Below are positions 1-64,000 of a stretch of 64,000 nucleotides of DNA, piece after piece. Both the position numbers and the translations under genes were made by a program. The notes beneath the pieces are model-generated. The model did not search any database, was not told the origin of the DNA, and worked only from the letters and a program-made list of their open reading frames with translations. This DNA comes from Algimonas arctica (lineage in GTDB: Bacteria; Pseudomonadota; Alphaproteobacteria; Caulobacterales; Maricaulaceae), in assembly GCF_014652695.1 (NCBI RefSeq), contig NZ_BMZH01000001.1, forward strand, positions 62,001 to 126,000. The letters are read 5' to 3'. How positions within the stretch are numbered: position 1 is the stretch's first letter; each line of letters opens with the position of its first letter.

Positions 1-1384
1 CCGGCTTATCGTCATTGCGGACATAGATCATCGACGGGCTGAACGCTGCGTCCATCGGGACGCCAAATAGCCTCACAATGCGCGGTTCACCGCGATAGAT
101 CGTGCCGACAATCGCAAACTTACGGACAGCCGTTTCGACAGTGATCCGTATCAAGCTGTCGGCTCGTTCCGCTTCGTTCACATAGCTCTCAGTCAGTTCG
201 ATGCCGCGTTCTTTGGCGAGAACAGGCGCGCTCACCATGTTGACATCTGGCATGGCGGCCTTGAGCATCCCGGCAAGTGCCGCAGCGCTCAAGGGGTTGG
301 TATTGAGCTGCGTAATCCCGCCTTTATACGTGATCTGGATGCTTTTGGCCGGTTCGTGGAGCAATTGTCCCATCATCGTGCCAAGCTTGTCAGCCAGGTC
401 GACCCAGGGCTTGAGTCGAGGGGCTTCTTCGGCGGTAATCGATGGTGTGTTGATGGCGTTGCTAATCGCGCCGGTCAGCAAGTAATCCGCCATTTGTTCC
501 GCGACTTGCACGGCGACATTTTCCTGCGCTTCATTGGTCGACGCGCCGAGATGCGGGGTCGCGATGAAGCCCGGCGTGCCAAACAAGGCATGCTCTTTGG
601 CGGGTTCAATGGAGAATACGTCAAGCGCAGCCGCACTCACATGGCCGGCGTCTAACGCATCTTTCAATGCTTCTTCATCGACCAGACCGCCGCGCGCGCA
701 ATTGACCAAAATGAGGCCTTTACGCGTCATGCCGAGCCGTTCGCGATTGACGATGTTCTTGGTACTTTCGACCAAGGGCGTGTGCAACGTGATGGCATCA
801 GCGCGCTGGAATAATGTGTCCAGTTCGACTTTTTCGACACCAATTTTACGCGCGCGCTCTTCGGTCAAATAGGGGTCGAACGCGATCACTTTCATTTTCA
901 AGCCAAGTGCCCGCTCTGCGACGAGCGCACCGATATTGCCGCAGCCAATGACGCCGAGCGTTTTATTAAATAGCTCCGTGCCTTTGTAATCCGATTTCGG
1001 CCATTCGCCATTCTGTGTGCGTTCTGACGCTTTCGGGATTTGGCGCGCAGCCGCAAAGAGCATCGCAATGGCGTGTTCAGCCGTCGTGATGGCATTGCCA
1101 AACGGGGTGTTCATGACAACGACACCGCGGTCCGTGGCCGATTTAATGTCGACATTATCGACACCAATCCCGGCCCGTCCGATGACTTTAAGGTTGGTCG
1201 CTTGGCCAATAATTTCGGCGTCAGGACGGGTGGAGGATCGAACCGCGAGGCCGTCATACTCACCAATGATTTTCATCAATTCGTCTTTGCTCAGACCTGT
1301 GATGACATCGACATCAACACCGCGCGCTTTGAAAACTTCGACGGCGCGATTGGACATTTTGTCCGCAATGAGAACTTTTGGCAT
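1..1384 (-). CDS. serA: D-3-phosphoglycerate dehydrogenase, 3' end outside window
   Basis: This enzyme oxidises 3-phosphoglycerate to 3-phosphohydroxypyruvate, the first step of phosphorylated serine synthesis in the cytoplasm. The 461 visible codons begin MPKVLIADKMS. They contain the NAD-binding glycine motif GVIGCGNIG (about residues 144-152), the catalytic-region motif NCARGGLVDE (228-237), the acid in FSIEP (E260) and PHLGAST with the catalytic His (H278). Long-type SerA proteins have about 525-530 residues, so the missing part should be roughly the C-terminal ACT domain. The ATG lies one base after the serC stop, so the two serine genes form one minus-strand operon read serC then serA. 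The identification is firm; only the far end is unseen. Confidence 0.96.
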   Translation of the reverse strand, partial: MPKVLIADKMSNRAVEVFKARGVDVDVITGLSKDELMKIIGEYDGLAVRSSTRPDAEIIGQATNLKVIGRAGIGVDNVDIKSATDRGVVVMNTPFGNAITTAEHAIAMLFAAARQIPKASERTQNGEWPKSDYKGTELFNKTLGVIGCGNIGALVAERALGLKMKVIAFDPYLTEERARKIGVEKVELDTLFQRADAITLHTPLVESTKNIVNRERLGMTRKGLILVNCARGGLVDEEALKDALDAGHVSAAALDVFSIEPAKEHALFGTPGFIATPHLGASTNEAQENVAVQVAEQMADYLLTGAISNAINTPSITAEEAPRLKPWVDLADKLGTMMGQLLHEPAKSIQITYKGGITQLNTNPLSAAALAGMLKAAMPDVNMVSAPVLAKERGIELTESYVNEAERADSLIRITVETAVRKFAIVGTIYRGEPRIVRLFGVPMDAAFSPSMIYVRNDDKP

Positions 1385-1385
1385 C

Positions 1386-2549
1386 TTACAGCTCCGCGAT
1401 CAGAGTATCAAAGGCCCAATCGAGCCACGGCAAGACGGCGACAACATCGCCGTGCTCACACAATCCAGACACCCAGAGGCGGAAGCCGGGAGGGGCCGTA
1501 CGGTAAGCGCCAAAATCGAGCGCGACATTTTCATCGGCCAGCAAATTGACGATGGATTTGGCGAAGGCGGCTTGGTCGTTGAGCGGGAGCGCGGCAATAC
1601 GCGGGTCCACGATTTTGAGGCAAACACCCGTATTGGAGCGTTTCTCGTCATCTTCGCACAAATTGGCAATCCAATCTCGCGTGTCGACCCAATCCCAAAT
1701 TGTTTGAGCGTTAGCATCGGCCCGGTCTTGCATGCCTTTCAGGCCGCCATTAGCTTTAACCCATTTGAGCGCGTCGAGATGATCTTCGGCACAGAGCAGG
1801 GACGGCGTGTTGATTGTCTCGCCTTTGAAAATGCCCTCAATCAATTTGCCGCCTTTCGTGAGACGGAAGATTTTCGGCAGCGGCCACGGTGGGTTGTAGG
1901 ACTCCAGCCGTTTTACGGCATGGGGCGACAGGATAATCATGCCATGCGCGGCTTCTCCGCCCATGACTTTCTGCCAAGAATAGGTGACAACATCGAGCTT
2001 TTCCCACGGCAGGTCTTGTGCATACACGGCGGACGTGGCGTCGCAAATCGTGACGCCGTCGCGGTCATTCGGGATGAAACCGTAATCCGCGACTTTCACG
2101 CCGGACGTCGTGCCATTGGCAGTAAAGACGAGGTCTTGTGAGCCATCATAGGCTGAAAAATCGGGGAGCTTGCCATAATCAGCGGTGAGCAGCGTGAGCT
2201 CATCCAAGGGCAATTGCTTGTCTGCATCAACGACCCATGCTTGGCCGAAATTTTCCCAAGCCGCGACGATCACGGGCTTTGGGCCGAGCATCGACCACAT
2301 GGCCATTTCGACCGCGCCCGTATCGGATGCGGGGACGATACCGATGCGGTAATCGTCAGGAATTTGGAGGACTTCGCGGGTGAGGTCGATAACCTCTTGA
2401 AGTTTGGCTTTGCCAAGTGCGGAGCGGTGGGAGCGGCCCAGAGCCGCGTTAGAAAGCGCGTCTAATGTCCAACCGGGGCGCTTACGTGTCGGTCCGGCAG
2501 AAAAACGCGGATCAGCCGGACGTGAGTCCGGTTTCGGAAAATTCGTCAT
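1386..2549 (-). CDS. serC: Phosphoserine aminotransferase
   Basis: SerC is a PLP enzyme that transaminates 3-phosphohydroxypyruvate with glutamate to give phosphoserine. The 387-residue protein has the longer alphaproteobacterial form, with RFSAGPTRKRPGW near the start, NGTTSGV in the cofactor domain and the Schiff-base lysine in YSWQKVMGGE (about K194). I chose the ATG of MTNFPKP because GGAG sits six bases before it; the frame stays open upstream to 2615, but those codons lack a ribosome site. It is directly followed by serA. The 5' leader can fold (see separate entry). Serine could feed the nearby serine palmitoyltransferase, but that is general metabolism rather than proven linkage. Confidence 0.95.
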   Translation of the reverse strand: MTNFPKPDSRPADPRFSAGPTRKRPGWTLDALSNAALGRSHRSALGKAKLQEVIDLTREVLQIPDDYRIGIVPASDTGAVEMAMWSMLGPKPVIVAAWENFGQAWVVDADKQLPLDELTLLTADYGKLPDFSAYDGSQDLVFTANGTTSGVKVADYGFIPNDRDGVTICDATSAVYAQDLPWEKLDVVTYSWQKVMGGEAAHGMIILSPHAVKRLESYNPPWPLPKIFRLTKGGKLIEGIFKGETINTPSLLCAEDHLDALKWVKANGGLKGMQDRADANAQTIWDWVDTRDWIANLCEDDEKRSNTGVCLKIVDPRIAALPLNDQAAFAKSIVNLLADENVALDFGAYRTAPPGFRLWVSGLCEHGDVVAVLPWLDWAFDTLIAEL

Positions 2550-2561
2550 CAATGTCTCCAT

Positions 2562-2647
2562 CAGTGCGTTTTTATACACCGTCGAAGTGCGCCTCAGTGG
2601 GGAGGCGTGGCCCACGCGCCGAATAGCGGGCCGGGGAAATGAGTCAA
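2562..2647 (-). promoter_or_regulatory. serC promoter and structured leader (possible serC-motif RNA)
   Basis: On the minus strand TTGACT (2642-2647) and TATTCG (2620-2625) are 16 bases apart and could be -35/-10 boxes. The transcript would then begin with two short stems, GCGTG/CACGC (2605-2609 with 2613-2617) and GCCTC/GAGGC (2591-2595 with 2602-2606). The stems share two bases, so they may compete. A two-hairpin 'serC motif' RNA is known upstream of alphaproteobacterial serC genes. Assigning this leader to it is inference from position and shape only. Confidence 0.28.
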
Positions 2648-2725
2648 GTTAGGGAATGATAATATGTACGACCGCGCATCAAGGCGCCGGCATTCAAGCG
2701 TTTCGTGACGTGACACGAGCGCGGG

Positions 2726-2747
2726 CCTTCCCCGCTGATGGGGAAGG
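2726..2747. repeat. Perfect 8-bp hairpin
   Basis: CCTTCCCC (2726-2733) and GGGGAAGG (2740-2747) pair perfectly around a six-base loop. No T-run follows on either strand, so it is not a normal terminator. Confidence 0.7.
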
Positions 2748-2927
2748 TAAAGTTAGAACCATTTACAACGAGCATAGCCCGCGCGCCTGACAGACGCATC
2801 CGATCAAAACGCCGTGCCCTCGCGGCCCGCTATGAGCTCACGCGAGTGACGGTTAGACCCTTCCGAGGCTTTCGACCCCGCAACTGACTGCCGCCCGATC
2901 TACCGAAGGCGCACCTGACATTCAGGG

Positions 2928-2980
2928 CCGAACCGCGATGCGGTTCGGTTCCTAGCCAAACGATCCACTGGATCGTTTGG
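2928..2980. repeat. Two adjacent perfect hairpins
   Basis: The first hairpin is CCGAACCGC/GCGGTTCGG (2928-2936 with 2940-2948, 9 bp, 3-base loop). The second is CCAAACGATCC/GGATCGTTTGG (2956-2966 with 2970-2980, 11 bp, 3-base loop). They are seven bases apart. Such paired palindromes resemble dispersed intergenic palindromic elements. There is no flanking T-run. Confidence 0.8.
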
Positions 2981-3286
2981 CGTCGTCAAGCTCGTTTCTC
3001 ATCCGATAGTCGTCATCGATAGTTCCGTCGAATGGAACCGCATGCGCCGCATTAACTCGCATACCGTCCAGCCTACCAAACCCCCGCCAGCCTGAGAATA
3101 ATGCCTCTCTCGTGTCCGAAGCGGGTGAGGTTACAAGACCATGGTTTAGGAAAGCGGGGATGGGAGTGCGTGGATTTCTTTGGCTGCGTGATCAGATGTC
3201 GATATAAACGCGGATTGATCCGCCAAGACCGCTGACAAACTTTCAAAAAATGGACAACGTTCATCCCTAACACCCCATTTTACGCC

Positions 3287-3379
3287 GCTCACCCTGACGA
3301 AAGTCGGGGACCAGCCACCTGACATGGCGAAGCATGGATGTGTTCCTAAAACTGGAGTCGGACTTTCGTCGGGACGAGC
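3287..3379. repeat. Inverted repeat pair near the dnaB 3' end
   Basis: GACGAAAGTC (3296-3305) recurs inverted as GACTTTCGTC (3361-3370), with partly matching flanks GCTC/GAGC (3287-3290 with 3376-3379). Each arm can also form a small GAC-GAAA-GTC hairpin. The left arm, ACCCTGACGAAAGTCGGGGA, resembles the widespread bacterial intergenic repeat with a CCCCGCGAAAGCGGGG core. It could also end dnaB transcripts, but there is no U-tract. Confidence 0.6.
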
Positions 3380-3414
3380 GATTTTGAAGGGACAAGGATA
3401 AGCGTGTTAATCGC

Positions 3415-4953
3415 CTAAAACTCCGTATACCCGCCGCCATTATCCTGCGCCAAATTACCAAATTTGGTCAGTTCTGGCGTAAAGCTCAACATCACAGAGC
3501 CAATGGGTCCGTGCCGTTGTTTTTGGATCAGGACTTCGGCTTTGCCCACGGAGTTATCCATCTTGGCTTGCCACTTCATCACCGCTTCAGGATCGTCATC
3601 ATCCGGTTGTTCGCGGGCGAGATAATATTCGTCGCGGTAGATGAACATAACGACGTCGGCATCTTGCTCGATAGAGCCAGATTCGCGCAAGTCAGAGAGT
3701 TGTGGGCGTTTGTCTTCGCGTTGTTCGACCTGCCGCGACAACTGGGCGAGGGCGAGCACAGGAACATTGAGTTCTTTGGCGAGGGCTTTCAGACCCTGCG
3801 TAATCATGGTCACTTCCTGCACTCGGTTTGTCGACGAATTCATCGCTGCGCCGCCGGTCAAGAGCTGGAGGTAATCGACCACGATCAAATCAAGACCCTT
3901 CATCCGTTTGAGCCGCCGCGCACGCGCCGCCATGGCCCCAATCGACAAGCCGCCCGTGTCATCAATATGTAGCGGGATACGGCTGATTTCATCGGCGGCA
4001 TCGCGCAAATGTTCATATTGTTCGGGGTTGATATCGCCGCGCCGGATATGGTGCGAGGGAACCATAGAGTGTTCGGCCAGCAATCGTGTCGCCAGCTGTT
4101 CGCTACTCATTTCGAGCGAGTAAACACCGACAATGCCGCCGTTCATGGTTTTTTCGACGCCATTTTCGTCTTTTTCAACTTTGTGCTGTTTGGCAACATG
4201 GAAGGCGATGTTGAGCGCGAGGGATGATTTGCCCATCGACGGACGCCCGGCCAAGATCAGCAAGTCAGATTTATGCAAGCCGCCCAGTTGCGCGTCGAGA
4301 TCATCAAGCCCGGTAGCAATGCCCGAGAGTGTGCCTTTACGCTGATACGCCGCCGTCGCCATTTCAATCGAGTCGATAAGCGCATCTTCGAACGACACGA
4401 ACCCCGTTTGTGTGCCGCCAATCTCAGCGAGATTATAAAGCTGCATTTCGGCTTGTTGGATTTGCTTGGACGCATCGTCTTCGCTGTTCTGATCCTTGGC
4501 CAATTCCTTCATCGTGTCGCCGAGGCGGATAAGCTCACGGCGCATCGCCATATCAAAGATCAGCTTAGCGTATTCCGGCGCGGTTGATCCGGGCGGCGCC
4601 TGTTCTAGCAGCAGCGCGAGATATTCGACGCCGCCAATATCGGACAGGGCGTCATCCTTGGCAAAACGGTTTTTGATGACGATCGCGTCGGCAAGTTTAC
4701 CATGCTCAATCAGGCTCGCCATCGCACGGTACATGTTGACGTGAACGGGATTGTAAAAATGTTTGGCTTCGACGATGGAGCTAACGCGGTGGTAAATCTC
4801 ATTATCATAGAGCAGCGCGCCCAAAAGGGCCTGTTCGGCCTCCATACTATGCGGCGTTGTGTCGAGTTCTTCTTCGAACCCGTCCATCATCTGGCCCTCC
4901 ATCATTGAGGGGTCGATCGGGGCATAGTCAGGCATGTCGGGAATGTCGCTCAT
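3415..4953 (-). CDS. dnaB: Replicative DNA helicase
   Basis: DnaB is the hexameric helicase that unwinds DNA at the replication fork and binds primase. The 512-residue protein has the N-terminal helicase-loader/primase domain (PHSMEAEQALLGALL, residues 34-48) and a RecA-like ATPase domain. That domain has Walker A GRPSMGKS (236-243), Walker B around IVVDYLQLL (357-365) and the conserved QLSRQVEQR and SDLRESGSIEQDADVV segments. The first 30 residues are acidic and Met/Pro-rich, longer than in E. coli. An insertion with KDENGVEKTMNGG (about 261-273) lies after Walker A, as in many alphaproteobacterial DnaBs. It is divergent from ruvC, with near-consensus DnaA boxes in the shared upstream region. 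Confidence 0.96.
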   Translation of the reverse strand: MSDIPDMPDYAPIDPSMMEGQMMDGFEEELDTTPHSMEAEQALLGALLYDNEIYHRVSSIVEAKHFYNPVHVNMYRAMASLIEHGKLADAIVIKNRFAKDDALSDIGGVEYLALLLEQAPPGSTAPEYAKLIFDMAMRRELIRLGDTMKELAKDQNSEDDASKQIQQAEMQLYNLAEIGGTQTGFVSFEDALIDSIEMATAAYQRKGTLSGIATGLDDLDAQLGGLHKSDLLILAGRPSMGKSSLALNIAFHVAKQHKVEKDENGVEKTMNGGIVGVYSLEMSSEQLATRLLAEHSMVPSHHIRRGDINPEQYEHLRDAADEISRIPLHIDDTGGLSIGAMAARARRLKRMKGLDLIVVDYLQLLTGGAAMNSSTNRVQEVTMITQGLKALAKELNVPVLALAQLSRQVEQREDKRPQLSDLRESGSIEQDADVVMFIYRDEYYLAREQPDDDDPEAVMKWQAKMDNSVGKAEVLIQKQRHGPIGSVMLSFTPELTKFGNLAQDNGGGYTEF

Positions 4954-5016
4954 GGCCTGCGTCTGTCACACCTGAGAGGACGGCGGCAGATGTCTTAGCA
5001 GCAAACAATCTTATAC

Positions 5017-5046
5017 ATATCCACAACGCCCGAGTGATGGGGATAA
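5017..5046. promoter_or_regulatory. Two near-consensus DnaA boxes between dnaB and ruvC
   Basis: ATATCCACA (5017-5025) and TGGGGATAA (5038-5046) each differ by one base from the DnaA box TTATCCACA and its complement, in opposite orientation 12 bases apart. They lie in the 222-base divergent dnaB/ruvC promoter region. Binding is inference. Confidence 0.35.
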
Positions 5047-5175
5047 GAGGGGTGTTTCGCCAGCTCTATGGCGACATTTGGCTTGATCTATGCCTTTCCC
5101 ACAATCGGATTGAAAGTTGTGCGTCGTCTGTCGGATTGCATTGTCGGGAGTTCATGGCGGTCCTACGGTCATGAA

Positions 5176-5661
5176 ATGAGCAAGCCGCGCCGTATCATTG
5201 GGTTCGACCCGTCCATTGTCGCTTGCGGTTGGGGCGTGATTGATGTGGAGGGCAGTAAGATGCGCCACGTTGCGCACGGGGTTATTCGTCCGCCGCGCAA
5301 AGAACCCTTGGTCAGCCGCTTGTCCTTTCTTTTCGTGGAAGCCCAAGCGGCGATTGAGGCCTTTCACCCGAGTGAGGCGGGCGTCGAAGAAGCCTTCATG
5401 AAGGATAATGCGATGAGCGCGCTAAAGCTGGGGCAGGCGCGGGCCGCCTGTATACTTGCGGCGACGCAGTCGGGATTAATCGTGGGAGAATATGCCGCGA
5501 AGCTCGTCAAGAAATCCGTCGTCGGGACGGGGGCCGCCGATAAGGCGCAGGTCGCGCATATGATGAACCTGCTGCTGCCCGGGGCGAATGTGAAGGCCGG
5601 CGACGCGGCAGATGCACTCGCGATCGCGATAACTCACGCCAATCATCCGCGCATCGGGTAG
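5176..5661 (+). CDS. ruvC: Crossover junction endodeoxyribonuclease RuvC
   Basis: RuvC is the Holliday-junction resolvase that acts with RuvAB to finish homologous recombination. The 161-residue protein shows the RNase H-fold acidic residues D11 (GFDPS), E71 (GVEEAF) and D143/D146 (GDAADALA), plus the basic KKSVVGTGAADKAQV segment (about 112-126) that touches the junction. I chose the ATG of MSKPRR; upstream codons in frame are not RuvC-like. In most relatives ruvC runs straight into ruvA. Here a minus-strand lipoprotein gene and a 164-base gap separate them, so ruvC probably has its own 3' end. The stops of ruvC and the lipoprotein gene are two bases apart. Confidence 0.95.
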   Translation: MSKPRRIIGFDPSIVACGWGVIDVEGSKMRHVAHGVIRPPRKEPLVSRLSFLFVEAQAAIEAFHPSEAGVEEAFMKDNAMSALKLGQARAACILAATQSGLIVGEYAAKLVKKSVVGTGAADKAQVAHMMNLLLPGANVKAGDAADALAIAITHANHPRIG

Positions 5662-5663
5662 TG

Positions 5664-6008
5664 CTATTTACGCGCGGGTAGATAATGCGGGGCGGGCACA
5701 GGTGGCTCTGGATACCCCATCATGACGACGGGCGGCGGCGGGGTATAAACCTGCGGCTCTACATAAACGGGTGCTGGCGGTTCCGGTGCGACATAGACGT
5801 TAGGTTCGACCGCAACCGGAGCCGGGGGCGGGGCATACATGTAGGGCTGTGCGTAGCAGCAGGGGTTCTGAACAGGGGGTGGCGTGCACACGTACGGATG
5901 ACACCCTGAATTCGTGTAGCGCGTGTTGTCAGGCGACGTTGAACAGGCCGACAGGGTCGACGCGCCGACAAGGCCAAGGATGACGACAGATATTGCTTTC
6001 ACAGTCAT
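5664..6008 (-). CDS. Small Pro/Tyr/Val-rich putative lipoprotein
   Basis: The 114-residue product starts with a lipoprotein signal: MTVKAISVV, a hydrophobic stretch, then the lipobox LSAC with the acceptor Cys at residue 22. After it come a Cys-rich segment (SGCHPYVCTPPP, NPCCYAQP) and repeated Pro/Val/Tyr units such as PAPVAVEPNVYVAPEPPAPV. Low-complexity tails of this sort occur in outer-membrane-anchored lipoproteins, but I do not recognise a family. A TTG four codons upstream is an alternative start. The gene lies between ruvC and ruvA on the opposite strand, facing ruvC and diverging from ruvA. It looks like an insertion into the ruv operon. Function unknown. Confidence 0.7.
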   Translation of the reverse strand: MTVKAISVVILGLVGASTLSACSTSPDNTRYTNSGCHPYVCTPPPVQNPCCYAQPYMYAPPPAPVAVEPNVYVAPEPPAPVYVEPQVYTPPPPVVMMGYPEPPVPAPHYLPARK

Positions 6009-6172
6009 TGTAGATGCCAAATTTGTGTTTCTAGCCTTCTCACTATCCCATGTGACTTAAAATTAGATAAAAATGCGCGCGGTGCAGGACATCGCAATCT
6101 TCGTATGAGCTTGCCCGCATCACCCAATCCATGTGCTAAAGGTTCGCTACGAATCGCACAGGACGTAGTGAC

Positions 6173-6811
6173 ATGATCGGTATGATATCCGGAACATGCC
6201 TGATGGTGGGCACGGGCGAAGCCATCGTCGATTGCGGCGGTGTTGGCTATCTGCTGCGCTGTGGCGTCCGAGCGCTGGGCGATATGCGCGAGGGATCGCC
6301 CGTCAGATTGCATGTCGAAACCCATGTGCGGGAACAATCGATTACCTTGTTCGGCTTTGCGACTGAAGAAGAACGCGCGTGGTTTGAACGGTTACAAGCT
6401 GTGCAGGGTGTGGGTCCCAAAGCGGCCTTGGCGATCCTTGATATTCTTAGCCCCGGAGACGTGATGAGCGCCGCCGCCCTAGAAGATAAAACAGCGTTTT
6501 CGCGCGCCTCAGGGGTCGGGCCAAAGCTTGCGACCCGCATTGCGACGGAACTCTCAGGCAAACCGCCACCGCTCGGACGCGGTTTTACGTCGGCTTTCAC
6601 GGCGCCATCATCAGACGTTATTGATGGGGCGGCCCGTAATGAGGGCTTATCAGACATGCGTCTTCGCAATGATGCCATTAGCGCGCTGGCGAATTTGGGC
6701 ATTCCGCAAAGCGATGCGCTCCGGGCTGTCGCGGCGGCCTATGCAAAGTTTGAGGATGATCCAGCTCTGGATGATCTGGTTAAAGCCGCTTTGAAGGCAT
6801 TGGGGTCATAG
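6173..6811 (+). CDS. ruvA: Holliday junction branch migration protein RuvA
   Basis: RuvA binds the four-way junction and loads RuvB. The 212-residue protein has the N-terminal OB fold (MIGMISGTC...CGGVGYLLRC), two helix-hairpin-helix motifs (VQGVGPKAALAIL about 77-89; ASGVGPKLATRIA about 112-124) and the C-terminal three-helix domain that contacts RuvB (DAISALANLGIPQSDALRAV). It is followed with no gap by ruvB, whose ATG begins at the next base after the ruvA TAG, so the two are translated together. The upstream region is shared with the divergent lipoprotein gene and should hold a promoter of its own. Confidence 0.96.
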   Translation: MIGMISGTCLMVGTGEAIVDCGGVGYLLRCGVRALGDMREGSPVRLHVETHVREQSITLFGFATEEERAWFERLQAVQGVGPKAALAILDILSPGDVMSAAALEDKTAFSRASGVGPKLATRIATELSGKPPPLGRGFTSAFTAPSSDVIDGAARNEGLSDMRLRNDAISALANLGIPQSDALRAVAAAYAKFEDDPALDDLVKAALKALGS

Positions 6812-7879
6812 ATGGACGACCTTGCTGCGCGCCTCACTGACGCCGATACACAGCCGGGCGATGTGCGTGACCGGGCGCTGCGTCCGCTGAGTTTCACTGA
6901 TTTTCGCGGTCAGCAAAAGGCCATCACGAACTTAAAAGTTTATGTTGAGGCGGCGCGACGACGGGGTGAACCGCTCGATCACTTGTTGCTGTCCGGCCCG
7001 CCGGGCCTCGGTAAGACCACGCTGAGCCAGATTGTGGCGCGTGAGCTCGGGGTCAATTTTCGTTCGACGTCAGGGCCAATCATTTCAAAGGCCGGTGATC
7101 TCGCGGCGCTTTTGACGAATCTCGAACCGAACGATGTCTTGTTCATCGACGAAATTCATCGGCTCAATCCGGTGGTGGAAGAAGTGCTCTATCCCGCGAT
7201 GGAAGATTACGAGCTTGACCTGATCATTGGTGAAGGGCCTGCGGCACGGTCGATAAAGATTGATCTGTCGCCCTTCACATTGATCGGCGCGACAACCCGT
7301 GCGGGTCTGCTTGCGACACCGCTGCGCGACCGTTTTGGTATTCCGGTTCGTTTGGAATTCTATTCCAAGGAAGACCTGACAGAAATTGTGGTGCGGGCCG
7401 CGGGTAAACTTGGCTTGAATATGACTCCGGACGGCGCGGCAGAGATTGCCGGGCGCGCGCGCGGAACCCCGCGCGTTGCGGGTCGCTTGCTGCGCCGGGT
7501 TCGCGATTTGACAGAGCATGACGGCGTTACTGTCGTCGATGCCGTGGCAGCCAATGTGGCCTTGAACCGCTTGGGTGTTGACCATTTGGGTCTCGATTCT
7601 CAAGATATGCGCTATCTTCGGACGCTATGCGATATGTTTGGCGGAGGGCCAGTCGGTGTCGACACGATGGGGGCCGCACTCGCGGAGGCCCGTGACGCCC
7701 TTGAGGATGTGGTTGAGCCTTACCTGATTCAGCAGGGGTTCTTGATGCGCACCCCGCGTGGCCGCGTCGCAACACCCCGCGCCTATGAGCATATTGGCCT
7801 GCCCGCCCCGATGGTTGTATCGAATAGTGAATTTTTCGGCGATGATTCTCTTGATAGTGGCGGGGTTGGAGATGTCTGA
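6812..7879 (+). CDS. ruvB: Holliday junction branch migration helicase RuvB
   Basis: RuvB is the AAA+ motor that drives branch migration with RuvA. The 355-residue protein carries Walker A GPPGLGKT (62-69), Walker [10 protein letters not shown] (108-116), sensor motif [10 protein letters not shown], the arginine-finger region LRDRFGIP, and the winged-helix C-terminus with [15 protein letters not shown]. It is the usual family length. It overlaps the following small membrane-protein gene by eight bases, implying coupling into a ruvA-ruvB-orf-ybgC transcript. Confidence 0.97.
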
Positions 7880-8108
7880 AGACGAGACTGAGGTGCCGAC
7901 CAGTTTTCTGCGCAAAACGATCGCGCCCGCTGTTGCGATGGTCATCCTTTATGCGTCAATCCGATCATTGCCTTCGTTACTCATGAGCCAAACCCCGCCG
8001 ATTAACGGCGAACACCTGCTGGGCGTGTTCCTCCTCAGTCTGGTCGTGTTTTACCTGTTTGGTCTCTACAATGACCGCAAACGCAAGCGGAAAGGGCCGA
8101 ACGAGTGA
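7872..8108 (+). CDS. Small two-helix membrane protein, unknown
   Basis: A 78-residue protein starting MSEDETEVP, its ATG inside the end of ruvB (eight-base overlap) after GGTTGGAG. It has two hydrophobic segments (about 17-36 and 48-66) and a strongly basic tail, NDRKRKRKG. The positive-inside rule would put that tail in the cytoplasm. I do not recognise the family. Its position between ruvB and ybgC, with overlaps on both sides (the ybgC GTG overlaps its TGA), supports it as a real gene of the operon. Confidence 0.65.
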
Positions 8109-8581
8109 AACCTGAAGACGCTGCCATTCCCGACCGGGATCGTCCGCCCCTCGGCTATTTTGACGGCCGACAGCACCGTTTTCCCATCCGCGTATTCTAT
8201 GAGGATACGGATTTTTCAGGCGTCGTTTATTACGCGAATTATCTTCGGTTTTTGGAACGCGCCCGGTCGTCCTTCTTTCGCCTTGCTGGGATTGGTCATG
8301 CTGAATTGCTTGAACGGGATCCAGCGCTCGCCTTCGTGATCCGAAAAATCAACCTCGATTATCGGAGTAGTGCGAAGATCGACGATGTCCTGACCGTGGT
8401 CACGACCTATGATGTTTTCAAAGGCGCACGATTGTTGGTGACGCAGTGGATAGAACGAAACGGCGAAATCATTTTGACCGCCGATAGCGAAGCCGCTTGT
8501 ATCGATTTGGATGGGCGTCCAAGGCGGGCGCCAAAAGAGATGATCGAAAAGCTCAAACCTTTTCTTCTCACCACCCTGTAG
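8105..8581 (+). CDS. ybgC: YbgC-type acyl-CoA thioesterase
   Basis: This is a hotdog-fold thioesterase of the 4-hydroxybenzoyl-CoA type that is usually linked to the Tol-Pal cell-envelope system. The 158-residue protein has the signature YEDTDFSGVVYYANYLRF (about residues 28-45) with the catalytic Asp, followed by FLERARSSFF. It starts with GTG overlapping the previous stop codon. In many proteobacteria it precedes tolQ-tolR-tolA-tolB-pal; here those genes do not follow, and two unrelated genes take that place. The enzyme class is secure; the natural substrate is not visible from sequence. Confidence 0.9.
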   Translation: MKPEDAAIPDRDRPPLGYFDGRQHRFPIRVFYEDTDFSGVVYYANYLRFLERARSSFFRLAGIGHAELLERDPALAFVIRKINLDYRSSAKIDDVLTVVTTYDVFKGARLLVTQWIERNGEIILTADSEAACIDLDGRPRRAPKEMIEKLKPFLLTTL

Positions 8582-8590
8582 GAGGCGCCC

Positions 8591-9238
8591 ATGTTCGAAG
8601 GATTCGACTGGCAACCCATCCTCATCGCCGCGATTGCGGTCATGAGCTTAATTAACGGCTTATCCGTTTTTCAAAACTTTCGTTCTGACCGCGCCGTCGT
8701 TCGGATCGAACCCGTTTATGAAGATGATTGGATGTATTGGACGGAACTTGTCGATGAGAAAAGTTCCGAAACTGTCCGCCGCTATATTATCATCGGGCAC
8801 TTAGCGCGGACGAACTTCGGGCGCAGACCGACATCAATCGCCAATACAAAATTGCGAATTCGTCTTCGGAATATGCGGACAGCAACTTCGGCCCTTTATG
8901 ATATAGCACCGCCGGAGTTAGAAATTTCGAATGCAGACTCGCAACGTCTGCCTGTGATGAAAGCGGGGCCTGACCCATTCGATTTTCGCCCCATGCTCCA
9001 ACCGGGCCAATCTGTTGCCGGTATCCATTGTTTCTTATTCGGAATGTATGGCTCTGATTTGTGGATGCCAAAGACTGAAAATGGGATGCTCGAAGGTGCT
9101 CTTGAACTAGAGAGTGGATTTGGCAATTTATTCAAATCCAAAGTCGGGTTTCGTCACGTTGAATTTTCGGCGCTGGAAACACTCTTCCCAGAGTTGGAAA
9201 GCTTCGTAATGAAAAACCTCGAAGCGGATGAGGCATGA
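8591..9238 (+). CDS. Membrane-anchored protein of unknown function
   Basis: The 215-residue protein begins after a strong ribosome site (GTAGGAGG, six bases before ATG). It has one N-terminal hydrophobic anchor (about residues 9-28, PILIAAIAVMSLINGLSVF). The rest is soluble and looks beta-rich, with segments such as YIIIGHLARTNFGRRPT and PGQSVAGIHCFLFG. I do not recognise a family. It follows ybgC by nine bases and shares an ATGA overlap with the DUF3088-like gene, so the three are probably cotranscribed. It shows nothing in common with TolQ, which often sits here. Confidence 0.6.
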   Translation: MFEGFDWQPILIAAIAVMSLINGLSVFQNFRSDRAVVRIEPVYEDDWMYWTELVDEKSSETVRRYIIIGHLARTNFGRRPTSIANTKLRIRLRNMRTATSALYDIAPPELEISNADSQRLPVMKAGPDPFDFRPMLQPGQSVAGIHCFLFGMYGSDLWMPKTENGMLEGALELESGFGNLFKSKVGFRHVEFSALETLFPELESFVMKNLEADEA

Positions 9239-9570
9239 TCCGAGACACGCTGTTCCTGCTTCCGCCAGGGTTTGAGGCGCGCGGAGAACGTCAATATTGC
9301 CCCGAATGTGCTGAGGTCTGGGGGTTACTGGCTTATTACCCCGCAATCCGTGAGACGTTGGACGTAGTCTATCAACCTGTCGCTCATCCTCGACCGGACT
9401 TAGTGACACGATTGGGAACAGGGCAGTGGAACTGCCCGACGCTAATTTTAGGAGACACCAGCCCGGATGGGGCGGGGGTGCAGGCTTCAAACGGTGTCCG
9501 CTATATCGATAACGCGCGCGATTTAGGGCGCTACTGGGCGGCCCTTTATGGGACGGCAGTGCCGCGATAG
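9235..9570 (+). CDS. DUF3088-like, thioredoxin-fold-like protein
   Basis: A 111-residue protein starting MIRDTLFLLPPGFEA, with a CPEC pair (C22, C25) followed by GLLAYYP. The layout matches my memory of DUF3088 proteins, which look like thioredoxin/glutaredoxin-type folds. The CxxC suggests redox activity or metal binding, but no function is established. It overlaps the previous gene (ATGA), and its stop codon lies in the loop of an intrinsic terminator, so it is the last gene of the ruvA transcript or of a shorter one. Confidence 0.6.
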   Translation: MIRDTLFLLPPGFEARGERQYCPECAEVWGLLAYYPAIRETLDVVYQPVAHPRPDLVTRLGTGQWNCPTLILGDTSPDGAGVQASNGVRYIDNARDLGRYWAALYGTAVPR

Positions 9571-9583
9571 CACTGCGGTTTTT
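9556..9583 (+). terminator. Rho-independent terminator after the DUF3088-like gene
   Basis: GCAGTGC (9556-9562) pairs with GCACTGC (9570-9576) around a seven-base loop, followed by GGTTTTT. The stop codon of the upstream gene is at the end of the loop. Confidence 0.75.
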
Positions 9584-9729
9584 AGGCTGCTCTAAGGGGC
9601 GGGCCTATATTTCAGAACCTATATTTGATGGATCGGGGCCGATGTGAATCGACCGTGCTCCAGTCGATTCCGTGATCAGCGCCAACGCGAAAGAGTGGTC
9701 TCGCAGTGTCAGAGTGGTGGCGCAAACAA

Positions 9730-9804
9730 TGGTGGGCGATACTGGGATTGAACCAGTGACCCCTGCCGTGTGAAGGCAGTGCTCTCCCGCTGAGCTAATC
9801 GCCC
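9730..9804 (-). tRNA. tRNA-Val (anticodon CAC)
   Basis: The reverse strand folds as a standard tRNA. The acceptor stem is GGGCGAT/ATCGCCC, the D arm is GCTC...GAGC, and the anticodon stem CTGCC/GGCAG has loop TTCACAC, giving anticodon CAC. The T arm is ACTGG TTCAATC CCAGT and the discriminator is A. The 3' CCA is encoded. It reads GTG valine codons. Confidence 0.95.
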
Positions 9805-9973
9805 GTAAGATCCATTGTCCTTACGAAGGCGCGGCTTTAGCGGGGCGGGGGCGTAAATCAAGCCTCGCCTGTAAAAGTCTTGCGACAGCGGCCTTGCTTT
9901 TTTGTAATGGTTTTCGATAAAGCGCGTCACAATCGTGTTACAATTGGAAAGACGACGTGAAAAACGCACCCTT

Positions 9974-9996
9974 CAAGCTATGGTAACCGTAGCTTG
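9974..9996. promoter_or_regulatory. 23-base near-perfect palindrome, candidate operator
   Basis: CAAGCTA (9974-9980) and TAGCTTG (9990-9996) are perfect arms. The centre GGTAACC keeps the symmetry, so only one mismatched pair and the middle base break it. It lies about 60 bases upstream of the TATAAT box of the sphingolipid transcript, a usual place for a regulator site. Confidence 0.5.
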
Positions 9997-10024
9997 GTGA
10001 CTAGAATAGATTGGTGTCAGTTTG

Positions 10025-10059
10025 GGGTTAACCCGTTTCACACTAGTTTTTCGTATAAT
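10025..10059 (+). promoter_or_regulatory. Candidate promoter of the acyl ligase-ACP-Spt operon
   Basis: TATAAT (10054-10059) is a perfect -10 box 39 bases before the ligase ATG. No good TTGACA lies at the right distance. Instead the perfect palindrome GGGTTAACCC (10025-10034) covers or abuts the -35 position. A weak -35 under a palindrome suggests an activated or repressed promoter. Confidence 0.45.
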
Positions 10060-10098
10060 CGCCGTGGCAGAGTTTTAGGCTGTCCTAGAGAGAATAAT

Positions 10099-11847
10099 AT
10101 GACCGAGCCGACGCCCATTGCTCGCAACATCCCCCTTAGGCATGGTGATTTCGCGACTCTTAGCGAAGCCTTGGACTATGCTGCGACTGGTGATACTGGA
10201 TTTAACTACTTTGACGGGAAGGGGCGCTTGCGCACCAGCCTCCCCTATTCTGAGTTGCGAGAGCAAGCGATGGATGTCGCCAAGCGGCTCGTCGGTTTTG
10301 CGCCGAAAAACTCTCGTATTGGTTTGGCCGCCGTCTCAACCCCCGAATTCGCTATTCTGTTTTGCGCTTGCCAATATGCGGGCTTGGTCCCGGCGCCGCT
10401 GCCCTTACCCGTAACCTTGGGGGGGCGCTCATCTTATGAGCGTCAGCTTGAGCGGATGGCGGATACGGGTGACTTCTTTGCCCTCTTTGCGCCGGCCTCG
10501 ATGGAACCGATCATGAGCTCGGCTCTGAACGACACCGCGACACCAGTCTATACGTTTGAAGCCGTCCGAGCGCTGCCCAAAGGCGATAGGCTCCGCCCCT
10601 TCGACGCGGATGACCTGTGCTATATTCAATATTCATCAGGATCGACATCGTCTCCCAAAGGGATTCTCGGGACCCAAGCGTCCGTGTCGGCCAATTGTCA
10701 TGCGATCACGAAATATGGTCTGCAGGTCAATGAAACGGACAGGGCGACGTCTTGGCTGCCGCTCTACCATGATATGGGACTGATCGGTTGTATGCTTGCG
10801 CCGCTTGTTTCGCAAATGTCTGTCGACTTTATGGATCCAACTGACTTCACGCGCCGCCCGGTGACGTGGCTCCAGTTGATTTCAGATCACAAGGGCACGC
10901 TGTCCTATTCCCCCACATTTGGCTACGAGCTGTGTGTGCGCCGCTGGCGTGAAGACCGCGAGCTGGATCTATCGAGCTGGCGCGGCGCAGGGATCGGCGG
11001 CGATATGGTGCGTCCAGAGCCGCTGACTGATTTTGCAGAGCTATTTGCGCCGATGGGCTTTAAGGAAAGTGCGTTTACACCGTCCTACGGCATGGCCGAA
11101 ACCACGTTGGCCGCGACTTTCGCGCCGCTGGGGCAGGGGTTGCTGAAACATACAATTGATATGCGCCGTTACGAGACCTCGTCCGATGCCGTGACGGCGA
11201 CAGACCTGACGCCAAAAGCGGATCGTCGGACATTTGTCGCCTGCGGTGTCAAATTGCCAGATCATGACGTTGAAGTGCGCGACGAAGATAACGCCGTTTT
11301 GGGCGAAGACCATATCGGTCGGATTTGCTTAAAGGGACCGTCCCTATCGCCGGGCTATTTCCGCAACAGCCAAGCGACGGAAGCCGCATTTTCACGCGAT
11401 GGTTGGCTCGATACAGGGGACTTGGGCTATTGGCACGGTGGCCAGTTGATCGTGACGGGGCGCTATAAAGACCTTATCCTCTATCATGGCCGCAATATTT
11501 GGCCCCAAGATATTGAATGGGCGGCACAAGCTGCGGCCCCGCATCGCTGTGGTCGGGCCTGCGCTTTCTCCGTCGGCGGAGCGGGCGATCAGAAAACGAT
11601 CATGTTGCTGCTTGAGTGCCGGACGCGGGATCGGAAACTACTCGCCGAAATTGAAGCCGCGGTCTCTGCCGCGATTCGTCTCGAAGTGGGTGTGCCCGTA
11701 CAACTCATGCTGGTTCCAAAATCGACCATGATTATTACCTCATCAGGTAAGCTGTCGCGCGCGCGCGTGAAGCAAAAATACCTCGATGGCGGCATCATCG
11801 ATTTACAGACACCAACACAACTCCGCGCTGTTGAAACGGCGGGTTAG
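10099..11847 (+). CDS. Fatty acyl-AMP ligase / acyl-ACP synthetase of sphingolipid synthesis
   Basis: This member of the ANL adenylating superfamily activates a fatty acid with ATP and should pass it to a carrier protein. The 582-residue product has the A3 loop YSSGSTSSPKG (178-188), WLPLYHDMGLIGC as in fatty-acyl-AMP ligases, YGMAETT, DTGDLGYW and GRYKDLILYHGRNIWPQDIE. I chose the ATG of MTEPTPIARN after AGAGAG. It is first in a row with a stand-alone ACP and serine palmitoyltransferase, as for the acyl-ACP synthetase next to acp and spt in Caulobacter crescentus (CCNA_01223). It most likely loads the neighbouring ACP with the acyl chain that Spt condenses with serine; that last step is inference. 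Confidence 0.85.
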   Translation: MTEPTPIARNIPLRHGDFATLSEALDYAATGDTGFNYFDGKGRLRTSLPYSELREQAMDVAKRLVGFAPKNSRIGLAAVSTPEFAILFCACQYAGLVPAPLPLPVTLGGRSSYERQLERMADTGDFFALFAPASMEPIMSSALNDTATPVYTFEAVRALPKGDRLRPFDADDLCYIQYSSGSTSSPKGILGTQASVSANCHAITKYGLQVNETDRATSWLPLYHDMGLIGCMLAPLVSQMSVDFMDPTDFTRRPVTWLQLISDHKGTLSYSPTFGYELCVRRWREDRELDLSSWRGAGIGGDMVRPEPLTDFAELFAPMGFKESAFTPSYGMAETTLAATFAPLGQGLLKHTIDMRRYETSSDAVTATDLTPKADRRTFVACGVKLPDHDVEVRDEDNAVLGEDHIGRICLKGPSLSPGYFRNSQATEAAFSRDGWLDTGDLGYWHGGQLIVTGRYKDLILYHGRNIWPQDIEWAAQAAAPHRCGRACAFSVGGAGDQKTIMLLLECRTRDRKLLAEIEAAVSAAIRLEVGVPVQLMLVPKSTMIITSSGKLSRARVKQKYLDGGIIDLQTPTQLRAVETAG

Positions 11848-11953
11848 CCGTCACACTTGCACGTTAGGGGTGGTGAATGGGTGGCTAGACGCCCAGCTAT
11901 CAGCTTGGTAACGGCGCGGCTTGAAACGTATGGCCACTGTTGAAAGGGCCCGC

Positions 11954-12199
11954 ATGCCGACTGATGAGCAAATATTTGATAAAATATGCGAGCTGCTCAA
12001 GCCGTATAATGTCAAAAACAAGCCAATCCTACGGGCGTCAGGCATTATGTCCGACCTTGAAGTTGATTCCACAGCGGTTTTCGACCTGATTATGGAATTG
12101 GAAGATCACTACGATATTTCGATTCCGATGGAAGTCATTAGTGACGTCAAAACGGTCGGTGAATTGGTGAATGCTATTCAGGACTTATTGAACTCATGA
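11954..12199 (+). CDS. Dedicated acyl carrier protein for sphingolipid synthesis
   Basis: A short acyl carrier protein of 81 residues from the ATG of MPTDEQIF, which follows AAAGGG by five bases; longer starts at 11921 or 11930 are possible. The phosphopantetheine serine is S39 in the motif EVDSTAVFDLIMELED, with the usual acidic helix after it. It overlaps the start of spt by four bases (ATGA). An ACP in this place (AcpR in C. crescentus) delivers the acyl thioester to Spt in place of acyl-CoA. It is not the housekeeping AcpP, which normally sits with fab genes. Confidence 0.88.
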   Translation: MPTDEQIFDKICELLKPYNVKNKPILRASGIMSDLEVDSTAVFDLIMELEDHYDISIPMEVISDVKTVGELVNAIQDLLNS

Positions 12200-13476
12200 G
12201 TGGACCCAAAAGCACTGCGGATGGCGAGAAAGTCGCCGCCTCCGGCCTATCGATTTTCAGCAAATATGACCCGCTTAAGCAACGTGTCGATGTCGTGAAA
12301 AAGCTCGGCGTCGATCCGTTTGATATGACGTTTGATGATATAATGAGCGCCACTCGCGGGCGCATTGGCAACCGCGAAATCATCCTGGCGGGCACAAATA
12401 ATTATCTTGGACTCACCTTTGATCCGTCGACGCGTGCATCCGCTAAAGACGCGATTGATCGTCACGGGACTGGCACCACAGGCTCACGCATTGCCAATGG
12501 CACATATGTCGAACATGAACAGTTAGAGCGCGATTTAGCCGCGCATCTCGGCAAGCCGTCCTGCATCGTCTTCACGACAGGCTACGTCACAAATTTGGCC
12601 GCGATGGCCGGATTGGCGGGTCCGAATGATGTGATCTTTATCGACGCGGATGCGCATGCCTGTATCATTGACGGGACGCGCTTGGCGGGAACAACGACCG
12701 TCCGCTTTCGCCATAATAATCCCGCGGATTTGGACAAACGCCTCGCGCGGCAGAAAATCCCCGAAGGCGGCCATGCGTTGGTCGTGATTGAAGGGCTCTA
12801 TTCCATGTTTGGCGACATTGCGCCGATCGATGAATTTGTTGCCGTCGCGCATAAGCACGGCGCCTATCTCTATGTGGATGAAGCCCATAGTTACGGTGTC
12901 TTTGGTGAGACAGGGGCTGGGATCGCTGAAGAGCAAGGTGTTCTGGATAAAATCGATTTCTACTCTGGCACATTTTCCAAAAGCCTCGCGTCGGTCGGCG
13001 GCTTTTGTGCGTCGCGCCATCCTGAATTTGAACTGCTGCGCAAGGTTATGCGCCCTTATATGTTCACCGCCTCTGCAGCTCCGTCCAACATCTGCGCGGC
13101 ACAGGCGGCGCTAGATGCGATTAAAACGCGCCCTGAGTTGCGTCACAATATTATGGCCCGCGCCGCACAATTGCATGCGGGACTTAGCGATATGGGCTTC
13201 GAGCTTTGCGCGCCCGCCAGCCCTGTGATTGCGGTACGCCGTGATAATGAGGTGCAGGCCGCGATGGAATGGAATTGGCTGTTACAAGAAGGCGTTTACG
13301 TCAATTTGGCCGTGCCGCCCGGAACACCTGAAAGCTCAAGTCTACTGCGGATTTCCGTCTCAGCTGCGCACACGGAAGAGGACGTCAACGCGATCCTCAG
13401 CCGTTTTAAAGCGCTTAAAGACAATGGCGATGACATCATCGCGGAAATGATGCGCCGGATGCAAGCGTCTGCATAA
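12196..13476 (+). CDS. spt: Serine palmitoyltransferase
   Basis: This PLP-dependent alpha-oxoamine synthase condenses serine with an acyl thioester to 3-ketosphinganine, the committing step of sphingolipid synthesis. The 426-residue protein has the PLP lysine K262 in SGTFSKSLAS, D228 and H231 in VDEAHSYG, and H154 in DADAHACIIDG. GTGTTGSR (91-98) is the substrate-binding segment common to the family. The N-terminus DPLKQRVDVVKKLGVDPFD is typical of bacterial Spt rather than of the relatives KBL, BioF or HemA. It is translationally coupled to the ACP gene. The convergent gene ends 24 bases away, with a short CTAGGG/CCCTAG stem (13487-13503) between them. Confidence 0.92.
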   Translation: MSGPKSTADGEKVAASGLSIFSKYDPLKQRVDVVKKLGVDPFDMTFDDIMSATRGRIGNREIILAGTNNYLGLTFDPSTRASAKDAIDRHGTGTTGSRIANGTYVEHEQLERDLAAHLGKPSCIVFTTGYVTNLAAMAGLAGPNDVIFIDADAHACIIDGTRLAGTTTVRFRHNNPADLDKRLARQKIPEGGHALVVIEGLYSMFGDIAPIDEFVAVAHKHGAYLYVDEAHSYGVFGETGAGIAEEQGVLDKIDFYSGTFSKSLASVGGFCASRHPEFELLRKVMRPYMFTASAAPSNICAAQAALDAIKTRPELRHNIMARAAQLHAGLSDMGFELCAPASPVIAVRRDNEVQAAMEWNWLLQEGVYVNLAVPPGTPESSSLLRISVSAAHTEEDVNAILSRFKALKDNGDDIIAEMMRRMQASA

Positions 13477-13499
13477 AGGCTCCTGTCTAGGGGGCTACC

Positions 13500-14444
13500 C
13501 TAGCGAAACGCGCCGCGTCGCCAGAGTTTCCATCCTAGGACGGGCGACCAGAGAACGGGGTGTTTACGTTGCGCCTTTGTGACCTCGAGCGACACGCCAG
13601 AGTGTCGCTCTACTTTGCGCAGAACGTAATCAAGGCCGCCATCAAAAGTGGCGGCGCTGTTTAAAACGCGGATCGCGGCGATGGGTCTCCCGATCATACG
13701 GCGCATGAACCACCGAAATTTTGAGCCGTTTCCGGGGTAGGTTTCAACAGCATACTGTCCGTTATCGGACGCCCCGAAGAGCGTTTCGCTGACTGTGTCG
13801 TAACGGGCTTGGTAGCGGGCGACGATTTCCTGCGCGCGCCCGTCGTCACTTTCGGGACGCAGTTCCGTGCGGTAACTCTCATAAAAGGCGCGACCCCAGA
13901 ATTCAGGCGCCGTTGCAGGCGCGTCAAACAGTGGCGCGGTCTCACGCGCAAGTTTTCGCACGGCCGCGACGCGGGCTTGTAAAATTCGGTCTTCAATCGC
14001 GGGGTTAGATGCATCCAACAACGCACAAGGCTGGCTGAACCGGCCCCACACTTGACTGAGAAAACTATCGGAACAGCGGCGTTCAAACTCGTCTAAAGTG
14101 ATGATCGAATATTTGCAGGTCGATAAGACGCCGTCATTCTCTTGTTCAAGATAATAGACAGCGGGCGGGATGAGGCGGTTCGTTAGGGCTCTCCATCGCC
14201 CCGATAGTGTCGAGCCATGCGTCTTACGGTAGCTGTCGACGAGCACATAGAAGTCGAGCATTTTTCCCGCATCGTCCAGATCGCGCAAACTGGATCCGTA
14301 ATAGACAAAACCGAGTACCCGTCCAGAGTGGCGCGTCCGAATGGCGTTCATCACCGCGTGAACGCGCGCAGGGGGATCAAGCTGTTCAGATCGGATCAAG
14401 TCCAGCAGCTGGTCCGATTTTGCGCCCGTATTTTTGCCGGTCAT
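13500..14444 (-). CDS. TAM41-like nucleotidyltransferase, putative lipid cytidylyltransferase
   Basis: A 314-residue protein with YGSS (49-52) followed by DFYVLVD (64-70), the nucleotidyltransferase-fold metal-site pattern seen in the TAM41 family of CTP:phosphatidate cytidylyltransferases. The later PPAVYYLEQ segment also suits that family. Its start overlaps the stop of the lipid kinase by four bases (ATGA), so the two are made together. From that pairing I infer that it activates the phosphorylated sphingolipid or phosphatidic acid with CTP. Caulobacter has a comparable set of genes beside spt for ceramide phosphoglycerate. The fold call is moderate; the substrate is open. Confidence 0.55.
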   Translation of the reverse strand: MTGKNTGAKSDQLLDLIRSEQLDPPARVHAVMNAIRTRHSGRVLGFVYYGSSLRDLDDAGKMLDFYVLVDSYRKTHGSTLSGRWRALTNRLIPPAVYYLEQENDGVLSTCKYSIITLDEFERRCSDSFLSQVWGRFSQPCALLDASNPAIEDRILQARVAAVRKLARETAPLFDAPATAPEFWGRAFYESYRTELRPESDDGRAQEIVARYQARYDTVSETLFGASDNGQYAVETYPGNGSKFRWFMRRMIGRPIAAIRVLNSAATFDGGLDYVLRKVERHSGVSLEVTKAQRKHPVLWSPVLGWKLWRRGAFR

Positions 14445-15346
14445 CGCCGGATCGTGACTGGTCGGCTGGCGGATATCCGGAACTTGTTTCCGGGCAGATT
14501 TAACGGTTCACCATCCAGCATCACAGGACCAGAATAGGCGAATTCCGCCGTGTCTGTATTCCAGCTATAAAAGCCATCGGGACGGCGATCTTTATCTTTG
14601 AAACCGACCCAAACCTCAGCCAGGTGGCGATAAAGCTTTGAGCACCCCCCTTCGACATAAGTCAGACGAAGATCGCCGTCTTCATCGCCCCAAAACGGGT
14701 CCAAACCGAGCGCGACAGAGGGAAGGGTTGTTGCAATCGTGCCCAGATGTGGCCCCGTATGCACGACCCCGTTAATCGTGAGTGTGCAATCGGTGGCGGG
14801 CATGACGCTATCTCGTTCCGCGGTTACGGCCTTGACGATCCCGCCGACAACGGCTGCCGAGCCGCCAATGCCGCGTGTGTGGAGTTCGTTTTTCGCAAAG
14901 TCCGTCACCATCGGCAGGGCCCCGGTGGAGAAGAGAAAACCGTATTGATCGGGAACGCCGTCGCACGACAGGCGGATCATGCGTGTTTGAAGCGCTTTTG
15001 GGTCGTTGTGGATGGTCTTTAATCCGGATCGGCCTACGCGTTTCATACCAATGATTTTGGCGATTTGGTTTGTCATGCCGCCGGACGCGATGGCGAAATC
15101 CGGGATAGTGTCGGTATCGCCGACTTGTCGCATGACTTCGCTCATGACGCATTGAACTGTGCCGTCTCCGCCTTCGATGACGATGAGGTCAGAGGTGCTG
15201 AGTGCAGCTTCAACTTGGCTGGGCAGAGCTTCGAATAAGGCGAGATCAAAGACGCGCGCGCCGTGCTCATCCGCATGCGTGGCAAGGCGAGAGCCTTTTT
15301 TGCCGACGCGCTCTGAATGCGGGTTGATGAATAAGGACGCGGTCAT
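14441..15346 (-). CDS. Diacylglycerol-kinase-family lipid kinase, probable ceramide kinase
   Basis: A 301-residue DAGK-catalytic-domain protein. GGDGT (59-63) is the ATP-binding signature, and ASGGMTNQIAK (90-100) replaces the usual G-T-G-N-D loop. I chose the ATG of MTASLFINPHS, which fits the family N-terminus ('NP' motif); the frame is open upstream into lptG but not family-like. The C. crescentus homologue in the spt cluster, CpgB, is a characterised ceramide kinase, so phosphorylation of ceramide or the long-chain base is the best guess. It follows lptG by seven bases and overlaps the TAM41-like gene, giving the order lptF-lptG-kinase-nucleotidyltransferase. Confidence 0.72.
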   Translation of the reverse strand: MTASLFINPHSERVGKKGSRLATHADEHGARVFDLALFEALPSQVEAALSTSDLIVIEGGDGTVQCVMSEVMRQVGDTDTIPDFAIASGGMTNQIAKIIGMKRVGRSGLKTIHNDPKALQTRMIRLSCDGVPDQYGFLFSTGALPMVTDFAKNELHTRGIGGSAAVVGGIVKAVTAERDSVMPATDCTLTINGVVHTGPHLGTIATTLPSVALGLDPFWGDEDGDLRLTYVEGGCSKLYRHLAEVWVGFKDKDRRPDGFYSWNTDTAEFAYSGPVMLDGEPLNLPGNKFRISASRPVTIRR

Positions 15347-15353
15347 AGGGCGG

Positions 15354-16433
15354 CTATAGCGCCTCAGTGCGCGTGAGAAGAAATGCTGAAAGCAGCCCGA
15401 AGGCGAGCAATGGCATCGCGATGGCCGGACCGACAGAAAGGCCGCCCGATGCTGCAAATGTGGCCATAGCCCCGTCAATAATCAGAAACACGAAGCCAAG
15501 CGTAATGCCTAAAACAAGGGTTTTATCACCTGTGTCCTCCCGCCCTGTGCGCTGCATCATCGCGGCACAGGCCATGAGCAGAATAAGAGCGGCGAGGGGG
15601 CGAGTGAGACGGTGCGCGTGCCAGAAGGCGTAGGCGAAGGCCGGTTTGGCCCCGCTATTGCCGGGTTTCATGAAGTCCCGCATTTCCGAAAGCGATAAAT
15701 CACGGGGCTCAGCTGCGAGGCGAGCAATGGATGTTGGGGTCTGCGAGGTCGTCCACGTTGCATTGCCGTTGATTCGCGTGGCTTCGCGCGGTTCGCCGTT
15801 TGAGCCTTTCACTTCGAGACGGCGAACGCCCTGCAGCGTCCATCCATCCCCAGCGTAAGTGCCTTTATCCGCCCAAATAATCGAGTCGACTTCTCCGAGT
15901 TCGTTTCGTTCAAAAATCTGAATTTCGCCGAGTGTTTCGTAGGAGACGCGTTCTGTCGCGCGAATGATGGCCCCATTGTCCTCGAGCCAAAGCGGGTTAT
16001 CGCGGGTGATGTTCTTTATTTTATACTCACCAATTCCCCACGCCTGCAGAGCGCGCACGGCAGGGGCCATCGTATAATCAATAAAGGTAATCGACAGGAT
16101 AGACGCGCCGAGCACGACAGGGGTCAGAAGGAGCACTTGCCGCGTCGCGCTAATCCCGAAGCCGAGCAGGGCGACGAGCTCATGCTGTCGGATCAATTTC
16201 ACATAGGTCAGTAAGATCGCAACGACGAGAGTGAAAACAAAAATACGGTCAAAGATGACGGGCGCACGTAGCGCCATATATTTGAATGTACCTTTAAATC
16301 CTTCGCCGCTCGCGACAATGTCTGCGCCGTTGGCCAGACTATCGAGCAAACCGATAAGCACGAGGAATCCGAACACAACCATCAACCAGGTGAAGAGAAA
16401 GGCCTTGGAGAGATAGACTGCGAATTTAAGCAC
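15354..16433 (-). CDS. lptG: LptG-family permease subunit in the sphingolipid locus
   Basis: A 359-residue YjgP/YjgQ-family protein: about three membrane helices, a periplasmic beta-jellyroll-like domain (roughly residues 130-260) and three C-terminal helices. In the Lpt machine LptF and LptG are the inner-membrane subunits that pull lipopolysaccharide out for LptB2. It overlaps the downstream end of lptF by eight bases. The pair lies between sphingolipid genes, whereas alphaproteobacterial lptFG often precede lptD-surA. It may therefore be a paralogue that exports sphingolipid, or simply the LPS pair moved. The sequence alone does not separate these. Confidence 0.82.
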   Translation of the reverse strand: MLKFAVYLSKAFLFTWLMVVFGFLVLIGLLDSLANGADIVASGEGFKGTFKYMALRAPVIFDRIFVFTLVVAILLTYVKLIRQHELVALLGFGISATRQVLLLTPVVLGASILSITFIDYTMAPAVRALQAWGIGEYKIKNITRDNPLWLEDNGAIIRATERVSYETLGEIQIFERNELGEVDSIIWADKGTYAGDGWTLQGVRRLEVKGSNGEPREATRINGNATWTTSQTPTSIARLAAEPRDLSLSEMRDFMKPGNSGAKPAFAYAFWHAHRLTRPLAALILLMACAAMMQRTGREDTGDKTLVLGITLGFVFLIIDGAMATFAASGGLSVGPAIAMPLLAFGLLSAFLLTRTEAL

Positions 16434-17694
16434 GCGGGACCTCTGTCTCGCCGCGTAAACGACGACGTGTTTTTTGGATAAAGGTTCGAACTTGCCCCTG
16501 CGCGTGACTGACCCACTGCGCGAACGATGTCAGCGGAGGTTGGCCCATTTTAAAGGCACTCTTCCAGAACACAAAGGCGGCAAAGATGGTGAGGAAGGTC
16601 ATTAACCCCCATATTCCGACCCATGGCGGCAATTTCCCGGACGCGCCAAGCGATTGCGCAAATTCGAGCGCTTTCTCGAAGGAAACCACGAAAACCACGC
16701 CGACAAATATGCCCGCAGAAGACGGATTTCGCCCATAGTTCAGACCAAAGGGCACTGCGATGAAGGGGATTAGGAAGAGCAGCATCGTGCGCGCGATACG
16801 GCGGTGCAAGGTCGCGTTATTCGTATTGCGATCAATTTCTGTCCGTTGATCGCCGCGGCGGTTTTCAAACAGCTCGGTCGAAGTGAGTTCGCGCTCATCA
16901 TTGCCGCGAATCCGAAATGGGGTCGGGTTTGATACACCCGCAATCGAAATTCCGTCAAAGCTGCCATTGTCTGATAGGCGCGAATTGTCCGTGACTTGAT
17001 AGCCTTGACCGGCGCCGAGTTGCAGGACCGGCGCGCCGCTTTTCTCACGGATAATTAATTCGCCTTCATTGGCTGTTGTTAGGCGAAACCCGGTCTCGAC
17101 CCCCTCGGTATCAAGGATCGCGTCATAGATAAAAATGGGCCCGATTCCGGCGTTAGGCTTGGCCGTGCCGCCAAAATAAGTTCGAGACCCAACGGTCGTG
17201 AACGTGCCTTCGCGCAAGGCGGCCGTAAAGGACGTCTGTTTGACGGAATTCTCAACCGTCCGATACCGATACCGCCCGAGCGGCTGTAACCAGCCCTCAA
17301 TCAAGATCGACCCAACGGCCAAAATCGCCGCGACAACAAGAAACGGCTTTGTCATATGGGTCAAGGATACGCCCGCGCCCAAGGCCGCCGTTAATTCAGA
17401 GGAGCGCGAAAAGCGGTCAACGGTAATGATCGTGCCCAGCATCAAGGCCATCGGCACGGCAATGCCAAGATAATAAGGCAAGAGCGAAACAATCATATTG
17501 GACGCATCAGATGCAGGTTTTGTCGACGTCGTGACAACCTCAAAAATACGTAGCAGGCGTTCTAACAGGAGGACGCAACAGGCAAAAACGATCAACCCGC
17601 CAATCGCAGACATTGCTCTTTTGAAAAGATATGTGTTTAGACGACCCAAGAGATTCCTGCGATGCACACTTTCATAAGTCTCATTCCGTGCCAT
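16426..17694 (-). CDS. lptF: LptF-family permease subunit in the sphingolipid locus
   Basis: A 422-residue LptF/YjgP protein. An N-terminal helix follows LNTYLFKRAMSAIGG, helices two and three surround ALMLGTIITVDRFSRSSEL (the amphipathic region typical of the family), then come a large periplasmic domain and three C-terminal helices (LLFLIPFIAVPFGLNYGRNP...). I chose ATG 17694; an upstream GTG at 17709 is possible and neither has a strong ribosome site. A 37-residue basic tail ends the protein. It opens the four-gene minus-strand block and is divergent from the DUF2141 gene, so the 66-base gap must hold both promoters. Confidence 0.82.
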   Translation of the reverse strand: MARNETYESVHRRNLLGRLNTYLFKRAMSAIGGLIVFACCVLLLERLLRIFEVVTTSTKPASDASNMIVSLLPYYLGIAVPMALMLGTIITVDRFSRSSELTAALGAGVSLTHMTKPFLVVAAILAVGSILIEGWLQPLGRYRYRTVENSVKQTSFTAALREGTFTTVGSRTYFGGTAKPNAGIGPIFIYDAILDTEGVETGFRLTTANEGELIIREKSGAPVLQLGAGQGYQVTDNSRLSDNGSFDGISIAGVSNPTPFRIRGNDERELTSTELFENRRGDQRTEIDRNTNNATLHRRIARTMLLFLIPFIAVPFGLNYGRNPSSAGIFVGVVFVVSFEKALEFAQSLGASGKLPPWVGIWGLMTFLTIFAAFVFWKSAFKMGQPPLTSFAQWVSHAQGQVRTFIQKTRRRLRGETEVPRA

Positions 17695-17760
17695 ATTCGG
17701 ACGGCACACGACATGAAATGGTTCATGCCGTGCTCATTTAACTGGGCCTATTGAAAAGCC

Positions 17761-18324
17761 ATGATCAACGCAATTCCCCCGCACAGACTCGACCAAAAAA
17801 TTATTCGCGTGGCTTCGGCCTTTGCGATTGGATGTTTCGGCATGGCTGCAACGTCCACTGCGCTGGCTAATGATGAAGCCGAACCTCGATCCGAAATCGG
17901 TGTGGAGCGCGGTCTCGAGCTTTATGACACAGATGCCGCGGACCGTTGTATCTTGGGCTACCATCAAGTCCGCTTGACGATCAATAATGTTTACGAAGAA
18001 GGCATTCTCAAACTAGAGCTTTTCGGCGAAAATGACTTTATGAAAAGCTCCGGCAAATTACGCCGCATTCGCGTGCCCGCAGAAGCCGGCCCGATGAAGG
18101 TTTGCATCCACGTGCCGGGCGCAGGCGAATATGCCATTGTCGGTTATCACGACATCGACGGCGACCGGAAGCTCGATAAGAAATGGAATTTTAGACCGAA
18201 AGAGCCGTTTGGCCTGTCTAACAATCCTGTGATTGAATCGCTACGCCTTCCAAAATGGGAAGAAACGCGCTTCACTGTCCCGCATGACGGCGTTGAAATT
18301 TCCATTAATTTGGTTGACCCGTAA
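17761..18324 (+). CDS. Secreted DUF2141 protein
   Basis: A 187-residue protein with an N-terminal hydrophobic export signal (cleavage likely after ATSTALA, about residue 36). It then has a DUF2141 domain: VRLTINNVYEEGILKLELFG, a Cys in VCIHVPGAGEYAIVGYHDID, and DGDRKLDKKWNFRPKEPFGLSNN. DUF2141 proteins are small periplasmic or surface beta-proteins of unknown role. The gene opens the second plus-strand block of the sphingolipid locus, 54 bases before the ceramide synthase. That gap contains a CTGCC/GGCAG stem (18331-18345) that could attenuate transcription. A role in lipid handling outside the inner membrane is inferred from context only. Confidence 0.75.
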   Translation: MINAIPPHRLDQKIIRVASAFAIGCFGMAATSTALANDEAEPRSEIGVERGLELYDTDAADRCILGYHQVRLTINNVYEEGILKLELFGENDFMKSSGKLRRIRVPAEAGPMKVCIHVPGAGEYAIVGYHDIDGDRKLDKKWNFRPKEPFGLSNNPVIESLRLPKWEETRFTVPHDGVEISINLVDP

Positions 18325-18378
18325 CAGGCTCTGCCGTCATGGCAGCCCCTTTATTGAGTAACCAAAGGGTCCCTTCGC

Positions 18379-19518
18379 ATGGCGCGTGTCGCATTTGATA
18401 TCAGCGGATCGGATCAAGCCGATAGCGATTTTCTCGCTCTACCCTACACCCTGTACGCGGGTGAGCCTGAGTGGCGTGCGCCGCTACGATTTGAGCGCAA
18501 AGCCCAACTCAGCGCTAAAAACCCAACACGCGCCGCAATAACAGCCCGTTTTTTTGTGGCGCGCCGCGCCGGGCAAGCGGTCGGGCGTATCGCCGCCTTT
18601 ATCAATACAGCGCATGATCAGGTTCATGGAGGGGCTGTTGCTTTCTTTGGTTATTTTGATTGTGAAGACGACCCGGCGCTTTCCGACGGTCTCTTGAACG
18701 CGGCGAAAGACTGGGCGCGTTCGCAGGGCCGGACGCATTTGCGCGGTCCGGCGATGTGGAGTGTGAATGAGGAAGTCGGCCTGTTGGTTGACGGTTTTGA
18801 ACATCCGCCCGCCGTCATGATGCCCTATGGCCATCCGCACCAAGTCGACGCGATCACGCGAAACGGATTTGAGAAATCGACAGACCTCTATGCCTATCTC
18901 GCGGATCTTACGGACGGCGCACCGTCAGGGCGATTGGTTAGCGCTTTGCGCGGCAAAGCCGAAACGGACTCCGGATTGACGTGGCGGTCTATGAATACGC
19001 GTGACTTCATGGGCGATGTCCGGATGGCGCGAGAAATATTCAATGACGCTTGGTCGGATAATTGGGGTTATGTCCCGTTCTCTGAAGAACAATTTAGCCA
19101 TATGGCCAAAGAGATGAAGCCGATCATGTTTAAAACAGGGTTTCAAATTGGGTTTGTCGACGGTGAACCCGCTGCGTTTATTTGGATGATTCCGGATCTG
19201 AACGAGGTCGTGAAAGGGTTGAATGGCCGATTGCTACCCTTTGGCTGGGCGCAACTTCTTTGGCGTATCAAAGCAAAAAAAGTCACCAAAGGTCGCGTGC
19301 CGTTGATGGGACTCAAACGCAAGTTTCACAAAGGTCGTCGCGGCGTTGCCTTGACGACTCAGATTTGTTCAGACGCTTTCGACGCCGGACAAGCACAAGG
19401 TTTTACCCAATGCGAGTTGTCTTGGATATTGGAAGGCAATCGCAGCATGACGAGTATTTGCGAATTGGTGGGGGCCGAACCCTATAAAACATACCGTATG
19501 GTCGAGGCTGAACTGTGA
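18379..19518 (+). CDS. GNAT-fold bacterial ceramide synthase-like N-acyltransferase
   Basis: A 379-residue GNAT-type protein. Recognisable parts are the N-terminal LPYTLYAGEPEWRAPLR, the long LRGPAMWSVNEEVGLLVDGF segment, MPYGHPHQ, and the C-terminal GNAT domain ending in ELSWILEGNRSMTSICELVGAEPYKTYRM. The length and these landmarks fit the bacterial ceramide synthase of C. crescentus (bCerS, CCNA_01212), which N-acylates the sphingoid base. I therefore assign it that step: it joins a second acyl chain to the product of Spt. The next gene starts with a GTG overlapping its stop. The call rests on family memory plus location. Confidence 0.75.
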   Translation: MARVAFDISGSDQADSDFLALPYTLYAGEPEWRAPLRFERKAQLSAKNPTRAAITARFFVARRAGQAVGRIAAFINTAHDQVHGGAVAFFGYFDCEDDPALSDGLLNAAKDWARSQGRTHLRGPAMWSVNEEVGLLVDGFEHPPAVMMPYGHPHQVDAITRNGFEKSTDLYAYLADLTDGAPSGRLVSALRGKAETDSGLTWRSMNTRDFMGDVRMAREIFNDAWSDNWGYVPFSEEQFSHMAKEMKPIMFKTGFQIGFVDGEPAAFIWMIPDLNEVVKGLNGRLLPFGWAQLLWRIKAKKVTKGRVPLMGLKRKFHKGRRGVALTTQICSDAFDAGQAQGFTQCELSWILEGNRSMTSICELVGAEPYKTYRMVEAEL

Positions 19519-20255
19519 GTCTTCGCGCGATAATTCTGGCCGGACAGCGTCCCGGCCCGGATGCCCTCTGCGATCATGCCGGTGTGGCGTTCAAAGCCGA
19601 CATTCCGATCGGCGGTATTGCAATGGTTGAACGCGTCGCGACGGCGCTTCGTAACGCCGGAATTGATGCGCCGTTTGCGCTGTCGGGCTATCCAGAGCCA
19701 AAAACCGGGTTTGTGATCGTTGAGGGGGGATGCGGTCCCGCTGATAGCGCGCTAATGGCGGCCAGCGACGGGGCGTTTCCGGTCTTGCTCACGACGTGCG
19801 ATCATGCCTTGCTGACATCGGATATGGTGGAAAATTTCGTCGCTCAGTCGCGGGCCTCGGGCGCGGATTTCACAGCCGGATTGGCTACTGAGGCGGTTAT
19901 TCAGGCCGCTTACCCGACGACGAAACGGACCTATTTGCGGTTCGCCGATCATGCGGTGAGTGGCTGCAACCTGTTTTACCTCGCCAATGAAAATGCACTC
20001 GAAGCGATCCGTTTTTGGCGCGTCGCCCAAGACTTTCGCAAGGACCCGTTGAAATTGGCCCGCACGGTAGGCTTGGGCCTTGGTGTGAAATATGCGTCGG
20101 GCCGGCTGACACTGGGCGGCGCGTTTGAAGCGGTCTCGAAAAAGCTGGGCTTGTCTGCCGCGCCTGTTCTATTGCCCTTCGCGGAAGCCGCCATTGATGT
20201 CGACAAGCCATCTGATTTAACCCTTGTCGAAGCGATATTGGCGGCGCGCGACTGA
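19515..20255 (+). CDS. MobA-like NTP transferase of the sphingolipid locus
   Basis: A 246-residue Rossmann-type nucleotidyltransferase. It starts SLRAIILAGQRPGPDALCDH, an altered form of the LAGGxSxRMGxxK nucleotide loop. It also has VLLTTCDHALLTSDMV (the metal Asp in a TTCDHALL context), SGCNLFYL and the C-terminal IDVDKPSDLTLVE that is common in this superfamily. Such enzymes make NDP-sugars or NDP-alcohols. It starts with a GTG overlapping the ceramide synthase stop and is followed by the flippase with a TGATG overlap. I infer a headgroup-activating role; the nucleotide and acceptor cannot be read from the sequence. Confidence 0.7.
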   Translation: MSLRAIILAGQRPGPDALCDHAGVAFKADIPIGGIAMVERVATALRNAGIDAPFALSGYPEPKTGFVIVEGGCGPADSALMAASDGAFPVLLTTCDHALLTSDMVENFVAQSRASGADFTAGLATEAVIQAAYPTTKRTYLRFADHAVSGCNLFYLANENALEAIRFWRVAQDFRKDPLKLARTVGLGLGVKYASGRLTLGGAFEAVSKKLGLSAAPVLLPFAEAAIDVDKPSDLTLVEAILAARD

Positions 20256-21622
20256 TGGATCTTACGATTCAATGCACGCGTACGGTTGGAAACCGAATCG
20301 CCTCGAATGCTGGGCTATTGTTTGGCGCGAAGGCGGTGGGGGCTGTTCTGGGCGTGATTACGCTGATCGTTACAGCGCAGGCCCTGGATAGTCAGGTCGA
20401 ATTAGGGACCGTAATTTTCCTACATGCCTATATGATTTTCTTTGCCGAAATGATGACATTCCAACCGTGGCAATCCATCATTCGATTTGGGTCTGATGAT
20501 GTCGAAGCCAATGATGGGGCGTCTTTTGCGCGACTCGTCAAATTTGGCGCCATTCTGGATGCCGTCGCCGTTAGTTTATCTTATGTCGCGGCGATTGCCA
20601 TGTTTGGTGTTTTCGTTGCTTTTGTGAACGCTTACCCAGATTTTTGGGCAGGCGATGAACAGATCGACCCGTCCAAGCTTTTCTGGCTCGTTGTTAGTTA
20701 TTGCTCGGTCGTTTTGTTCCAGCAAACGGGCATGAGCACGGGTGTCCTGCGCCTGTTCGATAAATTTACCGGATTGGCCGCCGCCTGGTTGGTTATGCCG
20801 ACGGTCCGCCTGATCGGTGTCTTAATCGCGGCCCATCAAGGGTGGGGTATGATGGGATTTATCGCTGTTTGGTATTTTGGGGCGCTCGTTCGAAACTTTG
20901 TCGTAGTTGGCTTAGGGCTGACCGAACTGGCCCGGCGCGGGATCCTTAAGCCCGCCATCAAAGCAAAAATAGATTTCTGGCGCCCAAGGACTGGCCTTTG
21001 GTCATTTGCGACCAAAGCCTATGTGGATAGCTCTTTGGCGGCGGGCTTTTCTCACTTACCCGTTCTCTTGGTCATGGTTGTGTTTGGGCCCGTATTTGTC
21101 GCGGTTTACAAATTCGCGGAGGAAATCGCGAAGCTTCTCTCAGAGGGTGTGAAGCTGCTTGATCAAGTCATCTACCCGGAACTGGCGCGGATTGTTGCGG
21201 CCGGGAAGGGCGGACAAATTCTACGCTTAGTCAGTAAAGCCAGTGCCGTGGCTTTGGCTGCAGGCGTTGTTTTATCGGCCTTGGCCTATGTCTTTGCGCC
21301 GCCACTCGTCGACCATTTTCTGGGGGACGGATATGAGCTCGTCCCGAGTTTGGCTGTCTTGCTCGTTTTAGGGGCCGCTATTTTTGCGGCCGTTGCGCCG
21401 CTCTACCCGGTCTTTTATGCGGTCGGAAAACCCGAGCGCGCGATCTATGCTCGCGCGGCCGGGATCGTGGCTTATATTACAAGCTTTATTCTTCTGACCC
21501 GGTGGTTGGGCGAAATAGGCACAGGTTGGGCATGGATCGTCGGCTATTCGGTCGCGCTGATCGTTGTCATCGTTCTCGTCTTGAAAACCTTGTCTGCCTT
21601 TGAGGATGATCCGATCTCATGA
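20255..21622 (+). CDS. Wzx/MATE-like lipid flippase
   Basis: A 455-residue integral membrane protein with about 12-14 hydrophobic segments over its whole length and the look of polysaccharide-biosynthesis flippases (FGAKAVGAVLGVITLIVTAQ at the start, MMTFQPWQSIIRFG, and a repeated second half). Proteins of this group turn lipid-linked sugars or lipids across the inner membrane. Its start overlaps the NTP transferase stop and its stop overlaps the next ATG, so it is cotranslated with the headgroup genes. It may flip the finished or partly built sphingolipid; this is inference. Confidence 0.75.
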   Translation: MDLTIQCTRTVGNRIASNAGLLFGAKAVGAVLGVITLIVTAQALDSQVELGTVIFLHAYMIFFAEMMTFQPWQSIIRFGSDDVEANDGASFARLVKFGAILDAVAVSLSYVAAIAMFGVFVAFVNAYPDFWAGDEQIDPSKLFWLVVSYCSVVLFQQTGMSTGVLRLFDKFTGLAAAWLVMPTVRLIGVLIAAHQGWGMMGFIAVWYFGALVRNFVVVGLGLTELARRGILKPAIKAKIDFWRPRTGLWSFATKAYVDSSLAAGFSHLPVLLVMVVFGPVFVAVYKFAEEIAKLLSEGVKLLDQVIYPELARIVAAGKGGQILRLVSKASAVALAAGVVLSALAYVFAPPLVDHFLGDGYELVPSLAVLLVLGAAIFAAVAPLYPVFYAVGKPERAIYARAAGIVAYITSFILLTRWLGEIGTGWAWIVGYSVALIVVIVLVLKTLSAFEDDPIS

Positions 21623-22314
21623 TTGCTGTTTTCGACTTGGATTACACGTTGACGCAGCGTGGGACATGGGGCCGTTTTGTATGGCGAAGTGTCCGGACAC
21701 GACCTTGGTTTTGGGGGCCGTTACTGTTTGAGACGATCCGAGATCAAATTGAATATAAGGCCGGTCGTCGGCCTCGTGGTGCGGTCAAGCAGTCCATGAT
21801 GCGGTGGAGCCTTATGCGGCGAACGCGACCCGACCTAGAAAAGATGGCTGGCGCTTTTGCTGATGCGGAAATCCGCTCAGGTCTGCGTCCCGGCGGACGC
21901 GCGGCGCTGGCTTATCATCGCGATCGTGGCGACCATATTTTGATCGCGTCAGCGGGTGTGGATTTGATCGTTGGTCCCATTGCCGAGCGCCTTAAAGTGG
22001 ATGGGGTGGTTTGCACGCAAATGGCGTGGAAAGCGGACCGTCTTGAAGATCGGTTTGCGTCGGAAAATTGTTACGGAGACGCAAAGCGCGCGGCTGTCAC
22101 CTCTTACCTGATCGCGAATAATCTTACCGGGCCCACCGTATTTTACACCGATAGTAGAGCGGATTTCGCGCTTCTACCGATCATGGACCAAACGATCGTT
22201 GTTGATCCAAAGGCCAAGACGCGGGCAGACGCGCAAAATTTGAGCCTGCCGATCCAACATTGGGCGAAAAGTGAGGGCGGGTTTGAGCCTGCCCCCCAGA
22301 TGACGAAATCGTGA
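21619..22314 (+). CDS. HAD-IB family phosphatase
   Basis: A 231-residue HAD hydrolase of the phosphoserine-phosphatase-like subclass. The catalytic motif FDLDYTLT has nucleophile D6 and acid/base D8. Motif II is at HILIASAGVDLIVGPIAERL and motif III/IV at FYTDSRADFALL. The insert between motifs I and II is helical and basic (RRPRGAVKQSMMRWSLMRRTR). The start overlaps the flippase stop (ATGA). Enzymes of this type can remove phosphate from glycerophosphate-type lipid intermediates, which would suit a pathway making a phosphodiester headgroup. The exact substrate is unknown. Confidence 0.75.
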   Translation: MIAVFDLDYTLTQRGTWGRFVWRSVRTRPWFWGPLLFETIRDQIEYKAGRRPRGAVKQSMMRWSLMRRTRPDLEKMAGAFADAEIRSGLRPGGRAALAYHRDRGDHILIASAGVDLIVGPIAERLKVDGVVCTQMAWKADRLEDRFASENCYGDAKRAAVTSYLIANNLTGPTVFYTDSRADFALLPIMDQTIVVDPKAKTRADAQNLSLPIQHWAKSEGGFEPAPQMTKS

Positions 22315-22375
22315 CAGATCTGCAACCCTTTGTGACTATCAGTCGTTTCCATGCTGGGATTAAGGAGTGATAGAA

Positions 22376-23599
22376 ATGCCAAATAAACTCCATAAATATG
22401 ATGGTACGCGGCTGAAGGTTGCGTTTCTTTACAATCATGAGGTCCCGCATCAGGTAGCTCATACAGCGCCTGTGCTGCGTGAAATGTTGATCCGGCACGC
22501 CGATATCGATGTGAGCGTTCTGACTTCGACAGCGGAGCAAAAAGACATCGTCTTGTCCGGGCTGGGCCCCGCCCTCGCGGCTCGCACGAATTTCATCGAT
22601 TTAGACACGACGAAATCTGATCGGGGTATACGCCGCGCCGCGAATTCCGTGGCCCCCGCGCGCCGCATTTCCGTGCTGCAGGAAAACCTAGAAACATTGG
22701 CGAAGTTCGATGTTTTTGTCGTTCCAGAGAGCACGTCTTTGATGATGAAGACGCAGTTTGGGTTGGATCATTTGAAATTTATTCTTACCCATCACGGCGC
22801 GGGGGATCGTGCGGTGACAGAAAAAGTCTCGATCCGTGATTTCGATTTTGTTCTGGTGCCGGGTGAAAAGCTCGAAAAACGGCATAAAGAACATGGTTTG
22901 ATCCGGGACGGGGACTATGCCGTCACGGGGTATCCCAAATTTGATTTTGTCGCGCATGGCGGCGAACCCAAACTGTTCGATAATGACAATCCGGTTGTTT
23001 TATATAATCCGCATTTCGATCCGCACCTGTCGAGTTGGTACACGATGGGTGAGGCGGTTTTGGACGCGTTTGCCGCGAACCCTGATCTGAACTTAATCTT
23101 CGCGCCGCATATCATGATTTATCAGCGCAAGATTCATACGTCCGTTGAATTCAAACGTGTTCGGCGCCGCAAGCCGCTGCCAAAGCGGTTCTTGGATTTG
23201 CCCAATATTCACATTGATCTAGGCAGCCCGCGCAGCGTCGACATGACTTACACGCGCGCCGCCGATATTTATCTCGGTGATGTCTCGTCACAGATTTATG
23301 AGTTCTTGCATGAGCGTCGGCCGGTGATTTTCCTGAATAGTCACGATGCGGACTGGCAGGGTAATCCGCTCTATTTGAATTGGACAACCGGACCCGTGTT
23401 GACGGACGTGAGTGATCTGATCGAAACGGTTCATGGGGCAACAGATGCGCATGCTGATTACCTCCCGGCGCAGAACCTAGCCTTTGAAGATACCTTCGAT
23501 TTGACGGACGGAAAGTCGTCCGTGAAAGCCGCGGACGCTGTGGCTGAATGGTTACGGCGTGACGTGCTGAGCGAGCCTGAATTGCTGGCCGCACAATAA
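22376..23599 (+). CDS. CDP-glycerol:glycerophosphotransferase-like enzyme
   Basis: A 407-residue GT-B-type protein like the CDP-glycerol:poly(glycerophosphate) glycerophosphotransferases of teichoic acid synthesis. Landmarks are ILTHHGAGDRA (N-domain), VTGYPKFDFV, VVLYNPHFDPHLSSW, NLIFAPHIMIY and the nucleotide-site region TRAADIYLGDVSSQIYEFL followed by RRPVIFLNSHDADW. I chose ATG 22376, eight bases after AAGGAG. It would transfer a phospho-alcohol unit from a CDP donor. Beside ceramide kinase and nucleotidyltransferase genes, that suggests attaching phosphoglycerol or phosphoglycerate to ceramide phosphate. That step is inference, and no teichoic acid is expected in this bacterium. Confidence 0.75.
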   Translation: MPNKLHKYDGTRLKVAFLYNHEVPHQVAHTAPVLREMLIRHADIDVSVLTSTAEQKDIVLSGLGPALAARTNFIDLDTTKSDRGIRRAANSVAPARRISVLQENLETLAKFDVFVVPESTSLMMKTQFGLDHLKFILTHHGAGDRAVTEKVSIRDFDFVLVPGEKLEKRHKEHGLIRDGDYAVTGYPKFDFVAHGGEPKLFDNDNPVVLYNPHFDPHLSSWYTMGEAVLDAFAANPDLNLIFAPHIMIYQRKIHTSVEFKRVRRRKPLPKRFLDLPNIHIDLGSPRSVDMTYTRAADIYLGDVSSQIYEFLHERRPVIFLNSHDADWQGNPLYLNWTTGPVLTDVSDLIETVHGATDAHADYLPAQNLAFEDTFDLTDGKSSVKAADAVAEWLRRDVLSEPELLAAQ

Positions 23600-23606
23600 T
23601 TCTTGA

Positions 23607-23623
23607 AACAAATGTGATTTGTT
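23607..23623. promoter_or_regulatory. Perfect 7-bp-arm palindrome before the cyclopropane synthase gene
   Basis: AACAAAT (23607-23613) and ATTTGTT (23617-23623) surround GTG. The AT-rich symmetry, 30 bases before the ATG, suits a protein-binding site better than a terminator. Confidence 0.35.
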
Positions 23624-23652
23624 GAAGTTCCTAGGGTGCTTATGCTGCACCT

Positions 23653-24876
23653 ATGAAACTACTTGCCCCGCTAATGCATCGTTTCGTTTCGGTTGGAAGA
23701 CTGACAATTATTGATCATACCGGCACCCGACATGATTTCGGTCCTGGTGGGGCGCCCTCCGCGACGGTCCGTGTGACAGACCCACGTCTCTACCGGAAAC
23801 TGTTTCTCAACCCGGAACTCCATGCGGGCGAAGCCTATATGGACGGAACTCTGATCATTGAAGACGGCGGAATTCGCGGCTTGCTAGAGGTGTTCGCGCA
23901 TAATCGCGATGGGCTTCGCAAAGGGCCAATCCGTAAAGGTATCAAGACGATTCAAAAGACATTTCGAAAGACTATGCAGCGGAATAAACGCAACGCCTCA
24001 ATAAAAAATGTTGAGGCGCATTATGATCTTTCCAACGACCTTTACCGCCTCTTCCTTGATTCCGACCTGCAATATAGTTGCGCCTATTGGCCGACCGACA
24101 TCAAGCCATTGGAAGAGATTACCTTAGAAGAGGCGCAGTTGGCGAAGAAACGCCATATTGCGGCGAAGCTCCGACTGGAACCCGGTCAGCGCGTGCTGGA
24201 TATTGGGTGTGGCTGGGGCGGAATGGCGATCCATTTGGCTAAAAACCATGGCGTCAATGTTGTGGGTGTTACCCTCTCTCAAGATCAATTTGCTTTAGCG
24301 CGCCAACGCGTCGCAGCGGCGGGTCTGCAAGATAAGGTCGAGATCAGATTGCAGGATTACCGCGATTGTAAAGGGCCCTATGATCGGGTTGTCTCGGTTG
24401 GCATGTTCGAACATGTGGGGGTTGGGAATTTCGAAGAATATTTCACGAAAATACGCGACGTGTTGACGGAGGATGGTTGTGCCTTGGTGCATTCTATCGG
24501 TCGTAAAGGTGGGCCTGGGGCGACAGGAAAATGGATTCGAAAATATATCTTCCCTGGGGGGTATAGTCCAGCTCTGTCAGAGACGTTTGCTGCCATCGAA
24601 AAGGCGGGGCTTTGGGTCACGGATATGGAAATTCTTCGCCTGCATTATGCGTGGACCCTCGCGGAATGGGAGAGGCGCTTTCAGGCGAACCGAGACGCAG
24701 TCGTGACCATGAAAGATGAGCGTTTTGCCCGCATGTGGGAGTTCTATCTGGTCATTTCAGAATTTAGCTTCCTCTACGGGAAGCATATGAATTTCCAGAT
24801 TCAATTGGCCAAATCTGTCGGTGCGGTACCGGTGACACGGAACTCCATGATGGACGGGCCGGATCTACTGGCATAA
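23653..24876 (+). CDS. cfa: Cyclopropane-fatty-acyl-phospholipid synthase family protein
   Basis: This SAM-dependent enzyme adds a methylene across the double bond of acyl chains in membrane lipids. The 407-residue protein has the N-terminal lipid-binding part with YMDGTLIIEDG, the signature HYDLSNDLY (123-131), DLQYSCAYWP, SAM motif I VLDIGCGWGG (181-190), VSVGMFEHVG and the C-terminal WEFYLVISEFSFLYGKHMNFQ. Its position at the end of the sphingolipid block, with its own possible promoter, hints that it may modify sphingolipid acyl chains. Ordinary phospholipids are equally possible substrates. Confidence 0.9.
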   Translation: MKLLAPLMHRFVSVGRLTIIDHTGTRHDFGPGGAPSATVRVTDPRLYRKLFLNPELHAGEAYMDGTLIIEDGGIRGLLEVFAHNRDGLRKGPIRKGIKTIQKTFRKTMQRNKRNASIKNVEAHYDLSNDLYRLFLDSDLQYSCAYWPTDIKPLEEITLEEAQLAKKRHIAAKLRLEPGQRVLDIGCGWGGMAIHLAKNHGVNVVGVTLSQDQFALARQRVAAAGLQDKVEIRLQDYRDCKGPYDRVVSVGMFEHVGVGNFEEYFTKIRDVLTEDGCALVHSIGRKGGPGATGKWIRKYIFPGGYSPALSETFAAIEKAGLWVTDMEILRLHYAWTLAEWERRFQANRDAVVTMKDERFARMWEFYLVISEFSFLYGKHMNFQIQLAKSVGAVPVTRNSMMDGPDLLA

Positions 24877-24887
24877 AGGCCTGCGCC

Positions 24888-25715
24888 ATGACTGACCCAG
24901 CCTCAATCGACCCAGCGGAAAAGCCCGCAAACCTCAGCAATCCTCGCCGGGCCTTCATCAAGAAGACTGGTAAGAAGCTCGTGCGCAAGATTGCAGGCTT
25001 CCAGTCGGCGCAATCCAAAGTGCCTGATACGCCCAAGCTGGATAACGCGCATTTCCCGTGGCTGTCTGAATTTACGGATAATTGGGAAGCCATTCGCAAG
25101 GAGGCGCAAGCCGTACTCGCGTTTCGCGACGATATTCCCGCGTTCCACGAATTGTCGCCGGATCAGTACCGTCTTTCCACCGCGAAGAATTGGAAGACCT
25201 ACATCCTCTATGGTTTCGGCCAACGCATGGAGACGAATACCCAGCTCACGCCCGTCACAGCGGATATTTTATCGCGCGTGCCGCATATTCAAACAGCGAT
25301 GTTTTCCATCCTCGCGCCCGGCTATCATATCCCGGCGCATAAGGGTGTGACCAAGGGCATTTTGAGAAGTCACTTGGGCTTGATTATTCCGAAGGACCGC
25401 GAGCAATGCCGTATCCGTGTCGATGACACGATCACGGCCTGGAAAGAGGGCGAAATTTTTGTCTTCGATGACACGTATGAACATGAAGTCTGGAATGAGA
25501 CTGACGAAGAGCGTGTGATCTTGTTGTTTGATTTCGATCGCCCGATGAAACTGCCCGGACGGGTGCTCAACAAGACCTTTCTTCAAATCATGAAGTTTAC
25601 GGCCTTCTATCAGGACCCGAAGAAAAACTTGGCGTCGGCGGAAGAGAAAATGGAAGCGGCCATCCGCCAAGCCGACGCGAATATTGAAGCTATGAGCGAT
25701 CCTGCTGACACATAA
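24888..25715 (+). CDS. Aspartyl/asparaginyl beta-hydroxylase-like lipid hydroxylase
   Basis: A 275-residue Fe(II)/2-oxoglutarate dioxygenase of the Asp/Asn beta-hydroxylase family, which includes LpxO of lipid A 2-hydroxylation. Visible motifs are YHIPAHKG (H151), RSHLGLIIP (R160, H162), DDTYEHEVWNET (H199) and RVILLFDFDRP. A basic N-terminus (RRAFIKKTGKKLVRK) could dock on the membrane. It follows cfa by 11 bases and ends at a terminator, making it the last gene of the block. I infer hydroxylation of a sphingolipid or lipid A acyl chain; the locus favours the first. Confidence 0.78.
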   Translation: MTDPASIDPAEKPANLSNPRRAFIKKTGKKLVRKIAGFQSAQSKVPDTPKLDNAHFPWLSEFTDNWEAIRKEAQAVLAFRDDIPAFHELSPDQYRLSTAKNWKTYILYGFGQRMETNTQLTPVTADILSRVPHIQTAMFSILAPGYHIPAHKGVTKGILRSHLGLIIPKDREQCRIRVDDTITAWKEGEIFVFDDTYEHEVWNETDEERVILLFDFDRPMKLPGRVLNKTFLQIMKFTAFYQDPKKNLASAEEKMEAAIRQADANIEAMSDPADT

Positions 25716-25720
25716 AAAAA

Positions 25721-25741
25721 CCGGACGGCAGAACCGTCCGG
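25721..25741. terminator. Bidirectional terminator between sphingolipid block and M16 protease
   Basis: CCGGACGG (25721-25728) pairs with CCGTCCGG (25734-25741) around a five-base loop. Read on the minus strand the stem is followed by seven T, a strong terminator for the M16 gene. On the plus strand the following tract is weaker. Confidence 0.85.
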
Positions 25742-25767
25742 CTTAAGTTTGATGGAATTGATTGCGT

Positions 25768-28593
25768 CTAGTTCAAGTCGACAATCGTATAGCCAAGATC
25801 AGCCAGCCGCGCTTTTTGGCTCGCGGCATCTCCGACAACGACAATCCGCATCGCATCGGGACGCATATGCGCATCCGACAGCACTTTCGCATCGGCGAGT
25901 GTCATCGACTGAACCCGTGCCATTTCTTGGGCCCGAATATCGGCGGGTAGGTCATTGCGGCTAATGTCTTGGATGAGCCCCAGCTTATCGCCGAGTGTTT
26001 CTGTCTTGAGGGCCTGACCGCGCATCAGCGATTCTTTCATTTCCGCCAGTTCCGATTCCGTCATGTTGCGGCCATGCTCAGCGACAATGTCGCGGATGAG
26101 CTCGAGGCTTTCCTTGGTCGCATTGGTGCGAACCGATGTTCGGACCAAGAAAGACCCGCTATCTTTGTCAGCGTTGGCGCCAGAGCCGATCCCGTAAGTG
26201 TAGCCTTTATTGACGCGCAATTCCGTCATCAGTTTCGACGTATAGATGCCGCCCAGTGGGAAGTTGAGCGCATCAAGACGCGCATAGTCCGGGTCAACCG
26301 ATGTGAGCGCCGGGCGGGTCATACGAATGACTGACTGTTTGGCGTCCGGCACATCGTAGAAATAAATTGTCGTGTAATCTACGGGGGCCATGGCCGGGCG
26401 GGGCTTATCGGCGAGTTCGCCGTCAACGGGATCACCGATTGTGCCAAATACGCTCAACACATCGCTTTCCTGATAGTCGCCGACAATGTTCAAGGTCGCC
26501 GTGGAGAGGTCCATATAGTTGGTATGGAAGGCCTTAAGGTCCTCCAGCGTGATCGCGCGGACTTGATCTTCTGTGCCTGCGCCGGCGACGGATAGGGCGC
26601 TATCGCCCGGGTAAGTCAGGCGCGCTTCGGCTTGGGATGCTAAGAAGTTCGGGTTGGCTTGCTGCGCGACGGCGCTTTGGGCGTAGCTTTCGCGCAATGT
26701 CTCAAACTCAGTCGCGTCAAACGCGGGCGTATTGATCATATCGTTGACGAGTGCGACGGTGGCGTCGAGGTTTCGGGCCAAAGTTTTCCCGCGGACCGTC
26801 GTAAAGCGGTTGCTTGTGGAAACATTGATGGTTGAACCGAGATTGCCGAGCGCTTCTTGGAAGCTGGCCGTGTCGAGTGAGCCTGAGCCCTTCATCAATA
26901 AGTCACCCATCATCGTGGCGACACCGGGCTTCGCGGCGGTCGCGCGATTTTTACCCGCGTCAAAATCAATCGAAAACTCAATCAAAGGCACTTCAACGGA
27001 TTGAATGCCTACAATCTCTAAGCCATTTCCGGCCTCAGCCGTCCAGATTGCTGGGACAGGCAATGTGTAGGGCGCGCCAAAGTCCGGCTCGACTGTGCGG
27101 TCAAACGCGGACGCCGTCGGTTCATAGATACGGGCGTCTGGATTATAAGGTACGTCCGCTTCTGCGCCTTGGACGACAACTTCTTCGACCACTGTGGCGG
27201 TCGCTGCGCCGTCTAAGCCGAGTTCAAGTTCGCCTTTTGGGACGAAAGAGGTTGAGATGAACGGCTTGTCTTTGATGTAGCGGTGGTAAACGTCCATGAC
27301 GTCGGCGGCGGTGACAGCGCGCAGTGCGGCAATGTCATCATCAAGATAACCGGGATCGTTCCGGAATAGGTTATATTCAGCCAGCGCAATGGCTTTGCCG
27401 AGCGCGCTCTGGACTTCATCATAAACGGAGACTTCGGCGTCCGTCTTGATCCGCTCCAGCGCATCTTCGGGGATGCCGTTGGCTTCAAATCGGGCAAAAG
27501 ACGCGGTGATCGCCGGGATCAAATCGTCAATATCTTCGCCAGCCTTAGGAGAAACGAACAAATAAACTTCGCCCGCGAGTTCTTTGAAATAGGTGAAGGT
27601 CCCGACACCGGTGGTGAGCTGTTCTTCATCAATCATCACTTCGTTGAACGGCGCGCGTTTGCCGTCCGATAGATAGGTCATGAGGACTTCGAGCGCGTAG
27701 GAATCCGTGTGATATTCTGCGACAGCGGGCCAGACCATGCTGAGCTGCGGCACTTTGGCGAAGCTGTCCTCATGCACGAACATCTTACTTTCTGTGAGCG
27801 TGACCGGTGCGATAACACGCTCGGGTTGGACGTCGCCCGCCGGAATTTCACCGAAATAGCGCTCTACGAGTGTGCGGGCTTCCGCCGGATCGAAGTCGCC
27901 AGTAATTGTCACGGTCACATTTTGTGGCGTGTACCATTTGGCGAAGAAGTCTTTCGTGTCCTGCAAGGTCGCATTGTCGAGATCCTCGAGCGATCCGATG
28001 ACCGTGTGGTTGTAAGGATGGCCGACGGGGTAGAGCGCTTTGCCAATAATGTAGAAATTATGTCCGTAGGCTTCATTGTCGACGCGCTGGCGCTTTTCGT
28101 TTTTGACGACTTGTTTCTCGCGGTCGATCACATTTTGATTAACCGTGTTGATGAACCAACCAAGCTTATCGGCTTCAGCCCAAATCACTTTTTCAAGCGC
28201 GTCCGCGGGGACGGCTTGGAAATATTGCGTCATATCATTGGTGGTAAAGCCATTCGTCCCTTCACCGCCGATGCGGGTGTTCATGACGTCGAGGCCCCCA
28301 TAGCCAAGGTTCTCAGAATCGAGGAACAGCAAGTGTTCGAACAAATGCGCAAACCCTGTCTTGCCGGCTTCTTCGCGGGCAGAGCCCACATGAGCGGCGA
28401 GATTGATGGCGACAATCGGATCGGATCTATCAACATGCAAGATGACGTCGAGACCATTATCGAGGGTGAACTTTTCGAATTCTAATTGCGGCAGAGACGA
28501 TGACGCATCAGCGGCCTTTAGATTGGGCACGGAGGTCGTCTCACAAGCCGCCAGGGCGATAACGGAAGCAAAAAGGAGAGCGCGCTTTTTCAT
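25768..28593 (-). CDS. M16 family zinc metalloprotease, predicted lipoprotein
   Basis: A pitrilysin-family protease of 941 residues. It starts MKKRALLFASVIALAAC, a lipoprotein signal with acceptor Cys 17, so it should sit in the periplasm on a membrane. The first catalytic domain has the inverted zinc motif HLFEH (H83, E86, H87) and NEKRQRVDNEAYG downstream. The second half (from about 510) repeats the fold without the zinc site, ending with NKGYTYGIGSGANADKDSG. I chose the ATG at 28593; a TTG two codons earlier is less likely. A single-gene transcript is expected, with the terminator at 25721-25741 and a palindrome just upstream. Confidence 0.92.
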   Translation of the reverse strand: MKKRALLFASVIALAACETTSVPNLKAADASSSLPQLEFEKFTLDNGLDVILHVDRSDPIVAINLAAHVGSAREEAGKTGFAHLFEHLLFLDSENLGYGGLDVMNTRIGGEGTNGFTTNDMTQYFQAVPADALEKVIWAEADKLGWFINTVNQNVIDREKQVVKNEKRQRVDNEAYGHNFYIIGKALYPVGHPYNHTVIGSLEDLDNATLQDTKDFFAKWYTPQNVTVTITGDFDPAEARTLVERYFGEIPAGDVQPERVIAPVTLTESKMFVHEDSFAKVPQLSMVWPAVAEYHTDSYALEVLMTYLSDGKRAPFNEVMIDEEQLTTGVGTFTYFKELAGEVYLFVSPKAGEDIDDLIPAITASFARFEANGIPEDALERIKTDAEVSVYDEVQSALGKAIALAEYNLFRNDPGYLDDDIAALRAVTAADVMDVYHRYIKDKPFISTSFVPKGELELGLDGAATATVVEEVVVQGAEADVPYNPDARIYEPTASAFDRTVEPDFGAPYTLPVPAIWTAEAGNGLEIVGIQSVEVPLIEFSIDFDAGKNRATAAKPGVATMMGDLLMKGSGSLDTASFQEALGNLGSTINVSTSNRFTTVRGKTLARNLDATVALVNDMINTPAFDATEFETLRESYAQSAVAQQANPNFLASQAEARLTYPGDSALSVAGAGTEDQVRAITLEDLKAFHTNYMDLSTATLNIVGDYQESDVLSVFGTIGDPVDGELADKPRPAMAPVDYTTIYFYDVPDAKQSVIRMTRPALTSVDPDYARLDALNFPLGGIYTSKLMTELRVNKGYTYGIGSGANADKDSGSFLVRTSVRTNATKESLELIRDIVAEHGRNMTESELAEMKESLMRGQALKTETLGDKLGLIQDISRNDLPADIRAQEMARVQSMTLADAKVLSDAHMRPDAMRIVVVGDAASQKARLADLGYTIVDLN

Positions 28594-28607
28594 GATCAAT
28601 CCATGTT

Positions 28608-28621
28608 GTTTATCGATAAAC
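28608..28621. promoter_or_regulatory. 14-base perfect palindrome upstream of the M16 gene
   Basis: GTTTATCGATAAAC is fully symmetric and begins 15 bases before the M16 start codon, in the 74-base region shared with divergent arfB. It is a candidate operator. Confidence 0.4.
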
Positions 28622-28667
28622 TTGCTCTGCTATAGTCCTGACCATTCTGAAATGCTAGTCAGAACCG

Positions 28668-29099
28668 ATGGATGATTTGCACATTCGAAACGGACTATAT
28701 GTTCCCGCGCAGGCGATGAGCGTCGATGCTGTCAAAGCGTCGGGGCCGGGCGGGCAATCGGTCAATAAAACCAATTCGGCGGCACAGCTCCGCGCCTATA
28801 TCGATGCGTTTGGCTGGTCGGACGGGTTCGTCGCGCGGGTGCTCGCCCATTCAGACGGTCGGATCAGCCAAAGCCAGCGCGCCATTGTCATACAGTGCGA
28901 TACACACCGCAGTTTCCACCGCAATCAGGATGAAGCCCGCGAGCGTTTAGCAAGATTACTTCTCAAAGCCCTTCATCGCGATAAACCTCGCCGCGTCACC
29001 CGCCCCTCCTACAGTTCAACAAAGCGCGCCGTGAAAGCGCAAAAGCGTCGCGCGGAAATTAAGTCGCTGCGCGGTTCCGTGAAAGATTGGAACGGGTAG
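28668..29099 (+). CDS. arfB: Alternative ribosome-rescue peptidyl-tRNA hydrolase ArfB
   Basis: A 143-residue class I release-factor-like protein. It frees peptides from stalled ribosomes without a stop codon. It has the catalytic GGQ (28-30) in ASGPGGQSVNKTNS and a long Lys/Arg-rich tail (RDKPRRVTRPSYSSTKRAVKAQ), the mRNA-channel-binding element of ArfB/YaeJ. It lacks the stop-codon recognition domain of RF1/RF2, as expected. It is divergent from the M16 protease and precedes the rpmF region. Confidence 0.92.
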   Translation: MDDLHIRNGLYVPAQAMSVDAVKASGPGGQSVNKTNSAAQLRAYIDAFGWSDGFVARVLAHSDGRISQSQRAIVIQCDTHRSFHRNQDEARERLARLLLKALHRDKPRRVTRPSYSSTKRAVKAQKRRAEIKSLRGSVKDWNG

Positions 29100-29164
29100 C
29101 TTGGCCTGTTGGCAGGCGATAAGGAAGTCACGCTCGATATTTCTGGTAATGCGACGTCGGTGAT

Positions 29165-29226
29165 AATGAGAACGCGAATTTAGGGGGCTATTTAAATACT
29201 GTTATTCGCGAGTTGGCATTCTCATT
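29165..29226. other. Long inverted repeat in the arfB-rpmF intergenic region
   Basis: AATGAGAACGCGAAT (29165-29179) pairs with ATTCGCG (29204-29210) and, after an eight-base bulge, TTCTCATT (29219-29226), enclosing a 24-base loop. It sits in the 252-base gap before rpmF, which otherwise holds no gene. It could be a leader element or small RNA. Confidence 0.45.
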
Positions 29227-29351
29227 CCGCTGGCGGTAACACTTGCGGAGCATGGCGCGACTCGCTATGGGGCGCGCCGATCACCGCGGCTTTTCCTTAT
29301 CTCAGGATGAGGTTTAAGGCCGCGATTTACGTTATAACGATGGAGGCGACC

Positions 29352-29531
29352 ATGGCGGTCCCTAAGAGTAAGATCAGTAATTCGCGTCGCGGCATGCGCC
29401 GCTCGCACGATAAACTCGGCAAGCCGAGCTATGTCGAAGATAAAGACAGCGGCGAACTTCGCCGTCCGCACCACATCGACCTGAAATCCGGCATGTATCG
29501 CGGTCGTCAGGTTTTGGCGGCTAAAGAGTAA
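29352..29531 (+). CDS. rpmF: 50S ribosomal protein L32
   Basis: A 59-residue basic protein starting [20 protein letters not shown], the hallmark of bacterial L32 in the alphaproteobacterial form. The ATG follows GGAGGCGACC, a strong ribosome site, so the frame's earlier ATG at 29307 is not the start. In many bacteria rpmF precedes plsX-fabH. Here it stands alone, with a terminator 68 bases downstream and enolase after it. Confidence 0.96.
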
Positions 29532-29599
29532 ACCAAATACCGCTTAATCGCGTTGTTTTGGCATAGAGGCTTCGGTCTCTCAGACGATAAAGAATGAAC

Positions 29600-29628
29600 A
29601 CCCGGCGGTCTCGCCGGGTTTTCTTGTT
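29600..29628 (+). terminator. Rho-independent terminator after rpmF
   Basis: CCCGGCG (29601-29607) pairs with CGCCGGG (29612-29618) around GTCT, extended by A29600-T29619 and followed by TTTTCTT. Confidence 0.9.
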
Positions 29629-29639
29629 TGGGGCGATGA

Positions 29640-30974
<1,335 letters not shown>

Positions 30975-31058
30975 GACTGTCACTTTACGCCCAGGCGTCA
31001 TCACATTTTCGTCTGAGGCTTAACGCGACGTAAACTGTGATCCGACTAATTTGGCCGG

Positions 31059-31376
31059 ATGATCCGGCGGCTTAAATTGACACTCCCAGACGTAAAGCGC
31101 CGCGCTCCAGCGGCGGCTTTGGTTGTCTTTTATCTGTACATTGGTTTTCACGCGTTCTCAGGCAGCCAAGGCCTCGTGCGTTGGATGGAACATGCGGATC
31201 GCGCTGACCATTTACAGGGGCGGGTGACGGCGCTCGAATCACGGCGCGCCGATCTTCAAACGCATGTTGACCTGCTTTCGGCAGGGTCTCTTGACCTCGA
31301 TACGCTCGATATCGAAGCTAGACAGCGGTTATATGTCTCGAAGCCGGGTGAAATCACAATATGGCTTGACCCTTAG
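31059..31376 (+). CDS. ftsB: FtsB/DivIC-type septum formation protein
   Basis: A 105-residue bitopic protein. It has a short basic N-terminus, one membrane helix (AAALVVFYLYIGFHAFSG, about 18-35), then a coiled coil (HADRADHLQGRVTALESRRADLQ, about 45-68) and DLDTLDIEARQRLYVSKPGE. The last segment is the conserved DxxxxExAR-L-Y-pattern of FtsB. It should act with FtsL and FtsQ in the divisome. Its place between eno and pdhA is the usual one for this class of bacteria. Confidence 0.85.
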   Translation: MIRRLKLTLPDVKRRAPAAALVVFYLYIGFHAFSGSQGLVRWMEHADRADHLQGRVTALESRRADLQTHVDLLSAGSLDLDTLDIEARQRLYVSKPGEITIWLDP

Positions 31377-31455
31377 GCCCGGCATGTAAAGAAGCGCATG
31401 AATACTCGGCTGTTCATGTCGGGAATTGATACTGACAGCGCTGTCGGAGTGATTA

Positions 31456-32493
31456 ATGGCTACGAAAACACCAAAGAAATCCACCAAGAAATCGAGTGCT
31501 GCGCCCAAGAAAGCGGCGTCGCGCACGACGGATAAGGATGAGCTGCTCGGTTATTACCGGGATATGCTGCTGATCCGGCGCTTCGAAGAGCGCGCAGGGC
31601 AGCTCTACGGCATGGGGCAAATCGCGGGTTTCTGTCACCTCTATATTGGACAAGAAGCCGTCGTCACCGGATGCAAAGCCGCGATGAAAGACGGCGATCA
31701 GATGATCACGGGCTACCGCGATCACGGTCATATGCTGGCGCTCGACATGGACCCGAAAGGCGTCATGGCCGAATTGACCGGGCGCGCGACGGGCTATTCC
31801 AAAGGGAAAGGCGGGAGCATGCACATGTTCTCGACCGAGAAGAAATTCTACGGCGGGCACGGCATTGTTGGCGCGCAGGTTCCGATTGGCGCGGGTCTCG
31901 CGTTTGCGAACCAATATCTCGAGAATAAAGCCGTTAGCCTCGCCTTCTTCGGTGATGGGGCATCCAATCAGGGTCAGGTTTATGAGGCCTTCAACATGGC
32001 CAAACTCTGGAACCTGCCTGTCATCTTCGTGATCGAGAACAATCAATATGCGATGGGCACGTCCGTTCAACGCGCCTCAGCCGAAACCGAATTGTTTAAA
32101 CGCGGCATCAGCTTTGAAATCGAAGGCAAACTTGTCGATGGTATGGATGTTCTTGCCGTCCGCGATGCGGCTGCGGAAGCCATCGAACATGCGCGCTCTG
32201 GCAAAGGGCCGATGATCCTCGAGATGAAGACTTACCGCTATCGTGGCCACTCCATGTCTGATCCGGCGAAATACCGCTCTCGCGACGAAGTCACCAAAGC
32301 GCGGGATGAAACCGACCCCATTGACGCGGTCAAGAAACGTATTTTGACTGAAAAATGGGCGAGCGAGGACGATCTCAAAGAAATCGACAAAGCGATCAAA
32401 GCCACCGTTAAAGACTCGGCGGATTTTGCTATTGAAAGCCCAGAGCCAGATCCGAGTGAACTTTGGACGGATGTCCTGATTGAGGTGGATTAA
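31456..32493 (+). CDS. pdhA: Pyruvate dehydrogenase E1 component, alpha subunit
   Basis: The alpha chain of the heterotetrameric E1, which decarboxylates pyruvate using thiamine diphosphate. The 345-residue protein has the TPP-binding motif GDGASNQGQVYEAFNMA (from residue 166) ending at ENNQYAMGTS, and the phospho-loop-like YRYRGHSMSDPAKYRS. The N-terminus is a Lys/Ala-rich stretch (TPKKSTKKSSAAPKKAAS) that may be flexible. The stop overlaps the ATG of the MAPEG gene (TAATG). Confidence 0.97.
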   Translation: MATKTPKKSTKKSSAAPKKAASRTTDKDELLGYYRDMLLIRRFEERAGQLYGMGQIAGFCHLYIGQEAVVTGCKAAMKDGDQMITGYRDHGHMLALDMDPKGVMAELTGRATGYSKGKGGSMHMFSTEKKFYGGHGIVGAQVPIGAGLAFANQYLENKAVSLAFFGDGASNQGQVYEAFNMAKLWNLPVIFVIENNQYAMGTSVQRASAETELFKRGISFEIEGKLVDGMDVLAVRDAAAEAIEHARSGKGPMILEMKTYRYRGHSMSDPAKYRSRDEVTKARDETDPIDAVKKRILTEKWASEDDLKEIDKAIKATVKDSADFAIESPEPDPSELWTDVLIEVD

Positions 32494-32894
32494 TGCCCAC
32501 TGAACTCCAATATCTCATTTCGGCCGTCGGTCTCTACCTGTTCATGATCCTTATGCAGACGGTCTCAGCGACCGTGTCGCGTAAAGCGAGCGTCGCAGAC
32601 CTTGTCGGCGCGCGGGACGATTTGCCCACCGCGGGACTAACGACCTTCCATGGCCGCACAAAGCGCGCGCAAGCGAATTTCACCGAGTCGATGGTCATGT
32701 TCGTCCCGCTCTGCCTGATTGCGGTTTATTCTAACGATACATCCGGCCTTACGGCGCTCGGCGCGGCCCTGTTCTTTTATGGGCGTTTAGTCTTTGCCCC
32801 GATGTATTATTTCGGTGTGCCGTGGTTGCGCACCCTCGCTTGGTTCGTGTCGATTATCGGCATCCTTCTGTTCTTCGTGGAGCTGCTTTTCTAA
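32493..32894 (+). CDS. MAPEG family membrane protein
   Basis: A 133-residue four-helix membrane protein of the MAPEG family (glutathione/eicosanoid-type). The family pattern is seen in [21 protein letters not shown], between helix one ([18 protein letters not shown]) and helix two. Bacterial members often have glutathione transferase or peroxidase activity; the substrate here is unknown. It lies between pdhA and pdhB with TAATG overlaps at both ends, so it is translated as part of the pyruvate dehydrogenase operon. Confidence 0.82.
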
Positions 32895-34318
32895 TGGCAA
32901 TCGATATTCAGATGCCCGCCCTCTCTCCGACGATGGAGGAGGGGACACTTGCTAAATGGATGGTCAAGGAGGGTGACACCGTGCGCTCTGGTGACATCCT
33001 CGCCGAGATTGAAACTGACAAAGCGACGATGGAAGTCGAAGCCGTCGATGAAGGCACGATTGGCAAGCTGCTTGTCGCGGACGGAGCGGAGGGTGTCAAA
33101 GTCGGCACCGTGATCGCGCAATTGCTGGAAGACGGCGAAAGCGCGGATGATTTGGCCTCGCCCGCGACATCCGAACCTGCTGATCGCGGTCAGATTAAAG
33201 CGGATGATCAAGGCGATGACAAACCCGGCAGTGCGGGTCCGGCGCATCCGGAGAATAACGCTGACGACGGCACGGTTGAAAAAGCGCCGGCGGGCAAAGC
33301 GGTCGCCAACGACCCCGATATTCCAACCAATATTAAAATGATCTCGACAACCGTGCGCGACTCGCTGCGGGACGCGATGGCCGAAGAAATGCGGCGTGAC
33401 CCGACCGTTTTTGTGATGGGCGAAGAAGTCGCCGAATATCAGGGCGCGTATAAAGTCACACGCGAACTCCTACAGGAATTTGGCGCGAAACGCGTCATCG
33501 ACACGCCGATTACCGAACACGGCTTTGCCGGGATCGGCGTCGGCGCGGCTTTTGGTGGGTTGAAGCCCATTGTCGAATTTATGACATGGAACTTCGCCAT
33601 GCAGGCGATTGATCACATCATTAACTCCGCCGCTAAGACGCTCTATATGTCTGGCGGACAGATGCGTTGCCCGATTGTGTTCCGTGGCCCGAACGGCGCG
33701 GCGTCGCGCGTTGGCGCGCAACACTCACAGGATTACTCCAGCTGGTACGCCCATGTGCCGGGCCTGAAAGTTGTCGCGCCTTATGATGCGGCGGACGCGA
33801 AAGGTCTGCTCAAAGCCGCGATCCGTGATCCGAACCCGGTCGTGTTTTTGGAACATGAGCTGATGTATGGCGAAAGCTTCGACGTACCGGACATGGACGA
33901 TTTCATCATTCCGATTGGCAAAGCGAAAGTCCGCCGCGAAGGCAAAGACGTGACCATCACGGCGCAATCCCGCATGGTCAAATTCGCGCTCGAAGCGGCG
34001 GAGATTTTGGCGGAAGAAGGCATTGATGCCGAAGTCATCGATATGCGCACGCTCCGTCCGCTCGACACGGATACGGTCATCAAATCCGTCAAGAAGACCA
34101 ATCGCATCGTCTGCGCTGAAGAAGGCTGGGGCCAACACGGTATCGGCGCCGAAATCGCCGCCCGCGTCGTCGCCGAAGCCTTCGACTATCTCGACGCCCC
34201 GCCCATGCGCGTGCACCAAAAAGACGTGCCGCTACCCTATGCGGCCAACTTGGAAGCGCTCAGCTTGCCGGGCACGGAGGATGTGGTGAAGGCGGCGCGG
34301 GCTGTTTGTTATAAGTGA
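32894..34318 (+). CDS. pdhB: Pyruvate dehydrogenase E1 component, beta subunit with N-terminal lipoyl domain
   Basis: The beta chain of E1 in its alphaproteobacterial form: a biotinyl-lipoyl domain (1-78) with lipoyl lysine K43 in [12 protein letters not shown], an acidic Asp/Ala/Gly-rich linker (about 85-135), then the transketolase-like catalytic part ([55 protein letters not shown]). The 474 residues match this class. The start is the ATG overlapping the MAPEG stop. The lipoyl domain is nearly identical to that of pdhC in the same operon. Confidence 0.97.
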
Positions 34319-34668
34319 AGTTCGTTTTCCAATTTGATATGGGGGTAGAGGGTAAACCAGAAGAACCAAACGAGCTCTTAGCCACTACGTGGTCATCTAA
34401 TCGGCTTAAGGCGCTTACAAGAGTGACGAACCCATTCCAACTAAATGGAAGATTCAAAAGTTGGGGGCCAGTTATCCGTCTCGTTCTTAAAAAGCGTTGG
34501 GTGAATGTTGGTCTCGACCAACTTTTACGAGAAGGTCAAATTCCCATGGTTGCTTGCGCTGACAGTCCGCCCCGGTATGCGGACCCTCGCGCTTGGCTAG
34601 ATGAAAACGAACATTTCGCCAAAAGCTTAGGGTTTGGTAGTCTCCGCTTAATGAAACCCAATTCGTAA
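34315..34668 (+). CDS. Small hypothetical protein in the pdh operon, atypical base composition
   Basis: A possible 117-residue protein starting with GTG inside the pdhB stop codon region (ATAAGTGA); ATG 34339 is an alternative. It contains [20 protein letters not shown] and [17 protein letters not shown] but no family I recognise, no signal and no membrane helix. Its DNA is visibly more AT-rich than the genes on both sides (25 G+C in the first 60 bases after the start). That suggests either acquired DNA or a relaxed, possibly non-coding stretch. Low confidence that it is translated. Confidence 0.4.
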
Positions 34669-34706
34669 GAAAACCTACTCCTCAACCTCAAGCCTGAAAG
34701 CCCGTA

Positions 34707-35027
34707 ATGTCTGAAGTCGGAAGCCTCACAATCCCACCCGCTGCTCTTGAACACGACAACCGCCAAGAGATGTTCCGATTCTGGATTGCCGGAAATACGG
34801 GTCATGTGGCGCTGAAATACGGCTTTCTGGGTGAGCAAAAAGACGAAGCCTATATGTTGGGGCAAATGTTGGCTGACGTGGCCAAACATTATACCAATGC
34901 CTCGTCCGAAGGACTCCCGAACGGGCTGAGCGCGGATGAAATCCTCTCGGCGATCAAACGCGGGATGACAGACGGGCTTACGTTTGACGGCCATACCGAA
35001 GTCACTGAAGCGCCGGATAAGCCTTAA
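34707..35027 (+). CDS. DUF5076-like protein
   Basis: A 106-residue soluble protein starting MSEVGSLTIPPAALEHDNRQ, with FRFWIAGNTGHVALKYGFL and ADEILSAIKRGMTDGL. The layout matches the DUF5076 proteins found near pdh genes in Caulobacter-like bacteria, as far as I remember. Function unknown. It sits in the same direction between pdhB and pdhC, 38 bases after the previous frame. Confidence 0.6.
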   Translation: MSEVGSLTIPPAALEHDNRQEMFRFWIAGNTGHVALKYGFLGEQKDEAYMLGQMLADVAKHYTNASSEGLPNGLSADEILSAIKRGMTDGLTFDGHTEVTEAPDKP

Positions 35028-35059
35028 CTAAACGACTGTTGAGACAGGGAAACGCACGG

Positions 35060-35404
35060 ATGTCCGCACGCATATTTCAAATATTGGTCGGTCTTGTTGC
35101 GATTTCTTTTGCGGTCATATTTACCGTTATCGTCGGTCCGGCGCTCATCGCGGATTCGGATCCCGTTGCAGGCGCCCTCGCGGGATTCGTTAATCCCTAT
35201 GCGTCCGGTTATGCGTTGGACACGATCCTCTGCGGACTGATCCTGACAATCTGGATTCTTTATGAGCGGAAAGCCTTAGGCATTCGCCATGGCTGGATTT
35301 GTATTCTATTAGGGCTTGTCCCCGGCGTAGCGGTCGGCTTCGGCCTCTACCTTATTTTGCGCTTCCGACAGTTGCGCGACCAGACACAGACGAAAGCCGT
35401 ATAA
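35060..35404 (+). CDS. DUF2834-like membrane protein
   Basis: A 114-residue membrane protein from the ATG of [11 protein letters not shown] (an ATG 21 bases upstream is less likely). It has three hydrophobic segments (about 4-27, 52-68, 77-97) and the motif [24 protein letters not shown], which resembles DUF2834 proteins. It ends with [15 protein letters not shown]. Its stop overlaps the pdhC start (TAATG), so its translation is coupled to E2. Function unknown. Confidence 0.6.
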
Positions 35405-36729
35405 TGCCTATTGAAATTCTCATGCCCGCGCTATCTCCAACGATGGAGGAAGGCACACTGGCCCAGTGGCTCGTCAAAGAAGGCGATACGGTCGCGTCGG
35501 GTGATGTGCTGGCTGAAATCGAAACGGATAAAGCGACGATGGAAGTCGAAGCTGTGGATGAGGGGGTCATCGCGAAACTTCTCGTTCCCGGTGGCACGGA
35601 AGGCGTGAAGGTCAACGCGCCGATTGCGATCTTGCTGGAAGAGGGCGAGGACGAAAGCGCGCTGGACGGGTATAGTGTTGGGGGAGCGAAGGCTGCTGAT
35701 GACGGAGAGAAGACGGACAAGGCCCCGGCAATAAATGCCGGGGACGAGACGTCTAAGCCGTCCCCGGCCCCTGTGGCCGGGGCCTCATCCGGTGAAGACC
35801 GGATATTCGCGTCACCCCTCGCCAAACGTATCGCCAAAGACGCCGGACTCGACCTTTCGTCGATCTCTGGCTCCGGCCCGAACGGTCGCATCGTAAAAGC
35901 CGATGTTGAGAAAGCGCAGAGCGCGCCAAAATCCGCGCCTAAAGCGGCCGCAGCGCCACAACCCACACCGTCGACATCGACAGAAGTCGGCTTGCCGCGG
36001 GCGGGCGGCGCAGAGATGCTCACCAAAATGGGTGTCCCACCAGAAAGCTACCGTCTGGAACCACTCGACGGGGTTCAGAAAGTTATCGCGCGCCGCTTGA
36101 CCAGTTCCAACGTTAATGTGCCGGACTTCCCGCTGACGATTGATTGCGAAATCGACGCGCTGCTCGCGATGCGCAAAGAGCTGAACGGACAAGCGCCTGA
36201 GGGCATTAAGATTAGCGTCAATGACATGCTGATCCGCGCCTGCGCGCTGTCCCTTAAGGCACTGCCGGAGACAAATGCGAGCTATACGGATGACGGGATT
36301 GCCTATCACCATAATGCCGATGTTGCCGTGGCCGTCGCCAGCGATCGCGGGTTAATTACGCCGATTGTGCGTCAGGCTGAGAACAAAGGCTTGTCGATGA
36401 TTTCGGACGAGATGAAAGATCTCGCCACCCGCGCCCGGGATGGAAAACTCAAGCCGCAAGAATATCAGGGCGGCAGTTTCTCGATCTCTAACCTCGGGAT
36501 GATGGGCATCCGCGAATTTGGCTCAATCATCAATGAACCGCACGGCATGATCTTGTCTGTTGGGGCCGGTGAACCCCGCGCCGTTGTCAAAGACGGCGCC
36601 CTTGCGATTGCCACGGTCATGACAGTGACGCTGACCTGCGATCACCGTGTGGTGGACGGGGCCGCGGGCGCGCGTTGGTTGCAACACTTCAAAGGACTGA
36701 TCCAGAACCCTCTGACAATGATGTTGTAA
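35404..36729 (+). CDS. pdhC: Dihydrolipoamide acetyltransferase (E2 of pyruvate dehydrogenase)
   Basis: The core of the complex, moving acetyl from lipoyl to CoA. The 441-residue protein has one lipoyl domain (K43 in [12 protein letters not shown]), a linker, the E3/E1-binding domain ([20 protein letters not shown], about 140-160), a second Ala/Pro linker, and the catalytic domain ending with [14 protein letters not shown] (H414, D418). The last codons, ATG-TTG-TAA, begin an imperfect tandem repeat that continues past the stop. Confidence 0.96.
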
Positions 36730-36776
36730 AGGCGGGGATGTTGTAAGGGCGGATGTTGTAGGGCTGGGGATGCTGT
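36720..36776 (+). repeat. Imperfect tandem repeat spanning the pdhC stop codon
   Basis: GATGTTGTAA (36720) recurs as GATGTTGTAA (36737), GATGTTGTAG (36752) and GATGCTGTCA (36769), each followed by a G-rich spacer, with periods of 17, 15 and 17 bases. The first copy contains the pdhC stop. Confidence 0.75.
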
Positions 36777-36861
36777 CAGCAGTTTTCCCCTCACGGTTGT
36801 GCCGGGTTGAGAGATTTCGCGCGCGGTCCTATTTTGGCACACGTGTTTCGTCGGAGCCCAG

Positions 36862-37620
36862 ATGGTGCTTAAATTTCTAACGGCTGGAGTGATCTCCGCC
36901 ATCCTTGCGGGTGGCGCGATGTATCTTGCCATGGACGAAGATATGCTGGCGCAGTTGCGCGCCGATACGCAGCGCGCGCGGACAACAGACACGATCCCAG
37001 AACTCAGGCGCAATGCGGAAACGTCCACTGAAACCGGGACTGTCGTTGATCGGTTGCTCGGACGGGATGGTGTCTCTCGTGAGGCTGACGCGCCAAATGC
37101 CGATTCATCCGCCAATGACGATGGCGCGCCTATAGACGCCACGCTTTCCGAAACGCAGCCCGTCGAATCACCGAGTCGCGTGGGCCGTACCGTCGAAGAT
37201 GGCTCGCCTAAGCGCGGCTGGCTCGATGATTTCCTCCCGCAGCGTGACACGGTGACGACCCCAATTCCCGTCGTGCGCGAACCCGATGCGCCGCGCCCGG
37301 TTGATCCGGCTGTATTTGAGACGCTGATCGCGCAGGCGGCTTTGGTCGAAATTGTCGATGCGCGCGATGATGCCTATTTCAACATTCTCAATTTCTCATT
37401 GGCGGAGGGACGGTATGAAATTGCCGCCGGTTTGGTCGCAAATCTGTCGTCACCAGAGCTGCGGGACACGGCGCGCCAACGCATCGGCATTAGCCACGCG
37501 CAAGCCGGACGCATGGATCAAGCGTTTGCTGTTTTGGACGATATTGAGATCAAAGAGCTGACCGATCCGATCCGTTTGGAAATTATCCGGTCTGTCACGA
37601 TGAGCCGCCAACCCGGCTAG
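36862..37620 (+). CDS. Membrane-anchored hypothetical protein with TPR-like C-terminus
   Basis: A 252-residue protein after a GGAG ribosome site. It has an N-terminal hydrophobic anchor (FLTAGVISAILAGGAMYLAM, about 4-23), then a long polar, acidic, probably disordered region (about 30-145). The helical C-terminal part (FSLAEGRYEIAAGLVANLSS, RIGISHAQAGRMDQAFAVLDD) looks like tetratricopeptide-type repeats. No family recognised. It lies between pdhC and lpdA in the same direction, but with gaps of 132 and 64 bases, so it may have its own promoter. Confidence 0.65.
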   Translation: MVLKFLTAGVISAILAGGAMYLAMDEDMLAQLRADTQRARTTDTIPELRRNAETSTETGTVVDRLLGRDGVSREADAPNADSSANDDGAPIDATLSETQPVESPSRVGRTVEDGSPKRGWLDDFLPQRDTVTTPIPVVREPDAPRPVDPAVFETLIAQAALVEIVDARDDAYFNILNFSLAEGRYEIAAGLVANLSSPELRDTARQRIGISHAQAGRMDQAFAVLDDIEIKELTDPIRLEIIRSVTMSRQPG

Positions 37621-37684
37621 CTAATTCCCCGCGACTCTGCCAAAGTGTCAGCGCTTTAAACCATCGTTTTCATGGGATTTTTTC

Positions 37685-39070
37685 ATGGCAGATTTCGACG
37701 TCATCATCATCGGCTCCGGACCTGGCGGCTATGTTACCGCTATTCGGGCGAGTCAGCTCGGTTTGAAGACTGCGATTATCGAAAAAGCGGAGTTGGGCGG
37801 CGTCTGTCTGAACTGGGGCTGTATCCCGACGAAGGCGATGCTGCGCTCCGCGGAAGTCTATCACAATATGCAACATGCGTCCGCTTACGGCCTATCGGCT
37901 GAGACGGGCTATGATTTAAAAGCTATCGTCAAACGGTCGCGGGATATTGCCGGGCAGCTCTCGGCCGGCGTCAAACACCTGATGAAGAAGAATAAAATTA
38001 CGGTCATCAGCGGTCACGCCTCCCTTAAAAAAGGCAAACCCGCACCGACGGTCGTCGTTGATGGCAAAGATTACACCGCCGACCACGTCATTCTGGCGAC
38101 GGGCGCGCGGGCGCGGGTAATCCCACCCGCCGGGCTGGAACCCGACGGCAAGTTCATTTGGACTGCACGCGAAGCGATGACTCCCGATACAATTCCCGAG
38201 CGTTTGCTCGTCATTGGATCCGGGGCCATCGGAATGGAATTTGCGAGTTTCTTCTCGGCATTTGGCGCGAAAACGACCGTCGTCGAGATGATGGACCGGA
38301 TTTTGCCTGCTGAAGACGCCGAGGTGTCAGCCTTTGCGCAGAAACAGTTTGAAAAACGGGGGCTCACGTTCCGCTTGAACTCGCAAGCCTCGATTAAAAC
38401 CGGGGCGAAATCTGTCACGGCGACATTCACGAAAGACGGTAAAACAGAGACGGCGGATTTTGACCGCGTTATTCTTGCGGTCGGAATTGTCGGTAATGTC
38501 GAAGACATGGGGCTGGAAGACGTCGGTGTCAAAATCGATCGGACTCATATTGAGACGGATGAATTTTCGCGCACCGGCGTGCCGGGTCTCTACGCGATTG
38601 GCGACGTCACGGGTGCGCCGTGGCTGGCGCACAAGGCCTCACATGAAGGCATTATCTGTATTGAGAAAATTGCTGGGGGATCGCCGCATCCGCTCGATCC
38701 GAATCGTATTCCGGGTTGCACCTATTGTCACCCGCAAGTCGCCAGCGTTGGCCACACTGAAGCTCAAGCAAAAGAGGCGGGTTATGACGTCAAAGTCGGC
38801 AAGTTCCCCTTCGTTGGCAATGGCAAGGCGATTGCGCTCGGCGAACCGGAAGGCTTTGTAAAGACGGTGTTTGACGCCAAGACAGGTGAACTCCTCGGCG
38901 CGCATATGATCGGCACGGAAGTGACCGAACTGATCCAAGGGTACGCTATCGCGCAGACCTTAGAGACCACGGAACAAGAACTGATCGAGACCGTATTCCC
39001 GCACCCAACCCTGTCTGAGATGATGCACGAAGCGACTCTGTCCGCCTATGGCCGCACTATTCATTTTTAG
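37685..39070 (+). CDS. lpdA: Dihydrolipoyl dehydrogenase (E3)
   Basis: A flavoprotein that reoxidises dihydrolipoyl groups of the 2-oxoacid dehydrogenases with NAD. The 461-residue protein has the FAD motif IIIGSGPGGYVTAI (7-20), the redox disulfide GGVCLNWGC (C41, C46), the NAD motif VIGSGAIGMEFASFF, GDVTGAPWLAHKA, and the C-terminal active-site HPTLSEMM. Its stop overlaps the end of the convergent acyltransferase gene. Confidence 0.97.
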   Translation: MADFDVIIIGSGPGGYVTAIRASQLGLKTAIIEKAELGGVCLNWGCIPTKAMLRSAEVYHNMQHASAYGLSAETGYDLKAIVKRSRDIAGQLSAGVKHLMKKNKITVISGHASLKKGKPAPTVVVDGKDYTADHVILATGARARVIPPAGLEPDGKFIWTAREAMTPDTIPERLLVIGSGAIGMEFASFFSAFGAKTTVVEMMDRILPAEDAEVSAFAQKQFEKRGLTFRLNSQASIKTGAKSVTATFTKDGKTETADFDRVILAVGIVGNVEDMGLEDVGVKIDRTHIETDEFSRTGVPGLYAIGDVTGAPWLAHKASHEGIICIEKIAGGSPHPLDPNRIPGCTYCHPQVASVGHTEAQAKEAGYDVKVGKFPFVGNGKAIALGEPEGFVKTVFDAKTGELLGAHMIGTEVTELIQGYAIAQTLETTEQELIETVFPHPTLSEMMHEATLSAYGRTIHF

Positions 39071-40185
39071 TCGAGGAGCACGGCCGTTTTGTCGAAACTA
39101 GGCTGGCTGCGTCCAAAGCGGAGCCATGCCCCGAACGGTTTTTTATAGGCCAGCATCGGTTTCTCAACGAAGGTCCATGAGAGCCATGCCAGTCCGACGA
39201 CAACGGGTAAGCTAAACATGAATAAGCTCAACACTGTTGCGTTGGGCAACAGGCCGATGATGACTTGCATCACGACCCAATGGTAGATGTAAATGCCATA
39301 GGATAAGTCCGTTACACGTTGCATCCATGCGAATTTCGGCGCTTTGACATAAGCCACCCAAATTACGAAGCACGCAAGCATCAGGTTTGCGGTCACTTCG
39401 ACCATGGGCGTGTCTCTTAATATCCAAGAGAGTGCGGCGAGGGCTGGAATGGCGATCCAGTGGACACGGATCACGTCTCGGTAGGCGTAAATCATTGCGC
39501 CCAAACCATAGGCGATCCCAAACCGTGTCGCGCTTTCGGTTGTCGCGGGCAAGCTTTCAAAAAGACCAAAGTTTTGACCAGCGATCCAGACCAAACTGGG
39601 AATGACAAATTGTGCCAGCACCATCCATTTCCGGCGAAGGAATCCGAGGGAAAAGGCTAGGAATGTCGCAATGTAGCAAAGCACTTCATAGCGCAGGGTC
39701 CAAAGGGGGGCAGAGCCGTATTGTTCGCCATTGGCCGTGAATACACCGGGTAAAATCATATCCGTGTCGTAAAATGTCAGCACTTTAAAAGGCTGCATCC
39801 AGACATCCTTATGCGTTAGGTAATCAAGCAGCGGCAAGGTCGTCATGAACGTGCCAACGACCAACGCGACGAACAGCATATGCACGACGAGAGCAGGCAT
39901 AATCCTAAGCGAGCGTGCGGCTAAAAAGGCTGGGACATCACCGCGGTAAAGTATGGATTTTGTGACAAGAAGTCCGCTCGCAATAAAGAACATGTTCACG
40001 GCCAGATAGCTAAACGTATAGTGTAGGAAAACGTGCGGTTCGCTATCGCCATTCCCGGCTTGGACGGCGAAGGCATGTCCCACCATCACAAGCAAAGCGA
40101 AAATCAAACGTAAGGGCGTGAAGAAATTATCATGCCCATCCCGAATTTTGACGGGTGTCGATTGTTTTAACATGGTGTGTGCCAT
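39067..40185 (-). CDS. Acyltransferase-3 family membrane protein
   Basis: A 372-residue integral membrane O-acyltransferase. It has the family N-terminus FTPLRLIFALLVMVGHAFAV with the conserved His, followed by HYTFSYLAVNMFFIASGLLV and about ten membrane helices. Members acetylate or succinylate surface sugars, peptidoglycan or lipids. I chose ATG 40185 (MAHTMLK); an upstream ATG at 40290 would overlap the divergent SDR gene. Its target cannot be told from context. Confidence 0.82.
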   Translation of the reverse strand: MAHTMLKQSTPVKIRDGHDNFFTPLRLIFALLVMVGHAFAVQAGNGDSEPHVFLHYTFSYLAVNMFFIASGLLVTKSILYRGDVPAFLAARSLRIMPALVVHMLFVALVVGTFMTTLPLLDYLTHKDVWMQPFKVLTFYDTDMILPGVFTANGEQYGSAPLWTLRYEVLCYIATFLAFSLGFLRRKWMVLAQFVIPSLVWIAGQNFGLFESLPATTESATRFGIAYGLGAMIYAYRDVIRVHWIAIPALAALSWILRDTPMVEVTANLMLACFVIWVAYVKAPKFAWMQRVTDLSYGIYIYHWVVMQVIIGLLPNATVLSLFMFSLPVVVGLAWLSWTFVEKPMLAYKKPFGAWLRFGRSQPSFDKTAVLLD

Positions 40186-40245
40186 TCTTTTACGTCTTAG
40201 ATTAAGTCCTTTAAAATATGCATAATCCGCGCCGTTATTCGCTTG

Positions 40246-40268
40246 GTAGGCGAGTGAACTGCGCCTAC
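40246..40268. promoter_or_regulatory. Inverted repeat in the acyltransferase/SDR divergent region
   Basis: GTAGGCG (40246-40252) and CGCCTAC (40262-40268) are perfect arms around nine bases, 12 bases before the SDR ATG. Candidate operator. Confidence 0.35.
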
Positions 40269-40280
40269 GGTTAATACCTG

Positions 40281-41237
40281 ATGAATCCAAAACCTCTCTT
40301 TAAGTCTGTCAAATCGGGTTGGACTCCGGATCGCGTCGGCGATCAATCCGGCAAGACGATCCTGATTACGGGGGGGAATTCCGGAATTGGGCTGGAAGCG
40401 GCAAAGATTCTCGCCAGCAAAGGCGCAGACATTTTATTATGTGCACGGACAGCGCGCAAAGGCGACGCCGCGGTGGCTGAGGTCAATGCGTTGGGCGGCG
40501 GCAAGGCCCGATTGGTTCTGCTCGACCTTGCGGATATGGCGTCAATCCACGCCTGCGCACAGACGGTTGCCTCGATCGTGGATCGGCTTGACGTCTTGAT
40601 CAATAATGCGGGTGTGATGCAAACGCCCAGAATGACGACGAGTGATGGCTTTGAGTTACAACTCGGAACCAATCATCTCGGTCATTTCCTGCTCAATGGA
40701 TTATTGTTCCCGCTTGTCGAAAAGGCCAATGGCCGCATCGTGACAGTGTCGTCCATTGCCCACAAATTTGGACGGCTTAACCTCAATGACCTGATGTATG
40801 CCAAAGGCCGCTATAATCCGTCTATTGCCTATGGTCAGAGCAAGCTTGCCAATATTGTCTATGCCTTTGAACTGCAGCGGCGATTGGACGCCGCCGGGAG
40901 TGATGTCACCAGCTATGCCGTACATCCCGGCTATTCCGATACAGCGTTACAGAGTTCGGGTCCGAAAGGGCTGCTTAATCTGTTCTATAAACCGTTGAAT
41001 GCGCTCTTGGCGCAGCCGGCAAAATATGGCGCCTATCCGACAGTGTTAGCGGCGGTAGAGCCCAAGGCGCGTCCGGGCGGCTATTATGGACCGACGCGGT
41101 TCCAAGATATGCGCGGCCCGGTGGGGGATAGTGCGGTTCACCCCAAAGCGTTGCGAGAAGACAAAGCCCGGACACTTTGGGCGTTGAGCGAGGACTTAGT
41201 CAGTTTCGATTGGTCGACTGTTCTTAAAACCGCATAG
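40281..41237 (+). CDS. Short-chain dehydrogenase/reductase
   Basis: A 318-residue classical SDR with the nucleotide motif TGGNSGIG (30-37), NNAGVM, a serine in [13 protein letters not shown] and the catalytic Y184/K188 in [13 protein letters not shown]. It resembles the retinol-dehydrogenase/WW-domain-oxidoreductase-like subgroup (the SSIAH and GYSDTALQ segments). The substrate is unknown. I considered whether it could be the missing 3-ketosphinganine/ceramide reductase; nothing in its location supports that. Confidence 0.8.
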
Positions 41238-41295
41238 ACGCAACCCGCATTCGCCTCTTGTGAATCACGTCCACCCGCGCCAATTAACGCCCATA

Positions 41296-42267
41296 ATGGC
41301 TACTCTTATCGACATCAATAATCGTCCCGCTTTACAGGCGAGGCCGCGACATCCTGAAAAGGCTAATCGGCCTGAAACGGAGGTCCTGCGAAAACCGAAA
41401 TGGATCAGGGTCAAAGCCCCGACGTCTGAAGGCTACGCCAAGACCCGCAAGATTGTAAAAGACAAGGGACTGGTCACGGTCTGCGAAGAAGCGGCCTGTC
41501 CCAATATTGGCGAATGTTGGGAGAAGTCCCACGCGACCTTCATGATCCTTGGTGAAATTTGTACCCGCGCCTGCGCGTTCTGCAATGTCGCGACCGGCTT
41601 GCCGCAAGCGGTCGATGCCTATGAGCCCGGCAAAATCGCGGAAGCGGTGTCGGAGATGAACCTACAGCATGTGGTTATCACGTCGGTTGATCGTGATGAT
41701 TTGGCCGACGGCGGCGCGCAGCATTTTGTCGATGTGATTCACGCCATCCGGGCAAAGTCGCCCAAGACGACAATCGAAATCCTCACACCGGATTTCCTAC
41801 GAAAGGGCGATGCGCCTGATATTGTGATTGATGCGCGGCCTGACGTGTTCAACCATAATTTGGAAACTGTGCCGCGCCTGTATTTGTCGATCCGTCCCGG
41901 TGCGCGCTATTTCCATTCCTTACGCTTGCTCGAAAAGGTCAAGGATCGCGATCCGAGCCAGTTCACCAAGTCTGGCCTGATGGTCGGATTGGGCGAGACG
42001 AAACAAGAAGTCATGCAAGTCATGGATGATATGCGGTCCGCCGGAATCGATTTCTTGACGATTGGCCAATATCTGCAGCCGACGCGTCGCCATGCCAAAT
42101 TGGAACGCTATGTCACGCCCGAAGAATTTAAAGCCTATGAGACGATTGCGCGCGCCAAAGGGTTCCTCATGGTGTCCGCAAGTCCGCTGACACGATCATC
42201 CTACCATGCCGATAGTGACTTCGCGCAGCTTCGTGCGGCCCGCGATGCGCAGGTGGGTAAAGCCTAA
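41296..42267 (+). CDS. lipA: Lipoyl synthase
   Basis: This radical-SAM enzyme inserts two sulfurs into octanoyl groups bound to lipoyl domains such as those of PdhB and PdhC. The 323-residue protein has the auxiliary cluster cysteines C63, C68, C74 ([12 protein letters not shown]) and the radical-SAM cysteines C89, C93, C96 (CTRACAFC), and ends with the RSSYHAD motif that supplies the serine ligand. The ATG of MATLIDIN is chosen. It overlaps the coq10-like gene (TAATG). Confidence 0.97.
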
Positions 42268-42794
42268 TGCCAAGCACGCGATTTCTGGAGCGGGTTCCGC
42301 ATTGTCCTGACTGCGTCATGAGCCTTGTGACGAATGTTGAGCGTTACCCGGACTTTATTCCGGCCATGACCGCGCTTCGTAAAACGAAGGACCTAGACGA
42401 TGGGTTCGAAGCCGAAGCCATGATCAACTTCAAAGGTGTGACAGAGACATTCGCGTCACGCATCACAATTGATAAGGTCGCGCGGACTGTCACGGTTCAA
42501 AAATCTAGAAAGGGTGGGGCGGTTAAGGCGCTCCGTAATAATTGGCGTTTCTATGAGATGCCTGATGGCTCAACCTTGATTGATTTTGAAGTTGAAGTCC
42601 GATTAATGTTCCCATTGGAGTCGCTGCTCCGTCAAAAATTCGACAAGGCACGGGTCGTCGTTCGAAATGTCTTTGTGCAACAGGCGCTCGATAATTGCGA
42701 AACAGTGTCGGGCCAGCCGCGTTTGGACTTGGCCGCAGAAGTGACGAAACTTGGCCTCGACTCGCGTCTTATTTACGATCCGCCGCTCGTATAA
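42267..42794 (+). CDS. Coq10/RatA-like START-domain protein
   Basis: A 175-residue SRPBCC/START-fold protein like yeast Coq10, a ubiquinone-binding chaperone. It has VPHCPDCVMSLVTNVERYPDFIPAMTALR at its start, split here as VERYPDFIP and FKGVTETFASRI, and LRNNWRFYEMPDGSTLIDFEVE. Databases often call bacterial members 'RatA toxin', but in alphaproteobacteria ubiquinone function is more plausible. Start codon in TAATG overlap with lipA; its 3' end overlaps convergent pncC by 26 bases. Confidence 0.85.
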   Translation: MPSTRFLERVPHCPDCVMSLVTNVERYPDFIPAMTALRKTKDLDDGFEAEAMINFKGVTETFASRITIDKVARTVTVQKSRKGGAVKALRNNWRFYEMPDGSTLIDFEVEVRLMFPLESLLRQKFDKARVVVRNVFVQQALDNCETVSGQPRLDLAAEVTKLGLDSRLIYDPPLV

Positions 42795-43272
42795 GCATTT
42801 TCATGGCGTGTATGACGGCATAGTCGCGCACCCGATTGCGCGACAGATCAGCAAAGACCGCCGTCTCAGTTAACACGCCACTGTCAGACGCGAGCCCGAA
42901 ACAGACGGTTCCGACAGGTTTTGACGGCGATCCACCCCCTGGACCTGCGACTCCTGTGATGGAGATCGCCAGATCGACGCCCAAGCGCTCTCTCGCGCCA
43001 GCGGCCATCTCGCGCGCTGTGTCTTCGCTTACTGCGCCGTGCGCCCGCAAAGTGTCTGCCGACACGCCAACAAGCTTTTGTTTGAGCGTGTTTGAATAGG
43101 TCAGGAACCCGCCTTGGAAGACGCTTGAGCTGCCGGGCATGGCCGTGATGGCGGCGCCTAACAGTCCGCCTGTGCAGCTTTCAACAACGCCGATTGTGAC
43201 GTCATGGGCTTTGGCTGTCTCCAAGAGGTCTTTTGACAAGCGGAAGATATCGGCGAGGACTGGATCTGTCAT
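42769..43272 (-). CDS. pncC: CinA C-terminal domain protein (nicotinamide-nucleotide amidase)
   Basis: A stand-alone 167-residue CinA C-terminal domain, which deamidates nicotinamide mononucleotide in NAD recycling. It has GVVESCTGGLLGAAIT, the family's active-site segment, and SITGVAGPGGGSPSKPVGTVCFG. The N-terminal MoaB-like half of full CinA is absent, as in PncC. The start overlaps the ispDF stop by four bases. Confidence 0.92.
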   Translation of the reverse strand: MTDPVLADIFRLSKDLLETAKAHDVTIGVVESCTGGLLGAAITAMPGSSSVFQGGFLTYSNTLKQKLVGVSADTLRAHGAVSEDTAREMAAGARERLGVDLAISITGVAGPGGGSPSKPVGTVCFGLASDSGVLTETAVFADLSRNRVRDYAVIHAMKMLIRAADRK

Positions 43273-44420
43273 TTTTGAGTATCCAAAGAGTCCGGAATTT
43301 CCACAGTGGCAAGGGCTTGGGCGGCGATGCCTTCCTTGCGACCGGTGAAGCCGAGCGTTTCCGTTGTGGTGGCTTTAATCGACACGCGTGCGAGGGGCAG
43401 ACCGGTTATCTGCGCCACGCGCGTGCGCATGGCCGCGCGATAAGGCTTTACCTTCGGGTGTTCGCAAATGAGCGTCAGATCAATATGGCGCAGCGTTGCG
43501 CCAACATCTTGGGCCAAACTGATCGCATGGGCGAGGAACCGATCGGAACTCGCCCCTTTCCACTGCGGGTCAGAGGGGGGGAAATGGTCGCCTATATCGC
43601 CCATGGCAACGGCGCCTAAAATGGCGTCTGTGATTGCGTGTAGACCGACATCGGCATCGGAATGACCGACCAGCGTATAGCGGCTCTCGACCTCAATGCC
43701 GCAGAGCCAAAGCGGATCCGTGCTTTCTTCCAGCTTGTGAACATCAAAGCCCGAGCCGGTAACGGTGAAAGTCGTATGAGACAGCATGGCCTCGGCCTTG
43801 GCGAAATCTTCGGGCCACGTCACCTTGAAATTGCGCTCAGATCCCGGCGTGAACGCCAGAGACAGACCCGCGTCCTTGGCGACCGCTATATCGTCATGCG
43901 CCGACGCGTCAGCGGGTAGGGCATCGAATGCGGCCTTGATTTTGGCATAGTTGAAGGCTTGGGGCGTTTGCACACGGTGCAAACGGTCGCGATCAACGGC
44001 GGAGAAATCATCCGCTTTCAATGCATCTGCAATGGGCAGAGCCGGCACAGCCCCGTCATGGGTTTCAAGCGCGTGCAAAAGGGGCTGGATGAGCGCGGTA
44101 TCCAAAAACGGTCGTGCGCCATCATGGATCATAACATTACGCGGCGGTTGATCTGCCAACGCGTCCAATCCGGCGCGCACAGAGGCTGTGCGGGTCGTCC
44201 CACCGACAACGACTGTAATCGCGTCGCTTAAGGTAGCGGCCCGGGTATCATCCGCAGCAACAACGACAATGATGCGGTCAAAGAAACCCGTGTTTGCTGC
44301 ATTATTCAGCGTATGCGCCAGTAGGGGTTTTCCCGCTAACTCTTTATATTGCTTAGGTATATTTCTGCCTGCGCGTTTTCCTCGCCCCGCAGCGACCAAA
44401 ATGAGTGCGCAGTCGGTCAA
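43269..44420 (-). CDS. ispDF: Bifunctional MEP cytidylyltransferase / MEcPP synthase
   Basis: A 383-residue fusion of two MEP-pathway enzymes for isoprenoid precursors. The N-terminal IspD half has LILVAAGRGKRAGRNIPKQY. The IspF half starts near residue 225 with VTGSGFDVHKL (zinc ligands D and H), then VGHSDADVGLHAITDAILG. Such fusions are usual in alphaproteobacteria. The only suitable start is TTG (MTDCALILV), with GGAG ten bases before it. IspDF supplies the carotenoid genes at the end of the window as well as quinones. Confidence 0.95.
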   Translation of the reverse strand: MTDCALILVAAGRGKRAGRNIPKQYKELAGKPLLAHTLNNAANTGFFDRIIVVVAADDTRAATLSDAITVVVGGTTRTASVRAGLDALADQPPRNVMIHDGARPFLDTALIQPLLHALETHDGAVPALPIADALKADDFSAVDRDRLHRVQTPQAFNYAKIKAAFDALPADASAHDDIAVAKDAGLSLAFTPGSERNFKVTWPEDFAKAEAMLSHTTFTVTGSGFDVHKLEESTDPLWLCGIEVESRYTLVGHSDADVGLHAITDAILGAVAMGDIGDHFPPSDPQWKGASSDRFLAHAISLAQDVGATLRHIDLTLICEHPKVKPYRAAMRTRVAQITGLPLARVSIKATTTETLGFTGRKEGIAAQALATVEIPDSLDTQK

Positions 44421-44484
44421 TGTCAGGTGTCTCCGGTGCTGAAATATTGTGCAAAAGCCGACGCTCGGCTAAACCTTCTCTTCC

Positions 44485-45480
44485 ATGCCAAACCCCATCC
44501 ATATCGGCAAGCTCGCCTTGCGCTCTCGCGTCATCGTTGCGCCTATGTCTGGTGTCACCGATCTTCCGTTCCGGCGGATTCTGTCGCGGTTCGCACCGGG
44601 GGCAGTCGTATCAGAGATGGTTGCCGGTGAGGGACTGGCGAAGGATGACCCTGAAAACGTAGCGCGCGCCGCGGGGGGGGCGGATATCAAGCCTATGGCC
44701 GTGCAGCTTGTTGGCCGGGATCCCTATTGGATGGCGGAAGGGGCCAAGAAGCTTGAAGCCGCCGGCGCAGAGCTAATCGACATAAATTTCGGCTGCCCCG
44801 CGCGAAAAGTTGTGACGGGAATGAGTGGTAGCGCGTTGATGCGGGAGCCGGATCTCGCCCAAGAGATCGTGTCCGCTGTAGTTAAGGCCGTCTCTGTGCC
44901 TGTGACCGTGAAAATGCGGTTGGGCTGGGATGATGACAGTCTCAACGCGCCGCGCATCGCAACCGATGCTGTCGCGGTTGGGGCTGTTGCGATTACTGTT
45001 CATGGCCGGACACGATGCCAATTTTACGAAGGGCAAGCCGATTGGTCCGCCGTACGGGCAACCGCTGACGTCTTGAACGTGCCGCTGTTCGTCAATGGGG
45101 ATATTGCGGACGGGGAAACCGCGCTCGTCGCGATGACACAATCTGGCGCTGATGGCGTGATGGTGGGGCGTTCACTGATCGGGAGGCCGTGGGCGCTTTC
45201 GCCGATCATGGCAGCGGTCGATGGAACGGGTGCAAAACCCGATCTGAGCCCGGCTGAAAAAACGCAACATGCGCTGGATCATTATGCTGAGATGCTGGCG
45301 TTTTATCCGCAGCGCAAGGCGGTTCGCGTCGCGCGCAAACATTTGATTGGCTACGCGACGGACGCGGGTTTGAGCGACGACGATCCTGTGCGCCAACGGC
45401 TCGCGCGCTCTGATGACGCGGACGAAGTGCGCGCCATTCTCGAAACCTTATTTATCCTTGCAGAGCGGACTGCCGCATGA
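44485..45480 (+). CDS. dusB: tRNA-dihydrouridine synthase DusB
   Basis: A 331-residue FMN enzyme that reduces uridine in tRNA D-loops. Seen are VIVAPMSGVTDLPFR at the start, DINFGCPARKVV with the catalytic Cys, MRLGWDDDSLNAP, VHGRTRCQFYEG, NGDIADGETA and VGRSLIGRPWAL. It is divergent from ispDF and shares an ATGA overlap with ntrB, the classical nifR3-ntrB-ntrC arrangement of alphaproteobacteria. Confidence 0.95.
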   Translation: MPNPIHIGKLALRSRVIVAPMSGVTDLPFRRILSRFAPGAVVSEMVAGEGLAKDDPENVARAAGGADIKPMAVQLVGRDPYWMAEGAKKLEAAGAELIDINFGCPARKVVTGMSGSALMREPDLAQEIVSAVVKAVSVPVTVKMRLGWDDDSLNAPRIATDAVAVGAVAITVHGRTRCQFYEGQADWSAVRATADVLNVPLFVNGDIADGETALVAMTQSGADGVMVGRSLIGRPWALSPIMAAVDGTGAKPDLSPAEKTQHALDHYAEMLAFYPQRKAVRVARKHLIGYATDAGLSDDDPVRQRLARSDDADEVRAILETLFILAERTAA

Positions 45481-46520
45481 CCGGAACCCTCATTGAAGAT
45501 TGGCCATTCCCGCTGTTTCAAGTGGAGGATGGGCGCATCGTTTTTGCCAATCAGGCCGCACAGGAATGGACGGGCGATAGCGTCAAACGGATGCGAGGGC
45601 GGGTGTTGTCCGACATTATTCAAACCGACCCGGGCCTCGATGAGCAGATACAAAAGTCGAAGGATTTGAATGCGGCGCTGACCAATCGCGCCTGTTCCGC
45701 GATATTGCCAACGGGCGCGACCTTGACCTGTCATATAACGGTCTATCCGGTCGAAGGTGGAACGCAGGGCGTGTCTTTCTGGTTGGCGGGCCCGCGCCCG
45801 CGCCAAGGGGCAATGGGCGGCCCCGTTGTATCGGGCATGGGGCGGATGATCGCTCATGAACTGAAGAACCCTCTCGCGGGGATTAAAGGCGCAGCGCAAT
45901 TGCTGCGCGATGACGTGAAATCGGAAGAAGGACGGTCCTTATTGGACCTGATTGGGTCTGAGATTGATCGAATTCGTCGTTTGGCGGACCGAATGGAAAC
46001 GCTCGGTGACCAAGATCCTGACCATATGGATACGGTCAATATTCATACGGTTCTCCGGCAAGCCCGCAAGATTGTTCAATCCGCCGAACCGCGGCTGGTC
46101 TTCTCGGAAAACTATGATCCATCCTTGCCGCAAGCGCAGGGCGACCCGGATACATTGATGCAGGCTTTGCTCAATCTCATCCGGAATGCGCAGGACGCGC
46201 TGTGCGATACGGATAAGCCGGAAATCGAATTGGTGACAGCCTTTCGCACCGGCGTGACCTCCCGGAGTGACAATGGCGATGAGGCGCGGAACTTACCGAT
46301 TCAGATTAGTGTGACCGATAATGGCCCCGGCATTTCTGACGAATGGCAAGATCATATCTTTCAGCCTTTCGTATCCACCAAACGCGACGGGCAGGGGCTG
46401 GGCCTCGCCTTAGTGTCGAAAGTCGCCAAGGCGCATGGCGGTCTCGTTGAAGTCCGCTCCCGACCCGGCCGCACAACCTTCTCTATCCTCCTTCCCGCTC
46501 CCTCAGGAGAGTTTCTGTGA
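45477..46520 (+). CDS. ntrB: Nitrogen regulation sensor kinase NtrB
   Basis: A soluble 347-residue histidine kinase controlled by PII that phosphorylates NtrC. It has an N-terminal PAS domain (about 1-105), the H-box MIAHELKNPLAGIKGAAQ with H127, an N-box LLNLIRNAQDAL, and G-boxes VTDNGPGIS and DGQGLGLALV. It begins in the dusB stop and ends in the ntrC start (GTGA), so all three are coupled. Confidence 0.95.
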   Translation: MTGTLIEDWPFPLFQVEDGRIVFANQAAQEWTGDSVKRMRGRVLSDIIQTDPGLDEQIQKSKDLNAALTNRACSAILPTGATLTCHITVYPVEGGTQGVSFWLAGPRPRQGAMGGPVVSGMGRMIAHELKNPLAGIKGAAQLLRDDVKSEEGRSLLDLIGSEIDRIRRLADRMETLGDQDPDHMDTVNIHTVLRQARKIVQSAEPRLVFSENYDPSLPQAQGDPDTLMQALLNLIRNAQDALCDTDKPEIELVTAFRTGVTSRSDNGDEARNLPIQISVTDNGPGISDEWQDHIFQPFVSTKRDGQGLGLALVSKVAKAHGGLVEVRSRPGRTTFSILLPAPSGEFL

Positions 46521-47833
46521 AATATGACGTCTTACTGGCAGATGATGATGACAGCATCCGATTGGTGCTGAGTAAGGCATTGACCCGTGCCGGGCACACG
46601 GTGCGCGCGACCGACAATCCGCATACGCTATTGAAATGGGCTGAAGCGGGACATGGTGACATCGTTTTGACGGATGTGATGATGGACGGGCGCGAAGTGT
46701 TTGAACATCTTCCCGAACTGTCGAGAATGCGGCCTAAACTGCCGATCATTGTGATTTCGGCCAATAATACGGTGAATACAGCGATCAAATCCGGACAGCA
46801 TCGTGTGTTTGAATATGTGCCTAAGCCGTTTGATTTAGACGAAATCACGAGTGCGGTTGCGCGGGCAGGGCAATCGGTCGGGCCTCGCCGGGTCAAAGCG
46901 GTCCCTGTGCGCGGTCGATTGCCGATGATTGGCCGTTCCGCCGCGATGCAGCCCGTATTCCGGGCGGTCTCACGCTTTGCTGCGGCAAACCTACCAGTGC
47001 TTATTTACGGCGCCGTCGGGACCGGTAAGGATTTAGTCGCGCGGTTGCTCCATGATGGTGGCCCGCGCCGCGAAGGCCCGTTTCTGCGGACATCAGATTT
47101 TGAGAATACGTCGCTGACTTTGCAGAAGGTCAATGGCGGAGACCTCTATATCGACGAGGTCGCAGAACTCTCGACGATGCAGCAGGAGCGCTTGTTGGCC
47201 TTTCTGACAGAAAGCGAACAGATTCCGGCCTCTGAGCGCCCGCGCGTTGTGTGTGCCACACGCAAAGATTTACGGCGCGAGGTTGAAGACGGGCGTTTCC
47301 GCGATGATCTGCTGTTCCGTATCAATGTCGCCGAAATTCGTATTCCACCACTCGCGGCCCGAGATCGCGATACGATTGAATTGGCCGAAGCTTTCCTCGG
47401 GCAGGCTAGTCCACATCAGTCTCGCCGTTTTTCCACTGAGGCCCTTGAGGTGCTGCACCGCCACGAATGGATCGGGAATGTCCGGGAATTAGAAAATATC
47501 GTTCGCCGTCTGGCGGTTCTCTATTCTGATGATGTGATTTCAGCGGACATGGTTTTGCAGGAATTTTCTAAGGATATACGGTCCAGCGATACGGATACAG
47601 ATGCGTCGGATAAGTTCGAGCGGCAGTTGGCTTTGGCTTGCCGCGCCTTACTTGATGAGGATAATTCTACGGAAGACGGGTCACATTATCAAACTGCGAT
47701 GGCGTGGATTGAAAGACCTCTGATTACCGAAGCGCTTCGCGTCACGGGCGGGAACCGAGCCAAGGCTGCGGACTGTCTGGGAATACACCGCAATACGCTC
47801 CGCACCCGTCTGAAATCTCTCGATTTGCAGTAG
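46517..47833 (+). CDS. ntrC: Nitrogen regulator NtrC lacking the GAFTGA loop
   Basis: A response regulator with receiver domain (D53 phosphorylation site, K103), AAA+ domain (Walker A-like YGAVGTGKD, 164-172; Walker B GGDLYIDE, 207-214) and a C-terminal Fis-type helix-turn-helix (NRAKAADCLGIHRNTLRTRL). Between PFLRTSDFENTSLTLQKVN and the Walker B there are about 20 residues where E. coli NtrC has about 42, so the GAFTGA sigma-54 contact loop is missing. The protein is short (438 residues) for the same reason. NtrC of Rhodobacter capsulatus and of Caulobacter also lack GAFTGA. Starts with GTG after AGGAG. Confidence 0.93.
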   Translation: MKYDVLLADDDDSIRLVLSKALTRAGHTVRATDNPHTLLKWAEAGHGDIVLTDVMMDGREVFEHLPELSRMRPKLPIIVISANNTVNTAIKSGQHRVFEYVPKPFDLDEITSAVARAGQSVGPRRVKAVPVRGRLPMIGRSAAMQPVFRAVSRFAAANLPVLIYGAVGTGKDLVARLLHDGGPRREGPFLRTSDFENTSLTLQKVNGGDLYIDEVAELSTMQQERLLAFLTESEQIPASERPRVVCATRKDLRREVEDGRFRDDLLFRINVAEIRIPPLAARDRDTIELAEAFLGQASPHQSRRFSTEALEVLHRHEWIGNVRELENIVRRLAVLYSDDVISADMVLQEFSKDIRSSDTDTDASDKFERQLALACRALLDEDNSTEDGSHYQTAMAWIERPLITEALRVTGGNRAKAADCLGIHRNTLRTRLKSLDLQ

Positions 47834-47930
47834 GTTTTTACACCTCTAGTGTTGAAAACAGGCCACACTGATGTATTCGTGCAACAGTGTTGTTCGGTGC
47901 TAGGGCTCGAACGTTATCACATGGAGCCAA

Positions 47931-50216
47931 ATGGCGGACGCGCGGGCCATAACTAAAACGGTGCGCCCCCCTGCGGGTTCTGTCGTGCGACCGACTGTGA
48001 ATGTCCGTTCCGGCGGACAACAATCGGCCGGGCGTTTGCCGCGCATTGCCCGATCAGCAGCCTTTGGTGTATTCTTTGTCTCGGCAATTGCGCTGACAAT
48101 CCTCGGCGCTTTGTTGAGCTTTAGCTCCAATGATGCGCAGGTCAGCACAGCCTATATCATTCTTCAAGCCAATATGGCCTTGATCGCGGTCATTGCATTT
48201 TATCTCGGATACCGGGTGCGCAAGACCCTTTTCGTCCCGGCAGAACGGGACTCGACCCCACTTTTGCACCGCAGATTTGTTGCCATCTTTAGTCTCGCGG
48301 CACTGTTGCCTGCGATCATCATCGGGGCTTTCTCAGCCTCATTGATCAGCCAAAATGTCACCGGCCTGTTCGGGTCTGATGTGCGAGAAAATATGGAGAG
48401 CGCCAAGCGTATCCTCAATGACTATGTGGATCAGGAATTATCAGAACTCGCATTTGATTTGCGGATCGTTCGACAAGGTCTGGAAGAGCGGAATTTCGAC
48501 ATAAGTGACCGCATTTCCTTGACGGCGGAATTGCAGATTGTGTCTCGTGTCAGGGATTTGGATGCGATCATCCTGATGCGTGAAGACGGACAGGTGCTAG
48601 CGGAAGCACAGGGTCCGCGCGCGCCATTGTTTGAAGTGCCGCGACCGGAGCTCTTAAAAGGCATCAACGCGAGTAAAGTTGAGTTTTTGAAAAATGATCA
48701 AACGAACTATTTGATCGCCTTGATCCGATTGGATGAGGAGAGTGATATCTTGCTCTATACGGGGCGATTGTTGCGGTCTTCGTCACAAGTGCTCTCGAAC
48801 ATAAATGGCATCAATACAGCGACGGCGCGGATCGACGCGTTTACCGCCAGTCAGTCACGGATGAATCGGATTTTCGCGCTGACATTTGTCGAAACGGCTC
48901 TGTTGTTATTGATGGCGGCGACATGGCTCGGGCTTGTGCTCGCCAATCGCATCATTGAACCGCTCTCCAGTCTGGTGACGGCGGCTGAACGGGTGCGCGC
49001 CGGGGATATGAGCGCCCGTGTCAGCGTGTCCGGGCAATGGGGCGAGATTTCCGATCTCGGCAGCGCGTTCAATCGTATGACCCAACAGCTCAATAGCCAA
49101 CGGGATGCTTTGGTGCGCGAACATGATGTGTCGGAACAACGACGGCAGTTCTCAGAGGCGGTGCTGTCCGGGGTTCGTGCCGGGGTTCTCGGCTTGACGG
49201 AAAGCGGTCGGATTACGCTTATTAATGCGTCGGCAGAACGGCTGCTCGGCCTTTCAGCCGAAGCCGCGCTCGACCGTCCAATTGCTGATCTTCTGCCAGA
49301 ATTCGGCCCCGCTTTTGCGCGCGCGCGCGAAAGTGTCAGCAATCGCGCGGAAGACCAAATCGCTTATGAAACCCAAGCCGGGTCGATCAACCTTGATCTT
49401 CGGGTTGCGAGCTATCGCGGAGCGCGGAGCGACACGGGTTGGGTGGTGACGTTTGATGATATGACCCGTTTGGTCGCGGCGCAGCGGCAATCCGCATGGC
49501 GCGAAGTCGCGAGGCGAATTGCGCATGAAATCAAAAACCCACTGACGCCAATCCAGTTGTCCGCAGAACGCCTCTCGCGAAAATATGGTCCGTTGCTGAC
49601 CGAAGACCGAGACGTGTTTGACAATTGTACGCAAACTATCATCCGTCAAGTCGGGTCCTTGGAGCGTATGGTGGACGCGTTTTCAGCGTTCGCGCAAATG
49701 CCGCAACCGGAATTTGAGCCGATCAATTTGATTGATGCCCTAGCAGATGTCTTATTCGAACAAGGCGTGGCCTTTCCAAACATTCGTTTCAAACGCATCG
49801 GGATATGGCCTGAAACGCTCCCCGTTCGGGGAGATGAGCGCTTGCTGACACAGGCGCTGACGAACATTTATAAAAACGCCGCCGAGGCCGTTTTGCGAGA
49901 CGCCGATCAGAAATATGGCACGTGGGTCGGCGAGGTTGAGACACTTGTTCAAGATCATGGCGAAAGCCTTCAAATCATTATCCGCGATAATGGGCCGGGC
50001 TGGCCGATGGCGGATATTAACCGTTTGCTCGAGCCCTATGTGACCACGCGAGACGGCGGTACCGGGCTGGGACTGCCTATCGTCAAACGCATTGTCGAAG
50101 ATCACGCCGGGACGATTTCGCTGTCGGCGCGAACCGATGGGCAGCGCGGCGCGCAAGTGTCGGTTTCGCTGCAAGTCGACGCCACCCAAGTTTTGCAAGA
50201 GGAAGCTGCTGAATGA
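47931..50216 (+). CDS. ntrY: Membrane sensor histidine kinase NtrY
   Basis: The sensor of the NtrYX pair, linked in alphaproteobacteria to nitrogen, redox and envelope control. The 761-residue protein has several N-terminal membrane helices, a periplasmic/sensor region, a further helix near 325-345, a HAMP domain (AERVRAGDMSARVSV), a PAS domain (GLTESGRITLINASAERLLG), the H-box RRIAHEIKNPLTPIQLSAERL with H532, and the ATPase boxes TNIYKNAAEAV and GGTGLGLPIV. The ATG follows GGAGCCAA. The stop overlaps ntrX (ATGA). Confidence 0.94.
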   Translation: MADARAITKTVRPPAGSVVRPTVNVRSGGQQSAGRLPRIARSAAFGVFFVSAIALTILGALLSFSSNDAQVSTAYIILQANMALIAVIAFYLGYRVRKTLFVPAERDSTPLLHRRFVAIFSLAALLPAIIIGAFSASLISQNVTGLFGSDVRENMESAKRILNDYVDQELSELAFDLRIVRQGLEERNFDISDRISLTAELQIVSRVRDLDAIILMREDGQVLAEAQGPRAPLFEVPRPELLKGINASKVEFLKNDQTNYLIALIRLDEESDILLYTGRLLRSSSQVLSNINGINTATARIDAFTASQSRMNRIFALTFVETALLLLMAATWLGLVLANRIIEPLSSLVTAAERVRAGDMSARVSVSGQWGEISDLGSAFNRMTQQLNSQRDALVREHDVSEQRRQFSEAVLSGVRAGVLGLTESGRITLINASAERLLGLSAEAALDRPIADLLPEFGPAFARARESVSNRAEDQIAYETQAGSINLDLRVASYRGARSDTGWVVTFDDMTRLVAAQRQSAWREVARRIAHEIKNPLTPIQLSAERLSRKYGPLLTEDRDVFDNCTQTIIRQVGSLERMVDAFSAFAQMPQPEFEPINLIDALADVLFEQGVAFPNIRFKRIGIWPETLPVRGDERLLTQALTNIYKNAAEAVLRDADQKYGTWVGEVETLVQDHGESLQIIIRDNGPGWPMADINRLLEPYVTTRDGGTGLGLPIVKRIVEDHAGTISLSARTDGQRGAQVSVSLQVDATQVLQEEAAE

Positions 50217-51637
50217 CATTAGACCGCCGAAATATCTCTGCTCAAGACATTCTGATCGTCGAGGACGAGACGGATATTCGGACTCTTGTCGCGGGTATTT
50301 TGCAGGATGAAGGCCATCAGACACGCGAAGCCGCAACGTCGGATGAAGCCCTCGCGGCTGTGCGGGCGCGTGAGCCCAACCTCGTTATTCTTGATGTTTG
50401 GCTTAAAGGCAGCTCGATGGATGGGATTGAGTTGCTCGACACCCTGAAGCAAAGCGCGCCAGACCTTCCAGTCATCATTATTAGTGGCCATGGCACCGTC
50501 GAGACGGCGGTTTCAGCCATTCGCAAGGGCGCGTATGATTATATTGTTAAGCCTTTCAAAGCTGACAAGTTGATCGTCACCGCCACACGCGCGCTGGAGG
50601 CGGCTCGCTTGCGGCAAGAGAACCGAGAGCTGAAGGGCAAGGCACCATCGGACACAACTTTGATCGGTGAAAGTCCGCAGATCGTCCAGCTTCGGCAAAA
50701 AATTATGCGGATTGCGTCAACCAATTCGCGTGTCTTGATTTCGGGCGCCTCAGGGACAGGCAAAGAACTGATCGCGCGATTGATCCATCGCCAGAGCGGT
50801 CGGTCGGGGGGGCCGTTCCGGGCCGTCAATGCCGCCTCAATGGTTCCTGAACGGGTTGAGGAAGAACTTTTTGGTGTTGAGGGTGCGGACGGTGTTGAGA
50901 AATCCGGTCTGCTAGAGCGCGCGCATAATGGCACGCTCTACATCGACGAAGTTGTTGATATGCCATTGGAAACACAAGGTAAATTGCTCCGTCTTTTGGT
51001 CGAGCAACGGTTCCAGCGCTTGGGAGGCCGCGACGATGTACAAGTCGATGTTCGGGTGATTACCTCGAGTTCGCGTGATTTGCTTGAGCAAGTGAAGCTC
51101 GGGCGCTTCCGGGAAGACCTCTACCACCGGCTTAACGTGATGCCGCTCGAAGCCCCACCCTTATCGGAGCGACGCGATGATATTCCAGAGCTTGTGAGCT
51201 TTTTTATCGACCAATTAGCCGCCTCGACGGGACTACCGAAACGCGAAATTGGACCGGATGCGATGGCTGCGCTGCAAGCGCATGATTGGCCGGGAAATGT
51301 CCGCCAGTTGCGGAACAATGTCGAACGTTTGCTGATTCTAGCGACGGGTGATCCGACTCTACCGATTACTTTATCGACCTTGCCGCCCGAAGTGTCGGTT
51401 GTGCGCGGCGGGCAAGGACCGGATGATAGCGAGCGTATGATCGCACTGACGTTGAGGGACGCACGCGAGCATTTCGAACGGCAATATTTACAAGCGCAGA
51501 TCGACCGGTTTGGCGGCAATATTTCCCGCACAGCCAACTTCGTCGGTATGGAGCGTTCCGCCTTGCATAGAAAACTCAAGTCGCTAGGCTTGAGCGCAAG
51601 TAATGGTGCCAATTCCGCGCAGGCAGACGCCGAGTAG
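50213..51637 (+). CDS. ntrX: Response regulator NtrX with degenerate GAFTGA
   Basis: A 474-residue NtrC-family regulator. The receiver has D61 in VILDVWLKG, the AAA+ domain has Walker A GASGTGKEL and Walker B NGTLYIDEVVD, and a Fis-type domain (GGNISRTANFVGMERSALHRKL) ends it. At the GAFTGA position the sequence reads GVEGADGVEKSG, so sigma-54 activation is unlikely. NtrX proteins without GAFTGA are known in alphaproteobacteria and act with other sigma factors. Coupled to ntrY by ATGA. Confidence 0.94.
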   Translation: MTLDRRNISAQDILIVEDETDIRTLVAGILQDEGHQTREAATSDEALAAVRAREPNLVILDVWLKGSSMDGIELLDTLKQSAPDLPVIIISGHGTVETAVSAIRKGAYDYIVKPFKADKLIVTATRALEAARLRQENRELKGKAPSDTTLIGESPQIVQLRQKIMRIASTNSRVLISGASGTGKELIARLIHRQSGRSGGPFRAVNAASMVPERVEEELFGVEGADGVEKSGLLERAHNGTLYIDEVVDMPLETQGKLLRLLVEQRFQRLGGRDDVQVDVRVITSSSRDLLEQVKLGRFREDLYHRLNVMPLEAPPLSERRDDIPELVSFFIDQLAASTGLPKREIGPDAMAALQAHDWPGNVRQLRNNVERLLILATGDPTLPITLSTLPPEVSVVRGGQGPDDSERMIALTLRDAREHFERQYLQAQIDRFGGNISRTANFVGMERSALHRKLKSLGLSASNGANSAQADAE

Positions 51638-51683
51638 GTGGATTGCCCTGTCGGCAAGTTCGCCGGGTAAATGAGGCTGATCC

Positions 51684-53057
51684 ATGCGAGTGATTATCTG
51701 TGGTGCCGGACGTGTCGGCTATGGCCTTGCCACCCGTTTGGCGGGGGACAATAATACTGTGACTGTGGTGGATACGTCCGCCGATTTGATCCGAAAAATT
51801 ACAACGGGCTTAGATGTTCGCGGTGTTGTGGGTCATGGGTCGCATCCGGATGTACTGGTCCGCGCAGGTGTTGAAAACGCCGATATGATCATTGCCGTAA
51901 CCCACCATGACGAAGTCAATATGGTGGCCTGTCAGATCGCGCATTCGCTGTTTGATGTTCCCACGAAAGTGGCGCGCGTTCGGGCGCAATCCTATCTCGA
52001 GACGCAGTATAATGATCTCTATTCGCGCGAAAATATGCCGATCGATATCATTATTTCGCCAGAGATCGAGATCGGAAAATCAATCCTGCGTCGCCTCTCG
52101 ACACCCGGGGCGTTCAATGTTGTGCCTTTTGCGGATGGATTGGTGCAGTTTCTTGGGGTTCGCATTGGTGAGGACTGTCCGATCATCGATACTCCGATCA
52201 GACAAATTCCGGATCTTTTCGAAGGCTTGCATGCGGCCATTGTCGGTATACGCCGCGACGGTGTGTTGTTTGCGCCCAATCCGGATGATCCGCTTGAAAT
52301 CGGCGACGATGCCTATTTTGTAACTCGTGCGGAACACTCGCAACGCTTGCTGGAAGTCGTTGGCACACGCGAAGCCCGCGCCCGTCACGTCGTCATTATC
52401 GGCGGCGGGAGTATCGGCAGCTATGTCGCTGAGGCGCTCGAAAAGCAGCCTGGCGTTCGTGTTCGTATGATTGAGCTTGATAAGGCCCGCGCGGAAATCG
52501 CGGCGACGGCCCTTCCTAAAACTGTGATCCTTCACGGTGATGCGATGGATGCCAGCGTGCAGGCTGAGGCCGGCGCGGCCACGGCTGACATTCTGATTGC
52601 TCTGACAGATAATGATAAGACGAATATTCTCGCGTCTGTACTCGGTAAAAAGTTGGGCGCGCGGCATACAATCGCTTTGTTGAATGAACAGTCGATGCAG
52701 GATCTGCAAAAAGACTTGGGCATAGACATGGTCATTGATCCGCGCGCCTCGACAGTCTCATCCATCCTGCGGCACGTGAGGCGCGGCCGAATTTTGGACG
52801 TTTACATGCTGGACCAAGGCTCTGCGGAAGTGTTGGAAGGCGAAGTGTTGGAGACGTCAATTTTCGCAGGAAAAACTTTGAGCGAGGCCGCCGTCGGAGA
52901 CGGTGTTGCCATCGGCGCGATTGTTCGCAACGGCAAGGTGATGATGCCAGAGCCAAGTCTGATGCTCAAAGAGGGGGACCGGGTTGTCCTCTTGGCCGAG
53001 CGAGCCGCGCTTCGAGGTATCGAAGCTCTGTTCCGTGTTGGCGTTGAGCTGTACTGA
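51684..53057 (+). CDS. trkA: Trk potassium uptake regulatory subunit TrkA
   Basis: A cytoplasmic 457-residue NAD(H)-binding gating ring for TrkH. It contains two RCK_N/RCK_C repeats: IICGAGRVGYGLATRLAGD at residue 3 and VVIIGGGSIGSYVAEALEK near 235, each followed by the C-terminal ligand domain (EDCPIIDTPIRQIP; AVGDGVAIGAIVRNG). It follows ntrX by 46 bases and precedes trkH. Confidence 0.95.
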   Translation: MRVIICGAGRVGYGLATRLAGDNNTVTVVDTSADLIRKITTGLDVRGVVGHGSHPDVLVRAGVENADMIIAVTHHDEVNMVACQIAHSLFDVPTKVARVRAQSYLETQYNDLYSRENMPIDIIISPEIEIGKSILRRLSTPGAFNVVPFADGLVQFLGVRIGEDCPIIDTPIRQIPDLFEGLHAAIVGIRRDGVLFAPNPDDPLEIGDDAYFVTRAEHSQRLLEVVGTREARARHVVIIGGGSIGSYVAEALEKQPGVRVRMIELDKARAEIAATALPKTVILHGDAMDASVQAEAGAATADILIALTDNDKTNILASVLGKKLGARHTIALLNEQSMQDLQKDLGIDMVIDPRASTVSSILRHVRRGRILDVYMLDQGSAEVLEGEVLETSIFAGKTLSEAAVGDGVAIGAIVRNGKVMMPEPSLMLKEGDRVVLLAERAALRGIEALFRVGVELY

Positions 53058-53126
53058 TCTTATGGTCCCGTTCCTCCTGACACAATCGCGTCAGTCAACC
53101 GACCGCTTTGACGGCGCCCCTCAGGC

Positions 53127-54566
53127 GTGAGGATCGTCAAAATATTCCTCTGGCTTGGCTATGCGTTACTGAGCAGCGCCGCCTTGATGATGTTGACGGC
53201 TGTCGTCGCGCTGTTCCTGCTGGAGGTAACAGAGGCGGGCCTTATGGCGATCCTAGCCCTTGTTTCGGCCCTCGTTGGCGCTCTGATGATTACGGCCAGC
53301 TACAAAGCGTCGTCCAAAGAAAGCGCGTCAGAAGCCATTTTGTTTCTGATCTTATTTTGGGTCGTCGTTCCGATCATCTGTTCCTTTCCCTTTTATGTTT
53401 TAGGCGCGACTTCGAGTCCGGTTACGGCCGTGTTCGAAGGCGTCTCGGCCATGACCACAACGGGCGCAAGTTCACTTGATCCCGATGCATTGCCCCGAAC
53501 GCTATTGTTTTGGCGTTCACTGTTACAGTTTTTCGGAGGCGTTAGTGCCGCTATTTTCGCCGTTGTTATTCTCGCGGCATTGAACTTGACCGGGACGGGG
53601 ATCCACCGGTCTGCGTTATTCACCTTCCGAACGGGAGAATTGTTCAAGCGTATTCTCGGAGTTGGGCAGTTGGTGTCTGCGATTTATCTTTTCTTTGCTT
53701 CCATCGGTTTTGTCCTGATGGTGATGGGAGGAACGGAAACGTTTACGGCGATCTGTCTGGCTTTGTCGGGGGTCAGTACAGGCGGTTTGCAACCGTTTGG
53801 CGGGCCGCTCTCCACGGTCCTGTCGCCATTTTCAGCCGTCGTATTGGCCGTCTTATGCTTAAGCGGCGCTTTTAATGTGTCCGTCTTATGGGACGTCTTG
53901 CGATTGCGTCGATGGCAACCGTTTTTGCGGATATTTACCCATGTTGAACATCGCGGCTTGTTCACGATCGCAGGGTTGTTAACTCTTGCGACGGTCGTCT
54001 TTGCCAGTGTTTACAATCTGGGACCGGCGATATTGGATTCCTTGTATTTTGTCAGTTCGGCGGGCTATCGGTACGACGTTATCAGCCTTGATATGGTTCC
54101 GGCTCCGATCTTGATCGCCACGGCCTTAATCGGCGGATCGGCGCTCTCTACGGCAGGCGGGATTAAAGTTATCCGCCTATTACTTTTGTTCCGGCATTTG
54201 GGCACGGATGTGGCCCGTCTCTCTCATCCATCACGGGTCAAACCGATACAATTTCGGGGGCAGATGATTGAAGATAATGAGTTTCTCTCAATCTGGATGT
54301 ATTTTTTCGGTTACTCGATTGGGTTTGCCGTTGGAGCTTTGACGCTTGCGGCCGCGGGGCTCGACTTACAGGATGCCTTGGCAACGTCCGCGGCGTCATT
54401 AGCCAATGTGGGGCCCTTGCTCGACATGACATTGCCGTCCTCCGGGTTACGCTATCAAGACTTCACCCCGATGCAAATGACGCTGTCGGCTTTGCTGATG
54501 TTGGCCGGGCGAGTCGAAGTTTTAGTCGTGCTTTCGCTGATAATTCCATCGACTTGGCGACAATAA
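53127..54566 (+). CDS. trkH: Trk-type potassium transporter TrkH
   Basis: A 479-residue membrane channel subunit for potassium with the four pore repeats of the SKT family; selectivity segments include SAMTTTGASSLD, LSGVSTGGLQPFG and SSAGYRYD. The start is GTG in GGCGTGAGG; no ATG is near. TrkA lies just upstream, so the pair makes a complete Trk system. Confidence 0.9.
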   Translation: MRIVKIFLWLGYALLSSAALMMLTAVVALFLLEVTEAGLMAILALVSALVGALMITASYKASSKESASEAILFLILFWVVVPIICSFPFYVLGATSSPVTAVFEGVSAMTTTGASSLDPDALPRTLLFWRSLLQFFGGVSAAIFAVVILAALNLTGTGIHRSALFTFRTGELFKRILGVGQLVSAIYLFFASIGFVLMVMGGTETFTAICLALSGVSTGGLQPFGGPLSTVLSPFSAVVLAVLCLSGAFNVSVLWDVLRLRRWQPFLRIFTHVEHRGLFTIAGLLTLATVVFASVYNLGPAILDSLYFVSSAGYRYDVISLDMVPAPILIATALIGGSALSTAGGIKVIRLLLLFRHLGTDVARLSHPSRVKPIQFRGQMIEDNEFLSIWMYFFGYSIGFAVGALTLAAAGLDLQDALATSAASLANVGPLLDMTLPSSGLRYQDFTPMQMTLSALLMLAGRVEVLVVLSLIIPSTWRQ

Positions 54567-54702
54567 AGGCAGATATGGGCTGTCACTGAAGCTTCTTTCT
54601 ATACTGTTTGCGTTTGGCAAACGCGTTGCTAAGGTTAAGTTCAGACCCATGGTACGGCCGAAAATCACGGCGCTGCCCAATAAAAACAATAGGTGACCCG
54701 CT

Positions 54703-54951
54703 ATGTCGGACCGCAAACAAAGTCTTCAAGACACGTTTCTCAATACAGTTCGTAAATCCAAAATGCCGCTGACGATTTTTCTCGTCAATGGTGTGAAATT
54801 ACAGGGCGTTGTGTCCTGGTTCGATAGCTTTTGCGTGTTGTTACGCCGCGACGGTAGCTCCCAGTTGGTCTACAAGCACGCGATCAGTACCATCATGCCG
54901 TCTGGCCCCGTGTTATTGCACGATCCGTCAGACGACGAAGACTTAGACTAG
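54703..54951 (+). CDS. hfq: RNA chaperone Hfq
   Basis: An 82-residue Sm-like protein that pairs small RNAs with mRNAs. It has [22 protein letters not shown] (Sm1) and [11 protein letters not shown] (Sm2), with a short acidic C-terminus (DPSDDEDLD) as in other alphaproteobacteria. The ribosome site AGGTGA is six bases before ATG. It is followed by hflX after 18 bases. Confidence 0.97.
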
Positions 54952-54969
54952 TCAGAACGGCCACCATCC

Positions 54970-56286
54970 TTGTACGAAAATGATGTAAAAACCCAACGCG
55001 CGCTCGTTGTACACCCTCGATTTGCCGGTGTCAGAGCCGCCGATGCGGACTATGATTTGGAAGAGGCGGTCGGCCTCGCCGAAGCGCTTGGCGTAACGCC
55101 CGTGGACAATCGGATTGTTCCGATTCGTGAAGTGAAGGTCAGCAATTATTTTGGCTCTGGTCAAATCGAAGATATGGCCGCGTCGATTAAAGCGTTGTCG
55201 TTGGACATTGTCATCGTCAATGGTGAACTCACGCCGATCCAACAGCGTAATCTGGAAAAATCATTAAACGTCAAAGTGATTGACCGGACGGGTTTGATCC
55301 TCGAAATTTTTGGACTGCGCGCGGCGACCAAGGAAGGCCGATTGCAGGTCGAGTTGGCGCGGTTGAACTATGAACGGTCTCGGCTGGTACGGACCTGGAC
55401 CCACTTGGAGCGGCAACGCGGCGGCTCTGGTTTCTTGTCAGGACCGGGCGAAACGCAGATCGAAAGCGATCGTCGCCAACTTCATGACAAGATCGAAAAA
55501 CTCAAGTCTCAGCTTGATGATGTGTCGCGCACACGCGACCTTCAACGCTCTAATCGTAAACGCTCGCAAAACCGGATTGTTGCGCTTGTCGGCTACACGA
55601 ATGCGGGGAAGTCGACCCTCTTTAATCATCTGACAACTGGCGGCGTGCTGGCCAAAGATATGTTGTTTGCGACATTGGATACGACGCATCGGGTCTTGCC
55701 CTTGCCGAGCGGACAAGAGGCTATTTTATCCGACACAGTTGGGTTTATTTCTGATTTGCCGACGCAACTTATCACCTCGTTCCGCGCCACATTGGAAGAA
55801 ACACTAGAAGCCGACGTGTTGTTGCATGTGCGCGATATTTCCGACCCGTTGACCGCGCGTCGTCGCGAAGAGGTGATGGATGTCCTCAACCAAATCGGGG
55901 CAGGTCCAGATCACGGTCAGCCCCTGATTGAAGTTTGGAATAAAGCTGATTTGCTGCCGGACGATCAATATGACGAAGTCGCGCAACTAGCGGATCGCGC
56001 CCGTACTGAAGCGTTTCTCAACGATGCGTTTCTTATCTCCTGTCTGTCGGGAGACGGCATTGACGCTTTGCTGGCTGGGGTTGAGGAGGCGTTGACTCGC
56101 AGTGACGAAATCCTAGATGTCACGATTTCGCCGAAGGTCTTTTCTGCGCGCGCGTGGCTTCATGAACATGGTCATGTGATCGAAGAAACGACCGGAGAAG
56201 CCGGGTCGATCAAAATGATGGTGCGATTGACGGAAAGCGATGCAGGCAAGTTTCGGGCGAAACATGCCGCGTTAATAGACGTCTAA
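54970..56286 (+). CDS. hflX: Ribosome-associated GTPase HflX
   Basis: A 438-residue OBG-HflX-type GTPase that splits stalled ribosomes. It has the N-terminal HflX domain (VKVSNYFGSGQIEDMA, GLILEIFGLRAATKEGRLQVE), the Gly-rich linker GGSGFLSGPGETQIE, and the G domain with G1 GYTNAGKST (208-216), DTVGFISDLP and NKAD. The only in-frame start that keeps the domain is TTG (MYENDVKTQ). The 3' end overlaps convergent mazG by four bases. Confidence 0.95.
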   Translation: MYENDVKTQRALVVHPRFAGVRAADADYDLEEAVGLAEALGVTPVDNRIVPIREVKVSNYFGSGQIEDMAASIKALSLDIVIVNGELTPIQQRNLEKSLNVKVIDRTGLILEIFGLRAATKEGRLQVELARLNYERSRLVRTWTHLERQRGGSGFLSGPGETQIESDRRQLHDKIEKLKSQLDDVSRTRDLQRSNRKRSQNRIVALVGYTNAGKSTLFNHLTTGGVLAKDMLFATLDTTHRVLPLPSGQEAILSDTVGFISDLPTQLITSFRATLEETLEADVLLHVRDISDPLTARRREEVMDVLNQIGAGPDHGQPLIEVWNKADLLPDDQYDEVAQLADRARTEAFLNDAFLISCLSGDGIDALLAGVEEALTRSDEILDVTISPKVFSARAWLHEHGHVIEETTGEAGSIKMMVRLTESDAGKFRAKHAALIDV

Positions 56287-57026
56287 GTCAGACCTTTAGT
56301 TTCTGCCGTTTTAACGGCTTGCCAATGCGCTTCCATTTCGTCGAGATTTAATCCCTTGAGCGACCGGCCTGCGCGGTCCTCAACGGCATCAAATCGCCGG
56401 TTAAATTTTGCATTGGCGTCACGCAGCGCGGCTTCGGCATCCAGGCCGAGTTTCCGCACCAGATTGACGGTTGAAAAGATCAAATCGCCAGCTTCTTCGT
56501 GCCGATGCTCAGGCTGTGCATCTTTTAACTCAGCCGCTTCTTCGACAATTTTATCGAATGCGCCTTCATGATCCGGCCAGTCAAAGCCGACTTTCGCGGC
56601 GCGTTTTTGTAATTTCTGCGCGCGCATCAAAGCAGGCAGGGCAAGGGCGACACCGTCCAATGTGCGGCCAGACCGTTCTTGCGCTTTCAATTCATCCCAA
56701 TCAAATTTTTCGGCCCCGTCAAAGACGTGCGGATGGCGCCGAACCATTTTATCGACGAGAGTGTCGACAACATCATCAAGGTCGAAAGCGCCGACTTCAC
56801 TGGCGAGTTTGGCATGAAACAAGACTTGGAATAAAAGATCGCCAAGCTCTGATTTAAGTTCGCCCATATCGTTGCGGTCTATGGCGTCTTTGACTTCATA
56901 GGCTTCTTCTATTGTGTAAGGGGCGATGGTCTCAAACGTTTGTTCGCGGTCCCACGGGCAATCCGCACGCAGTCGGTCCATTAGGGCCTTAAGCCGCGCA
57001 TAGCGCTCTACCGGTAAACCGCTCAC
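56283..57026 (-). CDS. mazG: Nucleoside triphosphate pyrophosphohydrolase MazG
   Basis: A 247-residue enzyme that hydrolyses NTPs to NMPs. It has LRADCPWDREQTFETIAPYT and a first EExxE-type metal site in YTIEEAYEVKDAI with ELGDLLFQVLFHAKLA, repeated in the second half (FDKIVEEAAELKDA, EAGDLIFSTVNLVRKLG). It starts with a GTG overlapping the ccmD stop (GTGA). Confidence 0.95.
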   Translation of the reverse strand: MSGLPVERYARLKALMDRLRADCPWDREQTFETIAPYTIEEAYEVKDAIDRNDMGELKSELGDLLFQVLFHAKLASEVGAFDLDDVVDTLVDKMVRRHPHVFDGAEKFDWDELKAQERSGRTLDGVALALPALMRAQKLQKRAAKVGFDWPDHEGAFDKIVEEAAELKDAQPEHRHEEAGDLIFSTVNLVRKLGLDAEAALRDANAKFNRRFDAVEDRAGRSLKGLNLDEMEAHWQAVKTAETKGLT

Positions 57027-57130
57027 GGTTTAGGTTGGCGCAGCGCGCGCAAGACCAAGGCGCCTAACACCAAAGCCGACGCGCCGTAGCTGCCCCAGAT
57101 GAAGACGGCGAAGGGACCCATATCGAGCAT
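57023..57130 (-). CDS. ccmD: Heme exporter protein CcmD
   Basis: A 35-residue single-helix protein, MLDMGPFAVFIWGSYGASA followed by a VLGALVLRALRQ end. The 'FIWGSYG' motif and size are typical of CcmD, the small subunit that helps release holo-CcmE from CcmABC. Its ATG overlaps the ccmC stop and its stop overlaps the mazG start. Confidence 0.9.
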   Translation of the reverse strand: MLDMGPFAVFIWGSYGASALVLGALVLRALRQPKP

Positions 57131-57867
57131 CAGAGAGCCTCCACACGGGCCGTTGCGGCGGGTGCAGGCTTGCGCGCTGCTCGCGCAGAGGCGATCTCGG
57201 CCAACATGCCCCGCATCGTTAACCACCCCAACAGCAAGGTATAACCGAGCGCCATTAACGCGAGCGGCAGTAGGAGTTGCGGTGCAAGACCGGGGCTGTC
57301 GGGCATGGAAATCGTCGCCGGTTGGTGCAGCGTGTTCCACCATTCGACGGAAAATTTGATAATGGGAATATTGACCCAGCCAATCATGGCGGTGATCGCG
57401 GCGAGACGAGACGCGCGCTTCCGGTCTTCAACCACCTGCCAGATTGCCATATAGCCAATATAGATAAACAGCAGAATGAGAACGCTCGTCATCCGACCGT
57501 CCCATTGCCAATAGGTGCCCCAATCGGGTTTGCCCCACAGGCTACCCGTTATGAGGGCCAGCACGGTGAAAGCAGCCCCCGGAATGGCGAGGGAGCGCGC
57601 AGCGAGGTCTGCAATCGGGTGACGCCAGACAAAGCTAATCAAACTGGCTAACGCAATCGAACTATAAGCCGCCATCGCGCTCCATGCGGCGGGAACATGG
57701 ACATACATAATGCGGACAGTTTGCCCATGTTCGGCTTCTGCGGGGGAGGCGAATAACGCTTGCCACAGGCCAAGGGCCAAGATCAGCAAAGCGCTCCAGC
57801 CAAAGATCGGCGTCAACCAGCGGGCAAGGCCGACAAAGCGTTGCGGATTGGCAAAGCGAGTAATCAT
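57130..57867 (-). CDS. ccmC: Heme exporter protein CcmC
   Basis: A 245-residue, six-helix protein that presents heme to CcmE in cytochrome c maturation (system I). It has the tryptophan-rich motif WGTYWQWDGRMTS (116-128) and flanking histidines in YVHVPAAW and WWNTLHQPATI that bind the heme iron. It overlaps ccmB and ccmD by four and one bases. Confidence 0.96.
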   Translation of the reverse strand: MITRFANPQRFVGLARWLTPIFGWSALLILALGLWQALFASPAEAEHGQTVRIMYVHVPAAWSAMAAYSSIALASLISFVWRHPIADLAARSLAIPGAAFTVLALITGSLWGKPDWGTYWQWDGRMTSVLILLFIYIGYMAIWQVVEDRKRASRLAAITAMIGWVNIPIIKFSVEWWNTLHQPATISMPDSPGLAPQLLLPLALMALGYTLLLGWLTMRGMLAEIASARAARKPAPAATARVEAL

Positions 57868-58520
57868 GACGGTCCTCTATTCGCCGCGAGGGCGGCGACG
57901 CTGGTTGGAAGTCCTAGCGCGACAGCGATGAAGCTCAACCCCGCAAGCATACGAAATTGCACCGCACCCAAACCGTCTGTGGCGAAAGCATTAGCGGCTT
58001 CTGTGCCAAAAATAAGCACAGGAATTAACAGGGGCGCGGTGAGGATGACGGCGAGCACGCCGCCGCTTCTTTGTCCGGCGAGGAGCGCTGCCGTGACAGA
58101 GGCGTAGGCCACCATCGCAGGCGCACCGATCAACAAGGATAGAACTGTTCCGGTGATGGCTGTCCCTGTCATCTCTATCAATAGCGCGAGAAACGGCGAC
58201 ACAAGAATGAGCGGGAGTAAGGTTGTGAGCGCAAAGGAGATACATTTTGCAATCACGATGGAAAGGCCCGTCGTTCCGGCCAAGTGCATTTGTGCAAGCG
58301 CGCCCGTTTGCTGATCCGTTTGATAGAAGCGGTCTAGACCCAGCAGAGCGGAGAGGGTTGCGGCGAGCCAGAGCAAGCCGGGGCCAAGCGCAGGGGTGGA
58401 TCCACCGAGCGCGATACCGCACAGTAAAATGAACAGCGCCATGAACGCGAGCGACAGGCCCGTGCCGGACGCGCCGCGCGCGGCGAGGCGTAATTCTCGG
58501 ATGAGGATCACGCGGATCAT
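57864..58520 (-). CDS. ccmB: Heme exporter protein CcmB
   Basis: A 218-residue membrane subunit of the CcmAB ABC transporter, with six helices. It starts MIRVILIRELRLAARGASG, and has LGLDRFYQTDQQTGALAQMHL after the second helix, a conserved CcmB segment. It is coupled to ccmA upstream and ccmC downstream by ATGA overlaps. Confidence 0.95.
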   Translation of the reverse strand: MIRVILIRELRLAARGASGTGLSLAFMALFILLCGIALGGSTPALGPGLLWLAATLSALLGLDRFYQTDQQTGALAQMHLAGTTGLSIVIAKCISFALTTLLPLILVSPFLALLIEMTGTAITGTVLSLLIGAPAMVAYASVTAALLAGQRSGGVLAVILTAPLLIPVLIFGTEAANAFATDGLGAVQFRMLAGLSFIAVALGLPTSVAALAANRGPS

Positions 58521-59158
58521 GATGCGGCGCCTGAGATCGCGGGCTCTAGCACGAGTTTCTTCGCCGTAACGCCGATGATCGGAACGGGTTGATGCGACGC
58601 GATGATGGCTAGTCCGCCGCGGGCGAGATGCTGGCTCAAAGTTTCTGTCACAAGGGCTCTGCCGTCAACATCCAATCCTGACAACGGTTCATCCATCAAC
58701 CATGCGGCCCGATTTGAGGCCATAAGCCGGGCGAGAGAAAGCCTGCGTATTTGACCCGCAGACAGGCCCGCGACAGGGGTGTCGTCGCGGTCTTGCAACC
58801 CAACCGATGTGAGCCGATCGTTGAGCGACATGTCATCATTGAGCAGGGTTTGCCAGAAACTCAATTCTTCGCCCAATCTCAACTCGCTGCGTTCCGGACC
58901 CCGGTGTGCGGCGTAAGCAAGTGCTTGATTTGCGGGGATATTTCTATCTTCTGACGTCCAACGGATGTCGCCTTCATCCGGTGAGAGAAGCGCCGCACAG
59001 GCTAGCAGGAGGGTGGTTTTCCCAATGCCATTTGGCCCTGTCAGCCAGAGCGCTTGGCCGGGTTCGACGCACAGAGAGAGACCGTGGATCAGAGTGCGGT
59101 CGCCACGCGACAAAGACAGCTGATCAATCAATAATCTTATGTTATGGCGCACGTCCAT
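58517..59158 (-). CDS. ccmA: Cytochrome c biogenesis ATP-binding export protein CcmA
   Basis: A 213-residue ABC ATPase that powers release of holo-CcmE. It shows Walker A GPNGIGKT (41-48), the signature LSAGQIRRLSLARL and Walker B AAWLMDEPLSGLD. I chose the ATG of MDVRHNIRLL; upstream codons in frame are not ABC-like and would overlap divergent ccmE. First gene of ccmA-B-C-D. Confidence 0.95.
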   Translation of the reverse strand: MDVRHNIRLLIDQLSLSRGDRTLIHGLSLCVEPGQALWLTGPNGIGKTTLLLACAALLSPDEGDIRWTSEDRNIPANQALAYAAHRGPERSELRLGEELSFWQTLLNDDMSLNDRLTSVGLQDRDDTPVAGLSAGQIRRLSLARLMASNRAAWLMDEPLSGLDVDGRALVTETLSQHLARGGLAIIASHQPVPIIGVTAKKLVLEPAISGAAS

Positions 59159-59234
59159 GGCGACCCTATGGCGCGGTGCGGCCACAGAGTCACGATGTTG
59201 AATCGTTGGACTGTGACCTATATCAGAAGACCCT

Positions 59235-59669
59235 ATGAGACCGCCAAATAGAAATCGCCGCTTGGCGTTAATTGCCCTCATTGGAGGTGGCCTCGCCATC
59301 GGCATGGGGCTGATCTTAACGGCCTTGAACGAGAACACGCAGTTTTTCTATAATCCGTCAGATGTCGTGGCAGAGAATTTTGTCGCGAAGTCAGAGACGT
59401 TTCGCGTTGGCGGGTTAGTGGTCGAGGGCACAGTTGAACGCTCAGGTGTGACGACATATTTTGATATGGTCGATTTTGAACGGCCAATGCCTGCACCGAT
59501 AAAAGTCACGTTTAACGGTCAATTGCCAAACCTATTCCTTGAAGGACAGGGCGTGGTTGTGTCAGGGCGGATGATTAGTGACACAGAGTTTTTAGCGAAT
59601 GACGTTCTCGCCAAACATGATGAAGAATATCAACCGAAAATTGAGTATCAGGACCAACTCGAAAGCTAA
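59235..59669 (+). CDS. ccmE: Cytochrome c-type biogenesis heme chaperone CcmE
   Basis: A 144-residue periplasmic heme chaperone with an N-terminal membrane anchor (ALIALIGGGLAIGMGLILTAL, about 11-31), an OB fold, and the heme-attaching H128 with Y132 in VLAKHDEEYQP. It faces away from ccmABCD on the other strand and is followed by a strong terminator, so the ccmF/G/H genes must be elsewhere. Confidence 0.95.
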   Translation: MRPPNRNRRLALIALIGGGLAIGMGLILTALNENTQFFYNPSDVVAENFVAKSETFRVGGLVVEGTVERSGVTTYFDMVDFERPMPAPIKVTFNGQLPNLFLEGQGVVVSGRMISDTEFLANDVLAKHDEEYQPKIEYQDQLES

Positions 59670-59676
59670 GTATTGT

Positions 59677-59725
59677 GGCGAGCAGTTTGGCAGATGTGGG
59701 GCAGCCTCACTGCTCGCCTTTGTTT
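59677..59725 (+). terminator. Rho-independent terminator after ccmE
   Basis: GGCGAGCAGT (59677-59686) pairs perfectly with ACTGCTCGCC (59709-59718) around 22 bases and is followed by TTTGTTT. Confidence 0.85.
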
Positions 59726-59840
59726 ACCGAAGTAGACAATACCATTATGACAGACTGATACCTCAATAGGCAGGGCCTAGTACCGTTTCTGCTGCTTTAA
59801 GTCGTGATGTGGTTAAAAAAGTCTTTCTGATGCGACCGCC

Positions 59841-61127
59841 TCACTCTTGCGACGCAAGGGGATAGACTTTCCCATTTTTCATAACAAAATCAATATCTTC
59901 TAATTCTGAAATGTCCTGAAGCGGATCGCCATCGACGGCAATTATATCGGCGAAGGCGCCCGGTGCGATGACTCCGATTTTCCCGTCTAGGTCGAAAAGT
60001 TTGGCGTTGACGATGGTTGCGCTTTGAATCGCTTGCATCGGTGTTTGTCCCCACTTGACCATAAAGGCGAACTGATTGCCGTTCGTGCCATGTGGATAAA
60101 CACCGGCATCCGTGCCAAAGGCGAGGGGCACGCCGGACTTTACAGCCGCTTGGAATCGCTCGCGTTGTGCGCGACCGACTTGGCGTTCTTTGGCCAGGCT
60201 TTCTTCTAAAATTCCGGCCTCGGCGCCTTCGGTGAGAATATAGTCCGAGACATAAACATCCATCGACAGGGTTGTGCCGTTTTGCAGGGCCAAGTTGATT
60301 CCGGCGTCGGAAATGAGGGAGGAATGTTCAACAGAATCGACGCCTGCTTTGATCGCCGTGTTAATCCCTTTTTCGCCATGTGCATGAACCGCGACTTTCA
60401 TGCCGAGCGCGTGCGCTTCATCGACAATGGCGTTCATCTCTTCCGCGGTGAATTGCTGCGCGCCGATGCTTGTGCCTTTGGAGAGAACGCCGCCCGTTCC
60501 GCAAAATTTAATCACCTGCGCGCCGTATTTCTTATTTTCTCGCACTTTAGCGCGCACCGCCCATGGTCCGTCAGCAACACCGCCAGCGACTTGTTGATAC
60601 TCAAACGGCAGAAGATTACTGTCGCAGTGCCCTCCGGTGATACCAATCGAGCGACCCGCCGGGATGATTCGAGGGCCGGGCACATCGCCGTCCTCAATGG
60701 CCTCTTTTAGTGCGACATCCGTGAATCCGGGAGCGCCGAGATTGCGAACCGTTGTAAAGCCGGCTGCAAGCGTGCGTTTGGCATTCATCACCCCTGTAAT
60801 CGCGGCGCGTGACGTGGAGCGCTCTAATTGGCGGTAGCCATGAACCGCGGCATCACTGGTCAGATGCACATGAGAATCAGACAGGCCGGGGAGCACTGTC
60901 ATCTCGGAGAGATCTATAAAATTGATATCGACGTCTGGTTTTGGAGTGTCCGCTGCTGCGCCCACCGCTGTTATGACGCCATTTTCAATCGTGATATATT
61001 GGTCCGACAGGGTTGTTCCCGCTTTCGTGTCGATCAGGGTCCCCGCATGTATGACGGTTGTGCCGGAGTTCGCGAGGGCTGGTCCGCAAAGTGCCGTTGC
61101 GAGTAGGAGGGAAAGGGCTGTTTTCAT
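59841..61127 (-). CDS. Secreted amidohydrolase family protein
   Basis: A 428-residue periplasmic metal-dependent hydrolase with a signal peptide (MKTALSLLLATALCGPALA). It has the metal site HVH (H86, H88) in SDSHVHLT, QVIKFCGTGG with the likely bridging Lys, VAVHAHGEKGI, SVEHSSLIS and FGTDAGVYPHG. These fit the imidazolonepropionase-like/Xaa-Pro dipeptidase group of exported amidohydrolases. The substrate is unknown. I chose ATG 61127, preceded by AGGTGA; the divergent crtY starts 49 bases away. Confidence 0.85.
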   Translation of the reverse strand: MKTALSLLLATALCGPALANSGTTVIHAGTLIDTKAGTTLSDQYITIENGVITAVGAAADTPKPDVDINFIDLSEMTVLPGLSDSHVHLTSDAAVHGYRQLERSTSRAAITGVMNAKRTLAAGFTTVRNLGAPGFTDVALKEAIEDGDVPGPRIIPAGRSIGITGGHCDSNLLPFEYQQVAGGVADGPWAVRAKVRENKKYGAQVIKFCGTGGVLSKGTSIGAQQFTAEEMNAIVDEAHALGMKVAVHAHGEKGINTAIKAGVDSVEHSSLISDAGINLALQNGTTLSMDVYVSDYILTEGAEAGILEESLAKERQVGRAQRERFQAAVKSGVPLAFGTDAGVYPHGTNGNQFAFMVKWGQTPMQAIQSATIVNAKLFDLDGKIGVIAPGAFADIIAVDGDPLQDISELEDIDFVMKNGKVYPLASQE

Positions 61128-61176
61128 ATCGGTCACCTGTAGTCCTACGTTGTGGAGTGAGCTAAGCGTGACATCG

Positions 61177-62358
61177 ATGGCTCTGCAAGTGGAAAGCCCA
61201 AATATAGGCGCAAAATCGCCCGACCTGCTCATTTCTGGCGCGGGTTTATCTGGGCTTGTGGCCGCATGGCGCTGCCTGAGCGTCAATCCGGCGTTGACCA
61301 TCGCGATTTACGAAACGTCTGACCGAATCGCGGGTGACCATACATGGTCCTTCAACGGATCTGACATTGCGCCGAATTTACGAGACTGGTTTTCACCCTT
61401 TGTCGCGCATCGATGGCCCCGCTATGACGTTCGGTTTCCCAAGCGGTCGCGAACCTTGGACATTGAATATTGTTCCGGTAATTCCGACACATTATTTTCT
61501 TGCGTCGAGCCGTTCATCCAATCCGGGCGTTTGCAAGTCCACTCACGGACTTGCGCGCCTGAGCGGACGGACATTCCGCATATTGATGCGACGGGATACC
61601 GTCCACGGAGCGACGAATTCCCCGGTTGGCAGAAGTTCGTCGGCCACGTTATCCGCACAGACAGGCCTCACGGTGTTGTACGCCCCGTCATCATGGACGC
61701 CACGGTCGCGCAGATTGACGGCTATCGTTTTATGTATTTGCTCCCGTATTCGGATCGCGAAATTTTGGTCGAAGATACCTATTTTGCGGACACGCCGACC
61801 CTGTCGGAAGACGAAATAGGAAACCGGATCGATGCCTATATTCATGATAAAGGCTGGGGGGGCTATACGATCGTGCGGCGTGAAAAAGGCGTCCTGCCGA
61901 TGATGATGGCGACAGACCGGGATGATGATAGTACCAAAATCGGCTTGGGCGGCGGTTTCGCGGTGGCCTCAACAGGTTTCACTCTGCCGCATGCCGTTGA
62001 GCTCGCCAATGTAATCGCGCAAGCGATACAGCGCAACGGACCGCAAGCCGCCCCACAGGCCATCGTCGATTTTCGTCGCCATCATATTGCGCGCGAACGT
62101 TACGCACGGCTGCTCAACCGAATGTTTTTCTGTGCCGCTGAGCCGGCTAAACGCTATCTCGTTTTGCAACGCTTCTATGGGCTTGGAGACCGATTAATCC
62201 GTCGCTTCTACCGCAACGATTTGTCGCTGCGTGACAAGGCGAGAATTCTCATCGGAAAACCGCCCGTGCCCGTAAGCAAAGCGATTGCAAATTTTAGTGA
62301 GACCGCCTTTATCCGGCGGCAGCGCGACCAAGCCCGCGCAAAGGGACATGATACATGA
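61177..62358 (+). CDS. crtY: Lycopene beta-cyclase (CrtY type)
   Basis: A 393-residue flavoprotein that closes the end rings of lycopene. It has the dinucleotide motif ISGAGLSGLVAAWRC (19-33), SDRIAGDHTWSFN, PRYDVRFPKRSRTLDIEY-like core (RYDVRFPKRSR), FLFVEDTYFAD-like DREILVEDTYFAD and GLGGGFAVASTGFTLPH. These are typical of proteobacterial CrtY. GTG 61168 with GGAG ten bases before it is an alternative start. The stop overlaps crtI (ATGA). Confidence 0.9.
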   Translation: MALQVESPNIGAKSPDLLISGAGLSGLVAAWRCLSVNPALTIAIYETSDRIAGDHTWSFNGSDIAPNLRDWFSPFVAHRWPRYDVRFPKRSRTLDIEYCSGNSDTLFSCVEPFIQSGRLQVHSRTCAPERTDIPHIDATGYRPRSDEFPGWQKFVGHVIRTDRPHGVVRPVIMDATVAQIDGYRFMYLLPYSDREILVEDTYFADTPTLSEDEIGNRIDAYIHDKGWGGYTIVRREKGVLPMMMATDRDDDSTKIGLGGGFAVASTGFTLPHAVELANVIAQAIQRNGPQAAPQAIVDFRRHHIARERYARLLNRMFFCAAEPAKRYLVLQRFYGLGDRLIRRFYRNDLSLRDKARILIGKPPVPVSKAIANFSETAFIRRQRDQARAKGHDT

Positions 62359-63914
62359 CTGCAACCCTCGATCCGCTCGACGTCGCTGCCGCCAAACAGG
62401 GGGCGGGCACGAAGCCAACGGCTATCGTTATCGGCGCGGGCTTTGGCGGCATCGCTTTGGCCATTCGTCTGCAAAGCATGGGGTTCGCGACCACCATTAT
62501 CGACAACCGGGATAAGCCCGGTGGCCGCGCCTATGTCTATGAAGAAGCGGGTTTCAAATTCGATGGCGGGCCAACCGTTATTACGGACCCGGATTGCCTG
62601 CGCGAACTGTGGACGCTCACGGGCCGAAACATGGATGATTACGTCACTCTGCTGCCGGTTGACCCGTTTTACCGTTTGCAGTGGGAAGATGGCGACACAC
62701 TCGATTATTGGGCCAGCCAAGACACGCTCGAAACCGAAATTGAAGCCCGTAATCCTGACGATGTGACAGGCTACCGCCGCTTCCTCGCCTATAGTCAGGA
62801 GCTCTACCGCGAGGGCTATGAGAAACTCGGCACCACCGCCTTTCTCAAAATGCGGCAAATGTTCCAAGCCGCGCCGCAGTTGATCCGTTTGCGCGCCGAT
62901 AAGAGCGTTTATTCGATGGTCAGTAAATTCGTGAAAAACGACCGCGTGCGGCAATTGCTCAGCTTTCAGTCGCTGCTCGTCGGCGGCAATCCGTTTAAGA
63001 CCAGTTCGATCTATGCGCTGATCCATGCCCTGGAACGCAAGGGCGGGGTTTGGTTTGCGAAAGGCGGCACGGGCGCACTGATCGACGGCATGATCCGTCT
63101 GTTCGAGGACATGGGCGGGACACTCCGCTTGTCGACCGAGATTACCGATATTCACACAGATGGCGACCGAGTGACGGGGGTCGAGGCGGCTGACGGCTGG
63201 TCCCTGACGGCAGATTTGGTCGCGTCCAACGCCGATGTGGTGCATACCTATAAACAGCTATTGCGGGGCCATGACCGGGGCAAATCCTATGGCAACCGTT
63301 TGGCCAAGAAGAGCCACTCAATGTCGCTTTTCGTGCTCTATTTCGGCTTGAAAACCACCCATCCGGAGATGAAGCACCACATCATTTTGCTCGGGCAGCG
63401 GTATCGTGAACTCATTGCCGAGATTTTTGGCAAGGGCCGAAAACTGCCCGATGATTTCTCTCTCTATCTTCACGCGCCTTGCGTTACGGACCCGTCTATG
63501 GCGCCAGACGGGTGCAGCTCTTATTATGTGCTTTCCCCCGTACCTCATTTGGGTCACGCCGATGTTGATTGGGACAATGTCGGGCCGCAATATGCCGATA
63601 AAATTCTCGACTATCTCGAACAACATGCGATCCCGAACCTGCGCCGCGATCTTGTTGTGCAGAAGACGCTCACGCCGTTTGGATTCCGTGATGAAATGAA
63701 TACACATCACGGCAGCGCCTTTTCGATTGAGCCGATCCTGACGCAATCCGCTTGGTTTCGCCCGCATAACCGCGATGATGTGCTGGATAATATGTATATT
63801 GTCGGGGCGGGGACGCACCCGGGCGCAGGGGTTCCCGGTGTTGTCGGTGCAGCAAAAGCGACAGCGGGTGTCGTGGCGGATGATTTTCAAGAGAGCTTGA
63901 AGCAGATAGCTTAA
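62355..63914 (+). CDS. crtI: Phytoene desaturase
   Basis: A 519-residue CrtI-type desaturase that turns phytoene into lycopene for CrtY. Seen are the FAD motif VIGAGFGGIALAIRLQ (25-40), DKPGGRAYVYEEAGFKFDGG, GGNPFKTSSIYALIHALE, and the C-terminal family signature GAGTHPGAGVPGVVGAAKAT. The four-base overlap with crtY marks one operon. crtB (phytoene synthase) would be expected nearby but is not in the window. Confidence 0.96.
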   Translation: MTATLDPLDVAAAKQGAGTKPTAIVIGAGFGGIALAIRLQSMGFATTIIDNRDKPGGRAYVYEEAGFKFDGGPTVITDPDCLRELWTLTGRNMDDYVTLLPVDPFYRLQWEDGDTLDYWASQDTLETEIEARNPDDVTGYRRFLAYSQELYREGYEKLGTTAFLKMRQMFQAAPQLIRLRADKSVYSMVSKFVKNDRVRQLLSFQSLLVGGNPFKTSSIYALIHALERKGGVWFAKGGTGALIDGMIRLFEDMGGTLRLSTEITDIHTDGDRVTGVEAADGWSLTADLVASNADVVHTYKQLLRGHDRGKSYGNRLAKKSHSMSLFVLYFGLKTTHPEMKHHIILLGQRYRELIAEIFGKGRKLPDDFSLYLHAPCVTDPSMAPDGCSSYYVLSPVPHLGHADVDWDNVGPQYADKILDYLEQHAIPNLRRDLVVQKTLTPFGFRDEMNTHHGSAFSIEPILTQSAWFRPHNRDDVLDNMYIVGAGTHPGAGVPGVVGAAKATAGVVADDFQESLKQIA

Positions 63915-63983
63915 TCAAAAGCCTGTCGCTGGACACACGCGGTTTTGTGACCTAGTCAATTTAACTAAACAGGGGTCGTATTC

Positions 63984-64000
63984 ATGAAACGCATTATTCT
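63984..64000 (+). CDS. Start of the next gene, cut by the window edge
   Basis: ATGAAACGCATTATTCT follows AGGGG at eight bases, a good ribosome site, 69 bases after crtI. Only MKRII is visible, so the product cannot be named. Confidence 0.45.

Follow-up and report, generated by a model that had tools for sequence, protein, structure and literature searches.

Gene content of the cluster

The window, a 64,000-nucleotide stretch of an Algimonas arctica contig, carries a sphingolipid cluster at positions 10099-25715. We count 15 genes rather than the fourteen of an earlier sequence-only reading, and every enzyme class named by that reading is present; its two nucleotidyltransferases are a CpgC-like protein, for which Pfam gives nothing at E ≤ 0.1, and a CofC/MobA-like protein. 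The genes aasR, acpR and spt lie on the + strand and are followed by cpgC, cpgB, lptG2 and lptF2 on the - strand, after which the + strand resumes with DUF2141, cerS, the MobA-like nucleotidyltransferase (NTPt), the flippase, the HAD phosphatase, the PF04464 transferase (GPT), the cyclopropane synthase (CMAS) and the PF05118 hydroxylase. Gaps between adjoining genes range from -8 to 73 nt, and an Rfam scan gave a tRNA and nothing else. The features are listed below, where L199 and L204 are loci of a Caulobacteraceae-like genome.

10099..11847, +, aasR-like fatty acyl-AMP/ACP ligase (CC_1165 type); PF00501 1.5e-49, NCBIfam fatty acyl-AMP ligase 7e-205, 48% to L199
11921..12199, +, acpR-like acyl carrier protein; PF00550 5.6e-08, 50% over 48 residues to the L199 ACP between cerR and spt
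12196..13476, +, spt, serine palmitoyltransferase; PF00155 4.8e-45
13500..14444, -, cpgC (CC_1161 type), Tam41-fold nucleotidyltransferase (predicted fold), predicted CTP:ceramide-1-phosphate cytidylyltransferase; no Pfam match
14441..15352, -, cpgB, ceramide kinase type; PF00781 1.3e-08, 28% to the L199 kinase
15354..16433, -, lptG2, second-copy Lpt permease; PF03739 1.6e-46
16426..17694, -, lptF2, second-copy Lpt permease; PF03739 1e-55
17761..18324, +, DUF2141 protein (CC_1157 position); PF09912 1.2e-20, 34% to the L199 DUF2141
18379..19518, +, bCerS N-acyltransferase (CC_1154 type); alignment A1, 41% to L199
19515..20255, +, CofC/MobA-like nucleotidyltransferase, NTPt (CC_1153 position); PF12804 6.3e-09, 40% to L204
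20255..21622, +, MOP-type flippase; 24%, E 7e-34, to the L199 flippase
21619..22314, +, HAD-IB phosphatase; PF12710 1.8e-26, TIGR01490 above cut-off
22367..23599, +, PF04464 CDP-glycerol-type transferase (GPT); PF04464 34.2 bits, cut-off 22.1
23653..24876, +, cyclopropane fatty acid synthase (CMAS); PF02353 1.6e-94, NCBIfam 528.7 bits, below the equivalog cut-off of 600
24888..25715, +, OlsC/LpxO-like lipid acyl 2-hydroxylase; PF05118 1.4e-52, OlsC model 3e-70

Because most of these genes keep the same order in relatives, including L074, L075, L077, L080 and L087, the arrangement is not a chance one. The free variation of gene neighbours that the sequence-only reading had held to count against its proposal does occur at the transferase slot, where the two closest relatives found have other contents than the window. 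CMAS has a patchy distribution, and the remaining order is conserved. Twelve of the 15 genes match L199/L204 in sequence, and these loci keep the gene order described in PMC11324152 for the phosphosphingolipid region CC_1168-CC_1153 of C. crescentus, so a cluster of this kind is already known.

The ceramide core and its modification

The genes aasR, acpR and spt occur together in the cluster, as judged from Pfam, NCBIfam and L199 matches. Across the family, spt is found in 51 of 99 genomes (E ≤ 1e-100), and all 18 spt-positive genomes tried, the window's own included, contain bCerS homologues. The proposal that the core steps follow Caulobacter ceramide synthesis holds for the kind of cluster, a ceramide phospholipid one, and fails at CerR, the 3-keto-ceramide reductase: a search with a relative's CerR found no cerR in the cluster or anywhere in the genome, so the core departs in part from that of Caulobacter. 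Since acpR starts only 73 nt past aasR, cerR does not fit between them. At E ≤ 1e-25, cerR is present in 44 of the 51 spt-positive genomes; the seven without it all belong to the window's genus (g1), and one of them is a single-contig genome (G065). This locus is an apparent natural exception for CerR, which is regarded as a universal reductase of the pathway. The spt tree covers 27 of the 51 spt-positive genomes and five named loci; it omits G019 and G011 for a stop codon in the match range, and L077, L078, L086 and L087 were scored as cerR-positive from an unassigned gap ORF of 303-312 aa.

Candidate stand-ins for cerR were rejected. The Leu/Glu dehydrogenase gene upstream of aasR also lies beside aasR in a cerR-positive genome (G083); the SDR at 40281-41237 is generic, is encoded immediately upstream of lipA and has no link that we could find; and the epimerase-family L160 (28% to CerR) was not accepted as CerR, since cerR-positive genomes have matches that resemble it in score. 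The analysis directly shows the gene content, the absences as far as the searches reach, the phylogenetic linkage of the headgroup module and the predicted CpgC fold; we infer all chemical steps, substrates and transport given here and below. AasR would load AcpR, Spt would form 3-ketosphinganine and bCerS would N-acylate it; as there is no CerR step, the 3-keto group would either be kept or be reduced by an unrelated enzyme encoded elsewhere in the genome.

The CpgB kinase and CpgC of the CPG2 pathway are both present, as compared with L199 rather than with C. crescentus itself. The AF2 model of CpgC (pLDDT 90.1) matches Tam41 with VIA Z scores of 18.7 (7ecd), 15.0 and 14.8, and the next row falls to 7.1. 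In sequence, hmmsearch connects CpgC to 6ig2 at E 5.3e-5, no Pfam model (that of Tam41 included) matches at E ≤ 0.1, and Y49, G50, S51 and D64 are invariant in 25 of 25 rows. CpgC is predicted to adopt the fold of Tam41, a CDP-lipid synthase. Its mechanism has been termed yet unidentified (PMC12275187), and the locus supplies a structural argument for this enzyme; neither CDP-ceramide nor Tam41 appears among the matches listed from open-licence PMC. CpgB would phosphorylate the ceramide, and CpgC, acting as a Tam41-type enzyme, would activate the product with CTP to give CDP-ceramide. Because CpgA is needed in Caulobacter for CPG2 alone, no enzyme is assigned to the step from CDP-ceramide to CPG.

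The hydroxylase scores 236.3 bits against the OlsC model, under the NCBIfam cut-off of 450, and its residues H151, D194, D195 and H199, presumably metal-binding, are invariant in 26 of 26 rows. Together with CMAS, this OlsC/LpxO-like enzyme probably modifies the acyl chains. Another hydroxylase gene adjoins the Azotobacter vinelandii cluster (L146) and is not mentioned in the available part of PMC11324152; among the open-licence PMC matches listed for LpxO and OlsC, an Agrobacterium review (PMC3972451) appears for both, and the other OlsC matches listed concern medical topics.

The headgroup slot

In C. crescentus, CPG2, which bears a second phosphoglycerate, needs both CpgA and CpgD. Searches of the window's genome for cpgA, a CDP-alcohol phosphotransferase, gave 0 matches, and those for cpgD, a COG1213 cytidylyltransferase, gave only partial ones (30.7 bits over 73 residues and 20 bits over 61 residues), the query being a relative's CpgD-like protein and not C. 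crescentus CpgD; elsewhere, cpgD-like matches reach 419-495 bits in 5 of 11 genomes. The slot of cpgA and cpgD is filled in the window by GPT, and in its two closest relatives found by an ATP-grasp ligase and a second nucleotidyltransferase; within one genus, three different enzyme sets occupy the slot. The window's set (cassette B) fills the same slot in L072, G008 and G075, and in these four loci, the only ones known, GPT sits in the cerS operon between the HAD gene and the acyl-tailoring genes. Cassette C is seen in G065 and G025. In cassette-A relatives a CpgA domain is fused to the flippase, a domain that the window's flippase lacks. The cassette-A pair is not invariably complete, as G001 has cpgA and no strong cpgD-like match; in L204, no cpgD was recognised past the CofC-like gene, for which reason we do not take L199/L204 for C. 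crescentus itself.

At 34 bits the PF04464 match of GPT is weak, though above the gathering cut-off, and the GPT structure model (pLDDT 48.7, three-sequence input) is too poor to use. The GPT family conserves the blocks HGAGDR, FAPH and GDVSSQ, which we take to be tied to TagF catalysis. A distant GPT homologue lies away from spt in 8 of the 51 genomes, and since six of these eight also carry cpgA, GPT and CpgA are not mutually exclusive across the family. Around three of the distant copies (L208-L210, 10 neighbouring proteins), L209 and L210 each have a metallo-beta-lactamase-fold neighbour, of different subtypes, and in L208 the distance between the PF04464 relative and a Polysacc_synt flippase is 1.7 kb. 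Glycerophosphotransferase is absent among the matches listed from open-licence PMC.

The sequence-only reading had suggested, from the headgroup and tailoring enzymes, a modified anionic ceramide lipid that may be undescribed, and the headgroup genes do predict a lipid other than CPG2. Our main reading, to which we give a probability of about 0.6, is that the locus represents a variant of the Caulobacter-type phosphosphingolipid cluster specific to this lineage, in which the headgroup module has been swapped, and that it makes a lipid other than CPG2. We regard it as unlikely that this is instead an ordinary CPG/CPG2 cluster, in which unrelated enzymes encoded elsewhere cover the functions of cpgA, cpgD and cerR and the product is the Caulobacter lipid. 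The twelve genes with counterparts in L199/L204 agree with that explanation, as does the presence of the generic SDR and L160 in the genome. CC_1167, which would be PF04464-type by L199 position, has a cofitness of 0.57 with spt in PMC11324152, so such an enzyme may already serve the Caulobacter pathway. However, CPG2 would call for two enzymes that were not found in this genome, L160-like matches score alike where cerR is present, and a slot holding three enzyme sets within one genus is at odds with an unchanged product.

Phylogenies of the cluster genes, built from 17 or 18 chosen rows except for spt, bear on the swap. Cassette-B rows form one clade in the flippase (100/100) and HAD (96/96) trees, and the window, L072, G008 and G075 do so in the GPT tree (100/100). 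The HAD evidence is weaker, as p is only 0.027 against the alternative grouping with G065 and G025. A single cassette-B clade is rejected in the trees of cerS (p-AU 5e-52), cpgB (9e-60), cpgC (4e-8), NTPt (0.009) and the hydroxylase (4e-5); the cerS tree omits G065, whose cerS is split over two frames, the cpgC tree omits the partial L076, and L078 replaces G001 in the hydroxylase tree. Since three trees sort by slot type and the other five reject this grouping, the flippase, HAD and GPT genes would make up a headgroup/flip module of three genes that was exchanged as one block. Its left edge is not sharp, because in the tree of NTPt, the gene just outside, the window pairs with L072 and not with G065/G025 (98/94). 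Ancient paralogy with differential loss, in which several module types once coexisted and were then sorted among lineages, is an unlikely explanation of the same pattern: the distant GPT copies in eight genomes and the two copies each in G132, G208 and G216 suit it, but each locus examined has one slot flippase (a count of loci, not of whole genomes), these loci contain no side-by-side full modules, and the flanking hydroxylase follows another history. Very unlikely, finally, is a pathway that ends at the singly substituted ceramide (CPG), with the PF04464 protein serving another target, for example a cell-surface glycan that uses the same flippase: MOP flippases serve polysaccharides, the L208 arrangement would fit, the slot contains no ORF in L077, L080 and L087, which retain the cluster, and L078 has a shorter cluster that lacks the flippase and LptF/G, but GPT's place inside the cerS operon at all four cassette-B loci and the phylogeny that the flippase and HAD share with it argue otherwise.

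Proposed lipid and comparison with known systems

Under the swapped-module reading, the flippase, HAD phosphatase and GPT would replace CpgA and CpgD in completing the headgroup, the predicted product is an anionic ceramide phospholipid that is not CPG2, and the module flippase with the second-copy LptF2/G2 would carry it towards the outer membrane. The flippase counterpart in L199 (L199:2812-4719) lies between GPT and aasR; the frame L199:3201-4700 was rejected as this flippase. The window's genome has four PF03739 copies, the other LptF/G pair being at G000:C5:99529-101756, and no LptC2 is among the 15 cluster proteins. Second LptF/G copies occur in 15 of 15 spt-positive and 0 of 15 spt-negative genomes, which ties LptF2/G2 closely to spt at the level of whole genomes. 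CC_1166 is proposed as a potential flippase in PMC11324152; the phylogenetic evidence links this flippase family to the headgroup, and a gene swap could test the flippase question. A broader proposal, which we advance tentatively and hold at less than even odds, is that the sphingolipid headgroup is swappable (flippase, phosphatase and transferase moving as one module in a fixed slot, for which a single genus has three or more alternatives) and that complex ceramide lipids are made without CerR, the 3-keto group possibly being retained. If true, it would define a new class, a bacterial 3-keto-ceramide phospholipid, with a headgroup-matched flippase.

Much of the headgroup and export set named by the sequence-only reading is already part of a described region. 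The C. crescentus CC_1168-CC_1152 (CPG/CPG2) region already contains the lipid kinase cpgB, cpgC, the CofC-like gene, the flippase and lptF2/G2, and also shares aasR, acpR, spt and cerS; DUF2141 and a PF04464 homologue are shared by L199 position only, the C. crescentus sequences themselves not having been compared. The window differs in that cerR, cpgA and cpgD were not found in its genome, in that the HAD, OlsC/LpxO-like hydroxylase and cyclopropane synthase genes lie inside its cluster, and in that its PF04464 copy belongs to a clade other than that of the in-cluster Caulobacteraceae-like copy. The clusters of Hyphomonas neptunium, A. vinelandii and Pseudomonas luteola likewise contain homologues of CC_1168-CC_1152 genes; according to PMC11324152, H. 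neptunium has good orthologues of all except CC_1158, and the other two of at least 13 of 17. Among single enzymes, CpgC shares a predicted fold and a nucleotidyltransferase-like motif with the mitochondrial and bacterial Tam41 CDP-diacylglycerol synthases (6ig2, 6ig4, 7ecd), whereas its predicted lipid substrate is ceramide-1-phosphate and it lacks a Pfam-level match. The hydroxylase shares PF05118 and conserved H/D/H residues with the OlsC/LpxO lipid 2-hydroxylases; unlike these, it falls below both equivalog cut-offs and is encoded among sphingolipid genes. GPT shares PF04464 and its conserved blocks with the TagB/TagF-type CDP-glycerol glycerophosphotransferases, but its acceptor is predicted to be a ceramide phospholipid and its gene lies within a sphingolipid cluster.

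Cluster layout and the absence of cerR

The region at 10099-25715 of the window contains 15 genes arranged in three runs:

Run 1, + strand: aasR-acpR-spt
Run 2, - strand: lptF2-lptG2-cpgB-cpgC
Run 3, + strand: DUF2141-cerS-NTPt-flippase-HAD-GPT-CMAS-hydroxylase

Here NTPt is a CofC/MobA-like nucleotidyltransferase, HAD a HAD-IB phosphatase, GPT a PF04464 CDP-glycerol-type transferase and CMAS a cyclopropane fatty acid synthase. The window (G000:C1:62001-126000) lies in a 3.25 Mb genome of 49 contigs. Its closest named loci are L072 (uncultured Algimonas) and L074-L076 (Hellea MAGs), which the taxonomy used by the tree tool assigns to the family Robiginitomaculaceae. The expected site of aasR-acpR-spt in the Algimonas MAG is taken up by an unassigned 856 aa reading frame (L072:696-3266), and those three genes are absent from the L072 stretch. 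The cluster is split in G012:C2, where spt sits at 744 kb and cerS with cpgA at 186-190 kb, and cerS of G065 lies in two overlapping frames (G065:C1:1613436-1614549), a frameshift or sequencing error.

In Caulobacter, the 3-keto-ceramide reductase gene cerR is flanked by aasR and acpR, and deleting it causes oxidised ceramide to build up (PMC11087976). The corresponding gap in the window is 73 nt. Single-query whole-genome searches with a relative's CerR (E<=1e-25) gave matches in 44 of 51 spt-bearing genomes of the family; none was found in the window's own genome (a draft, 99.98% complete), G025, G037, G055, G065 (a single contig), G091 or G098. All seven belong to the window's genus, in which three of ten genomes carry cerR. 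The best CerR match in G000 is an epimerase-family protein (28%), and cerR-bearing genomes show matches of similar score; cerR was likewise not found at the Hellea locus L074. The eight rows without cerR form two groups in the spt tree, implying two changes, and a single loss is rejected only marginally (p-AU 0.041 with these rows held together). A generic short-chain dehydrogenase at window 40281-41237, directly upstream of lipA and preceded by pyruvate dehydrogenase component genes, is a candidate replacement for CerR, though an unsupported one.

The headgroup slot and its flippase

Between HAD and the tailoring genes, gene sets differ among relatives, and four alternative fillings were distinguished:

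Cassette A: CpgA-flippase fusion (about 830-850 aa) and a COG1213-like cytidylyltransferase
Cassette B: PF04464 transferase (window, L072, G008, G075)
Cassette C: ATP-grasp D-Ala-D-Ala-ligase-like protein and a second MobA-like transferase (G065, G025)
Cassette D: no ORF in the slot (L077, L078, L080, L087)

The fusion occurs in L074-L076, G055, G037, G083, G091 and G098, and the cassette A cytidylyltransferase was confirmed by search in G055, G037, G083, G012 and G028 and by Pfam in L074, while in L075, L076, G091 and G098 it was read from ORF size and position. The L074 enzyme matches 4jd0, the top structure match for CpgD in PMC12275187, at E 6e-6, as one among 46 structure matches and not the best. 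G001 carries cpgA unfused to a flippase, and a genome search there gave no strong cytidylyltransferase match. Frames of ~834 aa uniting flippase and CpgA, a CDP-alcohol phosphotransferase, lie at L041:12260-14767, L043:5482-7986 and L074:11835-14339, which hints at a link between flipping and addition of the headgroup. Cassette C (L033:14194-16082, L034:14348-16164) is carried by the closest relatives found, suggesting an aminoacyl-type headgroup in them.

Across the 51 spt-bearing genomes, cpgA is present in 23 (E<=1e-10) and GPT at >=70% in three, none of which has cpgA; distant GPT (36-44%, on contigs other than that of spt) occurs in eight, six of them with cpgA. A 38% homologue of the PF04464 transferase adjoins cpgB-cpgC in Azotobacter beijerinckii (L140:18416-20266), and of three distant GPT homologues, two adjoin a metallo-beta-lactamase-fold gene (L209:7359-8243, L210:7640-8368).

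The four cassette B members, grouped by gene content prior to tree building, form one clade for the flippase (100/100), HAD (96/96) and GPT (100/100, among 21 rows). Trees of cerS (p-AU 5e-52), cpgB (9e-60), cpgC (4e-8), NTPt (0.009) and hydroxylase (4e-5) reject this grouping, and in them the window and L072 group with cassette C genomes (G025 alone for cerS, G065 being left out). The window flippase shares 52-54% identity with the G008/G075 flippases and 45-46% with the flippases of the window's nearest relatives, whereas cpgB shows the opposite trend (36-43% versus 81-83%). We read the flippase-HAD-transferase segment (20255-23599) as having probably been exchanged as a block between conserved flanks. 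In the HAD tree the alternative grouping is rejected at p 0.027 only, and the left edge of the block is not sharp, because NTPt pairs the window with L072. This module linkage suggests that the flippase may be matched to the headgroup, a reading that the CpgA-flippase fusion of cassette A also favours.

CpgC, export and tailoring

No Pfam family matches the window CpgC, yet a profile of the protein picks up mitochondrial Tam41 (E 5.3e-5). Its predicted structure (pLDDT 90.1) matches Tam41 structures (Foldseek 9.5e-8) with Z scores of 18.7, 15.0 and 14.8, the following rows scoring 7.1. For CC_1161, the conclusions of PMC11324152 cite an InterPro hint of CDP-DAG synthase and propose an NDP-activated ceramide. 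CpgC thus probably forms CDP-ceramide.

PF03739 proteins number at least four in 15 of 15 spt-bearing genomes (14 with four, G045 with six) and exactly two in 15 of 15 genomes lacking spt, these 30 having been picked by us out of 99. The association supports the second Lpt system proposed in PMC11324152, although the genomes are related to one another (6 versus 8 genera). The window hydroxylase matches OlsC (3e-70) and LpxO (2e-40), under both equivalog cut-offs. Homologues (E<=1e-5) occur in 15 of 80 cerS-anchored named loci, seven of them outside close relatives (L092, L095, L109, L117, L140, L146, L147). Two OlsC/LpxO-like genes adjoin cpgC in sphingolipid clusters of Pseudomonas asuensis (L092:18282-19874) and Stutzerimonas kunmingensis (L109:18278-19837). 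CMAS is patchily distributed, being missing from the ORF lists of the G065, G008, G037 and G091 clusters.

Judged from family assignment, acyl-AcpR and serine would yield 3-ketosphinganine, which would be N-acylated to 3-keto-ceramide; CpgB would then produce ceramide 1-phosphate and CpgC CDP-ceramide. NTPt and GPT may attach a unit that is either a phospho-polyol or a phospho-acid, and HAD would take off a phosphate; the hydroxylase and CMAS would modify the chains, and the module's flippase with LptF2/G2 would export the lipid. The route from ceramide-1-phosphate to CPG in Caulobacter is described as not known in PMC12275187.

Comparison with the Caulobacter region

The C. crescentus region CC_1168-CC_1152 comprises 17 genes (PMC11324152), and its order, as given there, is that of the Caulobacteraceae-like genome G152 (L199, L204): LptC, PF04464-like, flippase, aasR, cerR, acpR, spt, cpgC, cpgB, CDP-OH transferase, an unassigned ORF, DUF2141, LptF/G, cerS and CofC-like. 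HAD, CMAS and hydroxylase have no match among the L199/L204 ORFs compared; the other 12 of 15 window proteins do.

Identity of window proteins to L199/L204 (%)
acpR 50 (over 48 residues)
aasR 48
spt 47
cerS 41
NTPt 40
GPT 37
DUF2141 34
cpgC 30
cpgB 28
lptF2 27
lptG2 25
flippase 24

Agreement of positions in L199/L204 links the window transferase family to CC_1167 and DUF2141 to CC_1157, two genes judged probably unrelated by the authors of PMC11324152, who report a cofitness of 0.57 with spt for CC_1167. The transferase homologue at the CC_1167 position lies at L199:2060-3322. With 12 of 15 proteins matched in L199/L204, whose gene order is that of the Caulobacter region, this kind of cluster is already known.
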